Positions 1 to 64,000 of a stretch of DNA of 64,000 nucleotides are shown piece after piece (positions within the stretch are counted from its first letter, which is position 1; each line of letters begins with the position of its first letter). A model generated the notes under the pieces. That model was not told the origin of the DNA. It saw only the letters and a program-made list of their open reading frames with translations, and did no database searches. The stretch is from Nymphaea colorata. Taxonomy: Eukaryota > Streptophyta > Magnoliopsida > Nymphaeales > Nymphaeaceae. The stretch spans positions 22,026,040 through 22,090,039 of the forward strand of contig NC_045145.1 of assembly GCF_008831285.2 (NCBI RefSeq). The letters run 5' to 3'. The position numbers and the translations under genes are program-made.

Positions 1-948
1 CTTCATCAAGAGGCTTCCCACAGTCAAGTGCTTCCAACTTAGCCAGTAAAGTCTTCCTCTCAACTATCTGATTGGTAGCATAGTGAAGTCAGTCTTGTTG
101 TATCAAATTGTCAATCAACAAAGATGGCATAAATGTTCTCAGCCTTAAGGGATAAAAAAGAGGGAAAAGAATGCTACAAGTACAGCACCATGACCAAGTG
201 CCTTAAATTCATAGTTGTTAGTTATTTGCTATAAAGGCCAAGTTCCTCAATATAAAAAACCCTGGGATCCTCGATCTTTTTGGCCCCATTACATAATTAT
301 ATCGCGAAAGGCAATGGGAAAAAAATCAACGGCCATTTTCGAATGTACATAAAAGTATGAATAAGGAAAAACAATTGTGGAAAAAGAAGACCTTTGAAGC
401 AATTGCACGCAAGTACTTAGCACGGAATGCTCCAGATGCACGAGACCAGTCCTTCCCTCGGTTTCTTGTAAGAGCCCTACGGGCAGCATCAACTGCCAAT
501 TCAATATCCTCAGCGGTGGCCGCAGGTATCTCCCCTATCAGTATCACAGTTGTGTTCAGATCGAGCAAAGTATTCCCAGGAAAGAGGAAGTTTATTTACG
601 AGGACAAGATACAGAAGAAGTTCAACATATCACCCAAAACCAAATCAATCCAAGCCTCTCGAAAAGATCAACACCGGAATAACACAAACAGCAAAGATCA
701 AGAAAACCACTTACCCAAACAATACATTTTAGAAGTTGGGTACCGCATAAACCAAATTAAAAGAAACTGGGAGCAAAGGGGAAAAAGACCCAAGAAAAAT
801 GATCCCATGCATAAATGAGCAAAAGAAAAGAGCCACCACCTATTGTTTCCTCTGTGGCAGGATTGATGACGGGGAGGCGCTTCCCCTTGACCGGCTCCTT
901 CCATTCCCCGTTGATGAAGAGCTGGCGGGAAGGTACAGCAACCGCCAT
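1..948 (-). CDS. ALDH10: ALDH10 aminoaldehyde/betaine aldehyde dehydrogenase, 5' exons (partial)
   Basis: NAD-dependent oxidation of aminoaldehydes or betaine aldehyde is the family role. Three coding exons read leftward: exon 1 948-840 (ATG at 948), exon 2 534-392, exon 3 67-1, where the window ends. The intron ends are GT (839-838 and 391-390) and AG (536-535 and 69-68), and joining them keeps the frame. Exon 1 encodes the family N terminus, with the block [10 protein letters not shown] and then [10 protein letters not shown]. Exon 2 gives [20 protein letters not shown] and ends in AIASK. Exon 3 gives [20 protein letters not shown]. About 100 residues of a usual roughly 500 are present, so the catalytic Cys and Glu lie outside the window. 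Substrate choice cannot be judged from this part. Confidence 0.93.
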
Positions 949-1162
949 GATCCACGATTCCTGTCACAGAGTCGGCAGAGCAATGCTAAGAGTGTGGGGT
1001 CTCCCAATTTCTTTGCTCTACTTTTGGATTTTGCCAACAATTCCGGCCTGAATCCTCGTGCAGACGGAAGATGACCCAAAGGAGGTGCTGGTGGGCCCCT
1101 GCTGACTCAGACAAGCCCGTTGGCTGTTTGGATCGAAGTTGCTGGCTGTCATGCGTTCTAAG
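949..1162. promoter_or_regulatory. ALDH10 5' flank
   Basis: Sequence directly upstream of the ALDH10 start codon, up to a repeat at 1163. It should hold the 5' UTR and core promoter. No clear TATA box was picked out. Assigned by position only. Confidence 0.4.
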
Positions 1163-1512
1163 TAAGGCTGCACGCGATTGAGCTCAAACTGGAGCGAGCT
1201 TGATCAAACATCAAACTCGAACTCAACCCATTTAACTCATTCTTGTTAAGTATACCTCATTTATTTTAACTCGACTAATTCGATTAGTTGCTGCTCTTTT
1301 AACTATTTTTTTATTATAATTTAAAATTTATTATATTATCAAGCTGAGTTGAGTTTCAACGATAGAGTTCTTACCACTCAAATTTCACTTGTTTAACATT
1401 TGAATTTGAGCCAACACATTTGAATTTGAGCCAACTCATTTGTAAATGAGTCGAGTTTGAGTTGAGTTTTGAAGAGCGACTTCAAACTTGACTGACTCAT
1501 TGTGAGGCCCTA
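1163..1512. repeat. hAT-like MITE, GAGCTCAAACT-type
   Basis: A 350-bp stretch full of short GAGCTC, GAGTTGAG and AACTC words on both strands. It starts TAAGGCTGCAC and ends TGAGGCCCTA, an imperfect terminal inverted repeat of the TAGGG type seen in hAT-derived MITEs. No convincing 8-bp target duplication was found. The same style of low-complexity interior recurs at 8397, 15006, 19245 and 31966. Confidence 0.4.
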
Positions 1513-2865
1513 AGTCTATTTGGATCACACTCAAGAGAAATTGGAGATTATGTTTGTTAACATTTTTCTTTTTCACGCATTGAGTTGCCAAGGTGCGCTT
1601 AACAATATATCACTCTCTCATCGGAGAAAAGTAAAAATTTCAGAAAAAAGTAGTTATTTTTTTGTTCTTCTATTCTTCAACAAACTTGAAGCTCACTTCG
1701 ATGATCTTCTTAAAATCAGGTTCTTGTAGAAGTCATTTGGACAGAAACTTGGCTTTGTGATCAAGTTTTTGGAAGAGCAAAAATTAGGTTTTGTCTGTTT
1801 AGATCATAATTAAAAACTTGGCTTTCATTTTATGCAGCATCTTTTTTGTTTGAATGACAATAAACCATGTTTTTCGAGTGTTTAGTAAAGCAGATGAGTA
1901 CAACAAAGAAGCCCATTTGAATCTAAATTCAAATTCAAAGTAACATATCGAAACCAAGCCTTTCAATGAAGCGAAGAGCTACGTTCTTGAAGCTTCTTCT
2001 TGCGTTTTCTGAACCATGACATAAGCCTTTCTTTATTCAGTTTCCGTGGTGAAAGCGACGGAACTGGATTTCTCTTTCTCTTTGGAAGCATTATCTACCG
2101 GTGTTTCGTGGGTCGGTGAGTCGTTCCAATCGACGCTGGTCGGTAACCATTTTTTCATTGTTGACTCGACCAATCGTCACAGGAGACGCTCATGGTGTTC
2201 CTCGGGCTGTAAAGCGGCAGACAGTAGTATATTCCCTTTGGTCGTTGCGTTTGCCCGTCCCTCGTCGTCCCGTTCCTTCTCCTCCCTCTCTCCATCTTCT
2301 GCAACTTTTGCAACAGAAGCGAGCGCGCATAGAGCTTTATCTTGGAAACAAAGCTGTTATGAACCCGTCGGCCGGCCGCAAATCTGTGGAGAGGATATTG
2401 GATGGAGAGAAGTGTATGATGGCAGCTTGTTAATCCTCTTATTCCGTCACCTTTTGTTCGACTTGCCGTCTTCATTCTGGCTTTCGCTATGGTTTGGTAG
2501 CTGCTTCCATCTCGCATAGAAACCGTGATGCTTCACAAATTATTATTATTATTAAAAGCACCATCCTGCCGGCATCGCCAACCCGAGTACCGAGGGCCTG
2601 GCCGGCGTGATTATTTAACCCCATTCTTCTTCTTTTCTCTTTTTCTCTCTCATGCTCTGATAGACGTCGGCGTCTCCCGAATTGCCGGCCAGTAGGAGGC
2701 GTTGACGGCCTTTGACTTTCCATCTTCCTTTATGCCCTTTTGACTTCCCATCTTCCTTTATGCCCTTCTCTCTCTCTTTCTCTCATGGTGTCACTGGTCA
2801 CTGCCAAGAGTTTCACATAGAAATTCTCAGTGCCAGGCAGAACCCTCAGCAGGGACAATGAGGTA

Positions 2866-3042
2866 GAAAGCCCCGCGGCCGCTGAGGGTTTAGTTTCTGC
2901 CTACAGAAAACTCAATCCCAATACAATAATGGGGTTACTGTCGATAGAAACCAAGCCCCTGGCGACGGGGGTTTGATTTCGGCCAATAGAAACGGGGTTC
3001 GTTTTTCTGATGACAGAAACCAAACACCTGTTGGGGTTCCTC
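2866..3042. repeat. Tandem run of imperfect hairpins, about 40-bp spacing
   Basis: Each unit starts near AGAAA, runs into a C-rich stretch, then a G-rich stretch and GTTT. The best is 2946-2980: GAAACCAAGCCCC, a short loop, then GGGGGTTTGATTTC. Related units start near 2866, 2905 and 3015. The units are degenerate and the family is not recognised. Confidence 0.5.
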
Positions 3043-4688
3043 TCGTTTGCGTAGTTTTTTTTCTGAAGACTACAACTTGTTCAACTACAACCCCGAGGAA
3101 GGGAGACTCACCTCTCCCACCTGAAGGTTCAATTATTCACTCAACTTTTTGTTGCTTTAGGATACAAGACCAATTTTCATGTCTCCCAATGCTTCTTCTT
3201 CTTCGCCTAAGGTTTTGGCAAGCAGAAGAAACGAACAAAATTTTGGCAATTCAATGGGAGGTTGAGACCGTCTCTTTCCCGCATCCCGAGAAAATCTAAA
3301 GCAGCCCAAAGGAGTAGTGCTCACGAGGAGTTCGTCTGCCTGATAACCCGACAAACTACGTTATGCTTCTCAAGGCTTACAAGAAGCAATTTTGAGAGGA
3401 TACGAGAAAGGATGGTACAAAACCTCTACCCAACGTCTGGAGATTGGTATCGTTAAATCTTGGAAAAAAGTTAACCCCTTCAGAGTCGTCCAAGGATGAG
3501 ACCAAAGATGGTTCTGCGCAGTGGCTTGAAGACGTCGAAACACACCTTTCACGAAGTGATCGGAATATGTCAAAAAAAACTTCACTTTGCAAAATCATCT
3601 TTAGGACCTTATTAATTTTGCAGATTGCGGCCTTAGAATTTGCAAGATACGAGAAGTTCTTATTGTCCAATGACGCAGGAAGTGAGGTAAAATACAGGCA
3701 CGTCAATTGCTGGTTGAAACTACCACGTATTCGTCCAACTGTTACAGGCAATACATGGAATGAACTAAATGTAGCATTCTTGACCGAAAGGTGTAGACGA
3801 TAATGGTGGATATTTTGCTGCAATCAGATATGGATTCAACATTTGCCAGATGCATTCGAAAGGACTTTACTATTTGGCTTTTGGTTAGCATTAGAAGCAA
3901 TTTTCTGCCCACATTTGCTAATAATAATAAACGGTTGATTTGGAGAGCCTAAGGATAAAGAAGAAGAGGGCAGCTAAAAATCATAATTTGCTGAAGAGCC
4001 ACGATCTCCACAAAATGCTAGACTCTATGATGTCAAGTTAACTCGCTGCCTAAGCAGGATACTGCAATTTCAGCATTTTCATAGCACAGGAATAGTGCAC
4101 ACCCTTTTGTCTCACTAATTTCCTCCAGTAACATCCATGGCAAAGGAAATTATTAAACTGCTTCAAATAACTGACTTAGGCCTATTTTTTTAAGCACTCT
4201 TTAGTCACAGGATTTATTTGCAATATGAAATTCCTGGTGGACAAGCCACATTGTTGCCAACAAGCTGCATATAATACAACTTCTTTCTTACACCCATGTC
4301 TAGGCACTATCCTAACAGGAGGTCATTGGCAAAACAATGTTTGGATATGGTAATGGTGCCACTTCCTCTCAACAAGAGAATAAAAGTGGACATCAAGCAA
4401 TTTTACTCTGTACTGTCAAACAGTTCAAAAACTGCTTGAAAACGAAAAGGAGCTCCCAAACAGCTGGTAGAGGCAGAAATTCCATAAACATGATGATGAC
4501 AATGCTTCACCAATGTATGGAAATCATATCTGAAAACTAGACCCCTCAAACGGAGCTTTAAAGGCAATCAAACATGGCAAACCAACCTCAGATAAAGAAT
4601 TACAAGGCAAAACTCAATTTACATATGGAAAAACAGCAGCGAATTCCAAATAATGCTAAGCATCACAGAAAATCTTTGTATGAATTTT

Positions 4689-4763
4689 GATGCAATTTAA
4701 TGTTAACGTTACACAACGATGCAGCAGATGCAATTTAATGTTATAGTACATGACAATGCAGCA
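4689..4763. repeat. Two-copy tandem repeat, 37-38 bp
   Basis: Unit 1 (4689-4726) and unit 2 (4727-4763) both open with GATGCAATTTAATGTTA and close with ATGCAGCA. They differ at a few internal bases. No function is inferred. Confidence 0.75.
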
Positions 4764-5066
4764 GATAGAAGGCTTTGCCAAATTTCTGCTACTAATAATT
4801 CAAGCGGACTAGCTCATGTGACCCATACAGCATTTCCATTAGGTCATGAAAATTCAAGAAATGAGACTGAATACTTGGTCAGCTGTATAGCCTTTAGGAC
4901 AATATTGCTTCGTTACCTGATTCCTCTAAAATCCCAGGTGCAGGCTACAGGTGGGATGCAATATGGTATTTTCACATTGCTACAGCAAATGTGAATGAAA
5001 CAATAATAATTTTAAAAAGCTGCAGACTGGAGTCTGTACATGTAACAAAAAATTGATGCGAAACCT

Positions 5067-7700
5067 TTATTTGCCTTTTACATATTCCACCTGAAGGGTT
5101 AAATCATTGATTCCTGCATGGTGCAAGACATTAGCAACCTGTTGCTTTGTAGCTTTGTCACTTTCAGCAGATAGATGAAGATGGAAGGTTCCCACAATCT
5201 CTGTGTTTGTCAAACTCCATACATGAATGTTTTGAATATCACAAACACCCTTTAGCTTCATAACGTCATTAATGGCTTCTTTTACTTCCTTTTCATGAAA
5301 TCTGGGGACTCTTTGAAGCAATATCTCGGCAGAGTTCCTGAGCAGTGGTATCACAGAAGATACTATCATGACTGAAATAAATATTGAACAAGCAGGGTCA
5401 GCGGCTAGCCATCCCTTGTACTTTATGAGAAGAGTTGAAATTACAACTCCTAAGCTCCCCATTGTGTCAGCAAGGACGTGTAAAAATATTCCCTCCATAT
5501 TGTGGTCGATATGATTATGCATCTTGGACCCTTTCTGCAAATTACTGTTCAAATCTCCTGGATGTGAATGCTTATGCTGCAAGGAACAATGGGAGTGTGC
5601 ATCAGGATGCACCATGATGCAATTCTCTGAAGGATTTCCATGGGAGACTTTCAAATTATGCACCCCAACATGGCTCTGGTTATCATGAACATGGGAATGG
5701 GCATGTGCGTGGCCTTTTCCCTGGCTGGAACATGATTTCTCAGTGCAAGTGTCTTCCAGGTTGCTGCTATTTCTGTGGGCCTGCTGATGACTTTGAGTAC
5801 CACTATATAACGAACTTTCAATGTGATGATTATCATGACGATGATGATCATGGTGATGATTATCATGACAATGGTGATCATTATCATGACAATGGTGATG
5901 ACTGGAACTTCTTGTCTCACACATGAATTCTCTTTCCTGATCATGGTCATGATGATGATGGTGATGGTCAACGTCACTGGCGACGTTGCAAATTTTCTCG
6001 TCATGAGGATCATTTCTGGAACCACATGTGCTTTTAGTCACAGACTGGTCATGTCTCCAGTTACTATGGTCATCATGCTTGTGAGAGCAACCATGTTCAT
6101 GTTCATGGGAATGGGAATGATGCCCATGAGAATGTGAGCATGCCCCAGCTCCACCATGAGCATGATGATGCTCTTCATGGAAAAAAATCAAGCCAACCAA
6201 ATTGACCACAAGGCCTCCAATAGACACCGACAACAAACTACCGGTGGAGATCTCCTGGGGATCAAGAATCCTCTCAAATGACTCCACAACAATAAGAGCT
6301 CCAACCAATACAAGGAAAACTGCATTGACATAACCAGAAAGAACTTCAAATCTACCACGCCCAAAATTGAACTGCGAATTTCCAGGCAACCGCGAAATAT
6401 ATGAAGCATAGAGCCCAATGGCTAGAGCAGCACAATCGAACAACATATGACAAGCATCTGAGATAAGGCCCAGGCTATTACTCATGAATCCCACAATAAA
6501 CTCCACAAACATATAAAGAGTATTAATCAAAAGAAACAGAGCAATCTTTCTTGATTTCCTTTCACTCAGAATGTGGCGAATGGGACCCATGACCATCGAA
6601 AATAGAGACTCCGAAGAACCTGATCCCAATTCTGGAGATTTCGACAGTTCGGGACCCAATTCATTAACTGCGACCCAGAGTGCAAAGCTAACTACTACGA
6701 AACCAAACAGAGAAAACTCAGAGAAGTAGAAGAGCTCCAAGACACAAGTACAGCACAAGAGAACCAAAAACTCCCTTTCAGAAATTCTCTGTGAAGGCGA
6801 AGATCCAGCACCCCCTGAACGCTCTTCGCCATACAATTCAGTCAGAATGACACCAAAAAATATTGAACAGAACAAAGGCCAAATCAGTCCTCCGAAACTA
6901 ACGGCATCCGAACCCCAATTCCCCTGCAACCAACTCACAAACGCGAACGGAGAGAGAAAAGCCGAGGCAAACCAGAGGGAATATAACCGGACACCTTTCT
7001 TACCCAGCTGCTTCAGCGATCCCCAATTCGATCGCTCCAAGTACCCCAGATAACCCGAAGCGAAGGGGCAAACAATCCGTAGGATCCCAAAACACTTGAA
7101 TGAATCTGAATACCAATTTATATAACTGGACGAGAAGCAATCGGTTCGATCCCAACCGAAGGCAAGAACAAGCAGAGCGAGAAGAAGAGAGGTGATACCA
7201 GAAACCCTTCGGAAGCGATCCCCATTGGCGACAGCCTTGGCGGCGAGGGAACCAGAGAAGTCCGCGAGGATGGTAGCGGCGGGCCCGGCGACGTGGAGCG
7301 ACTGGAAGCGAAGGAGAAGGACGAGAGAGAGGAGGGCCCCCTTGACGGCGAGGGGGCGGAGGACGGGAAGGGAGAGGGAGGGACGATGCTGCGAAGAGAA
7401 AAGTAGAGAGAGGATGAGGGAGGAGGAAAGGGTAAGGAGGAAGGAGAAGGGGAGGACAGACAGAGTTGGGGAGGAGTTGAGGAAGGGGTGGAGGGTGTAG
7501 AGGGAGAAGGTGGAAAGGAAGGTGGTGATGAAGAGAGGGGTGGTGGTGGCAGTGGCGGCGGCCGGTTGGCTGAAGCTGCGGCGACTGGAAGGCGTCGGCG
7601 TGGGGGTTGGGGTCAGGAGAGGCGGGTACAGCAAGTATGGTCGGGATTGACGGGCCGGGAGGGAGACTTTCAGAGACTTCTGGTGGCGGTGGTGGTTCAT
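5067..7700 (-). CDS. MTP12: MTP12-like zinc transporter (CDF family, ZnT5-type), 877 aa
   Basis: Cation diffusion facilitator exporting Zn2+ from cytosol into Golgi/early secretory lumen. The Arabidopsis MTP12 class works as a heteromer with MTP5. The single uninterrupted reading frame carries a long hydrophobic N-terminal half (residues about 55-345, several membrane spans) typical of the ZnT5/MTP12 branch. The CDF core begins at about 375. The zinc site residues are present: H418xxxD422 in one span and H741xxxD745 in a later one. Between them lies a very long His-rich loop (about 508-735) with clustered HHHHHH and HDH runs. The cytosolic C-terminal domain covers about 790-877. The start at 7700 is the first Met and is conserved in the truncated copy at 18828. 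Compared with all three truncated copies it lacks eight codons in the loop. It is the only full copy here and lies divergent from the MMP array. Confidence 0.93.
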   Translation of the reverse strand: MNHHRHQKSLKVSLPARQSRPYLLYPPLLTPTPTPTPSSRRSFSQPAAATATTTPLFITTFLSTFSLYTLHPFLNSSPTLSVLPFSFLLTLSSSLILSLLFSSQHRPSLSLPVLRPLAVKGALLSLVLLLRFQSLHVAGPAATILADFSGSLAAKAVANGDRFRRVSGITSLLLALLVLAFGWDRTDCFSSSYINWYSDSFKCFGILRIVCPFASGYLGYLERSNWGSLKQLGKKGVRLYSLWFASAFLSPFAFVSWLQGNWGSDAVSFGGLIWPLFCSIFFGVILTELYGEERSGGAGSSPSQRISEREFLVLLCCTCVLELFYFSEFSLFGFVVVSFALWVAVNELGPELSKSPELGSGSSESLFSMVMGPIRHILSERKSRKIALFLLINTLYMFVEFIVGFMSNSLGLISDACHMLFDCAALAIGLYASYISRLPGNSQFNFGRGRFEVLSGYVNAVFLVLVGALIVVESFERILDPQEISTGSLLSVSIGGLVVNLVGLIFFHEEHHHAHGGAGACSHSHGHHSHSHEHEHGCSHKHDDHSNWRHDQSVTKSTCGSRNDPHDEKICNVASDVDHHHHHHDHDQEREFMCETRSSSHHHCHDNDHHCHDNHHHDHHRHDNHHIESSLYSGTQSHQQAHRNSSNLEDTCTEKSCSSQGKGHAHAHSHVHDNQSHVGVHNLKVSHGNPSENCIMVHPDAHSHCSLQHKHSHPGDLNSNLQKGSKMHNHIDHNMEGIFLHVLADTMGSLGVVISTLLIKYKGWLAADPACSIFISVMIVSSVIPLLRNSAEILLQRVPRFHEKEVKEAINDVMKLKGVCDIQNIHVWSLTNTEIVGTFHLHLSAESDKATKQQVANVLHHAGINDLTLQVEYVKGK

Positions 7701-8396
7701 GGTGGTGGCCGTGGACGTGACGGTGGTGTTCTCACTCTCCCTCTACAGTGTCTCTGAGACCGCGGTTGGGTGGTGGTGGTGGTGGAAGCCGGGCTTCGGA
7801 CGCCGGGAAGCAAAAGCAACTCGAAGTCAAGTCAAAAAGAGGGCGCCCCCGCGCCTTCTTTGGGGGTAGGGCCGACAATTCTTCGCACCGCAACGTCAAG
7901 CCGCCAATTACTTTCTGAATTACAAAGCTTTTGATTGTTTCTCTAGAAAAAAAAAAGTGATGGTCAATTGGAATTTATATAGCGCAAAATATGACATTTC
8001 AGAATTTAAAATACCACATGTACGTCGAAAAAAGGAACTAATTCCAACGAGACTGTGCCTATCCCCATAGAAGATATTGGAGCCCATACATCTCCAACCT
8101 TTTCTGTTGATGGATCTTCTTTTGCCTTTGGCATTAGAAGTTGATGCTTGGTGCTGCTGTTGAACTTTATTTTGATGATGATTTCTCCAATCCCACTGGT
8201 AAACCAATCCACTAATCTCAAACTCCGCAGTTTTAATTTGTTCCACAGCTAGTCTTCTTCTTAAACTTTGTCCACATGCTTCTTATTTTCATCATGCTTA
8301 GTAACACCCATAATTTTTTTAGTAGCCGAAGAATATCTAATAGTGTCATTCTTTTCATAGCAAATGGTGGTACACTGCCCCGCACATAGGGCTGTT
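7701..8396 (-). promoter_or_regulatory. MTP12 upstream region
   Basis: 5' flank of MTP12, beginning with GT/GGT-rich DNA next to the start codon. The segment reappears, diverged, after the truncated MTP12 copies at 18829-19244 and 31531-31965, so it travelled with the duplicated module. No clean TATA box was identified. Confidence 0.5.
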
Positions 8397-8841
8397 CCTT
8401 GAGTCGAACCAACTTGGGCTCAACTGGAACTTGTTAGGTAAAACTCTACTTGAACTCAACTCTTTAATAAACAAGTCGAGGTTGAGTAAAAAAATGAACT
8501 TGTTTAATTTAATGAGTTAAAAGTAAGCTAGGCAGGCTCAACTCGACTCATGGAGAATGAACATGTAAAAAATACTTTCATTTTTTATCACAAGGGAAAA
8601 GTTACCCTAACCAACCCACAGGTTCGGGGTGTAGGGGTTTAGGTTCCTCAGCATGTTACTTTATAGTAAAAATAAGTTTTTATACATGGCTTCGCTAAGC
8701 TCCAACCGAATCTAGCTTGAGCTTAGCTAGGTTTGAGCTCTCTAAGCTCGAGCTGGAGCTTACTAACTTGAGCTCGAGGCAACCTTAAGTTGTGGCTTAT
8801 GCTGGCTTGCTCAACTCAAACTTGGCTCATGAACTGCCCTG
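8397..8841. repeat. hAT-like MITE (TAGGGCTGTTC family), copy 1
   Basis: Begins TAGGGCTGTTC and ends GAACTGCCCTG, where sister copies at 19702 and 32443 end GAACAGCCC plus TA or CA. The interior is rich in CTCAACTCG/GAGCTCGAG words. Sister copies are at 19245-19702 and 31966-32443, and a right half is at 14083-14286. All lie at the same place in the duplicated module, so the insertion predates the tandem duplication. A target duplication could not be resolved. Confidence 0.65.
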
Positions 8842-10605
8842 CTAGTCGCACTACTCCCACTTCCTTCTACATGGAAAACGAACGAGGCACTTCACTGAGG
8901 ATGGGAATGTCTCCTTTCTAAAGCTGCGATCGAGCTTGACAAAATTAATGAACATGAATGTCATTGATAACAGTGCATCTACAATACTAAATCTAACAGC
9001 GTGATCCTACTTTTGTTAATAGATACCATAGTGACGGTTGCCTTTGTCAATGCATCATATTTGAATATTGTATATGCTTAGTGTATCCACTTTATTGGAT
9101 CTTCATATATTTAGGTTCAAATTCTGGTTTAAGTATGAACGAAGAAAAGTTTGTATCGTGTCTGAATCCAAATGTACAATCTAAACTCGATCAAGGTATA
9201 CCAAAAATTCGAATCAGATTCCAACTTTAATTTAAACCGAACATGAAAACATGTTAAGAACCGACTTGCCAAATGCAAATGTTATTACATCTATGAGATT
9301 TACTTAAAACTAAATCTCAAGATGAATCTGTAACCGTTCTGGATATTTGTTTAATTCTAAATCCGAATCCAACTGAATGTCATTTCTTTAACTTGATTAA
9401 TATCCAATTTCTTAATAAAATGTTAATTTTTTATATCTGATTTTGTTGAAATACTAGTTCTGTGAAAATTTCATTCAAATCTGACGTATTGACACCCCTA
9501 ATTAAATAGGTCCCAAGAGCAACACAGCCGACCTTGACCTTTCACAAGGCTTGGACATACAACACAATGCACAGACAATTTGTTTGATGGATTATCATGC
9601 AGTTAATATAGTTGCTGGAGTTTGGATGGATATACGGTGTACTATTTTATCAAGCTAACTAGGGTTGGTGATAGACTTTATTGCAGGCATACATTCCAGT
9701 AAAAACAACTATTTTCCTTCATATTTTGAGGAAAGGACATCTGCATCGGCCATTGTAGCCATCACTCTAAACTTGCAAGGGTGAAAAAAAATTGCTGTAA
9801 GGTGAATATCATTGTTGCTATTACAAGTTGGTAGAGCCCAAAAGTTCACCTTGAAGGGCAGAACTTTAAAAAGAAAAATACAATGGTAAAGAGGCACTGA
9901 CATGCAAATAGTCAAATGGCTATGAGACACTAATATGCAAATAGAAGCAACTATTTTTGGGTTTTGTTAAGTATAATAAAGTTTGTTAAATGGCTTGCCT
10001 TGTATTCGGAAGGGTTATAGCTGTACTGGTAAATATCACACCTGCACACGCTCAATGTACGTAGATCCTGATCAAACAACTATCTGAGATAAACTGAAAT
10101 AAAACTATTTAGTTAAGGATAACAATAATCAAATAATTGTTTGATTAGTAAATATGTTACTAATAGATAGTTGTTTAAGCTATTTAAATGATTGATTATT
10201 AAGATATAATCGTACACATCTACCGATGTTTTGCGGTCATTTATTAAAATGAATGGTAAAATGTTTTCCCATGCTTGTGTCACTTCTACCAATGTTTTTC
10301 GGTTGCCGGTAATAGGCGTATCGTTTGTAGTGATGCTTTTAGTTTATTAGTGTCATTAGTTAACTTATGTGGTGCGTTGCGCAAACCAATGTGGTGTGTG
10401 CAATGACACATATATTGTCTGATTTAAGTAAGAAAAGATGCACCATGATTCTTTTAGAGAGACATTTGATTCTATCAACTTTTGAAGCTGCTGAAATCAG
10501 CATGCATATACTTCTGCATGGAGTTACTTTAGATGTGGTTCTATGTAAGAGCCATGTGTTTCTTTGGTGTATTTTCCCCATGATCAAGTTCCTCCAGTGC
10601 CCAAA
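8842..10605. other. Module spacer upstream of MMP-A (duplicated)
   Basis: AT-rich non-coding DNA between the MITE and MMP-A. Long parts reappear upstream of the other MMP copies: 8880-9480 matches 14300-14900 and 19740-21080, and 9530-10560 matches 15480-16400 and 21120-22160. No gene is supported. Near 10530-10556 the MMP-A copy has lost the promoter bases that hold TATATAA in the sister genes. Confidence 0.7.
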
Positions 10606-10707
10606 ATGGTTTCTACATTATCCTTTGTTACAATCCTCATGCTTGATCAAGTTCCTCCAGGTGCCCAAAATGGTTTCTACATTATCCTTTGTTACAATCC
10701 TCATGCT
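10581..10707 (+). repeat. 63/64-bp tandem duplication at the start of MMP-A
   Basis: 10581-10643 and 10644-10707 are near-identical, both running from TGATCAAGTTCCTCCAG through the start codon to CCTCATGCT. Sister MMP genes have one copy, so this is a local duplication unique to MMP-A. Confidence 0.9.
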
Positions 10708-11086
10708 TCTCGTCTAGACCAACTATATGGAGTGGGCTTCTGGTCACAATGGCGACTTCCATTACTAGGCAGGGGCAGAATTCCTTAACCTTCTGGCTAT
10801 GGCAAAGGACAAAGCCATAAAGTGCTCCCCTCCCTGAAAAGATATTTTCAACATTTCGGCTATTTGGACACGGTTGCCGACAGAGGATTCTCTCTTGTTT
10901 TTTATGAAGATCTAGAAGCTGCCGTGAAGAAATACCAAGCGTTCTTCAGCCTGCCTCAATGCTACTGGTATAGTCGACACAGCAACAATGCACCAACTAA
11001 TCCAGCTGAGATGTGGCGTACCAAACATAATCAAAGATCCAGTGCCGGCAAAATTCCACCAGATTAATGTCACCGGCAACTCAAGT
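10606..11086 (+). pseudogene. MMP-A: truncated matrix metalloproteinase pseudogene
   Basis: Opens with the family start (MVSTLSFVTI) and follows the propeptide of the intact copies, including KRYFQHFGYLDTV and LEAAVKKYQAFFSL. It has an early stop (TAG after MLLV), a second stop shared with MMP-B where the intact genes read HYQA, and a frameshift after FFSL. A tandem repeat of its own first 63 bases inserts a further stretch. The match ends at the NVTGNSS region, so the whole catalytic domain is absent. The TATATAA box of the sister genes is deleted. Not functional. Confidence 0.88.
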
Positions 11087-11153
11087 GAAAGAACTTCAAA
11101 CCTACCATGCCCAAAATTGAACTGCGAATTTCCTGGCAACTGCGAATTTCCAG
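11087..11153 (-). repeat. MTP12 shard at the MMP-A breakpoint
   Basis: These 67 bases match the MTP12 segment around 6333-6395, in the MTP12 orientation. The final TGCGAATTTCC repeats a word used just before it. The shard lies exactly between the broken end of MMP-A and the restart of MMP upstream DNA, as filler at a rejoining point. Confidence 0.85.
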
Positions 11154-12099
11154 TATCTTGAGGAAAGGACATTTGCACCAGCCACTACAGCTATCACTCT
11201 GAACTTGTAAGGGTGAAAAAAAAATTGCTGGTAAGGTAAATATCATTGTTGCTCTTACAAGGTGGTAGAGCCAAAGGTTCCCCTTGAAGGGTAGAACTTT
11301 AAAAATAAAAGCACAATGGTAAAGAGGCACCAGCATGAAAATAGTCAAATGGCTATGAGACACTAATACGCAAATAATAGTAACTATTATTAAATTTTGT
11401 TAAGTATAATATAAAGTTTATTAAATGGCTTGCTTTGTATTCAGAAGGGTTATAGCTGTACTGGTAAATATCACACCTTCACACACTCAATGTATGTAGA
11501 TCCTGATCAAACAACTATGTGGGATTAACTGAAATAAAAACTATTAACTAACATTTAGTTAAGGATAACAATGATAAAATAGTTGTTTGATTCGTAAATA
11601 GGTTATTGTTAGATAGTTGTTTAAGTTGTTTCAAACAATTGATTATTAGGATATAGTCATTACACACAGTGTGGATACATTTACCAATGTTTTTCGGCCA
11701 ACAAAAGTTTTTACCGAGCAAACCATCAGTAAAATGTTTTCCCATGCTTGTGTCACTTCTACCAACGGTTTTCGGTTGCCGGTAATAGGCGTATTTTTTA
11801 TTGATGCTCATCATTTACTAGTGTCATTAGTTAACTTATGTGTCGCGTCACGCAAACCAAAGTAGTGTGTGTCATTACACATGTATTGTCTGATTTATGT
11901 AAGAAAAGATGCACCATGATTCTTTTAGGGAGACATTGGATTCTATCAATTTTTGAAGTAGCTGAAATTAGCATGGATATATTTCTTTATGCAGTAACTT
12001 TAGATGCCATTGCTCACCTGGTTCTACATGCCCTCTATATAAGAGCCATGTGTTTCTTTGGTGTATTTCCCCATGATCAAGTTCCTCCACATGCCCAAA
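11154..12099 (+). other. Duplicated upstream region of MMP-B
   Basis: Restarts in the middle of the module spacer (equivalent to about 9720 onward) and runs to the MMP-B start. A TATATAA box lies at 12036-12042, 58 bp before the start codon. No other gene is seen. Confidence 0.75.
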
Positions 12100-13038
12100 A
12101 TGGTTTCTACATTATCCTTTGTTGCAATCCTCATGCTTTTGGTCCAGACCAACTATATGGAGTGGGCTTCTGGTCACAATGGCAACTTCCATTACTAGGC
12201 AGGAGCAGAATTCCTGCAACTTTCTGGCTATGGCAAAGGACAAAGCCATAAAGTGCTCCCCTCCCTGAAAAGATATCTTCAACATTTCGGCTATTTGGAC
12301 ACGGTTGACGACACAGGATTCTCTCTTGTTTTTGATGAAGATCTAGAAGCTGCCGTGCAAAAATACCAAGTGTTCTTCAGCCTCAATGCTACTGGTATAC
12401 TCGACACAGCAACAGTGCACCAACTAATCAAGCCGAGATGTGGCGTACCAGACATAATCAAAGATCCAGCGCGGGCAAAATTCCACTAAATTAATGTCAC
12501 CGGCAACTCAAGTTCATCATTATACAGTCTCAGAAACGAACGTTGGCCACCATCCAACAGGAGACTATTGTATAATATCTCGGTGAACGGGCACATGCCA
12601 TTTCGTATAGCAAATCTGAGGCCTGTCATCCATGAGGCATTTGAAACATGGGCTTTGTTCTCGCCATTTGACTTCACAGAGACTTCGATCGAGAGAATCG
12701 CTCAGTTGCGCATCGGATTCTACAGATGGCAGCACTTAAATTGTCCAATTTCGTTTGATGGACCAGACGGCGTGCTCGCACACGCATTTTATCCGCCATC
12801 TGGGAAGCTTCACTTCAACGCAGATCGTATATGGGCGATGGACCCTGAGAGGTTGATGAACACGAGAGAATCATACGACCTTCAATCGGTCGCCGTTCAT
12901 GAGATCGGCCATCTATTGGGGATGGGTCATAGTACAGTTCCAGAAGCAATCATGTATCCTAGCTTGGATCCTCAAACAAGGAAGGTGGAGCTGCATGGCG
13001 ATGATATTGCAGGAATCAATGCTATGTATCCTAGCTGA
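12100..13038 (+). pseudogene. MMP-B: matrix metalloproteinase pseudogene with two nonsense codons
   Basis: Aligned over its full length with the intact copies. Frame is kept from ATG 12100 to the normal stop, but TAG at 12196-12198 interrupts the propeptide start (HY-stop-AG) and TAA at 12487-12489 interrupts between propeptide and catalytic domain (KFH-stop-IN). The cysteine switch PRCGVPD, the zinc site HEIGHLLGMGH and the following IMYP Met-turn are all intact. The last residues are MYPS rather than MYPRSS. It looks recently dead. The first stop is shared with MMP-A. Confidence 0.9.
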
Positions 13039-13354
13039 TTGATTCTTGGAGTTAATTCTTACAAGGCTATGAATCCTTAGGCATAGTGATTCTTAGGGTT
13101 TTGACTAGGTTATGCATCCTAATCTCACTTGCCACATTTTTGTGACAAATTGTCACCCAATATTTTTGTTAATCAATTTCTATTTTTTGTTGGCTCCTTC
13201 TCTCTCGTTCTCTCTCCCCCACAATTTGAATTGTAACCTATCCTGAGCCCTGAACCCATGATGGTAGAATTAAGGATGTGAATGGATTAGATTCAAATAA
13301 GATATAGCCTTAAACCATATCCGCTTTTTCGGATAAACAGATATTCACCATGTT
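13039..13354 (+). other. MMP-B 3' flank with truncated MITE
   Basis: Shared MMP 3' flank (GATTGATTCTTGGAGTTAA, then TTGCCACATTTTTGTGACAA). It is followed from about 13275 by the left part of a TAGGGATGTGAATGGATT-type MITE, which is cut at 13354 by the MTP12 fragment. The full MITE is present after MMP-E and MMP-H. Confidence 0.75.
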
Positions 13355-14082
13355 GACATTGCAAATTTTCTAGTCATGGTTGTAAGATTTGTGAAGACTA
13401 CAAGGATAATTTCTTGAACCACATGTGCTTTTAGTTAGAGACTGGTCATGTCTCTAAGTCACTATGGTCATCATGCTTGTGAGAGCAGCTATGTTCATGT
13501 TCATGTTCATGGGAAAGAATGTGAACATCACCCAGCTCCACCATGAGCATGATGATGCTCTTCATGGAAAAAAAATCAAGCCAACCAAATTCACCACAAG
13601 GCCTCCAGTAGACACCGGCAACAAACTACCGGTAGAGATCTCCTGGGGATCAAGAATCCTCTCAAATGACTCCACAACAATAAGAGCTCCAACCAATACA
13701 AGGAAAACTGCATTGACATAACCAGAAAGAAATTCAAACCTACCACGCCCAAAATTGAACTGCGAATTTTCAGGCAACCGTGAAATATATGAAGCATAGA
13801 GCCCAATGGCTAGAGCAACACAATCGAACAATATATGACAAGCATTTGAGATAAGGCCTAGGCTATTACTCATGAATCCCACAATAAACTCCACAAACAT
13901 ATAAAGAGTATTAATCAAAAGAAACAAAGGAATCTTCCTTGATTTCCTTTCACTGAGAATGTGTCGAATGGGTCTCATGACCATAAAAAATAGAGACTCC
14001 TCAGAACCTGATCCCAATTCTGGAGATTTCGACCGTTCGGGACCCAATTGATTAATAGCGACCCAGAGACGAAACCAAACAG
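13355..14082 (-). pseudogene. MTP12 fragment 1 (partial CDF core)
   Basis: Matches the MTP12 region from the start of the His-rich loop back to about residue 341. The frame is open over 13562-14107 through the CDF core, including the HILFD form of HxxxD and the FGRGRFE block. The loop part is frameshifted. The upstream end has a small deletion and then joins directly to the middle of a MITE, so the N-terminal half and promoter are gone. The C-terminal half is also absent. Orientation matches MTP12, opposite to the MMP genes. Confidence 0.9.
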
Positions 14083-14286
14083 GTTCGGGGTTTATATTCC
14101 TAAACATCTTACTTTATAGTAAAAATAAGTTTTTGTACATGGCTTGGCTAAGCTCCAACCGAATCTAGCTTGAGCTTAGCCAAGTTTGAGCTCTCTAAGC
14201 TCGAGCTGGAGCTTACTAACTTGAGGTTGAGGCGACCTTAAGTTGCTGGCTCTGCTCAACTCAAACTCGGCTCATGAAGAGGCCTA
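14083..14286. repeat. hAT-like MITE (TAGGGCTGTTC family), right half
   Basis: Picks up at GTTCGGGGTTTATATTCC, inside the MITE, and runs to its right end. It is fused to MTP12 fragment 1, which shows that one deletion removed the MTP12 5' half, its promoter and half of this MITE. Confidence 0.7.
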
Positions 14287-15005
14287 CTACATGGAAATTG
14301 AACAAGGCACTTCAGTGAGGATGAGAATGTCTACTTTCTAAAGCTGCGATCGGGCTTGACAAAATTAATGAACATGAATGTCACTAATAGTAGTGCATCT
14401 ACAATATTAAATCTAACAGCGTGATCCTAATTTGTTAATAGACATCATAATGACGGTTTCTGATGTCAATGCAACATATTCGAATCATGTATATGCTTTA
14501 TTGTCTCCACTTTATTTGATGTTTATATATTTAGGTTCAAATTTTGGTTTAAGTATGAACGAAGAAGAGTGTGTATCGTATCTGAATCCAAATTAACAAT
14601 CTAAACTCGATCAAAGGATACCAAGCATTCGAATCAGATTCCAACACTAATTTAAACCGAACCTGAGCAGACATGTTAAGAACCGACTTGCCGAATGCAA
14701 TTGTTTTACATCTATGAGATTTACTTAAAACTAAATCTCAAGATGAATCTGTGTCCGATTTGGATATCGTTTTAATTCTAAAATCCGAATCCAATAGGAT
14801 GTCATTTCTTCAATTTGAGTCATATCCAATTTCTTAATCAAATATATATGATTTTGTTGAAATACTAGTTCCGTCGAATTTTTTATTCAAATCTGATACA
14901 TCAAACACCTAATTAAATAGGGCACAACAATTACACCACTAATCATGACATCACACGGCTTGGAGTTACAGAACAATGCACAGCCAATTTGCTTGATGGA
15001 TTATT
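14287..15005. other. Module spacer, copy
   Basis: Non-coding AT-rich spacer matching 8850-9590, ending at GGATTATT, the target site of the next MITE. No gene seen. Confidence 0.7.
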
Positions 15006-15466
15006 ATGGGTGAACAACGAGTCGAATAGCTCAAGATCGACTTGTTAAAGCTCAGCTCGTGAATGAGTTTGAGCCGAGTCATTTGCTTAATGAGTCGAGC
15101 TCGAGTTCATGAGTCGACTCGTTCAAATCATCGAGTTGAGTTCGAGCTCAACACATAACTGCCGAGTCGAGCTTGAACCTTAATCAAGTTTGTTGAGCCT
15201 CAATCAAGTAGATATATTCAAACGATTTTACGAGTTTGTCGAGTCTTAATCGAGTTGAGCTTGAGCTCAACATGTAACGATGAATATCAATTCTATTCAA
15301 ACAAGTTTGTCGAGCCTTAATCGAGTCGAGCTCGAGTTCAAGACATAACTGTTGAGTTGAGTTCAAGCTACTTCCGTCGAGCCATTTTCGAGCCCGAGGT
15401 TTCATTAGTCGAGCCGAGCTCGAGCTAACTGAACTTGGGCTCGACTCAGCTCATGTTCACCCCTAT
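15006..15466. mobile_element. hAT-like MITE with 8-bp target duplication
   Basis: 461 bp beginning ATGGGTGAAC and ending GTTCACCCCTAT, imperfect terminal inverted repeats. It is flanked by perfect direct repeats GGATTATT (14998-15005 and 15467-15474). The sister spacers lack it and carry the empty site. The interior is GAGCTCGAG/TCGAGTC rich. An 8-bp duplication with these ends fits the hAT superfamily. No transposase is present. Confidence 0.92.
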
Positions 15467-16466
15467 GGATTATTGTGCAGTTAATAGAGTTGGTGAGGTT
15501 TCGATGAACATACGGTGTACTATTTTATCAAGCTAGCAAGGGTTGGTGATAGACGTTATTGCAGGCATACATTCTAGTAAAAACAATAATTTTAGTTCAT
15601 ATTTTGAGGAAATGCAACTGCCACTGTAGCTATCACTCTAAACTTGTAAGGTGAAAAAAAAAAATTCTGGTAAGGCAAATATCATTGTTTCTATTACAAG
15701 TTGGTAGAGAAAAAAAGGTTTCTTGAAAGGCAGAACTTTAAAAAAAAAAACCGCACCTATTTTTGGGTTTTGTTAAGTATAATAAAGTTTATTAAATGGC
15801 TTGCTTTGTATTCTGAAGGGTTATAGCTGTACTGGTAAATATCACACCTTCACATACTCAAATAATGTAGATCCTGATCAAACAACTATCTGGGATAAAC
15901 TGAAATAAAACTATTAACTAACATTTAGTTAAGGATAACAATGATCAAATAGTTATTTGATTGGTAAATAGGTTATTGTTAGATAGTTGTTTAAGTTGTT
16001 CAAGCAATTGCTTATTAGGGTACAGTCATTATATTAGAGTGTGTGGACACATTTACCGATGTTTTTTTGGCCGACAAAAGTTTTTACCCAGCAAAACCAT
16101 CGGTAAAATGTTTTCTGATGCTTGTGTCACTTCTACCAACGTCCCAACAATAGAAGTATTTTTTTGTAGTATGCTCATCATTTATTAGTGTCATTAGTTA
16201 ACTTATGTGGTGCGTTGCGCAAACCAAAGTGGTGTGTGCCATGACACATATATTGTCTGATTTAAGTAAGAAAAGATGCACCATGATTCTTTTAGAGAGG
16301 CATTTGATTCTATCAATTTTTGAAGCTGCTGAAATTTGCATGCATATATTTCTGCATGGAGTAACTTTAGATGCCATTGCTCACCTGGTCCTACATGCCC
16401 TCTATATAAGAGCCATGTGTTTCTTGGCTGTATTTCCCCATGGTCAAGTTCCTCCTGATGCCCAAA
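15467..16466 (+). other. Upstream region of MMP-C
   Basis: Duplicated spacer and promoter DNA. A TATATAA box lies at 16403-16409, 58 bp before the MMP-C start. No separate gene is supported. Confidence 0.7.
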
Positions 16467-17411
16467 ATGGTTTCGACATTATACTTTGTTGAAATCCTCA
16501 TGCTTCTGGTCCAGACCAACTGTATGGAGTGGGCTTCTGGTCACAATGGCAACTTCCATCACCAGGCAGGGGTAGAATTCCTAAAACTTTCTCGCTATGG
16601 AAAAGGACAAAGCCATGAACTGCTCCCCTCCCTGAAAAGATATCTTCAACATTTCGGCTATTTGGACACGGTTGCCGACACATAATTCTCTCGTGTTTTT
16701 GATGAAGATCTAGAAGTTGCCGTGCAAAAATACCAAGTGTTCTTCAGCCTCAATGCTACTGGTATACTCGACACAACAACTGTGCACCAACTAATCCAGC
16801 CGAGACGTGGCGTAGCAGACATAATCAAAGATCCTGCGCTGGCAAAATTTCACCGGATTAATGTCACCGGCAACTCAAGTTCATCACTACACAGTCTCAG
16901 AAATGGACGTTGGCCACCATCAAGTAGGAGACTATTGTATAATATCATGGAGAACGAGCACATTCCATTTCCTATAGCAGATCTGAGGCCTGTCTTCCGT
17001 GAGGCATTTGAAACATGGGCTTCGCCATCGCCATTCGACTTCACACAGACTTCGATCGAGAGAATCGCTCAGTTGCACATCGGATTCTACAAAGGGCAGG
17101 ACTTAGATTGTCCAATTCCATTTGATGATCTTGGTGACTTTCTGGCACACGCATTTTATCCGCCATCTGGGACGCTTCACATCAACGCAGATAAAATATG
17201 GGCGATCGACCCTAAGATATTGAAGAACACGGAAGAATCGTACGACCTTCAATCGGTCGCCGTTCATGAGATCGGCCATCTACTGGGGTTGGATCATAGT
17301 AGAATTCCAGAAGCAATCATGTATCCTACCTTGGATTCTCAAGCAAGGAAGGTGGAGCTGCATGGCGATGATATTGCAAGAATCAATTTTATGTATCCTC
17401 GGTCCAGCTGA
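16467..17411 (+). pseudogene. MMP-C: matrix metalloproteinase pseudogene lacking the cysteine switch
   Basis: Full-length match with one nonsense codon, TAA at 16683-16685 (ADT-stop-FS in the propeptide). Frame is otherwise kept to the normal MYPRSS end. The latency motif PRCGVPD reads PRRGVAD, so the zinc-binding cysteine of the propeptide is lost. The zinc site HEIGHLLGLDH and Met-turn IMYP are intact. The open part from 16722 (229 codons) covers the late propeptide and whole catalytic domain. Probably dead. If transcribed and started internally it would encode an enzyme without the usual self-inhibition. Confidence 0.88.
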
Positions 17412-17681
17412 TTGATTCTTGGAGTTAATTGTTACAAGGCCATGAGTCCTTAGGCATAGTGATTCTTAGGGTTTTGACTAGGTTATGTATCCTATTCTCA
17501 CTTGCCACATTTTTGTCACCTTTGTGACAAATTGTCACCCTACATTTTTGTTAATCAATTTCTGTTTTCTGTTGGCTCTCTCTCTCTCACAATTTGAACT
17601 GTAATGTGAATGGATTAGATCCAAATCAGATATACCCTTAAACCATATCTGCTTTTTCGGATAATCAGATATTCACCATGT
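17412..17681 (+). other. MMP-C 3' flank with truncated MITE
   Basis: Same order as after MMP-B: common 3' flank, then the left part of the MITE, then the same junction into MTP12 sequence near GTTGACGTTGCAAATTTTC. Confidence 0.75.
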
Positions 17682-18828
17682 TGACGTTGCAAATTTTCTC
17701 ATCATGGTTGTGAGATTTGTGAAGACTACAAGGATCACTTCTGGAACCACATGTGCTTTCATGGTCATCATGCTTGTGAGAGCAACGAGCAACCATGTTC
17801 ATGGGGATGGGAATGATGCCCATGAGAATGTGAGCATGCCCTAGCTCCACCATGAGCATGATGACGCTCTTCATGGAAAAAAATCAAGCCGACCAAATTG
17901 ACCACAAGGCCTCCAATAGACACCGATAACAAACTACCGGTAGAGATCTCCTGGGGATCAAGAATCCTCTCAAATGACTCCACAACAATAAGAGCTCCAA
18001 CCAATACAAGGAAAACTGCATTGACATAACCAGAAAGAACTTCAAATCTACGACGCCCAAAATTGAACTGCGAATTTCCAAATCGAACAACATATGACAA
18101 GCATCTGAGATAAGGCCTAGACTAGTACTCATGAATCCTACAATAAATTCCACAAACATATAAAGAGTATTAATCAAAAGAAAGAGAGCAATCTTTCTTG
18201 ATTTCCTTTCACTCAGAATGTAGCGAATGGGACTCATGACCATCGAAAATAGAGACTCCGAAGAACCTGATCCCAATTCTGGAGATTTCGACGGTTCGGG
18301 ACCCAATTGATCAACTGCCAGAAGAAGAGAGGTGATACCAGAAACCCTTCGGAAGCGATCCCCATTGGCGACAGCCTTGGCGGCGAGGGAACCAGAGAAG
18401 TCCGCGAGGATGGTAGCGGCGGGTCCGGCGACGTGGAGCGACTGGAAGCGAAGGAGGAGGACGAGAGAGAGGAGGGCCCCCTTGGCGGCGAGGGGGCGGA
18501 GGATGGGAGGGGAGAGGGAAGGACGATGCTGCGAAGAGAAAAGTAGAGAGAGGATGAGGGAGGAGGAAAGGGTGAGGAGGAAGGAGAAGGGGAGGAGAGA
18601 CAGAGTTGGGGAGGAGTTGAGGAAGGGGTGGAGGGTGTAGAGGGAGAAGGTGGTGATGAAGAGAGGGGTGGTGGGGGCAGTGGTGGCGGCCGGTTGGCTG
18701 AAGCTGCGGCGACTGGAAGGCGTAGGCGTGGGGGTTGGGGTCAGGAGAGGTGGGTACGGCAAGTATGGCCGGGATTGACGGAGCGGGAGGGAGACTTTCA
18801 GAGATTTCTGGTGGCGGCGGTGGTTCAT
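17682..18828 (-). pseudogene. MTP12 fragment 2 (internally deleted, retains start codon)
   Basis: From ATG 18828 it follows MTP12 for about 166 residues (MNHRRHQKSLKVSLPLRQSR onward). It then jumps in frame from SLLLA to VDQLGPE, losing several membrane spans. A second deletion after the HMLFD zinc motif removes the end of that span and shifts the frame, and the open stretch ends at 17884 (314 codons). The His-rich loop is present only as its start, and the C-terminal half is absent. It keeps the eight extra loop codons that intact MTP12 lacks. A transporter function is not credible. Confidence 0.9.
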
Positions 18829-19244
18829 GGTGGTGGCCGCGGATGTGACGCTGGTGTTCTCCCTCTCCCTCTATAGTGTATCTGCGACCGTGGTTGGGTG
18901 GTGGTGGTGGAAGGCGGGCTTCGGTCGCCGGGAAGCAAAAGCGACTCGAAGTCAGGTCGAACAGAGGGAGCCTCCTTTCCTGCTTTAGGGGGAAGGCACG
19001 TCAAGCCGCGAATTTGTTTCTGAAATACAAATCTTTTGATTGTTTCTGTAGAAAAATAAAATAGAGCCATGGTTGAATCCAGTCATCTCAAACTCCACGG
19101 TTTTAATTTCTTCCATAGCTAGTTTTCTTCTTAAACTTTGTCCACATGCTTGTTATTTTCATCATGCTTAGTAACGCCCAGAATTTTTTAGTATCTAATA
19201 GCATCATTTTTTTCATAGGAAATGGTGCTGAATTGCCCTGCACA
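18829..19244 (-). other. Copy of the MTP12 upstream region
   Basis: Matches 7701-8396, with the GGTGGTGG-rich start and the downstream AT-rich part. It could still drive the truncated MTP12 frame, but that is not shown by the sequence. Confidence 0.6.
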
Positions 19245-19702
19245 TAGGGCTGTTCCATGAGTTGAACCAACTCGGTCTGGGCTTGAACTCGTTAAGTAAA
19301 ACTCTATTTGAACTCAACTCTTTAACAAACAAGTCGAGGTTGAGTCAAAAAATGAACTTGTTTAATTTAATGAGTTAAAAGTAAGCTAGGCAGGCTCAAC
19401 TCGATTAAACTCAATTAGGAAGAACATGTAAAAAATACTTTCATTTTTTATCACAACTAATGGTCTTCTTTGAGGTAGCCAACCCACAGGTTCGGGGTTT
19501 AGGTTCCTGAACATCTTACTTTATAGTAAAAATAAGTTTTTATACATGGCTTCGCTAAGCTCCAACCGAATCTAGCTTGAGCTTAGCCAAGTTTGAGCTC
19601 TCGAAGCTCGAGCTGGAGCTTACTAACTTGAGTTTGAGGTGACCTTAAGTTGTGGCTTATGCTGGCTCTGCTCAACCCAAACTCGGCTCATGAACAGCCC
19701 TA
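19245..19702. repeat. hAT-like MITE (TAGGGCTGTTC family), copy 2
   Basis: Best-preserved copy of the family: starts TAGGGCTGTTC and ends GAACAGCCCTA. Same position in the module as 8397-8841. Confidence 0.7.
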
Positions 19703-20679
19703 CTAGTCACACTACTCCCACTTCCTTCTACATGGAAAACGAAGAGGCACTTCAGTGAGGATGGGAATGTCTCCTTTCTAAAGCTGCGATCGAGCTTGAC
19801 AAAATTAATGAACATGAATGTCACTAATAACAGTGCATCTACAATACTAAATCTAACAGTGTGATCCTACTTTTGTTAATAGCTACCATAATGACGGTTA
19901 TGGATGTCAATGCATCATATTTGAATCATTTATATGCTTAGTGTATCCACTTTATTGGATCTTTATATATTTAGGTTCAAATTCTGGTTTAAGTATGAAG
20001 GAAGAAAAGTTTGTATCGTGTCTGAACCCAAATTTACAATCTAAACTCGGTCAAAGCATACCAAAGATTCAAATCAGATTCCAAGTTTAATTTAAATCAG
20101 ATTCAAAGCTACGTTAATTTTTTATATATTGGTATCCTTTAAAGCATAGAAATTGAAATATTTTTTAAAATAATGTCCTTTCGCCTAAACATTCTTGCTC
20201 CGCCTGTGGCCAACTATGATAGATAAGCCAAATTTTGAACCCATCTATATCTTCATCCTACGTGGATTTGGTAAGGAAGCGAAGATGTTTCTAGTTAGCC
20301 CGTGACTTCATGAAAGCCGCCAAGCAGTTCGGAGTATATTGGTCTCTTCTTGTATCTTCTGTCTTTTCCTCTATGTTTTACATATTGACAAAAGGAGAGT
20401 TTTTTTTTTTTTTTTTTTTTAAAGCGAATATGGACAACAAATGGAGTTGATTACTTCCTTCCTCGGGGATTATGCTTTTTCCCTTCTCAGGGTTCTTACC
20501 TCATGGTTTATGATCTTCTCCTTTTTTGTGAAATACTTTTGGGCATTTCTCGTTTATAGGCTCAAACAAGGGCAGTTGGATTTTCTGATGCAGATCTTGA
20601 TTTTGGTGGCAAATGCCAAAGATGCTCCAGGTTTACCTTTTCATTTTGCAGATATGGACACTTTATTTTTCCATGTCAT

Positions 20680-20746
<67 letters not shown>

Positions 20747-22225
20747 GAGAGAGAGAGAGAAAGAGATTGGAACGCATGTGAAGCCTAAAAGGAAAGCTAC
20801 CCAAGTGAAAGAACAACTTGCATCTCTATGTAAAAGCAAAAGCGTGTAAAAAACCGACTTGCCAAATGCAAATGTTATTACATCTATGAGATTTACTTTA
20901 AACTAAATGTCAAGATGAATCTGTATCGGATTTGGATATTTGTTTAATACTAAGTTCGAATCCAACCGAATGTCATTTCTTCAATTTGATTAATATCCAA
21001 TTTCTTAATCAAATGCTATTTTTTTTTTATATATCTGATTTTGTTGAAATACTAGTTCTGTCAAATTTTCAGTTCAAATCTAATACATTGACACCCCTAA
21101 TTAAATAGGGCACAACAGCAACACCGCCGACCTTGACATTTCACAAGGCTTGGAGATATGGAACAATGCACAGCCAATTTGTTTGATGGACTTTTATGCA
21201 GTTAATAGAGTTGCTTGAGTTTGGATGAATATCAGGTGTACTATTTTATCAAGCCAGCTAGGGTTGGTGTTGGACTTTATTGCAGGCATACAACCCAGTA
21301 AAAACAATGATTTTCATTCATATTTTAAGGAAAGGAAATCTGCATCGGACACTGTAGCTATCACTCTAAACTTGTAAAGGTGAAAAAAAAAAAATGCTGG
21401 TAAGGTAAATATCATTGTTACCATTACAAGGTGGTAGAGCCAAAAGGTTCCCCTTGAAGGGCAGAACTTTCAAAAGAAAAACACAATGGTAAAGAGGCAC
21501 CAACATGTAAATAGTCAAATGGCTAAGAGACACTAATATGCAAATAACAGCAACTGTTTTTGGGTTCTATTAAGTATAATAAAGTTTATTAAATGGCGTG
21601 CATTGTATTCGGAAGGGTTATAGCTGTACTGGTAAATATCACACCTGCACACACTCAATGTACGTAGATCCTGGTCAAACAACTATCTGGGATAAACTAA
21701 ACTGTTTAGTTAAGGATAACAATGATCAAATACTTATTTGATTGGTAAATAGGTTATTGTTAGATAGTTGTTTAAGTTGTTCAAGCAATTGATTATTAGG
21801 ATATAGTCATTATATTAGAGTGTGGACACATTTACCGATGTTTTTCGGTCAACAAAAGTTTTTACCGAGCAAAACCATCTGTAAAATGTTTTCCCATGCT
21901 TGTGTCACTTCTACCAACGTCTCGGCAATAGGCTTATTTTTTTGTAGTATGCTCATCATTTATTAGTGTCATTAGTTAACTTATGTGGTGCGTTGCGCAA
22001 ACCAAAGTGGTGTGTGCCATGACACATATAGTGTCTGATTTAAGTAAGAAAAGATGCACCATGATTCTTTTAGAGAGGCATTTGATTCTATCAATTTTTT
22101 GAAGTTGCTGAAATTTGCATGGAGTAACTTTAGATGCCATTGCTCACTTGGTTCTACATGCCCTCTATATAAGAGCCATGTGTTTCTTTGTTGTATTTCC
22201 CCATGATCAAGTTCCTCCACCCAAA
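19703..22225. other. Spacer and promoter of MMP-D with a unique insertion
   Basis: Module spacer interrupted at about 20100-20846 by some 740 bp absent from sister spacers. The insertion holds a poly-T run (20401-20420), a long AT microsatellite (20681-20740) and a GA tract (about 20744-20764). It shows no clear terminal repeats or gene. The spacer resumes with AACCGACTTGCCAAATGC. TATATAA at 22166-22172 is the likely MMP-D core promoter. Confidence 0.65.
22166..22172 (+). promoter_or_regulatory. TATA box of MMP-D
   Basis: TATATAA 60 bp upstream of the start codon, in the conserved context CCTCTATATAAGAGC shared by the MMP copies that keep a promoter. Confidence 0.75.
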
Positions 22226-23158
22226 ATGGTTTCTACATTATCCTTTGTTGGAATCCTCATGCTTCTGGTTCAGACCAACTGTATGGAGTGGGCTTCTGGT
22301 CACAATGGCAACTTCCATTACCAGGCAAGGGCAGAATTCCTGCAACTTTCTGGCTATGGCAAAGGACAAAGCCATAAAGTGCTCCCCTCCCTGAAAAGAT
22401 ATCTTCAACATTTCGGCTATTTGGACACGGTTGACGACACAGGATTCTCTCTTGTTTTTGATGAAGATCTAGAAGCTGCCGTGAAGAAATACCAAGCGTT
22501 CTTCAGCCTCAATGCTACTGGTATAGTCGACACAGCAACAATGCACCAACTAATGCGGCCGAGATGTGGCGTACCAGACATAATCAAACATCCTGCGCTG
22601 GCAAAATTCCACCGGATTAATGTCACCGGCAACTCGAGTTCATCACTATACGATATCGATAACAGCCGTTGGCCACCATCAAGCAGGAGACTCTTGTATA
22701 ATATCGAAGAGAACGAGCACATGCCATTTCCTATAGATGAGCTGAGGCCTGTCTTCCGTGAGGCATTCCAAACATGGGCTTTGTCCTCACCATTCGACTT
22801 CAGAGAGACTTCGACCGACAGAATCGCTCAGTTGCACATCGGATTCTACGGAGAGGGGCACTTAGATTGTCCTCTATTTGACGACTTGCTCGCGCACGCA
22901 TCTTATCCACCACATGGGATGCTTCACATCAACGCAGATTATGAATGGGCGATCGACCTTGAGATCTTGCTTAGCACGGAAGATTCGTACGACGTTCAAT
23001 CGGTCGCCCTTCATGAGATCGGCCATCTACTGGGGTTGGGTCACAGTACACTTCCAGAAGCAATCATGTATCCTACCTTGGATTCTCAAACAAGGAAGGT
23101 GGAACTGGATGACGATGATATTGCAGGAATCGATGCTATGTATCCTCGGTCTAGCTGA
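22226..23158 (+). CDS. MMP-D: plant matrix metalloproteinase, intact, 310 aa
   Basis: Secreted zinc endopeptidase of family M10A, expected in the apoplast. Residues 1-25 form a signal peptide (MVSTLSFVGILMLLVQTNC). The propeptide carries a peptidoglycan-binding-like helical segment (about 52-108) and the cysteine switch PRCGVPD at 112-118. The catalytic domain has HEIGHLLGLGH at 263-273 (three zinc-binding His plus the catalytic Glu) and Met281 of the Met-turn. No C-terminal hydrophobic or GPI tail follows MYPRSS, so a soluble product is predicted. No introns, as usual for plant MMPs. The frame stays open upstream to 22115, but that DNA covers the TATA box. The 22226 Met is the one shared by all copies, and the upstream ATGATCAAG is out of frame here. 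DDDD replaces HGDD near the C terminus. Confidence 0.92.
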   Translation: MVSTLSFVGILMLLVQTNCMEWASGHNGNFHYQARAEFLQLSGYGKGQSHKVLPSLKRYLQHFGYLDTVDDTGFSLVFDEDLEAAVKKYQAFFSLNATGIVDTATMHQLMRPRCGVPDIIKHPALAKFHRINVTGNSSSSLYDIDNSRWPPSSRRLLYNIEENEHMPFPIDELRPVFREAFQTWALSSPFDFRETSTDRIAQLHIGFYGEGHLDCPLFDDLLAHASYPPHGMLHINADYEWAIDLEILLSTEDSYDVQSVALHEIGHLLGLGHSTLPEAIMYPTLDSQTRKVELDDDDIAGIDAMYPRSS

Positions 23159-23442
23159 TTAATTCTTGGAATTAATTCTAACAAGGCTTTGAATCCTTAG
23201 GCATAGTGATTCTTATGGTTTTGACTGCGTTCTGCATCCTACTCTCCTTGCCACATTTTTGAGACAAATTGTCACCCTATATTTTTGTTTATCAATTTCT
23301 ATTTTTGTTGGCTCCCTCTCTCCCACAACAAATTGAATTGTAACCTGCATGATGGAAGAATTAGGGATGTGAATGGATTAGATTCAAATCAGATATACCC
23401 CTAAACTATATGTGCTTTTTCGGATAATCAGATATTCGCCAT
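23159..23442 (+). other. MMP-D 3' flank with truncated MITE
   Basis: Common MMP 3' flank, then the MITE left part, cut at the same junction into MTP12 sequence as after MMP-B and MMP-C. No AATAAA was noticed. Confidence 0.7.
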
Positions 23443-24598
23443 GTTGACGTTGCAAATTTCCTCGTCATGTTTGTGAGATTTGTGAAGACTACGAGGATCA
23501 TTTCTAGAACCACATGTGCTTTTAGTCTGAGACTGGTCATGTCTCCAGTTACTATGGTCATCATGCTTGTGAGAGCAACCATGTTCATGTTCATGGGAAT
23601 GATGCCCATGAGAATGTGAGCATGACCCAGCTCTACCATGAGCATGGTGATGCTCTTCTTGGAAAAAAATCAAGCCAACCAAGTTGACCACAAGGCCTCC
23701 AATAGACACCGACAACAAACTACCGGTGGAGATCTCCTGGGGATCAAGAATCCTCTCAAACGACTCCACAACAATAAGAGCTCCAACAAATACAAGGAAA
23801 AGGGCATTGACATGACCAGAAAGAACTTCAAACCTACCACGCCCAAAATTGAACTGCGAATTTCCAGGCAACCGCGAAATATATGAAGCATAAAGCCCAT
23901 GGCCAGGGCAGCACAATCGAACAACATATGACAAGCATCTGAGATAAGGCCTAGGCTATTACTCATGAATCCCACAATAAACTCCACAAACATATAAAGA
24001 GTATTAATCAAAAGAAACAGAGCAATGTTTCTTGATTTCCTTTCACTCAGAATGTGGCGAATGGGACTCATGGCCATCGAAAATAGAGACTCTGAGGAAC
24101 CTGATCCCAATTCTGCACATTTCGACAGTTCGGGACCCAATTGATTAACTGCGACCCAGAGTGCAAGGCTAACTACCACGAAACTAAACAGAGAGAACTC
24201 AGAGAAGTAGAAGAGCTCCAAGACACAAGTACAGCCGAAGAGAACCAAAAGCTCCCTTTCAGAAATTCTCTGCGAAGACGAAGATCCAGCACCCCCTGAA
24301 CGCTCTTAGCCATTCAATTCAGTCAGAATGACACCAAAAAATATTGAACAGAACAAAGGCCGAATCAGTCCTCCGAAACTAACGGCTTCCGAACCCCAAT
24401 TCCCCTGCAACCAACTCACAAACGCCAACGGAGAGAGAAGAGTCGAGGCAAACCAGAGGGAATATAACCGGGCAGCTTTCTTACCCAGGGACGATGCTGC
24501 GAAGAGAAAAGTAGAGAGAGGATGAGGGAGGAGGAAAGGGTGAGGAGGAAGGAGAAGGGGAGGAGAGACAGAGTTGGGGAGGAGTTGAGGAAGGGGTG
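23443..24598 (-). pseudogene. MTP12 fragment 3, 3' part (split by Copia-1)
   Basis: Follows MTP12 from the His-rich loop (with the eight extra codons) back through the CDF core and the membrane spans before it. A frameshift near 23890-23905 breaks the frame inside the CDF core. A deletion at about 24487 joins the middle of the N-terminal half to a segment near the start. Copia-1 sits at 24604, and the remainder is at 31344-31530. Confidence 0.88.
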
Positions 24599-24603
24599 GA
24601 GGG

Positions 24604-24764
24604 TATTAGACGTTATGCAAATCTAGTCGATATAGGCAAGTTGAATCTTTCCAAAGATCTTACCGTTGTAAAATCCCTCTTTTCTTTCCTTTTTCTGAGA
24701 ATAAGATAACACTTGGACGTTATGATTAATCAAATTCCAGTTTTCTTCCATACATTGTTTATCA
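24604..24764 (+). repeat. 5' LTR of Copia-1
   Basis: 161 bp, TATTAGACGTTATGC to TTTATCA. Compared with the 3' LTR it lacks about 36 bp that include TATAAATATTG, the probable promoter. Confidence 0.9.
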
Positions 24765-25369
24765 TGGTATCAGAGAGCCTGGTCGAAGTCGACCAAGGCA
24801 AGCACGGGCAGCATCATCTTCATCTCCCGCAGGTGTTTCTTTGCAGCAGAACACTGCAGAACCTTCTTCTCTGTTCAACAACAGTCCTGCACTCTTTTTT
24901 TTCTCCTACACCCACCACCACCTGCCAACTTCATAAATTCGCCGTTTTTTCCACCGACCATCTCTCACCGTGAGACTCTATAGGAACCATCGTTTTTCCG
25001 TTGGGCTTCCAACGGTCCAGTGCTCGACCGAATCCGACACCTGTGCTGGTCGGAATCACACTTTTTCCGGCAGCCTACCCCTGTGCGGTCCCCTGTTTTG
25101 GGCAAGAAGTCCCTGTTTTGGGCGAGAAGTTCCTTGCTTCAACTGACTCCGACTCTACTTGTCTCCTCGCTTAAGGGAAAGTGATCAGACTGCCTGACTG
25201 CCTGATCAGTGAAGAACTTTATGTGAATGCCCTTATTGCAGACCTAATGGACCAGATGCACAATCCCACCAGTGATGGACGTTTTTCCCATGGTGGAGAG
25301 TAGCCTCAACATGGTATGATGAAGACAATCCATTTTATCTCAATCATTTTCGGATAATCCTGGTACTGT

Positions 25370-26662
25370 TCTTGCATTAATGGGTGAAAACTATGAAGTT
25401 TGGCGTTGGCTTTGCCAGCCAATGAACTTGGTTTTGTAGATGGTTTCATTCCTAAGCCAACGTCTCCTAAATCTCTTGTTGTTTCCTGGGAGCGATGCAA
25501 CAATATGGTCTTGTCATGGGTGCTGAATTCTCTTCATAAAACCTTGTCGTCAACAGTGATTTATGCTAACAACGCAGTCATGTTTGGACTGAACTTAAAA
25601 CTCGTTTTTCTCAGTCCAATGCTCCTAGACTTTATCAGATACAACTACAGATTATTAACTGCAAACAATTGCAGTCTTCCATTAGTGTTTATTACACTCA
25701 GCTTAAATCTCTATGAGCTGAGTATGATTCATATGTTATTTTGCCTACATGTGATTGTGGTGCCATGCGACAAGTTAAGGATATATATGAACAACAACGT
25801 TTACTTGAATTTTTAATGGGGCTAAATGAAAGCTACAATGCTATTCGTAGCCAAATCCTCCTTGTGGAGCCAACACCTTCCATTCCACATGCTTATTCTT
25901 TACTTGTTCAAGAAGAGCGTCAACGAGATGTCCATATTTCTCTCCCATCCCAAAACATTTGTGCTGCAGCCATTCAATGACAAAATAATGAGAGGGACCT
26001 TAAGTTTAAAGGCAAATGACATATGCAATGTGAGCATTGTGGGAGAATGGGGCACACTAAGGCCCGATGTTATCACATTCATGGTTTTCCTAAGAGGGGC
26101 GTCTCTAATTCTAAAAGCCAGCAACTTAAGGTAAACTCTTCAACTTATGATGCTTTATTGCCAACTCATTCACCATCAAAACCTCGAACCGATGGCGTCA
26201 GCTTCACCCCAGATTTGTACTGCCAATTCATGGATTTATTAAACACACAAACTCCCAAGGTGAACATTGCAGGTATGATATCCCAACCTGTTGCTTGTTT
26301 TGTTTATTCACCAAGATGGATTATAGATACCGGAGACACCCATCACATGGCAAGTTTCGTTTCTATTCTCTCTTTTCCTATTCGAGTAGATTATAACCCT
26401 GTTAAAATGCCTAATGGATCAACAACACCTGTCACTCACACAGGACAGGTTTGGTTAAATCCACTTCTCACGTTATCCAATGTTCTTTGTGTCCCAACCT
26501 TTTCCTTTAATCTTGTTTCAGTTCCTAAACTTGTAGCTGAAAATAACTGTGATGTTATTTTTAATGATTCTTGTTGCATTGTTCAGGACCGTCACTCGAA
26601 GAGGAAGATTGGGCGGGGTAAATTGGAGAATGGCCTATACGTTTTGGAGATTGAGAAGCTGC
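25370..26662 (+). pseudogene. Copia-1 gag and protease remnants
   Basis: The gag part (25370-25980) is broken by stops, but MGENYEVW-like and LMGLNESYNAIRSQI-like stretches are readable. The frame at 26023-26712 has a zinc knuckle CEHCGRMGHTKARCYHIH and an aspartic protease motif WIIDTGDTHHM. It then runs into the hAT element at 26663. Not functional. Confidence 0.85.
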
Positions 26663-27929
26663 TAGGGATGTCAATGGATCGGATTCGGATCACCGATCCG
26701 AATCGTCTTTAAAAAATCGGATATGGTAACCAATTTAATATCCGAATAAGAAATCGGATCGGATTCGGATTTAAGAATTAACATCCGAATGGCTGAACTC
26801 AACAAAATAGACATTTTTAAAAATATGAAAATTAATCGTAAATAAATATATTTAATACAAAAAAACAGCTAAACTCATAAAATTGTTTTATTTATCAAAT
26901 TATCAATTATTTTATTTAATCAATCAATTTAATTATTTTGTATAATCATATAATAAGTCTAAAAGTCTTAGGTATTTGATATATAACACATAATTCACAA
27001 ATTTAAAAACAAAAATCTTTAATTAGTAGGAAAATAACAAATTGTTTGATTTAACAAATTATATGATTTTATTAAATAATACAACAATTTTACGTAAAAA
27101 AAAAACAGCTATTGCAATGAAGCTAAGAGGATTAACCCAAGGAGTTAGTATCATGAAAGTTTGACATTATTGAACATATTTTTTACGGATGAAATGCAAA
27201 TTTTTGTAATTAACACATCCTTTTGTAATTATTTGTCTAACTATTCAAACATATCATTTGTTAAAACATGCAACCTCATAAAAAAATTATTTAGTTGATA
27301 AACTAGTTGTTTTAGATAAATATTTAAAAAAAGATAACTGGTCAAAAAATGTACTTGAAAATAATATAACACATCCTTTTCCTAACTTAAAGACATAGAA
27401 ATCAAATATGACGAATTTTGAGTATGAAGAACTTATTGAGAAAATAGATAAGTTAACAGTTAAAACATCTTAAGCAACTCAGTCAAAATCAAGTAATAAA
27501 TATTTGTTCATAAAAAAAATTATGAAAATGTAAAAGATCATAATAAAATTATTTATCCAAAGAACTTAGGAATAACACTCAACAATATTTTACAACTTGT
27601 TAAATTAAAATCACTTAAAAAAGATCAAAATAAATAAATAGGAACTAAGAAGTTTATTTGAACACAAAAAATAAATATTAGAGTTAAAACTTTCATAAAA
27701 GATGAATACGATGTCACAAGACAAGATGATAAGTCAATTCCTTAATAAAAATTTCAGTACTAAACCATATAAAATCACATGAAGGAAGAAGTAATCTAAC
27801 TTTTACTAAAATATTTATAGAAGAAAAAAATTATGGCTACCTTCCAATCAATATATTCTGAAATTAAAGATAAGTTTTATATTTAAAAAAAAAAGAACTG
27901 AAAATTTTTAGTTTAGCGATATGATATTT

Positions 27930-28430
27930 GGATCCGAGTTTAGTTTAAGCCCACCCAAATCCAACCCACAACCCACAAAACCCAGCCCGCCCCTTTCGTT
28001 TGCCTTGAAAATGGCAAAATTGCAGTGCCGCTGCAGCAGGAAGAGAGTGAGAGGGAGAGAACCAGAGACAGGAGATCGAGAAATAGAATGAAAGAGTGAG
28101 GAAGGGAGCACGAAAGACGGAGAGAGCACTAAGCAGGGCTGCAGGCAGCAGGAAGGAGGTCTGTAGAGAAGAGGAGAAAGAAGAATGTGAGGAAAAAGGA
28201 CACAAGCAGACACAACGGTCCCCAATCACCAGAAGCGGAAGAAGAATATAGTAAAAAGCCCATAAATCATAATCAAATTCTTCTCCTGTGATCCTTCACC
28301 TTGTTGGTCAGTATTTTTTTTCTCTGTTGTTTCGGGGATGATTCATTTCCGTCCGTCGATCTTTTTGCAGACCCTGCGGTGATTCAGCAGTTCAGCTATA
28401 AGAGGCCACCATGTATAAGCAGGTTTCCCT
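27930..28430 (+). other. Host-like leader sequence inside the hAT element (possible captured gene 5' end)
   Basis: A sharp change from AT-rich DNA to a GA-rich tract (about 28030-28210). It is followed by CT-rich, leader-like sequence and then CCACCATGTATAAGCAGGT, which would read as a short first exon MYKQ ending at a GT donor. This resembles a plant 5' UTR with first exon and intron start. No homologue is recognised and no downstream exon was identified. Confidence 0.3.
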
Positions 28431-29670
28431 CTTGTTTTGATGCTTCATTCTTATTATCAACAAATTGTTTGTGAGGATGCTCATTGGTTTTAAGGTTTCA
28501 AGGCCAAAAGGTTTCTTGGTTAGGATTTAAATATGGATACTTTCATGAGTATATTATCTTGCTTGTTTGCACACTTTGTGTTTACACAGACTCAGCCATC
28601 ATAGAGCTACAAAAAATACACTGCTTTTGTTGTTGGTCAAGGTAAATATTTAAAAAATAGAGTATTGTGATGAAGACTTTGTACAGTGTTCTGCTTACAT
28701 TGGTTCTGCCTCAATTAGGTGATTACTGGTTGCAAATTTATGTGATTTTTTTCTGATTAGTAACGTTTGAAACCTTTGCTTTAGCTTGCCTTTTCTCACT
28801 TGAAGAAAAACACGCTTTACGACTTTTCTCATTGTATTTCTTTCTTGTTGTGAAGTTTGATAGGGAACAAGTGGAGTGGGTGACGTTCAGAGTCTTATGT
28901 TAAGAGTCAATGCATTATTATTTTGGGCAATGGTTTTGAATAATGACACCTGATATAAACCAAATGAGCGACCTGATATAAACCAACTGAGCGCAATGAT
29001 TGTATCCATATCATACACGACCTGCAATTGAGAAAGTTGTCCACCTTACTAGCAGTGATGGGAAAATACACAGCTAAACTTTTGTTTCATATCATAGTTT
29101 TGTTTTGAGAATTAAGGTTTTTGCTTCTTTCTCACTAATTACTTTCATTTGTATGTTATAACAGTTCAAGTGTAAATGAGTCTTGAGTTCTTTCAAAGAG
29201 ATTCCATCAAGTTTCTTTGACAACCTCAAGTGCCAGAAGACTCACTAAATTTAATGATTATGAAGTACAAGAATTGAGGCGTTGAAAGCTTTAGACTGTA
29301 TAGTTTTTTGCAGATGCCTAGATATTTAATTGAAACTTATTAGGCAGTCTGGCGCGCCCTTTATGCTTTGGGCGTTTTTTTGTTTTTTGTTTTTTTTAAA
29401 AAAACTCATTGGTAATTAACGTCCATGGAGGCTTGGATTAACGTTCTTGGAGGCTTGGTAAAAAAATACATGATACTTTGTTAGGCAGGCAGAATGTGCA
29501 GCTATTGTAGAGACAATGTCTTAGATATTGCCTAGAGCCTAGTGGGCCATTTCTTGAGGTGTGAGAAACAAGAAGTGGTGGAATGAATTTTTTTAGCAAT
29601 TTAAAAGTTAGTTTTGGATGCCAAATTTGAAAGTCTTAAGATGAGAATAGGAACTTTACATATAAAATTT

Positions 29671-29800
29671 GGATTCGGATTGAAATCGGATAATGAAATA
29701 AAAAGTCAGATTCGGATTGAAATCGGATATTGAAATAAAAAGTCGGATTCGGATTGAAATCAGATATTGAAATAAAAAGTCGGATTCGGATTTCAATCCG
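29671..29800. repeat. 37-bp tandem repeat in the hAT right subterminal region
   Basis: About 3.4 units of GGATTCGGATTGAAATCGGA followed by TATTGAAATAAAAAGTC. They repeat the subterminal word GGATTCGGAT, as in transposase-binding subterminal arrays. Confidence 0.8.
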
Positions 29801-30012
29801 ATTTCAGATTTTTGAAAGCAGATTCAGATTCGGAACTAGATTTTGATTTAAAAGTCGGATTCGGATCAGATTCGGATATGGTTTTAAAAATCAGATTCGG
29901 ATATTTTTTAGATTTTTTTTCATCCGAATTCGAATCTGAAAATATGTATATCCGAAAAGTCGGATATGATAAAGAGTATATCCGATCCGAATCTGATTCG
30001 TTGACATCCCTA

Positions 30013-30660
30013 GCTGCTGCCCATGTAACGCTTGATTCTTCAACCTTATGGCATTACCGTCTTGGTCATCCTTCATTCTCTAGATCCACATGGGTATATT
30101 TGATGCATTACAAGCATGAAACCTTTTTTGCAATTCAAAATTTTATCTCTATGGTGGAAAATCAGTTTCACACAAGGATAAAAAAGATTCGTAGCGACAA
30201 TGGAGCATAATTTTTTTCAAATAATATGACACAATTTTTGCAAAACAAGGGCATAGAAAGACAACACTCTTGTGTCGGCACTCCACAACAAAATGGAGTT
30301 GTCGAACGAAAGCATAAGGATCTTCTCAACATAGCTCGCGCTCTTAGATTTCAAGCTAAACTTCCTTTAAAATTTTGGGGCGATTGTGTCTTAACTGCAG
30401 CATATTTGTTAAATCGTTTGCCTACAAAACCATTAAAGGACAAAACTCCTTTTAAAATTCTTCATGGCAATCGTCCAACTTATAATTATATTCGGACTTT
30501 CGGATGCTTATGTTATGCCTATAATATTTCAAAACGTCATAAATTTGATGCTCGTTCGTGAAAGTGTGTCCTCATTGGATATCCGTTTGGACAAAGTGCT
30601 TATAAACTTTACGATCTTGAAACACATGAAGTCTTTACAAGTCGTGATATTTCAACATTG
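30013..30660 (+). pseudogene. Copia-1 integrase remnant
   Basis: GAG-pre-integrase HYRLGHPSF at about 30050. A deletion then joins it to the integrase core, where IKKIRSDNGA ends in a stop at 30208. A new frame 30226-30561 has TPQQNGVVERKHKDLLN and FWGDCVLTAAYLLNR. Dead. Confidence 0.88.
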
Positions 30661-30664
30661 TTAT

Positions 30665-31046
30665 TAAAGGATTTTGTGATTCAGACTGGGCGTGCCCAAT
30701 GACAAGGAGATCAACTTCTGGATTTTCTATATTTATGGGAGACAACCCAATATCATGGAAGGTTAAGAAGCAATCTACCGTATCAAAATCTTCAGCAGAA
30801 GCAGAGTATAGAGCCATGGCTCTAGCCACTTGTGAAATGACTTGGATAAAATATATTCTTAAAGATTTTGGAATCATTCATGAGCAGCCTATGGAGTTAC
30901 ATTGTGACAATAATGCAGCCAAACATATCGCTGCAAACCCAGTGTTTCATGAAAGGACTGAGCATATAGAGATTGACTGTCATGTTGTTCGCGAAAAAAT
31001 CCAAAGTAAAGAAATCTGCACCAAACACGTAAGCTCTGAAAATTAA
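30665..31046 (+). pseudogene. Copia-1 RNase H remnant
   Basis: Reads [20 protein letters not shown], then [11 protein letters not shown] and [20 protein letters not shown], the copia RNase H signature. Integrase C-terminal sequence is joined directly before it, so the whole reverse transcriptase is missing. A stop follows at 31046. Confidence 0.88.
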
Positions 31047-31146
31047 GTTGCTGATATCTTTACAAAGCTTTTAGGAAAGGAATCATTTTTCATGTTAAGA
31101 GGTATGTTGGCCTTAATTGACCCAGGAGCTCCAACTTGAAGGGGAG

Positions 31147-31343
31147 TATTAGACGTTATGCAAATCTAGTCGATACGGGCAAGTTGAATCTCTCCAAAGA
31201 TCTCACCGTTGTAAAATCCCTCTTTTCTTTCCCTTTTCTCAGAATGAGATAACGCTTGGATGTTATGATCATTCTTGTATAAATATTGTAATTCGTAAAC
31301 AATGTAATTAATCAAATTCCAGTCTTCCATACATTGTTTATCA
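31147..31343 (+). repeat. 3' LTR of Copia-1
   Basis: 197 bp, TATTAGACGTTATGC to TTTATCA, with TATAAATATTG near 31277. Followed by the target duplicate GAGGG. Confidence 0.92.
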
Positions 31344-31530
31344 GAGGGTGTAGAGGGAGAAGGTGGTGATGAAGAGAGGGGTGGTGGTGGCAGTGGCAGT
31401 GGCCGGTTGGCTGAAGCTGTGGCGACTGGAAGCGTGGGGGTTGGGGTCAGGAGAGGTGGGTACGGTAAGTATGGCCGGGATTGATGGGCCGGGAGGGAGA
31501 CTTTCAGAGATTTCAGGTGGCGGTGGTGGT
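31344..31530 (-). pseudogene. MTP12 fragment 3, 5' part
   Basis: Continues the MTP12 N-terminal coding sequence after Copia-1 (PSIPAILTVP and SRHSFSQPATATATTTPLFI readable on the minus strand). The region that should hold the start codon is altered, and the ATG of MTP12 is missing. Confidence 0.85.
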
Positions 31531-31965
31531 GGCCGTAGATGGAACGGTGGTGTTCTCCCTCTCCCTCTACAGACTACAGTGTATCTGCGACCGCAGATGG
31601 GAGGTGGTGGTGGTGGTGGAAGGCGCGCTTCTGTAGCCGGGAAGCAAAAGTGACTCGAAGTCAAGTAAAAAAGAATGTGCGCACTTCCCCATAGTTCTTC
31701 ATACCGCAACGTCAAGGCGCCAATTAGTTTCTGAACTACAAATGTTTTGTTTGTATCTGTAGGAAAAAAAATACAGCCATGGTTGAATCTATTCATCCCA
31801 AACTCTGTAGTTTTAATAATTTGTTCCATAGCTAGTCTTCTTCTTAAACTTTGTACACTTGCTTGTTATTTTCACCATGCTTAGTAACACCCATTTTTTA
31901 GTAGCCGAATAATATCTAATAGCGTAATTTTTTCCACAACAAATGGTGGTGCATTGCCCTTCACA
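31531..31965 (-). other. Copy of the MTP12 upstream region
   Basis: GGTGGTGG-rich start and AT-rich remainder matching 7701-8396 and 18829-19244. No gene seen. Confidence 0.6.
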
Positions 31966-32443
31966 TAGGGCTGTTCCATGAGTCAAACCAACTTGAGGTC
32001 GACTCGAATTTGTTAGGTAAAACTTTATTTGAACTCAACTCTTTAATAACAACTCGAGGTTGAGTAAAAAACTGAACTTGCTTAATTTAATGAGTTGAGA
32101 TTGAGCTAGGCAGGCTCAACTCGATTAAACACAATTAAGCTCGTGGAGAAAGAATACGTGTAAAATACTTCCTTTTTTTCTCGCAAGTGAAAAGTTACCC
32201 TAATGGTCTTCTTTGAGGTAGCCAATCCCACGTTCAGGTTTAGGTTCCTAAACATCTTACTTTATAGTAAAAATAAGTTTTTATACATGGCTTGGCTAAG
32301 CTCCAACCGAACCTAGCTTGAGCTTAGCCAAATTTGAGTACTCTAAGCCCGAGCTGGAGCTTACCAACTTGTGCTTGAGGCGAGCTTAACTTGTGGCTTA
32401 TGCTTGTTCTGCTCAACTCAAACTCGGCTCATGAACAGCCCCA
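31966..32443. repeat. hAT-like MITE (TAGGGCTGTTC family), copy 3
   Basis: Starts TAGGGCTGTTCCATGAG and ends CTCATGAACAGCCCCA, at the same module position as the other copies. Confidence 0.68.
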
Positions 32444-33200
32444 CTAGTCGCAGTACTCCCACTTCCTTCTACATGGAAAACGAACGGCGCACTTCAGTGA
32501 GGATGAAAATGTCTTCATTCTAAAGCTACGATTGGCCGAAAAACATCAACAGATGCAATAACATTGGCATTTGGCAAGTCGGTTCTTAACATGTCTGTTT
32601 AGGTTCGGTTTAAACTAAAGTTGGGTTCTGATTCAAATGTTTAGTATAGTTTGATCGAGTTTAGACTGTAAATTTGGATTCAGATGCGATATAACTAGTT
32701 GTTTGATTCGTAAATAGGTTATTGTTAGATAGTTGTTTAAGTTGTTCAAACGGGTACAGTCATTATATAGAGCGTGTGGAGTGTGGACATATTTACCGAT
32801 GTTTTTCAGCCGACAAAAGTTTTTACCAAGCAATCCATCGTTAAAATGTTTTCCCATGCTTGTCACTTCAACCAACGTCCGGGTAATAGGCGTATTTTTT
32901 GTAGTGATGCTCATCATTTATTAGTGTCATTAGTTAACTTATGTGGTGCGTCACGCAAACCAAAGTGGTGTGTGCCATGACACATATGTTGTCTTATTTA
33001 AGTTAGAAAAGATGCACCATGATTCTTTTAGAGAGGCATTTGACTATCGATTTTTGAAATAGCTCCAATTAGCATATGATATATTTCTTCATGCAGTAAC
33101 TTTAGATGCCATTGCTCACCCGGTTCTAAGTGCTCTCTATATAAGAGCGATGCATTCTTTGCTGTGTTTCCCCATGATCAGGTTCCTCCAAATGCCCACA
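32444..33200 (+). promoter_or_regulatory. Shortened spacer and promoter of MMP-E
   Basis: The module spacer is much shorter here. It jumps from the MITE flank through a partly inverted piece (about 32530-32700 reads like the reverse of 9180-9290) to the MMP upstream segment. TATATAA is at 33138-33144. Confidence 0.6.
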
Positions 33201-34154
33201 ATGGTTGCTACATTATCCTTTCTTGCAATCCTCATGCTTTTGCTTCAGACCAACTGTATGGAGTGCGCTTCTGGTCACATTGACAACTGTCACATTGACA
33301 ACTTCCATTACCAGGCAAGGGCAGAATTCCTGCAACTTTCTGGCTATGGCAAAGGACAAAGCCATGAAGTGCTCCCCTCCCTAAAAAGATATCTTCAACA
33401 TTTTGGCTATTTGGACACGGTTGCCGACACAGGATTCTCTGGTGTTTTTGATGAAGATCTAGAAGCTGCCGTGCAGAAATACCAAGCGTTCTTCAGCCTC
33501 AATGCTACTGGTATACTCGACACAGCAACAGTGCACCAATTAATCCAGCCGAGATGTGGCGTACCAGACATAATCAAAGATCTAGCGCTGGCAAAATTCC
33601 ACCACCGGATAAATGTCACTGGCAACTCAAGTTCATCACTGTACCGTATCAGAAATAGCCGTTGGCCACCATCAAGCAGGAGTCTCTTGTATAATATTGA
33701 AGAGAACGAGCACATGCCATTTCCTATAGAAGAGCTGAGGCCTGTCTTCCGTGAGGCATTCCAAACATGGGCTTTGTCCTCGCCATTCGGCTTCAGAGAG
33801 ACTTCGACCGACAGAATCGCTCAGTTGCACATCGGATTCTACAGAGGGCAGCACCACGCAAGTTGTCCTCCATTTGGCGACTTGCTCGCACATGCATCTT
33901 ATCCACCACATGGGATGCTTCACATCAACGCAGATTATGTATGGGCGATCGACCCTGAGATCTTGAAGAACACGGAAGAATCGTACGATGTTCAATCGGT
34001 CGCCCTTCATGAGATTGGCCATCTATTGGGGTTGGGTCATAGTACAGTTCCAGAAGCAATCATGTATGCTACATTGGATCCTCAAACAAGGAAGGTGGAG
34101 CTGCATGGCGATGATATTGCAGGAATCAATGCTATGTATCCTCGGTCTAGTTGA
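33201..34154 (+). CDS. MMP-E: plant matrix metalloproteinase, intact, 317 aa
   Basis: Family M10A secreted zinc endopeptidase. Signal peptide MVATLSFLAILMLLLQTNC, propeptide with cysteine switch PRCGVPD (117-123), catalytic HEIGHLLGLGH (270-280), Met-turn M288. It ends MYPRSS with no hydrophobic tail. A short tandem duplication near residues 26-36 (HIDNCHIDNF) makes it longer than MMP-D, and an extra His follows KFH. The residue after the Met-turn Tyr is Ala (MYAT) where the other copies have Pro. In-frame Met codons exist upstream to 33150, but 33201 matches the start shared by the family and lies 57 bp after TATATAA. No introns. Confidence 0.92.
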   Translation: MVATLSFLAILMLLLQTNCMECASGHIDNCHIDNFHYQARAEFLQLSGYGKGQSHEVLPSLKRYLQHFGYLDTVADTGFSGVFDEDLEAAVQKYQAFFSLNATGILDTATVHQLIQPRCGVPDIIKDLALAKFHHRINVTGNSSSSLYRIRNSRWPPSSRSLLYNIEENEHMPFPIEELRPVFREAFQTWALSSPFGFRETSTDRIAQLHIGFYRGQHHASCPPFGDLLAHASYPPHGMLHINADYVWAIDPEILKNTEESYDVQSVALHEIGHLLGLGHSTVPEAIMYATLDPQTRKVELHGDDIAGINAMYPRSS

Positions 34155-34367
34155 TTGATTCTTGGAGTTAATTCTTACAAGGCTATGGATCCCTAGGCAT
34201 AGTGATTCTTAGGGTTTTGACTAGGTTATGTATCCTATTCTCACTTGCCACATTTTTGTCACCTTTGGGACAAATTGTTACCCTATATTTTTGTTAATCA
34301 ATTTCCATTTTTTGTTGGCTCTCTCTCTCCCAACCCATCCTGAGCCCTGAACCCATGATGGTAGAAT
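34155..34367 (+). other. MMP-E 3' flank
   Basis: Common MMP 3' flank (GATTGATTCTTGGAGTTAA and following), ending where the complete MITE starts. Confidence 0.7.
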
Positions 34368-34694
34368 TAGGTATGTGAATGGATTAGATTTGAATTAGAT
34401 ATATCCTTTGTGTGCTTTTTCGGATAATCAAATATTCATATTCGAATACAAACAAAAAAAGACATCCAAATTCAATATTTGAACCAAATTTGGCATATTC
34501 TCAAAATGTATTTGTTTAAAAATAAATTCAATCAAAATCTGTATCCGAAATTGATCCCATATGTGTGTATATTGAATCTCAACCCAAATCCGAATCTGAT
34601 CTGATTTCTTAATTAGATTTTTTTTTAATATCTGATTTTTTGAGAATGGTTCAATTGGATATCCAATTGAAATCGAATATATTGACATCACCAA
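34368..34694. repeat. hAT-like MITE, complete copy downstream of MMP-E
   Basis: Starts TAGGTATGTGAATGGATTAG and ends ATATTGACATCACCA, diverged TAGGGATGTCAAT-type inverted repeats. The left part of the same MITE is found after MMP-B, C and D, cut by MTP12 sequence. A sister full copy is at 50114-50452. Confidence 0.75.
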
Positions 34695-35106
34695 GTAAAT
34701 TACACCATTATCAATTGTGGTACAAACAAACAAGGTAACCACAAAATCTGGGATTATCTGTAGAATATACAGATTGACCCTACCCAAAATTCATGGGTAG
34801 TGCCTGATTCTTGTATTGGACCATGCCGAGTGAAGGTTTTCCTCGTGCGGGAAAGTGCACACAATCTACGCTTACTAGTAAAGTTTTGAAGGAGTAAAGG
34901 GAAGGACTAAAAGAGAAGTGAATTCAATAGTTTCAGCGAGACAATTGAAGTCTTCATAAATCACATGATTGAGGTGGTATGTTTATAGAACAAGAGATAA
35001 ATTAGACTCCACCATTTACTTGGTAGAGGGAGCTCTAGTCCCACATATGAATGAGAAAACAACTTGGTTCTCCATTGGGATCAATTTTACATGCAAAGAA
35101 ATAGAG

Positions 35107-35174
<68 letters not shown>

Positions 35175-36700
35175 AATGTAAATCTGGTTGTCTAGATATT
35201 AACAAAATGGCCATAATCCATAAACAAATGGCTATTAATTTTTTTGCGATTATCAAATCCACGCTCATGGCAAGTCCCAAACTGCCACCTCCCGAAGGAA
35301 ACATCAAACTGAACCGTTAAAATACAAAACTGTCCTTTAATCAAATTTGTCTCTTAAAAAATGAAAATTACAAGAAATGCCATGGCCCCTCTGGGCTGCC
35401 TCTGCACGGTGAGGACCAGCGGAGGGGTCGACGCTGTCAACCCGTTCAGCAAGGGTCGATCATCGCCGGTCAGGCAGGAACGCTTACTTTTGGGTGTAAA
35501 GGGAAGAAACTTCAAAAGATTTGTTGCTATTTCATTTTCCTTTTTGGTGTTTCTGGTGTCGTAGATAGGTTTGAGGATAGCTTTAGGAGTAAAGGAACTA
35601 TCTGGACGGATCTTTTACCGGAAAGCGACCGGGTTTTGGTGGAGTTTTTGCCTAAAACTATCCAATGCGCACCAGTATAGATAGCCATTCCTTTTGTTCT
35701 TCTTGGTTTTGATCATTTTAATCAGATTTTTTTTCTCTCATGTTCTCAGTGTGATTGTGGAGTTTCAGCCGGAAATCAATCGGATTTCAGTCCATTTTCA
35801 CCCAAAACTGTAAACAGGATCGGCTGTCGTTGTAGTTGATTTTCTAGCGACTTCATCTGTTTTTTTACCCCATTTCTTGTTGGATTCCTATCACAGTTGT
35901 GTTCTAGTGTATAACTACTGATTTGAATGTTAAAACACCGTTTCCAGACTGGATTTTGCCAGAATATGTAGCGTTTTGTGCACTTCTCCCGTCAACATAG
36001 AAACTTATGGCACCGCCCAAAATTTTGGTGCGAAAGAGATTACTTGTGTGGGTGATCCCACTGCCTGAGCAAGGTCGCAGCTCCCTTCCTTCCCTTCCTC
36101 CCCTCATCTTCCTTTTATAGAGTTGTGTCGGTTGGTACCAAGGGGTCAGATGTCCATGTACTTCAACGGACCTACCCCTTTTTATAGTTCAATTTTTTCA
36201 GAAACAACGTTGATTCAGGGTTACTTTTATAATTTACTAAACCCTTTCAACGACTGTCCGAGACTTTGCCTCAAGTTAAAAAGTGGAGCGGTGATTTGTT
36301 AATCTCCCATGTCGGCTCATTGGAATTTTGTCAAATATTTAATTGAGGAGAAGGAGGACCAAATAGTTGTTTGAATCATTGAGAGTTGATCGTCACATAG
36401 TAACTAGATCGAGTGCGTACTCATCATTTATTAATGTCATTACTTAACATATGGTGTGTGCTGCACAAACCAAAATGGTACGTGGCCTTGTCACAAACAC
36501 ATAGAAATATATTGTCTAATTGAGAAAAGATGCACCACCATTCTTTTGGAAAGACACTTGATTCTTTTTTTTTTTTTTTGAAGCAATCGAAATTGGCATA
36601 CGTATTTCTTCTTGGGGCAACTTTGGATGCCATTGCCAGTCACTTTATCTCTACGGCTTTTATATAAGAGAAATGTGCTTCTTGCACTATTTTCACAGGG
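34695..36700. other. Duplicated non-coding segment between MMP-E and MMP-F
   Basis: Matches the DNA after MMP-H: 34700-35370 with 50460-52840 (which has extra insertions), and 35560-36420 with 57660-58600. A TA microsatellite is at 35108-35172. No gene is supported. TATATAA at 36661-36667 belongs to MMP-F. Confidence 0.65.
35108..35172. repeat. (TA)n microsatellite
   Basis: About 65 bp of uninterrupted TA repeats. Confidence 0.97.
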
Positions 36701-37942
36701 ACCAAGTTCTTCTTGTCCTTTATTGCAATAATTTTGCTTCAGCTGAATGCCACCGGTTTCCCGTCACGACGACAACTTCCACAACCACGCATGGCCAGAA
36801 CTCCGGCAGCTTTCTGGCTAGGGCACAGGGCACAGCCATTCAGTACTCCTTTCCCTGAAAAAATATCTTCACACCATCTTGTTTATCTGGACACAGTTGG
36901 AGACATAGGAACGTTCCCTCATGTTTTTGATGAACATCTCCAGGCAGCCATCAAGATATACCAACTGTTCTTCACCTCAATGCTATAGGAATACTCGACT
37001 CTGCAACAGTGCACCACCTGATCCAACCGAGGTGCGGCGTAAGAGATATCCTCAAACCCCCAATCTGGGCAAAAATCCACGGGAATATAAATGTTATCGC
37101 CAACTCAATTTCAACGCTCTGTAAGCTCAATGGGGCTAGCTGGCCAGCATCAAGGAGGAACTTCTTGTACAAGATCTGGAGGACGGCCGACCTGCCATAT
37201 CCTATGACCAGTGTTCCATGCAGCATTTGAAACATGGGCCACCGTCTTGCCATTCGAGTTCGTAGAGACGTTATTGAGACCAGCCAATCTGCACATCGTG
37301 CTTTACGGAGGGAAGCATGTGTTGGTGTATAGAATTTAATCCATACTGGACACTCATCTGCAATACCGCGGATCTACGGAGGGAATTTTTTCTTATGTAA
37401 GGACATTTATGCTATTTTGTACAAATGCGGGTTTGCCCTAATCCTTATGTTGTGAGGGGGGCCGCAGTTTCTTTTTTGGGTCTTCTCTCTGAGAGTGTCT
37501 GTGTTCATCTGAGAGTGAATAGTGAAAGATCTGTTCGACCGTGGAGCAACCACGTAAATCTTTGTCTTCTTCCTTGTTGCTTCTATTCCCCTCTTGAGAG
37601 TGCGAGAGGAGAGTTGTGTGTGTTGTTCCTAACAGCATGTAAGTTGTCCGATGGCATTTGATGGTCGTGGTAGATCGCTGGCGCACTCATTTGATCCGCC
37701 GATTGGGATCACTCACTACGACGCAGATGATTTATTGGCGATCGACCCTCAGAAATTGGCAGAAACAGAGGAGCGAATGGCCTGCAGTCCGTAGCCCTTC
37801 ATGAGATGGCCATGTGTTGGGGTTGGATCATAGTTCAGTTCCTGAAGCAGTCATGTATCCTTCCCTGAAACCTCAAACAAGGAAGGTGGAGCTCCATGCG
37901 GATGATATTGCAAGCATCAAGGCTCTGTATCCTGACGGCTGA
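36701..37942 (+). pseudogene. MMP-F: diverged matrix metalloproteinase pseudogene split by a solo LTR
   Basis: An older, more diverged member. The promoter TATATAA is kept at 36661-36667, but the start codon region is deleted. Frameshifts occur through the propeptide (for example after FFTSM). PRCGVRD is readable around 37028-37048. A 315-bp solo LTR at 37320-37634 interrupts the catalytic domain at GGKH. Beyond it FDGRGRSLAHSF and a damaged zinc site ([10 protein letters not shown] frame, one base missing in HEIGH) follow, then IMYP-like and ALYPDG at the end. Not functional. Confidence 0.88.
37320..37634. mobile_element. Solo LTR in MMP-F
   Basis: 315 bp beginning TGTTGGTGTATAG and ending TTCCTAACA (TGTT...AACA ends), flanked by perfect 5-bp duplications GCATG (37315-37319 and 37635-37639). 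Removing it restores the MMP reading GKHVSCPMAFDG. No internal retroelement sequence remains, as expected after LTR-LTR recombination. Confidence 0.92.
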
Positions 37943-38197
37943 TTGATTCTCAAGGTTTTGACAAGGCTCTGTATCCTCAGGGTTTAGTGATTCTTAGAGT
38001 TCAATTTGACAGGGTTATGTTTGCAATTAGGATCAAGTCTCAAGATCTTCTCCCTCGCGACATCTGTTACCGAGAACGTCAAGGTTGCGTGCACAGGAGT
38101 TTGCATGCAACAAAATGTGCACTCAACAAAATAAGAAGGAAAGTTGGGGGCTCTTTAGAATTTTTTTTATAAAAACATCTAAATTTTTAAATTTTTC

Positions 38198-38242
<45 letters not shown>

Positions 38243-38431
38243 TTCACTGGTTCTATTTTATCATTACACATCCTCATGCATGCAAGGCGTGTGCAACTAA
38301 CCAGTTTGGTTGTTACCTTGGTGATAATTTGTCGATTACATTTTGTAATCAAATAATTCTATTTTGCTGTTTCTCTCTCTCTCTCTCTCTCTCAATTTGA
38401 ATTAGTAGTTGTTGTCGGCAAGCCTTTTGTT

Positions 38432-38497
<66 letters not shown>

Positions 38498-39159
38498 CTC
38501 GGCAAATTTGTCCAGCATTAGATTTGGACAACTGTCGTGCTTCTGAAGTTGATTGTTTGTAAGGAGAAAGAAAAGCAGAGTCCATAGAGATGATAATATT
38601 ATCTGATTTGGATCAGAATTTAACTGAACCATTCCGATAAAATAGGATACGAATAAAAAGGCAATTAATACCCAAGTAAGAAATCAGATAGGATTTGGAT
38701 TTAAGAAATGTTATTAGACTGGATTTGGATTTGGATTTACATATACACAACTGTCTGATCAAATTCGAATTCAAATTCATAACAATATTGGTTTTAAATA
38801 ATTGTCCAATACTCATAATCGGCCAGGGCCAGGATAAGAAATTGAGAGAGACAAAAAGGGCTATTAAAAAAATTGAAAGAGAGAGAGAAAAAGAAGAAAA
38901 GGTTAACGTCGTTCAGAGAAATCTCCTACTTCCATGATGTACCTCACCACTCTACTATCACCATGATGAGATTTCCACTATGAAGGTACCACATTACAGT
39001 CATGCCAAATTGAGGAGATGTTTCTCCTTTATTTTATTAAGGAAGTTACATTTGATTTTATCTTGAAGACATTCTTCCTGCGCAAAATCGGTGACATGCT
39101 TGGAGTTGCCAGATTTGCTCCATGCTTGAGTAGGCATGGATTTGGTTTATAGGCAGCTA
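37943..39159. other. Non-coding region between MMP-F and MMP-G
   Basis: Contains (TA)n at about 38200-38241 and 38436-38497 and a CT run at about 38371-38393. AT-rich DNA with GGATTTGGATTTGG words (about 38590-38830) resembles the hAT-MITE interiors. No gene was recognised. Confidence 0.6.
38200..38497. repeat. Two (TA)n microsatellites and a CT tract
   Basis: TA repeats at 38200-38241 and 38436-38497, with CTCTCTCT at 38371-38393 between them. Confidence 0.95.
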
Positions 39160-39495
39160 TTGCTCGCCGGCAACTCAACTTCAATGCTCTACAAGCTGAC
39201 AGATAACCGCTGGCCACCATCTCGCCGTCCAAGTTCTCAGAGTTGCCACAAAGTGGTTGTCACGGTAGCCGATTTGCATTTCACATTCTTCACAGGAAAG
39301 CACCCAATTTGTAAAAGGCCATTTGATGGTCGTGGGGGAACGCTGGCACACTCAACCTATCCGCCGGTTGGCAAGAGTCACTATAATGCAGATGAAATAT
39401 GGGTGATCGACCCTAAGAAATTGGCAGAAATGGAGGGATCGAGAGACCTGCAATCTCTCGCCCTTCATGAGATCGGCCATCTTCTGGGGTTGGGT
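39160..39495 (+). pseudogene. MMP-G: catalytic-domain fragment cut by Copia-2
   Basis: Begins at the GNSTSMLYKL region, equivalent to GNSSSSLY of the intact genes. The middle of the catalytic domain is missing: after RWPPSRRPS it picks up near TVADLHFTF. FDGRGGTLAHSTYPP and NADEIWVIDPKKL follow. It ends exactly after HEIGHLLGLG, where retroelement sequence begins. Signal peptide, propeptide, third zinc His and Met-turn are absent. The frame stays open into the retroelement to 39606. Confidence 0.88.
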
Positions 39496-40842
39496 CTCTT
39501 AAGGAAAGTGACGACTCTACCAAAGAAAGGCTCAACAGTAAAAGAATTGAAGATGGAAAGAAGCTCGGTGGTAATGGTAAAAGAATTGAAGTTGGAAGCA
39601 GGATGAAGAAATAGAAATCAAAAAATGATCTCTAGTGGATGTAAGTCAAATTGACTGGACCACGTAAACCTGTCTTTGCTCTGCTCTTTCTTCTCTCTTT
39701 TATGGTATTAGAGCCAACTTCAGGTCTTGTTTTAGCCTGTATTTCAGCGATCAAGACTGATAACCATGGTGGATTCTCCAGCACCAACATCAGAAAATTC
39801 AGGATCTTCAATCAATACAAGTTCTGGTATGATTTTCACTTCCCCACCATGCAATACCCCATCAATTTACAACATTTCTTAAGCATCAAGCTTAATGCAG
39901 AAAACTACTAGATATGGTAATCTCAGTTTGTTTCTATCTTGATATCTTGTGATTTAATGGGGTTTTTTAATGGCTCTAATGCCACCCATATATGTGGATG
40001 GAAGTGGGACTGTAGTCAACCAAGACTATGTTCTGGCTTAGATAGGACTACCTGTTGTTAAGCTGGATCAAATGATCCTTATCAAAAAGCATTCACACTC
40101 AGATCGTAGAGCTGAAATCCTCTGCTGAAGTATGGAAATATCTCAAGTAGTCATATGCTGCTCATTTTAGGTCTAGAATTATGCAACTGAAGTCTGAGGT
40201 ATGAGACCTCAAGAAAAGGATTTTAAGCATGGATGCATATGTTCATAAGGCCAAAATGATAGCACATCAATTAGCTACAACATCAAAACCAGTTGATGAA
40301 GATGATTTGGTCCTCTATATTCTTAAAGGTTTACCTTCAAAGTATGCTGCCTTCAAAACTAGCATATAGACTAGAAAGGAGGCTATAACATTAAATGAGT
40401 AGCATGGCCTCCTCTTTATGCAAGAGGCAAACCAATAGGAGAATGAAGTCCAAGTTGAGTCTTTGACTCCATCTGCTAACATTGTGACAAAGATCAATTA
40501 TGGTATGCATCAAAACTATAAAGGAAGAGGGAGAAATAATTATCAAAACATGAACAAAAATTTTCAAGAAAAAGAAAGACTGACTTGTCAAATATATGAG
40601 AAAGTTGGGCATGTGGCTAAAAACTCCTATTCATCTTCTCAAAGAAAAATGACCTAACTTGGGATCGAGTCTTCAAGCCTATCACTCTTCAACTGGAAAC
40701 TCTTACAACCAACAAGTAGGAGACGATAATTGGCATCTGGATTCAGGCACGACACACCACATCACCAATGATATTAACAATTTATCTATTCATACTGAAT
40801 ATTTGAAGGGATAATAATATTTGTTTTGAATTTCATCCTGAC

Positions 40843-41562
40843 TTGTGTTTTATTACAGACCGAGTAATAGAGATGGTGCTTCGCCAAGAAACAACTAGTG
40901 GAGGTCTATACAAAGTAAAGCTTGACAACAAGAATAAAGAAGCATTGAGTAGCAATAAGGAGCCTATTGATCTATGGCACATACGTCTTGGACATCTAGC
41001 AGTTTCATTAGTTAAAAGAATTTTAGTTAATTCTGATTTGCTTTATGATAGCATGTTTTTTGTGTCTTTGTGTGAGCCTTGTCTTAAATTGCAGTCAAAA
41101 TTGCCTTTTAAAACCTCTACATATAAAGCGTCTATTCTTCTTGAGATTGTTTATTTAGACATTTGGGGTCCATCTCCAATTACAAGTTCAAATAATTTTA
41201 GATACTATGTGATTTTTGTGGATGGTATCTCTAGATACATATGGCTATCCTTGTTGAAAAATAAATCTGATGTTTCCATCATATTTAAAGCTTTTAAATC
41301 TCTGATTGAAAATCTTACACTTTACAAAATTAAATATCTTCATACAGATGCAGACAGTGAATTTGTAGGATTAAAATGCGTTTTGATTGAGCATGGCATC
41401 GATCACAGGATCACATGTCCACACGCTATTGAACAAAATGGTATGTCTGAAAGACGTCACCGACACAAAGTAGAAACTAGTCTTGCACTTACGGCTGAAG
41501 CTAATGTTCCAAAAAATTTCTGGTCATATGCTTTTTCTAGTTCAGTATACCTTATTAACTGA
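40843..41562 (+). pseudogene. Copia-2 integrase region
   Basis: 239 open codons: GAG-pre-integrase LWHIRLGHL, integrase core YLDIWGP and TDADSEF, then EQNGMSERRHRHKVET and FWSYAFSSSVYLIN. It stops before the integrase C-terminal part. Confidence 0.85.
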
Positions 41563-41667
41563 ATGCCAGCGAAAACTCTTGATTATCTATCACCATTAGA
41601 AAAACATTTTAAAAGAGCATAGAATTACAATTTCCTAAAAGTTTTTGGTTGCGAGTGTTTTTCTTAT

Positions 41668-41910
41668 TGTTAAGGAAAGTTTTGAATGAAGATTGACGAT
41701 AATTGTGGATCTAGCTTGATGATAATTGTGGATCTAGATTGACGATAATTGTGCATCTAATTTTCATACCTTGTCCTTTTTATTTATTGTAACCTACCAT
41801 TGTACTCTCTATGTATATACGTTGTATTCTCAATCATACACATAAGAGAAAAAGATTTCATCCTAAGCTCATATCCTCTCTTTCTCTCACAAATTTCTTG
41901 ATGTTTTTCA
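41668..41910 (+). repeat. 5' LTR of Copia-3
   Basis: 243 bp, TGTTAAGGAAAGTTTTGAATG to TGATGTTTTTCA. It has an extra copy of the short repeat GATTGACGATAATTGTG compared with the 3' LTR. Confidence 0.93.
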
Positions 41911-42690
41911 TGGTATCATAGCCCATCATCGAGGAAAGGCCGGCAAGATCGAAGAACTGTCTGTTGTGGCCTGCTGCAACAGCAAACTATCCCTCTGCTC
42001 TTTGGCCTGTATATTAATATCCAACTGTTGGGTTTTTGTAAAAACGGACCATTGCATTCCCAACATCCTCCCGGTTCCGACGAATCATAGCTCGCTTAAA
42101 TCGGAGTTGTAAGCTGGGAGTTACAAACCCGTGAACAGACCCTGTCTACCATTGAGTTCTGTCTGCCGCACCTTCCTATTTCACATTCATTGCTGCTCAA
42201 ACCCAATGTGCTTGACATCCCCACGTTTCCAACAAGCTATTGCATGCCCAGAACCGAGCTGTGGGTTAGTAGAAAAGTGACTGTAAGTAGGAGACTGGCC
42301 ACTAGTCATGTTTGGTGACCTTTTTCTAGCACTCTACCAGTCGGATATCTATGAGTCAGGTACCGTTAAATTCCTCTTGTCCTTACGGTACTAACGAGAT
42401 ACTATTCGTTTTGTTTGGAGCTTTATTTAGAGAGCAACGCATCGGCGAAGTTTTGTCTGTCTCTCGACTAAGATAGGGAACAACACCTGCGACAACAAAG
42501 AACTAGACTTTGTTTATCTGCCACTGCTGGACCCCTCAAACTCAGAATCATCCTCTTGCTGCTGCTGCTGCATTCCTGATGTTCTCAGCTTTCCAGCAAG
42601 CCTGAGAACGAGACATTCTACCTACCCTACAGGGAGATACGAGTCAGCCAAGGAAGCACATAACCATCATCTTCTTCCTCTAGAAGTTTT

Positions 42691-43600
42691 ATGACAAACT
42701 CGTTGTCAACGCAATGGAATGCTATCGCTGCACTTGTCTCTGTGAAACTTAACCAAGACAACTATCTACTATGGAGCTCTCAACTGGAGCCGGTCATGGA
42801 GTCCCAAGAACTTGTACAGTTCATAGATAAGATGTTCCCATCTCCTCTAGAAACCATTGTGAAGGATGACAAGATTGAAGTAAATCTGGAATTCACTCTT
42901 TAGAAGAGGTTTGATTGACTAGAACTAAGTTGGATCAAGGCCACCATCTTCAAACCAGTTCTCAGACAAATCGTGACTAGTAAATCATCGTTTGAGGCAT
43001 GGAATACGCTGAAAAAGTCATTTAGTTCTTAATCTCCTTTGAGAATAATGCTGCTGCGAAAGGAGTTACACTTCATTCAAAAAGGCAATATGAATATGCA
43101 AACCTACTTAGAGCAAATCAAATTTCTTGTAGATACACTATCTGCTGCTGGATTAGACACAACGGATGGTGATCTTGTACAAATCACAATGAACGGTTTG
43201 CCTATTGAATACGAAAGTTTTGTGACTCTTATTAGTGTTAATTCTTCAAATGCCTCAATTATGTTCTCTGAGTTGTTTGATCTTCTGCTCACACAAGAAA
43301 ATGGGCTTGATATGTTCAAGTCAGCTATGGTCAATCCTCACAAATCTGTCCAAGCATTACCGCAGGCTGAAAATCAAATTACCTTCAACACATTTTGAGG
43401 GTGCGGAAGAGGATGAGGTGGCTTCAGAGGTCGATTTCAAGGGAGAGGAAATCAACCACATATACAAACTCGATCACAATAAAATGGAGATTCAAACAAC
43501 AACGCAGAAAATGGAAGCCATCCTTGCACCATCATAACGTGCCAATACTATGGACGGAAGGGTCACTCAGCAAGGACATGTTATCATGATATTCTGTGTG
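42691..43600 (+). pseudogene. Copia-3 gag
   Basis: Open from 42691 (MTNSLSTQWNAIAALVSVKL, NYLLWSSQLEP) to 42903. After stops it continues at 43039-43398 (LLRKELHFIQKGNMNMQTYL) and then frameshifts in the RG-rich region before the knuckle at about 43540-43590. Nonfunctional. Confidence 0.82.
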
Positions 43601-43619
43601 CATTCTCGACTATGAATCT

Positions 43620-45909
43620 ACAGGAATCCACCAGCGAATATTGGTATCCCGACTCGGGAGCAACCAATCATATTGTCAACAACAATGAGATGATGCACAA
43701 CAAGACGACATATGATGGATCGAACAATATTAGGATTGGTAATGGTTCAGTCTCCCTATTAAGCATATAGGGAATTTATTAGTTAATATGCAGAGACTGT
43801 TTCATATTAACAATGCCCTGCATGTGCCCAAAATGGCTCATAATCTTTTATCAGTGGGAATATTTACATCTTGAAATGATTGCATTTTTCAATTCTCACC
43901 ACATGATTTTGTTATTAAGGATCGACAGACGGGCAATGTTCTACTTCAAGGACCAAAGATGCGTAACAGGCTCTATCCCATCAAGGCGACAAGATCAAAC
44001 ATTGATTTGTTTTCAACTAAGAGCAGCGTTTAGTTGCTGGTTTCGAGCAGACGTCAATAAAATTTCAACATCATTTGAACTATGGCATCGGCGTCTTGGT
44101 CATGCCTGCAAGAAGATCGTCGGTTTTTTAATATCCAGTAGATTCATATCAATAAATTCTCCTATTCCAAAAGGAGTATGTCAGTCTTGTTATTTGGGAA
44201 AGACACATAAACAACCTTTTCAACTTCTGATTTCTCACGACCTTTTGAAATGCTTCATATGGATGTATGAGGACCTGCCCTGATCACCTCTTGAGAGGGA
44301 TTCAGATCTTTTCTACTCATCGTTGACAATTATTCTAGATTTTCATGGCTGTTTCCTCTTAAAGCTATGTCTAAAGTTGTATTATGTTTAAAGAATTTTA
44401 AGATCTTGGATGAAAAGCAGTTAAATGTACATATATGCTTCGTTCATTCTGACAATGGCAAGGAATTCATGAACTCTGACTTAACTCAATTTTGTGATGA
44501 ACATGGGATTTTGCATCAATTTTCTTGCCCTTATACTCCAGAACAAAATGGTATTCTTGAATGAAAAAATCATCATGTCATCGAAGCAAGATTAAGTATG
44601 CTTTATGATGATGGACTATTCTATAATTTAACGGTTGATGCTTTTCACACTACCATTTATATCATCAATCACTTACCAACTTTGAAGTTGTAGCGCAAAT
44701 TGCCCTTTTATATGCTGTTTCACAAGGATCCAAAATATGCACACTTGAGGGTTTTTGGAACCACATACTATCCACTACTGACGCCTATGAATGATTCCAA
44801 ATTTCAGCCCCAAGACTACAACATGTATTTTCTTGGGTTATGCTAGTCATCATAAGGGATATTTATGCTATGACAAGAGACATCATCGTATTCTAATATC
44901 TCAGCATGTTGTCTTTGACGAAACTGATACCAATGGGTCTGATTGTCATGAAGATTTCTCAGATGAACTAGTTTCTCGTTGGCTGCCAAATACGACCTAT
45001 GTCTCTCCCTCTAGTCTGGTCAATCCAATGTGTGATCCAACACAGTCCACGACAGCCTCCACTTACACTGTGTTACCACCTCTTCCTATGGTTGAAACCT
45101 CTGCCATGGTTTCACCTTGTGAGCACCTAAGTCTGTCACTCAATGAGGCAAAAAATCCTACATCAGTGCTGCCATCTATTCTGGGTGCACCAAGTACGGC
45201 TATTGATGCTGCCACCACCAGTCTTGCTCCTCCCATTTGATCTCATTCAATGCTGACCTGTTCCATGACTAGTTCATCCAAACCAAAAGCTTTTTCAGCC
45301 ATCGCAGCACAAAAGGAACCACAGACTTTTAAAGAAGCCATTCAATCTTCATGTTGGCATAATGCTACGCAGAATGAGTTCTCAGCGTTGCAGAAAAACA
45401 AAACCTGGCATCTTGTACCCCCACAGCCAGATTTTCATGTTATCAGTTCCAACCGGGTTTACAAAATTAAATGTCACCCTGGTTCCATCACACGACATAA
45501 AGATTGCCTTGTAGCTCGGGGCTTTCTTCAAGCAGCGAGCATTGACTATCAAGAAACTTTTAGTCCCACTGCAAAGCCCACCACTATTAGAGTGTCACTC
45601 TCTTTAGCTGCCCATTTTGGTTAGTCTTTACGACAACTTGATTTTGACAATGTGTTTCTTAATGGGTATCCTTTTGAAGATGTCTATATGGCTCAACCTG
45701 AGGGATTTCAAGATACCACCTTTCCTCATTATGTTTGCAAACTAGATAACGCACTCTATGGGCTCAAGCAGACTCCACGCGCATGGTATCATTGCTTGAG
45801 TTGCTTTCTTAGTGATCTTGGCTTCGTGGTTTCTCAATCTGATGCATCCTTTTTATTTACTCCTGCGATGGTCATCAGCTTTATCTTCTTGTTTACGTTG
45901 ATGATTTGA
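43620..45909 (+). pseudogene. Copia-3 protease, integrase and reverse transcriptase
   Basis: Protease YWYPDSGATNHIVNNN at about 43640. GAG-pre-integrase LWHRRLGHAC at about 44080. Integrase HSDNGKEFMNS and TPEQNGILE, followed by a stop, at about 44450-44564. Reverse transcriptase starts at about 45250 (FKEAIQSSCWHNATQNEFSA), with [11 protein letters not shown] at about 45760. A stop interrupts after AAHFG at 45624, and the active-site stretch is shifted near 45890. Confidence 0.85.
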
Positions 45910-46424
45910 TCATCACTGAGTCTACACCAACTCTCATTTCTTGTATCATTATACAACTTGGTTCCACATTTTTAGTTAAAGATCTTGGCCCTCTCACGTA
46001 TTTTCTAGGCATTGAAGTCAATCAATGACCTAGGGAGATATGCCTGTGCCAATAAAGTTACATTAATAGCAGTCTTCACAAAGCTCAAATGGATAATGCT
46101 AAATCCATGACGTCTCCCATGTTGACTACCAAAAATCTCACAGCTGCTGAATAATCCTCTTTTTCGGATCCCACGCTATATCAGAGTGTGATGGGTGCAT
46201 TACAGTATAGTTTAACAGCAAATCTAGTCTTCCATGCTCGTACCCATTGAAATTGATTTTCACTTCGTTAGAGATCACGTCAATAAGGGAGAGATACAAG
46301 TGAAATTTATTTGAACCAAAGAGAAACTAGCAGATGGGAGGACAAAGACTCTTGGAGGAACAACATTCACAAATTTCAGAAACAATCTCAACGTCGTGGA
46401 ACCACCGTTCAGATTGCGGGATAC

Positions 46425-46642
46425 TGTTAAGGAAAGTTTTGAATGAAGATTGACGATAATTGTGGATCTAGATTGAGGATAGTTGTGGATCTGATTTTCA
46501 TACCTTGCCTTTTGGATTTATTGTAACCTACCATTGTACTCTATATAAATACGTTGTATTCTTAATGATACACATAAGAGAAAAAGATTTCATCCGAAGT
46601 TCGTGTCCTCTCTTTCTTTCATGAATTTCTTGAGTTTTTTTA
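46425..46642 (+). repeat. 3' LTR of Copia-3
   Basis: 218 bp with TATAAATACG near 46547. Ends TTTTTTTA (TA instead of CA), then the target duplicate CTTAT. Confidence 0.92.
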
Positions 46643-48315
46643 CTTATCTTCGTCCATATACCAAACATAAACTTGACCATAGATCAGTAAGAAGTGTCTT
46701 TCTGGGGTATGCCCCACAACAAAAAGGCTACTATTGTTTGAATTTGAAAAACAACAAAATTTTTGTGACACGACATGCTGTTTTCAATGGAGGAGAATTT
46801 TCATTCAAAACAAAAAAACATAGAGAAAATTACAAGCCAGAAAGTTAAGGTGGGCAGCCTATTCTCTTTGCCCTTCTTGCTTCAAAACTCACTACCAGAG
46901 TCCTTAGAGCCACATCTTGTGACGCATCATGCTGATCCAAATATGGAGCAACGCCTTCATTTCGACGAACATGATGATAGTCAACAACTGGGTGGTCAAA
47001 GTTACAACCAAAGTCCTAGTTCAAATAGTGAACCAAGACACAACCAAGACGATGTATCTCATGCACCAAGTCCCACTTGTAGAGATGATGTTCAAGTGGA
47101 ATGTAGAGCTGATCAAATTGAATATGAAATACCTGTTCCTCCTAGGACTCATACAATACTCAGTCGTTAACAACTAGGAATAGCCAAACCAAACCCAAAG
47201 CTTCAAGGTTTTCAATCATATTCTTCTACCAAATACCCTTTAGCTTTAACATCTATCTTGACTGAGGAAAGTGAACCATCAAGCCACATTGAAGCCTTAC
47301 AATGTGAAAAGTGGAAAGAAGCTATGCAAAATGAATACGACACACTTGTCCAAAGTCAAACGTGAAAACTTGTTTCTCCCGAGGATGCCAAGTATGTTAT
47401 TGGGTGTAAATGGGTTTTCAAGATAAAAAGGAAGGAAGATGACTTTATAGAAAGGTACAAAGCTAAGCTAGGTTAGCCAAGGGATATAGTCAAAAGGAAG
47501 AAATAGACTGCATCGAGACTTTTATCCCTGTCATCAAACCCACAACTATTAGGACTGTTTTGACCATTGCTCTTTAAAACAAATGAAAAATTAGGCAACT
47601 TGACGTACAAATGCATTCCTTCATGGAACTCTTATTGAAGAAGTTTTCATGAATCAACTGCCTGGTTTTGAAAATGGTCGTTTTCCAAAACATGTATGCA
47701 AATTACAAAAGACTTTGTATGGTCTAAAACAAGCTCCAAGAGCTTCGTTTGCTAGATTGAGTACATTTCTTGACAAAATGGGAATCCAAGAAGCTCGTTC
47801 GGAGACATCTCTCTTCATTTTTGAAAAAGAAAATACCATTGCAAATGTTCTTGTATATGTTGATGACATCATTGTTACAGAAAATTCAGAAATTTATATT
47901 CAAAAGCTTATTTTCTCATTTAGCTCTGAATTTGCCATCAAAGACTTGGAAGATTCACACTGTTTTTTGGGCATCGAAGCTAAACACATCACTCAAGGGT
48001 TGATCCTTTTACAACAAAAATACATTGGAGATTTATTGAAACAAACAAATATGCCCATGTCAACACCTACGGCTACAAGTCCTATCTTAACTATTTCATC
48101 TGGAACAAAATTCAAATGACCATTCTTTGCCTAGAAGTACTATCAGAGCACTACAATATGCAACCATGACATGTCCTAACAACGCTTTCACTGTAAATAA
48201 AGTGTGCCAATTCGAGCATTCTCCAACCGATCTCCATTGGGCAGCTTTCAAGCACATACTCAGATACCTGAAGTTCACCATAAATTATGGCTGACTTCTT
48301 AAGAGATCATCCACT
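46643..48315 (+). pseudogene. Copia-2 integrase end, reverse transcriptase and partial RNase H
   Basis: Resumes after Copia-3 with YLRPYTKHKLDHRSVRSVFL, the integrase C-terminal block. Reverse transcriptase runs from about 47380 (YVIGCKWVFKIKRKEDDF) with stops. The open part 47649-48119 has LYGLKQAPRA and YVDDIIVTEN (the YVDD active site). RNase H is cut after ILRYLKFTINYG. Confidence 0.85.
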
Positions 48316-48939
48316 ATGAATATTATGGTGTATAGTGTACGTAAATGAGCAAACATCTATATGAGATAAACTGAAATAAAACTAGTAACTAACATTTAGT
48401 TAACGAGAACAATGATCAAATAGTTGTTTGATTAGTAAATAGGTTATTGCTAGATAGTTGTTTAACTTGTTCAAACGATTGATTATTAGGATATACTCAT
48501 TACATAGAGTGTGTGCACAAATCTACCGATGTTTTTCTGCCGCCAAAAATTTTTACCGTGCAAACCATGTAAAATGTTTTCCCTTGCTTGTGTCACTTCT
48601 ACCAACATTTTTCGGATGCCGGTACTAGGCGTATTTTTTGTAGTGATGCTCATCATTTATTAGTGTCATCAGTTAACTTCTGTAGTGCGTTGAAAAAACC
48701 AAAGTGGTGTGCGCCATGACACATATATTGTCTAATTTAAGTAAGAAAAGATGCACCATGATTCTTTTGGAGAGGCATTTGATTCTTAATTTTTGAAGTA
48801 GCTGAAATTAGCATGGATATATTTCTGCATGGAGTAACTTTAGATGCCGTTGCTCACCTGGTTCTACATGCACTCTATATAAGAGCAATGTGTTTCTTTG
48901 CTGCACTTCCCCATGATCAAGTTCCTCGAGATGCCCAAA
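48316..48939 (+). promoter_or_regulatory. Upstream and promoter region of MMP-H
   Basis: After the Copia-2 break the MMP upstream segment resumes (GAGATAAACTGAAATAAAAC and onward, equivalent to about 15890-16460). TATATAA at 48876-48882, in CACTCTATATAAGAGC, is the likely core promoter. Confidence 0.75.
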
Positions 48940-49881
48940 ATGGTTTCTACATTATCCTTTGCTGCAATCCTCATGATTCTGGTCCAGACCAACTGTACGG
49001 AGTGGGCTTCTGGTCACATTGGCAACTTCCATTACCAGGCAGGGGCAGATTACCTGCAACTTTCTGGCTATGGCAAAGGACAAAGCCATGAAGTGCTCCC
49101 TTCCCTAAAAAGATATCTTCAACATTTCGGCTATTTGGACACGGTTGCCGACATAGGATTCTCTCATGTTTTTGATAAAGATCTAGAAGCTGCCGTGAAG
49201 AAATACCAAGCGTTCTTCAGCCTCAACGCTACTGGCATACTTGACACAGCAACAGTGCACCAACTAATCCAGCCGAGATGTGGTGTACCAGACATAATCA
49301 AAGATCCAGCGCCGGCAAAATTCCACCGGATTAATGTCACCGGCAACTCAAGTTCATCACTATACGGTCTCACAAACAGCTGTTGGCCACCATCAAGCAG
49401 GAGACTATTGTATAATATCTCGCTGAACGAGCACATGCCATTTCCTATAGCAGATCTAAGGCCCGTCTTCCGTGAGGCATTCAAAACATGGGCTTCATTC
49501 TCGCCATTCGAGTTCACAGCTTCGACCGCGAGAATCGCTCAGTTGCACATCGGATTCTACCGGGGGCAGCACTTAAATTGTCCAGATCCGTTTGATGGTG
49601 TTGGCAACTTGCTTGCACACGCATTTTATCCTCCATCTGGCGTGCTTCACATCAACGCAGATTGTGTATGGGCGATCGACCCTGAGATCTTGAGGAACAC
49701 GGAAGAATCGTACGACGTTCAATCAGTCGCCGTTCATGAGATCGGCCATCTACTGGGGTTGGGTCATAGTACAGTTCCAGAAGCAATCATGTATCCTACG
49801 TTGGATTCTCAAACAAGGAAGGTGGAGCTGCATGGCGATGATATTGCAGGAATTAATGCTATGTATCCTCGGTCTAGCTGA
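48940..49881 (+). CDS. MMP-H: plant matrix metalloproteinase, intact, 313 aa
   Basis: Family M10A secreted zinc endopeptidase. Signal peptide MVSTLSFAAILMILVQTNC, propeptide with cysteine switch PRCGVPD at 112-118, catalytic HEIGHLLGLGH at 266-276, then IMYPTLD (Met-turn), ending MYPRSS without a hydrophobic tail. Single exon. In-frame Met codons lie upstream at 48898, 48913 and 48931. The first falls too close to the TATA box at 48876, and 48940 is the start shared with the other copies. Differences from MMP-D include DIGFSHVFDK, a Cys after TNS (NSCWPP) and DCVW near the catalytic domain end. It is closest in layout to MMP-E, since both have the complete MITE and the same downstream segment. 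Confidence 0.93.
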   Translation: MVSTLSFAAILMILVQTNCTEWASGHIGNFHYQAGADYLQLSGYGKGQSHEVLPSLKRYLQHFGYLDTVADIGFSHVFDKDLEAAVKKYQAFFSLNATGILDTATVHQLIQPRCGVPDIIKDPAPAKFHRINVTGNSSSSLYGLTNSCWPPSSRRLLYNISLNEHMPFPIADLRPVFREAFKTWASFSPFEFTASTARIAQLHIGFYRGQHLNCPDPFDGVGNLLAHAFYPPSGVLHINADCVWAIDPEILRNTEESYDVQSVAVHEIGHLLGLGHSTVPEAIMYPTLDSQTRKVELHGDDIAGINAMYPRSS

Positions 49882-50113
49882 TTGATTCTTGGAGTTATTT
49901 CTTACATGACTATGAATAAGGCATAGTGAATCTTAGGGTTTTGACTAGGTTGTGTATCCTATTCTCACTTGCCACATTTTTGTCACCTTTGTGACAAATT
50001 GTCAGCTTATATTTTTCTTAATCAATTTCTATTTTTTGTTGGCTCTCTCTCTCTCTCTCCCCCACAATTTGAATTGTAACCCATTGTGAGCCCCGAACCC
50101 ATGATGGTAGAAT
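49882..50113 (+). other. MMP-H 3' flank
   Basis: Common MMP 3' flank with a CT run, ending at the MITE. Confidence 0.7.
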
Positions 50114-50452
50114 TAGGAATGTGAATAGATTAGATTCGAGTCAGATATACTCTTTATCTGCTTTTTTGAATAATCTGATATTCATATTCGAATACAAACA
50201 AAAAAGTCATATCCGAATCTAAATGAAAACTTTGCACCAAACTTGGCATATTCTTGAAATGTTTATACAATATTTGTTTAAAAATAAATTCAATCCAAAT
50301 CTATATCCGAATTTGATCGAATATTTATGTATACTGAATTTCAATCAAAATCCAAAACTGATTTGATTTCTTAATCAGATTTTTTTATGTCAGATTTTTT
50401 GAGAATGATTAAATCGGATATCCAATTCAAATTGAACATATTGACATCCCTA
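50114..50452. repeat. hAT-like MITE, complete copy downstream of MMP-H
   Basis: 339 bp, TAGGAATGTGAATAGATTAG to ATATTGACATCCCTA. The ends are inverted repeats of the TAGGGATGTCAAT type, the same terminal family as the 3.35-kb element at 26663. The target duplication is unclear. Confidence 0.8.
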
Positions 50453-50936
50453 AGTAAAGTGACACCATTATGAGATATGGTGCGGACACACAAGGTAACC
50501 AGAAAATCTAGGATTATCTGTACAATATACAGATTAACTAAGACCCTACCCAAAATTCATGGGTAGGGCCTGATTCTTGTATTGGACCATGCCAGGTGAA
50601 GGTTTCCCAAGAGTGGGGAAGTATACACAAGCTACGGTTGCCAATAAAGTTTTGGAGGAGTCTAAGGGAACGACTGAAAGGGAATGGCTGAGTGGATTCA
50701 TTAGTTTGAAGGAGACAATAGAAGTCTCCACAAATCACATAAGGGAGGTGGTATGTTTATAGAACACGAGATACAAATTACACTAGACCAGTTGCATGAT
50801 GGTGTGAGTTGTAGGCCCATATATGAATGAGAAAACAAGTTGGTTCTCCATTTGGATCAATTTGACCTGCAATGAAATAGAGAACGGTCTATAATCTCTT
50901 ACAAAAACAACTTGGTTCTCCAGTGGGATCAATTTG

Positions 50937-50975
<39 letters not shown>

Positions 50976-51281
50976 GTAAATATGATTATCTAGAGTAACC
51001 CAGCTTTTTATATATATAAAATTTGAATAGTGACTCATAACTTTTTAGAGTTTCCCACCCATCTAAACTGCACTATTTGATCCAACATGATGAATAGTTA
51101 ATTGAAAAAAAAAAGGTGATGGACAATTTCGTCATCTAATATTACGTTACTCTTTTTTTCCTTGTTTTCTTTTAACCATTGATCTGTTTTAGGTAAACAA
51201 CTCTGTTTAAATGGTTGGGTAATTCTAGATAACTAGAGTCGTCTGTCAATTTGACAAAAAAAATGGTGTAGTTATGATTCA

Positions 51282-51319
<38 letters not shown>

Positions 51320-51462
51320 GCCTATCTATCTATATATATATATATATATACACACTCTGTTTAAATGGCTGGGTAACTCTAGATAACTAGAGTCATCTGT
51401 CAATTTGACAAAAAAATGCTAGAGTTATGATTCAGTTTCTCTCTCTCTCTCTCTCTCCCTAG

Positions 51463-51523
<61 letters not shown>

Positions 51524-51711
51524 ACGTGCATGTACACATTCAGTAGATACGGATCCTGATCACAACAGCTATCTATTTGAGACAAACTGAAACAAAACTT
51601 TCGACAATTAAACATTAAGCCATTGACAAATGAGATATTAACAAATGCCCACTAAATTTTGGCTATCTTCAAATCCATGCACATGACAAGTCCCAAACTT
51701 CCACCTCTCGC
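50453..51711. other. Non-coding segment with microsatellites downstream of MMP-H
   Basis: Matches the segment after MMP-E. A local duplication places a CTCTGTTTAAATGGCTGGGTAA-type stretch twice (about 51205-51320 and 51355-51460). TA repeats are at 50939-50973, about 51330-51352 and 51464-51520. CT repeats are at about 51287-51316 and 51437-51456. No gene was recognised. Confidence 0.7.
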
Positions 51712-52720
51712 TAAGCCTGGGCATCGGGACGGGCCGGGCCACCACCGGGTACCCAGTACCAGGCCCGACTCGGGCCCGGGCCTGGTTAACGGGTTGATTT
51801 TATCGAGCTCAGCCCGGCACGATACTTAACGGCTCAGGCTCGGGCTTTGATCCACTGATCGTCGATAGCCCGACAAGCCCATAACTTCAGATATATATAT
51901 ATATATATGAACTTTGGGTTTCCCGTTTCGTAACTTCTTTTGAATCCTCCGCTGCTCTGCGAGAGTGAATGCTTCATCATTCCTGTCTGCAAACGCCTCC
52001 TCCGGTTCTCACTCCTCCCTGTCACCCACCCATCGGCTTGTAAAACCCATCGCCCATCGTCTTTGCCAGAAAAAGGGAGAGCACGGCTAGAGGGGTTAGG
52101 GTTTCTGAGCGATCTAGATAATAGAGAAAGGGAAAAAGCCCTTTGAAGAATGGCGTTTTCCGTCCTAGAGAGTGGTAGAGTATCTTTAAGGAGAGCAGAG
52201 TTGCGAACTTCATGCATGGTCGCACCCATGGCCAAGAAATCGGGCTTTGCATCTGAAGCACTCTGCTGTGCCACATGATCAAAATCAGCAGCCGCTGCTG
52301 GAAGAACGACTTCCTGCGGTGCTCGTTCAGAAGTTTTGGAAGCTATGATGTCTGGTTTCCCATTTGCAACACGTTAAGCCCTTGACAAAATACAGGAACA
52401 TAGTAAGGAAAAGTCATTTGGAAAAGAGAGATAAAGAGGTAGAGAGGTTAGGGAGGAGTACTTCAAAAAAGTGATTTTTGCGACCCATTCATGATGACAA
52501 AAGCAACAATCATATCTCAAGAGGGGTTGTGGTTTCTCTATATATTTTTGCTAACAGTACCCGAAAAAGCCTGGCCCGGCCATAATCGGCAGGGCCGGGC
52601 CTCAGGCATACAATAAATTTCGAGGCCCAATAATACGAAAGCCCGGCCCGGCCCGGGTCTCGGGCTTGCATTTGGGAACCTTTTTCGGGTTGGGCCAGCC
52701 CGACCCGATGCCCAGCCCTA
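51712..52720. mobile_element. hAT-like element, 1.0 kb, GC-rich ends
   Basis: Begins TAAGCCTGGGCATCGGGACG and ends CCCGATGCCCAGCCCTA, good inverted repeats. Subterminal GGGCCGGGCC/GGCCCGGCC words are dense at both ends. Flanks CCTCTCGC and CTTCCCGA resemble an imperfect 8-bp duplication, and the paralogous site near 35285 (CACCTCCCGAAGG) is empty. The interior has leader-like CT/GA-rich DNA and a 146-codon open stretch on the minus strand (52274-51834) that I do not recognise. No transposase. Confidence 0.8.
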
Positions 52721-52850
52721 CTTCCCGAGGGAAACATCAAACTGGACTGTTAAAATACAAAACTACCCTTTAATCAAAATTACCTCTTAAAAAATAAAAA
52801 TTAAAAGAAATGCCACGGCCCCATCGGCTACCGCTCCACGGTGATCCAAA
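52721..52850. other. Resumed duplicated segment
   Basis: Matches about 35286-35410 (AAACATCAAACTG, then AAGAAATGCCACGGCCCC) up to the left edge of Copia-4. Confidence 0.7.
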
Positions 52851-53364
52851 CCCGAATTTATGTGAAGAAAAACTGGCAGAGTCTCAACGTCCAAAATAAT
52901 TCTCAATAATAAACTTAACAAAGTATACTTAGTAGGAACTTAATAACAACACCAACAAAGTTCACAAAATGAACTTGACCAAGCAACAATGTAACATGTG
53001 CATCAACACTTAAATCACGAATAACTATTTTTAACAATTAAATATTACATGAACACCAATAATCTAAGAAAGACTCTCCTCACTAGCTCATGTAATGAGC
53101 CACCCCACTTACAAAAGAAGACACCCTTGCTGTACTTGTATCACCCAAGCACCCATTCAACACAATCCACTCAACACACTTCTTTTTCACACACCTCACT
53201 ATGCCCATCATCCCTATTTATAGCGATGAATAAGTCGTGGATGATGCTTCCACTGATTTGTACACTTTATATTTTTATTTATTTTATTTTTTTTCTTTAA
53301 TGATTACATCCACCGACCTACAAAAAAGGATGAGGCTTGTAGCCTCTTGAGTTCACTCTTTACA
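52851..53364 (-). repeat. 3' LTR of Copia-4 (outer end lost)
   Basis: 514 bp matching 57087-57659, but starting only at CCCGAATTTATG, so the terminal TGTTGGAAAAACG part is missing. Confidence 0.88.
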
Positions 53365-54680
53365 ATCTCTCCCTCATTACTGACTCTCTACTCATAACTC
53401 TTAACATTCTTCTAAGCTTGGCAAATGTTTGTACCGGCAAGCCTTTAGTACAGATGTCAGCAACTTGATCTTCTAAAGCAATTGGCTGCAACAGAATCTC
53501 TCCTTTAAGTACATTCTCTCTGATAAAATGATGTTCCACCTTTATGTGTTTCATTCGAGCATGGAAGACAGGATTCTCTGCAAGTCTAATTGCACTTTGA
53601 TTATCACACTGCATAATCCACATTTTGTTTGATGTCTTTCAGCAGTCGCATCAACCACACACATTCTTGTGCTGCTTGAGATGCTGCTTTATATTCTGCT
53701 TCTATTGTAGACAGTGAAGCTGTCGGCTGTCGTTTACTACACCATGAAATTGCACCACTTCCAAGACTGAATGTATATCAATGATTGATCTTTGAGTTCA
53801 TAAGTCTCCAGCATAATCCGCATCACAATGACCAACAACTTGACAAGTTGTCCCTTTTCCATAAAGTATACCAAAGTTAAGAGTTCCTTTGATATACCTT
53901 AATATTCTTTTTATTGCTTCTAAATGTGGCTTCCTTGGAGTTTGCATGAACTTGCTCATGATACCAACTGCATAGGCAATATCTGGTCTTGACAATGTTA
54001 AGTAGATTAAGCTTCCAACCAGTTGTCGATACATAGTGAGATCTTCTAGCTTGTCTCCTTCATCAATTCTAAGCTTCACATTTATCTCAATTGGTGTTGC
54101 GATAGGTTTGCAACCGAGCATACCATACTTACGTAGTAAGTCATGAGCATACTTCTTTTGATATAAAAATAATCCGTTAGATTCGTAATCAATTTTCAAT
54201 CTAAGGAAGTGTCGCAACTCCCCCAACTCTTTCATTTCGAATCTCATAGTGAGATGTTCATGAATGAGATTAATTTATTCATTATCATCTTCAGTAATAA
54301 TTAAACCATCAACATAAATTAACAAAATAGTAAGCTTCATACCTCTTGTCTTGATGAAGAGACTTGAATCTGCTGAGGTGACTTGAAATCTACTAAACAC
54401 CAAAAATTCAGCTATTTTTTCGTATAATGCTTTGGGCACGTGCTTCAATCCATAGAGTGCTTTTCTTAGCTTGCAGATGTAGTCTGACTTGTTTGGAGAT
54501 TTGAATCATTCAGGTTGCTCTTCAAATTGTGAGGTCTTTCTTCTTCTATACTTCTTTGTTGCACAGGACTTACTCCTGTTCTCCAAGGATCTACATGTTT
54601 TTCTTGTTTTGGGCTATGAACTTGTTTATCTGGTCGTCTTGCTTTTATGACTTCCGGCTCAGGCTTTCCTTGATTCATCT
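53365..54680 (-). pseudogene. Copia-4 reverse transcriptase end and RNase H
   Basis: The N-terminal half of reverse transcriptase is deleted: a Pro/Lys-rich linker (54678-54466) runs straight into LRKALYGLKH. The active site is YVDGLIIT at about 54320 (second Asp changed to Gly). The frame 54247-53798 has FEMKELGELRHFL and YRQLVGSLIYLTLSRPDIAY. RNase H ends at 53623-53360 with [18 protein letters not shown]. Confidence 0.85.
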
Positions 54681-54822
54681 CAAATTATATTTTGTTTCGA
54701 ACATCTCTCTCAAAACCTGGAGAGTCTGGAAGCACATTCTTTTCTTCTGACCACCAGGATGATTCTTCATCGAAGATGACATCGCGAGAAACATGAGCTT
54801 GTCCTGTGCTTAGATTAGCACA

Positions 54823-56180
54823 TCACCATTCCTTCCGATATAGATCATATCCGACAAAGACACACCTCTGTGCCTTCTTGTCGAACTTAGTCATGTGCTG
54901 CTCAAATAGAAAGACATAACATACACAACCAAATACTCTAAAATAACTCACTGACGACTTCTTTTTATGAAGCATTTCATATGGAGACTTAAAATTAAAT
55001 TTTGGCAACGGTAGTGAATTAATAAAGTGTACAGTGGTGCTGACACACTTGGCTCAAAATCTCGGTGGCATGTTCTTTACATGCATCATGCTTCGGCATA
55101 TTTCTGCTATGTGACGATTTTTTTCGTTCTGCCACTCCATTTTGTTGTGGCGTATAGGCACATGTAAATTACCTTCGAATACCATATTGCCTCATGTATA
55201 TCATAAACATGTCAGATGTATATTTGCCACCATTATTGGTGCGTAGACACCGAAATTTTATACCCAAGCTCTTTTCTCACAATCTGGTGAAACTCTTTAA
55301 ATTTTTCAAGTGCTTTAGACTTTTCTTTCATGAAATAGACCCAAGTATATCTTGAAAAATCATCAATAAATATGATAAAATACCATTTACCTCCAACTGA
55401 TGGGTATGATACTTTGCCGAATACATTTGAATGCACAAGCTCGAATGGTGCTTTAGCTCTGTACTTGGATTCTTTAATTGACCTTCTGTGCACCTTTCCA
55501 TATTGACATCCAAGGCATACTTTGTCTGTTCGAACTTCAATGTTTGGCAGGCCAATCAACTGCCCATTATTAGACATCTTCCGAAGTTTTTTGTATCCAA
55601 CATGAGCAAGTCTTTCATGCCAAATATTTGAAGTATCATGCTTCCTTGTTTTGTCAATATATGTTGTTTCTGCTGACAGAACATATATTGACTCAACTTT
55701 TCTTCCTTCAAATATGGGAGTTCCTTGAACATCTAAATTTTTATAAACTTTGACATTACTTAGACCGAACAAAACATAGTACCCTAAAGCTGTAAGTTGT
55801 GGCACAAACAACAAGTTTTTTGTCATTCCCGAAACATGATAGACGTTTTGTAAAATCTGGTCTTTGCCAAGGTTGGCTACAACCTCTACTTCTCCAATGT
55901 GTGCCACTGGGAGCTTTGTATTCTTAGCAGTAACAACAACTCAATTTTCGTTATATTCTTTCATACTTTAAAACATGCTTTCATCACCAGTAATATGATT
56001 TGAACATGTAGAATAAATTATCCAATTAGTTTGATAATTGATCTTTTTTTTTTCTTTTACAGGTTTTATATGAACAGAATTACATCTTTCTTGTTTAATA
56101 TCTTCTTTAACCTCCATTGAGTACAAAAATGAACTTTTCGATACAGTCTCATTAGCTCCCCTATATTGCTTACTTGTCAT
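54823..56180 (-). pseudogene. Copia-4 protease and integrase remnants
   Basis: Protease region WIIYSTCSNHITGDESMF (the catalytic DSG is mutated) at about 55980-56040. A frame 55907-55233 contains VYHVSGMTKNLL, IWHERLAHVGY (pre-integrase) and FIIFIDDFSRYTWVYF (integrase core). The integrase end is read at 55008-54823 (SPYEMLHKKKSSVSYFRVFG). Stops and frameshifts separate the parts. Confidence 0.85.
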
Positions 56181-56498
56181 GATTGCATTTCCTTCATCTA
56201 TTTTGACTTTGCAGTCACGAGCAAAATGACTCTATTTTCCACATCTAAAACACTTCTTCTTTGGTCTCCAGTGCTGTGTAGTTTCTCTTATTTTATTTTT
56301 TATATTTTTCTCTTTCTTTTCATCAATGTTTCTACTTGGAGACCTAATGACTGGCTTAGCTAGCCAACGTGATCTCTAACCCTTACTAATCAAAGCTTCC
56401 TCATTATTTACTTTGAGTGAAAGTCCAGCCATTTGCTTTGCTAATGTTTCTTGATTGATCAAGAGATTCTCCAACTCCAATAATGTTGGTTGAACTGG

Positions 56499-57035
56499 CT
56501 AGCCTTGAACACCTATTATAAAACTGCTAAATTCTGGACGAAGTCCACGAACAAGAATTGTTCGCATACGGGCCTCACAAATCTTAGACTCAGGGTCAAT
56601 TTGAGAAATCTCCCTACATATGTTTTTAACCTTCATAAAATATTCTGCTATTGACATGTTTCCCTGAGTTAATGTAGCTAACTCATTTTCTAGCAGTTGT
56701 AGGCGGGCATCATGAGTACGAGAAAATAGTGTTGCAAAAGCATTCCATACTTCTTTTAGAATCGTAGCATCACATATATGTTCTAATAAATCCTTCTCAA
56801 TTGATACTTTAATTGCAAATAGAGTTTTCTCTGCTTTGATAATCCATTTCTTTTTAGCTTCCTCATCGACAGGAATACTTGTGTCTGATCCCAATACTAT
56901 CTCCCATAATTCCTGTCCTAGAAAATACGACTCCATGCAAGATTTCCAATAGCTATAATTGCTATTGTTAAGCTTCTCAATATTATTTAATGCAACCGCT
57001 AATGCCGCCATAATTTCTGAATATAATTGGCCCAA
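56499..57035 (-). CDS. Copia-4 gag, open remnant
   Basis: 178 codons of copia gag. NSNYSYWKSCMESYF-type N-terminal block, LQLLENELATLTQGNMSIAE in the middle, ILVRGLRPEFSSFI near the end, then a stop. The knuckle lies beyond it at about 56220-56270 (CFRCGK-stop-SHFARDC). Confidence 0.85.
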   Translation of the reverse strand: MGQLYSEIMAALAVALNNIEKLNNSNYSYWKSCMESYFLGQELWEIVLGSDTSIPVDEEAKKKWIIKAEKTLFAIKVSIEKDLLEHICDATILKEVWNAFATLFSRTHDARLQLLENELATLTQGNMSIAEYFMKVKNICREISQIDPESKICEARMRTILVRGLRPEFSSFIIGVQG

Positions 57036-57086
57036 TTAATCTCACTAGTAAACTGGCCTTAAATGTAACCTCGCTCTGATACCACT

Positions 57087-57659
57087 TGTTGGAAAAACGA
57101 ACGTGGGCTCCCGAATTTATGGGAAGAAAAACTGGCAGAGTCTCGACGTCCAAAATAATTCTCAATAATAAACTTAACAAAGTATACTTAGCAGAAACTT
57201 AATAACAACACCAACAAAGTTCACAAAATGAACTTGACCAAGCAACGATGTAACATGTGCATCAACACTTAAACCACAAATAACTGTTTTTAACAATTAA
57301 ATATTACATGAACACCAAGAGTCTAAGGAAGACTCACTTCACTAGCTCATGTAATGAGCTACCCCACTTACTAATGAAGACACCCCTTGCTGTACTTGTA
57401 TCACCCAAGCACCCACTCAACACAATCCACTCAACAGACTTCTTTTGCACACACCTCACTATCCTCATCATCCCTATTTATAGGCATGTAAATAGGGATG
57501 AAGAAGTCGGTGGATGATGCTTCCACCGATTTCTACACTTTATATTTTTATTTATTATATTTTTTTTTCTTTAATGATTACATCCACCGAAAAAAGGAAG
57601 AGGCTTATAGCCTCTTGAGTTCTCTAGACTTTCCCAAGAGTTGGTGGTGACTCTTTACA
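57087..57659 (-). repeat. 5' LTR of Copia-4
   Basis: 573 bp, TG...CA ends complete. Contains CTATTTATAGG near 57474. Confidence 0.9.
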
Positions 57660-58612
57660 CCAGATAGGTTTGAGGATAGTTTTAGGATAAAGGAATGATC
57701 TCGACGGATCTTTTGTCGGAAGGCGACCAGGTTTTGCTGGGGCTTTTGCCTAAAACTATCCAACGCGTGCTGGTACAGCCACTCCTTTTGATCTTATTGG
57801 TTTTGATCATTTTAAATCAAATACTTTTTTTTTTCTCATGTTCTCAGTGTGATTGTGGATTTTCAGCCGCAAATCGACCGGATTTCAGTCTATTTTCACC
57901 CAAAACAGTAGACATGATCGGCTGTTGTTGTAGTTGATTTTCTAGCGATTTCATTTGTTTTTTTACCCCATTTCTTGTTGGATTCCTGTCACAGTTGTGA
58001 TCTAGTGTATAACAACTAATTTCATGTTAAGACACTGTTTTCAGACTGGTTTTTGCTAGAAAATGTAGTGTTTTGTGCAGTTCTCCCCTCACAGAGAAAC
58101 TTATGACACTGCCCAATTTTTAGTGCTAAAGAGATTACTTTTTTGGGTGATCCCATTTCCCAAGCAAGAGCTGCAGCTCCCCTCCTTCCCCACCCCCACT
58201 CCTTCCATACCACATAGTGTCGAGTTGTCAGTGCTCTCCATGTACTTCAACTTATACAACACTTATCCATTTTAAGTCGAGTTAAACATGAAATGCATCG
58301 TGCAATGCATTCTGCGGTTTGAGTTATGTGCCTCGGGCATGCGGTTTGACCTATGTTTTTGTTTTTGTTTTTTTCAGAAACAACGTTGATTCAGGGTTAC
58401 TTTTATAATTTACTAAACCCTCTCGACGCCTGTCTGAGACTTTGCCTGAAGTTAAAAAGTGGAGCGGCGATTTGTTAGTCTCCCATGTCGGCTCATTGGA
58501 ATTTTGTCAAATATTTGATTGAGGAGAAGGAGGACCAAATAGTTGTTTGAATCAATGAGAGTTGATCGTCACATAGTTAACCAGGATCTAGTAACTATTA
58601 ATGTCATTACTT
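57660..58612. other. Duplicated segment, paralogous to 35565-36420
   Basis: Runs from AGATAGGTTTGAGGATAG through GGACCAAATAGTTGTTTGAATC to the Copia-5 edge. It is the same DNA that precedes MMP-F. No gene seen. Confidence 0.75.
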
Positions 58613-60605
58613 TGTTGGGGTCTCCCCATCTGGATAGTCCTGTGTCGATATGGGTCCATATCCATTTCGGACCCTTAAGTATAAATACACGTGTCTTGTG
58701 ATGGTGAGAGACACATTCAGTTTTTTTACCGTCTGGGTAATCGGTCCTGTTAGCCATACGTGAGTTGCTTGTCCCCATCACTGGGCTGCTATGGCTGAGG
58801 AGAGAAACCCATTGCCGCTGACGCCGCCGCTATCTCTGAGGGAAACGACTCTATGGGGACTCTAGTCGTTCTACCAACAGCCGCCGACTGTCGGCGGTCG
58901 CCTCTACAGGTTCTACTTTCGCCCTATGAAACACACGTTTCTATGAATGGTTTTCAATTTCTGCATTTTCGTTTGTGCGCTATCTTGATTCCTCGCAAAG
59001 CTCCAACAATGGGTTATGGGCCCACATCATGCTTCCACTGCTCATTTCTGCCTGGATTTTTTTCCTTTTTGTTCCCCTTTGCATGCTATTTTCATGCAAA
59101 GGGAATAGGGCAGAAACTGGGGCTGAACGGTTCTGCCATTTGGGCAACGCCGTGAGGCTGACTTTCACCGTTTTGGCAGAGGGCAACGCTAGGCGTTTGA
59201 GGGCTTCCATTGCAGGCATAGGCATGTGAGAGCGAGAGGCACGGCCGATCGTCGACCGTTCCTCCTCGCTTCCGTCGCAGCCACGAAACAGGAAGAACAG
59301 GAGGCGACAGAAGAGAGGGGCGACCGAGGAGCTCAGGCGGGCGGGGCATCGAGGCCAAAGCCGGCCGTTATGGCGGCACGGTGGGCAGCGACCGCTGATT
59401 CGGGCGACGGCCGGCGCCCACCCACCTCCGTCTAGCTCACCCACCTCCATCCCGCTCGTTTCTTTCCCTCTTTCGTTTTATGAAGGAACAGCGGCAGGGA
59501 GGGCGACAACCGGTCATAGGCCCGCCGACGACTTACCCGTCACCGGACGGTGCCGTGAGACTCGCCAGCGCCCACCCAAGGCTTCCCTCAGCCCGTCGGA
59601 GAAGAACCCGCCGTTCCCTGCATTCGGTGATTTGTAGAGGAGCGGCGGTTTCTCGCTGCCTGAAACCGCTCGAGACGGTCGAGCGGGAGACGGTCGAACC
59701 CGGGTAGGGTCTGTTGACCCGACTCGGATCCATAATGCTTAATAAAAAAAAAATTCTCGTTACCGCCCGCCTTACGCCCACTTCTTTTTTTGATTTTTTG
59801 GATCGGGTCGGGTCCTGTCGGACCCGAACCGTATCCATATGGCCTGATTTTAAAACAAAACCGATTCGGTCCGTTTCAAAACCGATTCGGACCATTTCGG
59901 GACCGGTTTTAAGGTAGAGGAAGCTGGTATATATGGTTGTATGCCCATTTAAGGTGTTTAATGAATTGGTTCAATTTTATTAGATCGATATGAGACCGAT
60001 TCATTATGTTTTATGGAGCTTTAATGAACAATTTAGATAGCATTAAGTTGATTATGCAGAAATGATCCGTGTGTTTCATTTTAAATGTGTTATTATGACA
60101 TATTATATTCTTGTATCATGTTTTATTTAGGATTATGCTAAAGTTAATTTTATTGCATGATCATAAAGTTTGTATGATAACGCTAATGTAAAGAGCTTAT
60201 GATTAGTTAAATCATGTCATACATCACCAAAGTGACTACGCATGATTTAAAGGCACATTAGTGTTCATGTTGTACTTACTCTCATTTGAAATAACATAAT
60301 TATCCAAAGGTAGTGTGTTATGTTCAAGAGAATAAGTAGAGTGAAATAGAAAAATAGATCCTTACATAGTTCTGTCATTTTACACCCAAAGGTGTTATGC
60401 TTAACTATAGTTTGGATTTACATTTTCTACTTTTACTAGATAAAGTTAAGACGGAATACATGTACATATTAGGTATATTACCAAAGTAGTAACCTAATGA
60501 CCTCTGGTATTTGTCTTAGAAATAGTAGACATAAAAAGCCTTTTATTAAGTTTACTGTTCTATATGGTTTAACTCATATAATGCATGTCAACTTATTGAT
60601 GTCTT

Positions 60606-61357
60606 TTGTCATCTGCAGTGTCTGGTTCTATTTATTTTAATGACTCAAATTCTATCCCTTTACTTGATGATTCAAATTATGTTGAGTGGAAAGAAAATAT
60701 TGTGTTTACATTGGGGTATATGGATCACCACCTCTTACACCACAAAGTACACATAATGAAACAGTATACTTTGACAAGTAGGAGCGTTCTAACCGACTAA
60801 GCTTGTTGCTTTTGCAATCAAGGGTCACTAAGAACATACGTGGTGCTATCCCACCTTGTAGAACGGTGAGAGAGTTCTTGAATGCAGTTGAGGCTCAGTT
60901 TGTCATCTCTCATAAAGCCAGAGCCAGTACCTTAATGTCAAAGTTAATATCTATGAAATATCAAGGAGGGGGTAACATTCGCCATATGTTAGAGATGAGG
61001 AACATTGCTTCTCAATTGAATGACATGAAGTTGACTATTTTTAAATCTTTCTTTGTATTCTTTACTTTGACCTTTTTATTAGCTGAATACACTCCTTTTA
61101 AGATCAGTTACAACACACATAATACTGAATGGATATTCAATGAATTGATGTCTAAGTGTGTTGAAGAGGAGGAAAGAATGAAGGGTGAGAAGTTGCAAAG
61201 CGCACATATGGTTTCTCACTCTGCGGCTAATAAAATTGGCATAAAGAAAAGTTTAATGAAAATGAGTGCCAAGAAGAAGTCAACAGGTCAAACTGCGCAG
61301 ACTAACTTAGCCCCTATGAAGTGTTTCTTTTGCAAGAAAAAGGGACATAAGAAGTGA
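60606..61357 (+). pseudogene. Copia-5 gag
   Basis: SNYVEWKENIVFTLGYMDHH near the start, a frameshift and stop near 60780-60803, then ARASTLMSKLISMKYQGGGN and EWIFNELMSKCVEEEERMKG. Zinc knuckle CFFCKKKGHKK at the end is cut by a stop before its last Cys. A CTGCAG splice-acceptor-like site precedes the first block. Confidence 0.82.
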
Positions 61358-62960
61358 GACTCCATCAAGTACAAGAATTTGTTAGAGAAGAAAGATAATA
61401 TGTCATTTGTTTCACTTGAAAGTAATATGTTACATGTTCCTATTAATAGCTGGTGGATTGACTCTGATGCTACTGTGTATATTGCCAATTCTTTACAGGA
61501 CTTTCTGAGCAAAAGGGAACCAACACTACATGAGAGGAGCATTTTCTCAGGAAACAAAATGCGCTCACATGTGAAAGCTGTAGGAGAATGCTAGATTAGG
61601 CTTGATACTGGCTTTGTTTTGGATCTTCATGATGTTTTCTTTGTTCCATCATATAGTAGAAACATAATTTCTCTATCAAGACAGGACAAATTTAATTTTT
61701 GCTTATAGTTTGAGAATTCAAAGATGTTCATTTATAAAGATCTTGTTGAAATTGGTTCTGCTATTTTGTGTGATGGTTTATACAAGTTGAATGTAAAGAT
61801 CCAATCTCCTGAATCGTTGTTTTCTATTCGTTGTATAAGTGGCAATAAGCATAGTACCACAAAAGATGATTTATACATGCTATGGCACCGTCGTTTGGGT
61901 CATATCTCTGAAAAGATAATAAGGAGACTCTTAAATGAAGGGATTTTACGATCTCTTGATTTTACAGATAAAGACATATGCGTAGATTGCATAAAGGCAA
62001 AACAAACTAACATATATAAAGAAGGTACCCAGCGATGTACTAAAAGATTAGAAATTGTTCACATAGATATTTGTGGACCTTTCCCTCCTTGTTACACAGG
62101 CGAAAAGTATTTTGTCACATTTATAGATGACTATTCTCTATATTTGTATCTCTACTTAATCTTTGAAAAATCCGATATGTGTCAAGTTTTCAAGGACTAT
62201 AAAAAAGAAGTATAGAAACAAACCGGTGAAGTTATCAAGATAGTCAGATCAGATAGAGGTGTTAAATATTATGGTAGGTTTACTGAGATGGGACAAAGGG
62301 AAGGACCATTAGCACGATTTCTAAAGGAAGAAGGTATTGTGCCTCAATACACCATGCCAAGCAGTGCCTATCAAAATGGTGTAGCTGAAAGAAGAAATCG
62401 TACGCTTAAAGAAATGGTTCAAGCTATGATAAATTACTCCACTCTCCTTCTAACCTTGTGGGGTGAAGCTCTCACGACAGTAGTATATATACAAAATAGG
62501 GTTCCTACTAAAGCTGTTCTCACAACTCCTTACGAATTGTGGACCGGTAGGAAACCTTCTCTCTCTTATATGCACATATGGGGATGTCCTGCTGAAGCTA
62601 AGTTATAGAACCCTTACATAAAAGCCTTTGATCCTAGAACAACCAGTGGTTTCTTTATTGGTTATCCAAAAAGATTGAAAGACTATAGGTTTTATTGTCC
62701 ATCTCATACACCACATATTGTGGAAACAGATAAGGCTAAATTCCTGGAAGATGGTTCATTTGGACTAGATGCATTACAAAACCTCATTTTTGAGGAAATA
62801 TAGGATACTGGAAGTAGACCTGCTAAAGAGAACGCAAGTGTGTATGATTGTGTTGTCTCTCATGATGACATGAATGCAAATCATATAGGTAATGCATCAG
62901 ATCCAGATGAATTAAATGTAGATCATACTAATGAACACGAACAAGATGTAGACATACAAA
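61358..62960 (+). pseudogene. Copia-5 protease and integrase
   Basis: Protease region SWWIDSDATVYIANSL (altered DSG). Frame 61724-62215 has LWHRRLGHIS and IVHIDICGPF, then FVTFIDDYSLYLYLYL. Frame 62288-62608 has SSAYQNGVAERRNRTLKEMV and PYELWTGRKPS. Stops at 62214 and 62606 break it. Confidence 0.85.
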
Positions 62961-62989
62961 TTGAAAATGATTAATTACCTGTTCGTAGA

Positions 62990-64000
62990 TCTGCAAGATC
63001 CAGGAGATCTGCCATATCATCATACTATGTGGTATACCTACATGAGCCTAGTGATTTCATAGATGTTGATGATGACCCTTTCACATTTATTGAAGCTGTT
63101 GAAAGCAAACAATGCAAGTACTGGATTAATGCCATGAAAGAAGAGGTTGACTCTATGGCTAAAAACCAGACATGGAGCCTTATGTCGTTGCTTAAAGGAG
63201 TGAAATTCATAGGGTGTAAATGGGTCTATAAGACCAAGAGGGACTCTAAAGGCAACATAGAGAGATACAAGGCAAGATTGGTTGCAAAAGGATTCACACA
63301 AATGGAGGACATTGACTATAATGAGACATATTCACCTGTCTCTGCTAAGGAGTCAATGAGGATTGTCCTTGCACTTGTAGCTCATTTTGACTTAGACCTA
63401 CATCAGATGAATGTGAAAACGACTTTCTTAAATGGTGATTTGAATGAAGAGGTATATATGGATCAACCTCAAGGGTTTTCTGAGAGTGGTAAAGATCATT
63501 TGGTTTGCAAGCTTAATAAAGCAATTTATGGACTTAAGCAGGCCTCACGTCAATGGTACATTAAGTTTTTCGAAGTCATTACGACTTTTGGGTTTACAAA
63601 AAACATCATTGATCGATGTGTGTATCTTAAGACATGTGGGAGTAAGTTCATAATTTTGACTTTATATATGGATGATATTTTACTTGCTTCAAATGATCTT
63701 CAATTGCTAAGAGAGACCAAACATTTTCTCGCATCTCAATTTGAGATGAAGGACATGGATGAGGCTACATTTGTTCTCGGCATTGAGATTCGTCGAGACA
63801 GATGTAAATGTGTTTTATGTCTCTCCCAATCAACATACATCAATAAAGTTCTTACAAGATATGTGATGGAGAATTGTTCTCTTATTTCAGTACCCATAGC
63901 TAAAGGTGATAAATTGAGCCTAAATGATTGTCCAAAGGCACAAATGATCAACATTCCATATGCAACAGCGGTTGGCAGCTTGCAGTATGCGCAGATTTGC
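62990..64000 (+). pseudogene. Copia-5 reverse transcriptase (runs off the window)
   Basis: FIGCKWVYKTKRDSKGNIER, RLVAKGFTQMEDIDYNETYS, then YGLKQASRQWY and LYMDDILLASND (active site YMDD). EATFVLGIEIRR and YATAVGSLQYAQIC follow at the edge. The stretch from about 63000 to the window end reads open in one frame, so this domain is the best preserved of the five elements. Confidence 0.88.

Follow-up and report, generated by a model that had tools for sequence, protein, structure and literature searches.

The DNA analysed here (the window: 64,000 nucleotides of Nymphaea colorata, contig NC_045145.1) holds no more than the left part of an array of plant matrix metalloproteinase (MMP) genes that runs for ~120 kb and has about 20 copies. 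We read it as the left end of a tandem array at which the 5′ part of MTP12 was truncated by one illegitimate join and then amplified, and we put the probability of this reading at roughly 87%. What is seen is, in these terms, an ordinary tandem duplication that carries the broken two-thirds of a neighbouring zinc-transporter gene.

Layout of the array

The 154 kb examined comprise the window and neighbouring DNA of the same chromosome. Within the window lie eight MMP (Matrixin)-derived copies, at 10.06-11.09, 11.15-13.35, 15.75-17.68, 21.54-23.44, 32.69-34.44, 36.42-38.03, 39.15-39.50, and 48.34-50.18 kb, all on the + strand, and all MTP12-derived DNA is on the − strand; sequence comparison confirms the earlier note, which had described eight MMPs on one strand with MTP12 fixed in the opposite orientation. 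Its count of one whole MTP12 (an 877-aa frame) and three whole MMPs also held, the open frames being MMP4, MMP5, and MMP8 (starts 22226, 33201, and 48940). The array does not end at 49881, as had been supposed: ~12 further MMP-derived copies follow in the adjoining DNA of the same chromosome, reaching window-equivalent ~129.9 kb. The features of the window are as follows.

5067..7700, − strand: MTP12 (M0), sole complete copy; one open frame of 877 aa, CDS 7700-5070 plus stop
7957..9945, no strand: spacer of unit 1; relatives upstream of MMP2–MMP5
10056..11086, + strand: MMP1, broken off near codon 138 of 313 with just the 5′ part left; contains stops and frameshifts
11087..11146, − strand: MTP12 relict of 60 bp between MMP1 and MMP2; corresponds to M0 6337-6396, 93%
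11154..13347, + strand: unit 2, with partial spacer, MMP2, and 3′ flank to junction J2
12100-13038, + strand: MMP2 coding part; two in-frame nonsense codons
13348..14080, − strand: MTP12 fragment MA, starting at J2; M0 5982 to about 6680
15745..17675, + strand: MMP3 and 3′ flank to junction J3
16467-17411, + strand: MMP3 coding part; one nonsense codon, Cys switch PRRGVAD
17676..19061, − strand: MTP12 fragment MB, starting at J3; start-codon region kept, 507-bp internal deletion
21542..23438, + strand: MMP4 and 3′ flank to junction J4
22226-23158, + strand: MMP4 coding part; open frame of 310 aa; mosaic copy with part of the PFDG loop deleted
23439..24603, − strand: MTP12 fragment MC, first part, starting at J4
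24604..31343, + strand: LTR retrotransposon inside MC; LTRs 24604-24764 and 31147-31343, TSD GAGGG
31344..31785, − strand: MTP12 fragment MC, continued: N-terminal and 5′ part of the copy begun at 23439-24603
32693..35196, + strand: MMP5 and 3′ flank through the junction point (34438); CDS 33201-34154, open frame of 317 aa
36420..38403, + strand: MMP6, degenerate; ~67-75% identity to the unit MMPs
39148..39496, + strand: MMP7, fragment
48336..50994, + strand: MMP8 and uninterrupted 3′ flank, no MTP12 adjoining; CDS 48940-49881, open frame of 313 aa

MTP12-derived copies number five, M0 and four pieces of debris. Four pieces had been counted before, and these are real, but two of them, at 23.4-24.6 and 31.3-31.8 kb, proved to be one copy split by the LTR element (TSD GAGGG), and the 60-bp relict is new. 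This relict, at 11087-11146, rules out a direct join of MMP1 to MMP2 lacking MTP12. The two LTRs show 9 differences over 158 aligned sites, a divergence of 0.059 as against 0.083-0.103 between MTP12 fragments, values that set an order in time and no date in years; the element has an ORF with Pol_BBD at 26020-26709, and copia-type ORFs lie nearby.

A shared junction inside MTP12

In all three readable cases (window 13347, 17675, and 23438), the MMP 3′ flank gives way to MTP12 at the identical base, with an identical 7-bp filler at the join. The common breakpoint, M0 5982, falls inside the MTP12 coding region at codon 573 of 877, and the extra copies are without the last 304 codons, HVLAD and the C-terminal part being gone. 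A fourth junction, expected between MMP1 and MMP2, has been deleted and is hence unreadable. DNA of codons 574-877 was found in none of the four extra copies, and the 912-bp stretch past the breakpoint occurs once in the 154 kb. The tblastn matches of MA, MB, and MC stop at residue 573, and in the genome-wide search those of MA and MC stop there too. Past that residue, none of the matches listed in the genome-wide search except M0 exceeds 32% identity, and protein searches gave weak matches (26-35%) of the His-rich loop at 23.45-23.65 kb and nothing else C-terminal. No trace of MTP12 was found outside 5.0-31.8 kb in the 154 kb examined. The simplest reading is that the extra MTP12 copies were truncated at the time of copying.

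The earlier note had instead proposed a two-gene module, with duplication of whole MTP12–MMP pairs followed by separate decay of the extra MTP12 genes. Both genes do repeat in a constant orientation, separated by the spacer, the tandem segment spans parts of both, and MA, MB, and MC bear private later damage. Separate losses would predict differing fragment ends, however, whereas the three readable fragments share one end base and one filler, no fragment has C-terminal DNA, and two MMPs to the right have the spacer and no MTP12. The shared junction at codon 573 points to a repeat unit without a whole MTP12, and we consider the separate decay of whole genes unlikely. The form in which the two-gene proposal survives is that of a whole founder trimmed once ahead of amplification; a whole MTP12 copied and then trimmed in this way would give the same junction.

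The claim that the same spacer and MITE order repeats needs a similar division. Spacer DNA is present upstream of MMP1–MMP5, only in part at MMP2 and MMP5. The MITE-like repeat keeps its position and direction across units 1, 3, and 4, and in unit 5 it is inverted. Relatives of the spacer also lie at window-equivalent 73.2-74.7 and 77.1-78.7 kb, upstream of MMPs at 74.8 and 79.3 kb, with no MTP12 there. MMP5, MMP8, and the 74.8-kb copy have matching 3′ flanks from the first base past the junction point, and alignments of MMP8 to the 74.8- and 79.3-kb copies cross that point. Because these two MMPs have the spacer and the native 3′ flank without MTP12, the MMP repeat does not need MTP12.

Two further explanations bear on how the fragments came to lie where they do. 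That alleles or repeats were mis-joined in the assembly, a concern raised by the earlier note, is highly improbable: the units are ~5-22% apart, there are zero Ns across the 154 kb, the private indels and an LTR element flanked by a target-site duplication are hardly expected of mis-joined alleles, and the MMP series runs on along the same 25-Mb contig (NC_045145.1). A mobile element might also have captured the 5′ part of MTP12 and carried it to sites next to several MMPs. The copia-type ORFs are close by, and a separate MTP12 fragment on contig C10 (~280 bp, about 94%) shows that such pieces can occur elsewhere; even so, we find capture barely credible, as the fragments in the array are collinear with M0, spacer, and MMP, share one junction and one orientation, and have no element end visible in the junction alignment.

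Proposed history

We propose that MTP12 was the original left-hand neighbour of the MMP array and that one illegitimate join of the non-homologous type, leaving the 7-bp filler, would have connected an MMP 3′ flank to MTP12 codon 573. The product would be a direct repeat of ~5.9 kb containing the truncated MTP12 5′ part, the spacer, and an MMP. Unequal crossing-over between such repeats could then have produced five units, with M0, the outermost MTP12, still whole and the native right flank still attached to MMP5, the last unit. Exchange between MMPs, nonsense mutations, deletions at MMP1–MMP2, and the retrotransposon insertion would have followed later. We infer crossing-over as the mechanism of the tandem array, which shows the marks expected of it: direct repeats, one shared junction, and whole outer flanks at both ends.

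The locus resembles partial gene duplication, as described in PMC3449122, in having a truncated copy whose homology to the parent ends at a breakpoint inside the ORF and in the involvement of unequal crossing-over between neighbours. It differs from that class in that the partial MTP12 duplicate rides along as a passenger and was amplified again within the units of a protease array. Among the matches listed in a search whose coverage leaves out most subscription journals, no MTP12–MMP array was found in print. The locus shows how repeated gene debris can arise at an array edge with no whole gene duplicated and lost; anyone counting duplicated-then-lost genes should therefore check breakpoints first.

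Probable exchange between units

A comparison of branching orders, suggested in the earlier note, gave a divided outcome: spacer and MMP segments conflict, and the MTP12 pieces resolve no order (informative sites 0:2:2 of 576). In the spacer, U1 groups with U4; in the MMP upstream DNA, MMP3 groups with MMP4; and in the MMP catalytic part, MMP4 groups with MMP5. MMP4 is itself a mosaic: upstream, 10 of 12 sites favour MMP3+4, and in the catalytic part 14 of 16 favour MMP4+5 (Fisher 3e-6; if a six-base run is taken as a single site, 4e-4). We read the conflicting segment trees as suggesting exchange among tandem units, not independent origins. The spacer tree separates U1, U3, and U4 as one group from the 74.8- and 79.3-kb copies (support 0.892), whereas the MMP trees place those two copies with MMP2, and MMP8 with MMP1 (support 0.85-0.90); the upstream DNA of the 79.3-kb copy has no resolved position among MMP1-4. 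The MTP12-linked units are not set apart in the MMP trees, and so their "late" origin rests on the junction and the spacer.

The MMP proteins

The three open frames match Pfam Peptidase_M10 (1.6e-34 to 2.5e-40), and each has the cysteine switch PRCGVPD together with HEIGHLLGLGH and IMY, in agreement with the catalytic HExGHxxGxxH and the Met-turn. At the structural-zinc H-x-D site, paired with human MMP-1 by alignment, MMP8 has H-L-N and MMP5 has H-H-A; in MMP4 the H-L-D is intact but part of the PFDG loop is gone. Among 14 MMPs of this genome compared, out of 25 genome matches, all seven of the array lineage have D[LV]QSV in place of DLESV and lack H-G-D at the structural-zinc site, where H-x-D survives in MMP4 alone, whereas all seven others keep the Glu of DLESV and H-G-D. 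Canonical MMPs, one of them at window-equivalent 117.9 kb, occupy the right end of the array and diverged ones lie toward the left, a series useful for following the departure of a protease lineage from a conserved structural-zinc site.

Many, though not all, plant MMPs have a C-terminal GPI/TM segment. None is present in MMP4, MMP5, or MMP8, which all end 3 residues past MYP and whose best 19-residue hydropathy within the last 80 residues is 0.59-0.77. To judge from their sequences, these frames look as if they encode secreted proteases with no C-terminal anchor. They share with plant MMPs (M10A) such as the tomato Sl-MMPs, as described in PMC4465618, an intron-less open frame, a hydrophobic N-terminus, the prodomain PRCGxxD, HExGHxxGxxH, and the conserved Met, and differ from the family in having no hydrophobic C-terminal tail and an altered structural-zinc/DLESV region. 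PMC4263021 continues to class soybean flower proteins as MMPs even where their catalytic Glu is changed; by this precedent, the lost structural-zinc ligands lower the certainty of activity, not of homology.

Tests of selection are small (9-39 changes per copy, uncorrected). The unique changes of MMP8 are 12 nonsynonymous to 12 synonymous (p = 0.0175 versus neutral), MMP5 is borderline (p = 0.055 versus neutral), and MMP4, with N:S 19:6, is compatible with neutrality. Pooled, MMP8 and MMP5 differ from MMP1-3 at p = 0.021, which becomes p = 0.081 when MMP4 is added. MMP8 would be the likeliest working copy. The frame of the MMP at window-equivalent 79.3 kb is open too.

The whole MTP12 gene

M0 carries 7 of 63 unique changes (p = 0.0085), its own N:S being 6:5 (p = 0.19). 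Its protein matches Pfam Cation_efflux (2e-43), and its best PDB match is human ZnT7 (6.8e-65), aligned in two stretches. HMLFD at 418 and HVLAD at 741, presumably TM2 and TM5, flank a His-rich loop in the two-half layout of a Zn-CDF; the name MTP12, over another Zn-CDF, is a putative one that goes by length. M0 is the sole full-length match among the matches listed for the 408-Mb assembly. Like plant MTP12, as portrayed in PMC9141485, it is a long CDF in a single open frame, with hydrophobic segments ahead of the CDF part and a His-rich loop, and no difference from that account was noted; the fragments are without HVLAD and the C-terminal domain. Plant MTP12 is a Zn-CDF that acts with MTP5 in the Golgi (the same paper, citing Fujiwara 2015), and by analogy with its family M0 may transport Zn into the Golgi together with MTP5.

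In three units, the MMP reads toward an MTP12 fragment that starts ~265-310 bp past the stop codon of the MMP, and any read-through transcript would then contain MTP12 RNA in antisense. It is conceivable, though very unlikely, that the truncated copies act in this way on the whole gene, with siRNAs from the antisense RNA tuning MTP12. Such RNA could yield siRNAs, given that, of the 2631 bases in the M0 coding region, 1319 lie within perfect 21-mers that M0 has in common with the fragments.

Copies and reading frames

Self-comparison of the window, together with tblastn using the 313-aa MMP8 and 877-aa MTP12 proteins, bears out the earlier note in its eight matrix metalloproteinase copies (MMP1–MMP8), all on the + strand, and its MTP12-derived pieces, all on the − strand. 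Pfam Peptidase_M10 is found in six of six MMP frames tested, and Cation_efflux exceeds its cut-off in M0 (the whole MTP12) and in two of three fragment frames, the third (17887–18870) scoring 25.3 bits against 26.6. The count of three whole MMPs also holds for the window, with MMP4, MMP5, and MMP8 open. MMP2 carries two nonsense codons and MMP3 one, MMP1 is cut and frameshifted and has a nonsense codon in common with MMP2, and MMP6 and MMP7 are broken copies by tblastn. A role of MTP12 with MTP5 in zinc handling is described in PMC9141485.

A common MTP12 breakpoint

The duplicated item is the MMP unit, which drags a broken MTP12 end with it. After MMP2, MMP3, and MMP4, the aligned 3′ flanks stop at the same base and, across a 7-bp filler common to all three, join MTP12 at M0 position 5982, codon 573 of 877.

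Ends of MMP 3′ flanks at MTP12 fragments
13347, +, end of MMP2 flank
17675, +, end of MMP3 flank
23438, +, end of MMP4 flank

Protein matches of the fragments stop at residue 573, except for weak 26–35% matches of the His-rich loop at 23.45–23.65 kb; among the best candidates scored in a genome-wide search, M0 alone has a match beyond 573 above 32% identity. What the fragments lack includes HVLAD (741) as well as the C-terminal domain. This common breakpoint, and the single occurrence in 154 kb (window plus flanks) of the 912 bp of coding DNA beyond it, argue against the claim that a divergent MTP12/MMP two-gene module was duplicated. The simplest reading is that the MTP12 copies were already incomplete when copied; a founder with a whole MTP12, trimmed once and then amplified, is a less likely alternative.

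Near the breakpoint, 24 bp (about 6003–6010 in M0) are present in the three readable fragments and absent from M0, reflecting either loss in M0 or gain in the founder.

The list of MTP12 pieces needs revision, their strand aside. An LTR element with a GAGGG target-site duplication separates the pieces at 23.4–24.6 and 31.3–31.8 kb, and its insertion site is uninterrupted in M0 and in MB, the fragment after MMP3; the two are thus one split copy, and two independent copies are ruled out. The LTR pair shows 9 differences over 158 aligned sites (JC 0.059), below the K2P distances of 0.083–0.103 among fragments, so that insertion probably came later than duplication. A further 60-bp relict (11087–11146; 93% to M0 6337–6396) indicates that the interval between MMP1 and MMP2 formerly held an MTP12 fragment too.

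Extent of the array

The array is genuine and exceeds the size given in the earlier note. The window lies at C8:22026040–22090039 of the 408-Mb assembly, for which at least 25 Matrixin matches are listed. With 10 kb of leftward and 80 kb of rightward flank, about 20 MMP-derived copies span window-equivalent 10.1–129.9 kb, counting 87.3–87.8 and 92.9–93.4 kb as one split copy. Across this same region, no MTP12 trace lies outside 5.0–31.8 kb. Elsewhere, at C10:6344374–6344652, an unlinked MTP12 piece of ~280 bp shows about 94% identity to M0.

MMP5 and MMP8 have no MTP12 join, their 3′ flanks running on. The flanks of MMP5, MMP8, and the 74.8-kb copy resemble one another starting with the base directly after the junction point, the alignment of MMP8 with the 79.3-kb copy crosses that point, and the spacer upstream of the 74.8- and 79.3-kb copies is that of the units. 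Shared spacer and flank continuity thus indicate that some spacer-MMP-flank repeats never carried the MTP12 join on their right; those at 74.8 and 79.3 kb have no MTP12 on their left.

Exchange between units

Trees built segment by segment gave different groupings. The MTP12 fragment tree is near a star (informative sites 0:2:2 of 576). The spacer joins units U1 and U4 (12 sites, support 0.987) and separates a group of U1, U3, and U4 from the copies at 74.8 and 79.3 kb (0.892), upstream DNA joins MMP3 and MMP4 (bootstrap 99), and the catalytic part joins MMP4 and MMP5 (bootstrap 100), which also have a PFDG-loop deletion in common; the MMP 5′ half and 3′ flank gave no resolved grouping. Site support switches along the MMP from MMP3+MMP4 (10/12 sites) to MMP4+MMP5 (14/16 sites; Fisher 3e-6, or 4e-4 if a six-base run is scored once). 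In MMP trees, MMP2 clusters with the copies at 74.8 and 79.3 kb, and MMP1 with MMP8 (support 0.85–0.90); the MTP12-linked units are not set apart, which counts against a simple order of events. From these sequence patterns we conclude that units exchanged sequence, and we base the order of events on junction and spacer. An illegitimate join of an MMP 3′ flank to MTP12 would have been followed by unequal crossing-over and exchange between units, a mechanism of a standard, already known type. Partial-duplicate genes as a class are treated in PMC3449122.

Constraint and lineage

The p values here are per-test values, uncorrected for multiple testing. Of 63 unique changes in the alignment of the four MTP12 sequences, M0 accounts for 7 (p = 0.0085), a low share as expected if M0 alone were constrained; its N:S of 6:5 is by itself not significant. 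Judged by substitutions, MMP8 looks constrained (12:12, p = 0.0175) and MMP5 less clearly so (16:12, p = 0.055, with one more change that counts as a stop in the consensus codon, though the MMP5 frame is open), whereas MMP4 (19:6), MMP2 (22:8), and MMP3 (24:9) do not appear to be. MMP8 and MMP5 pooled against MMP1–3 gave p = 0.021, and 0.081 when MMP4 was added.

Among 14 MMP proteins compared, those of the array lineage group in a single clade (support 1.000) that leaves outside three canonical MMPs at the cluster's right end (117.9, 124.5, and 128.9 kb) and four from elsewhere. Gln replaces the Glu of DLESV in all seven array-lineage proteins, predicted proteases, and none has H-G-D; the other seven keep both. 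Plant MMP features follow PMC4465618 and PMC4263021. The three right-end genes (window-equivalent 117879–129875) are open, with H-G-D and DLESV intact and without a C-terminal tail.

Repeats and neighboring gene

Repeats in the window
9151–9292, short MITE-like repeat, first of the four units that have it
14574–14713, the same, second of the four
20011–20885, the same, third of the four, split by insertion
32551–32694, the same, last of the four, inverted
26020–26709, copia-type retrotransposon ORF piece, in or right of array (as are all below)
40807–41559, copia-type ORF piece
43783–44280, copia-type ORF piece
47604–48116, copia-type ORF piece
53801–57035, copia-type ORF pieces
60782–62212, copia-type ORF pieces

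Close to the window's left edge lie the first exons of an aminoaldehyde dehydrogenase (329–963, −), which we take to be of ALDH10 type. Frame 760–963 has no Pfam match; frame 329–595 falls slightly under the Pfam Aldedh cut-off and has matches to structures of plant aminoaldehyde dehydrogenases (1.9e-18).
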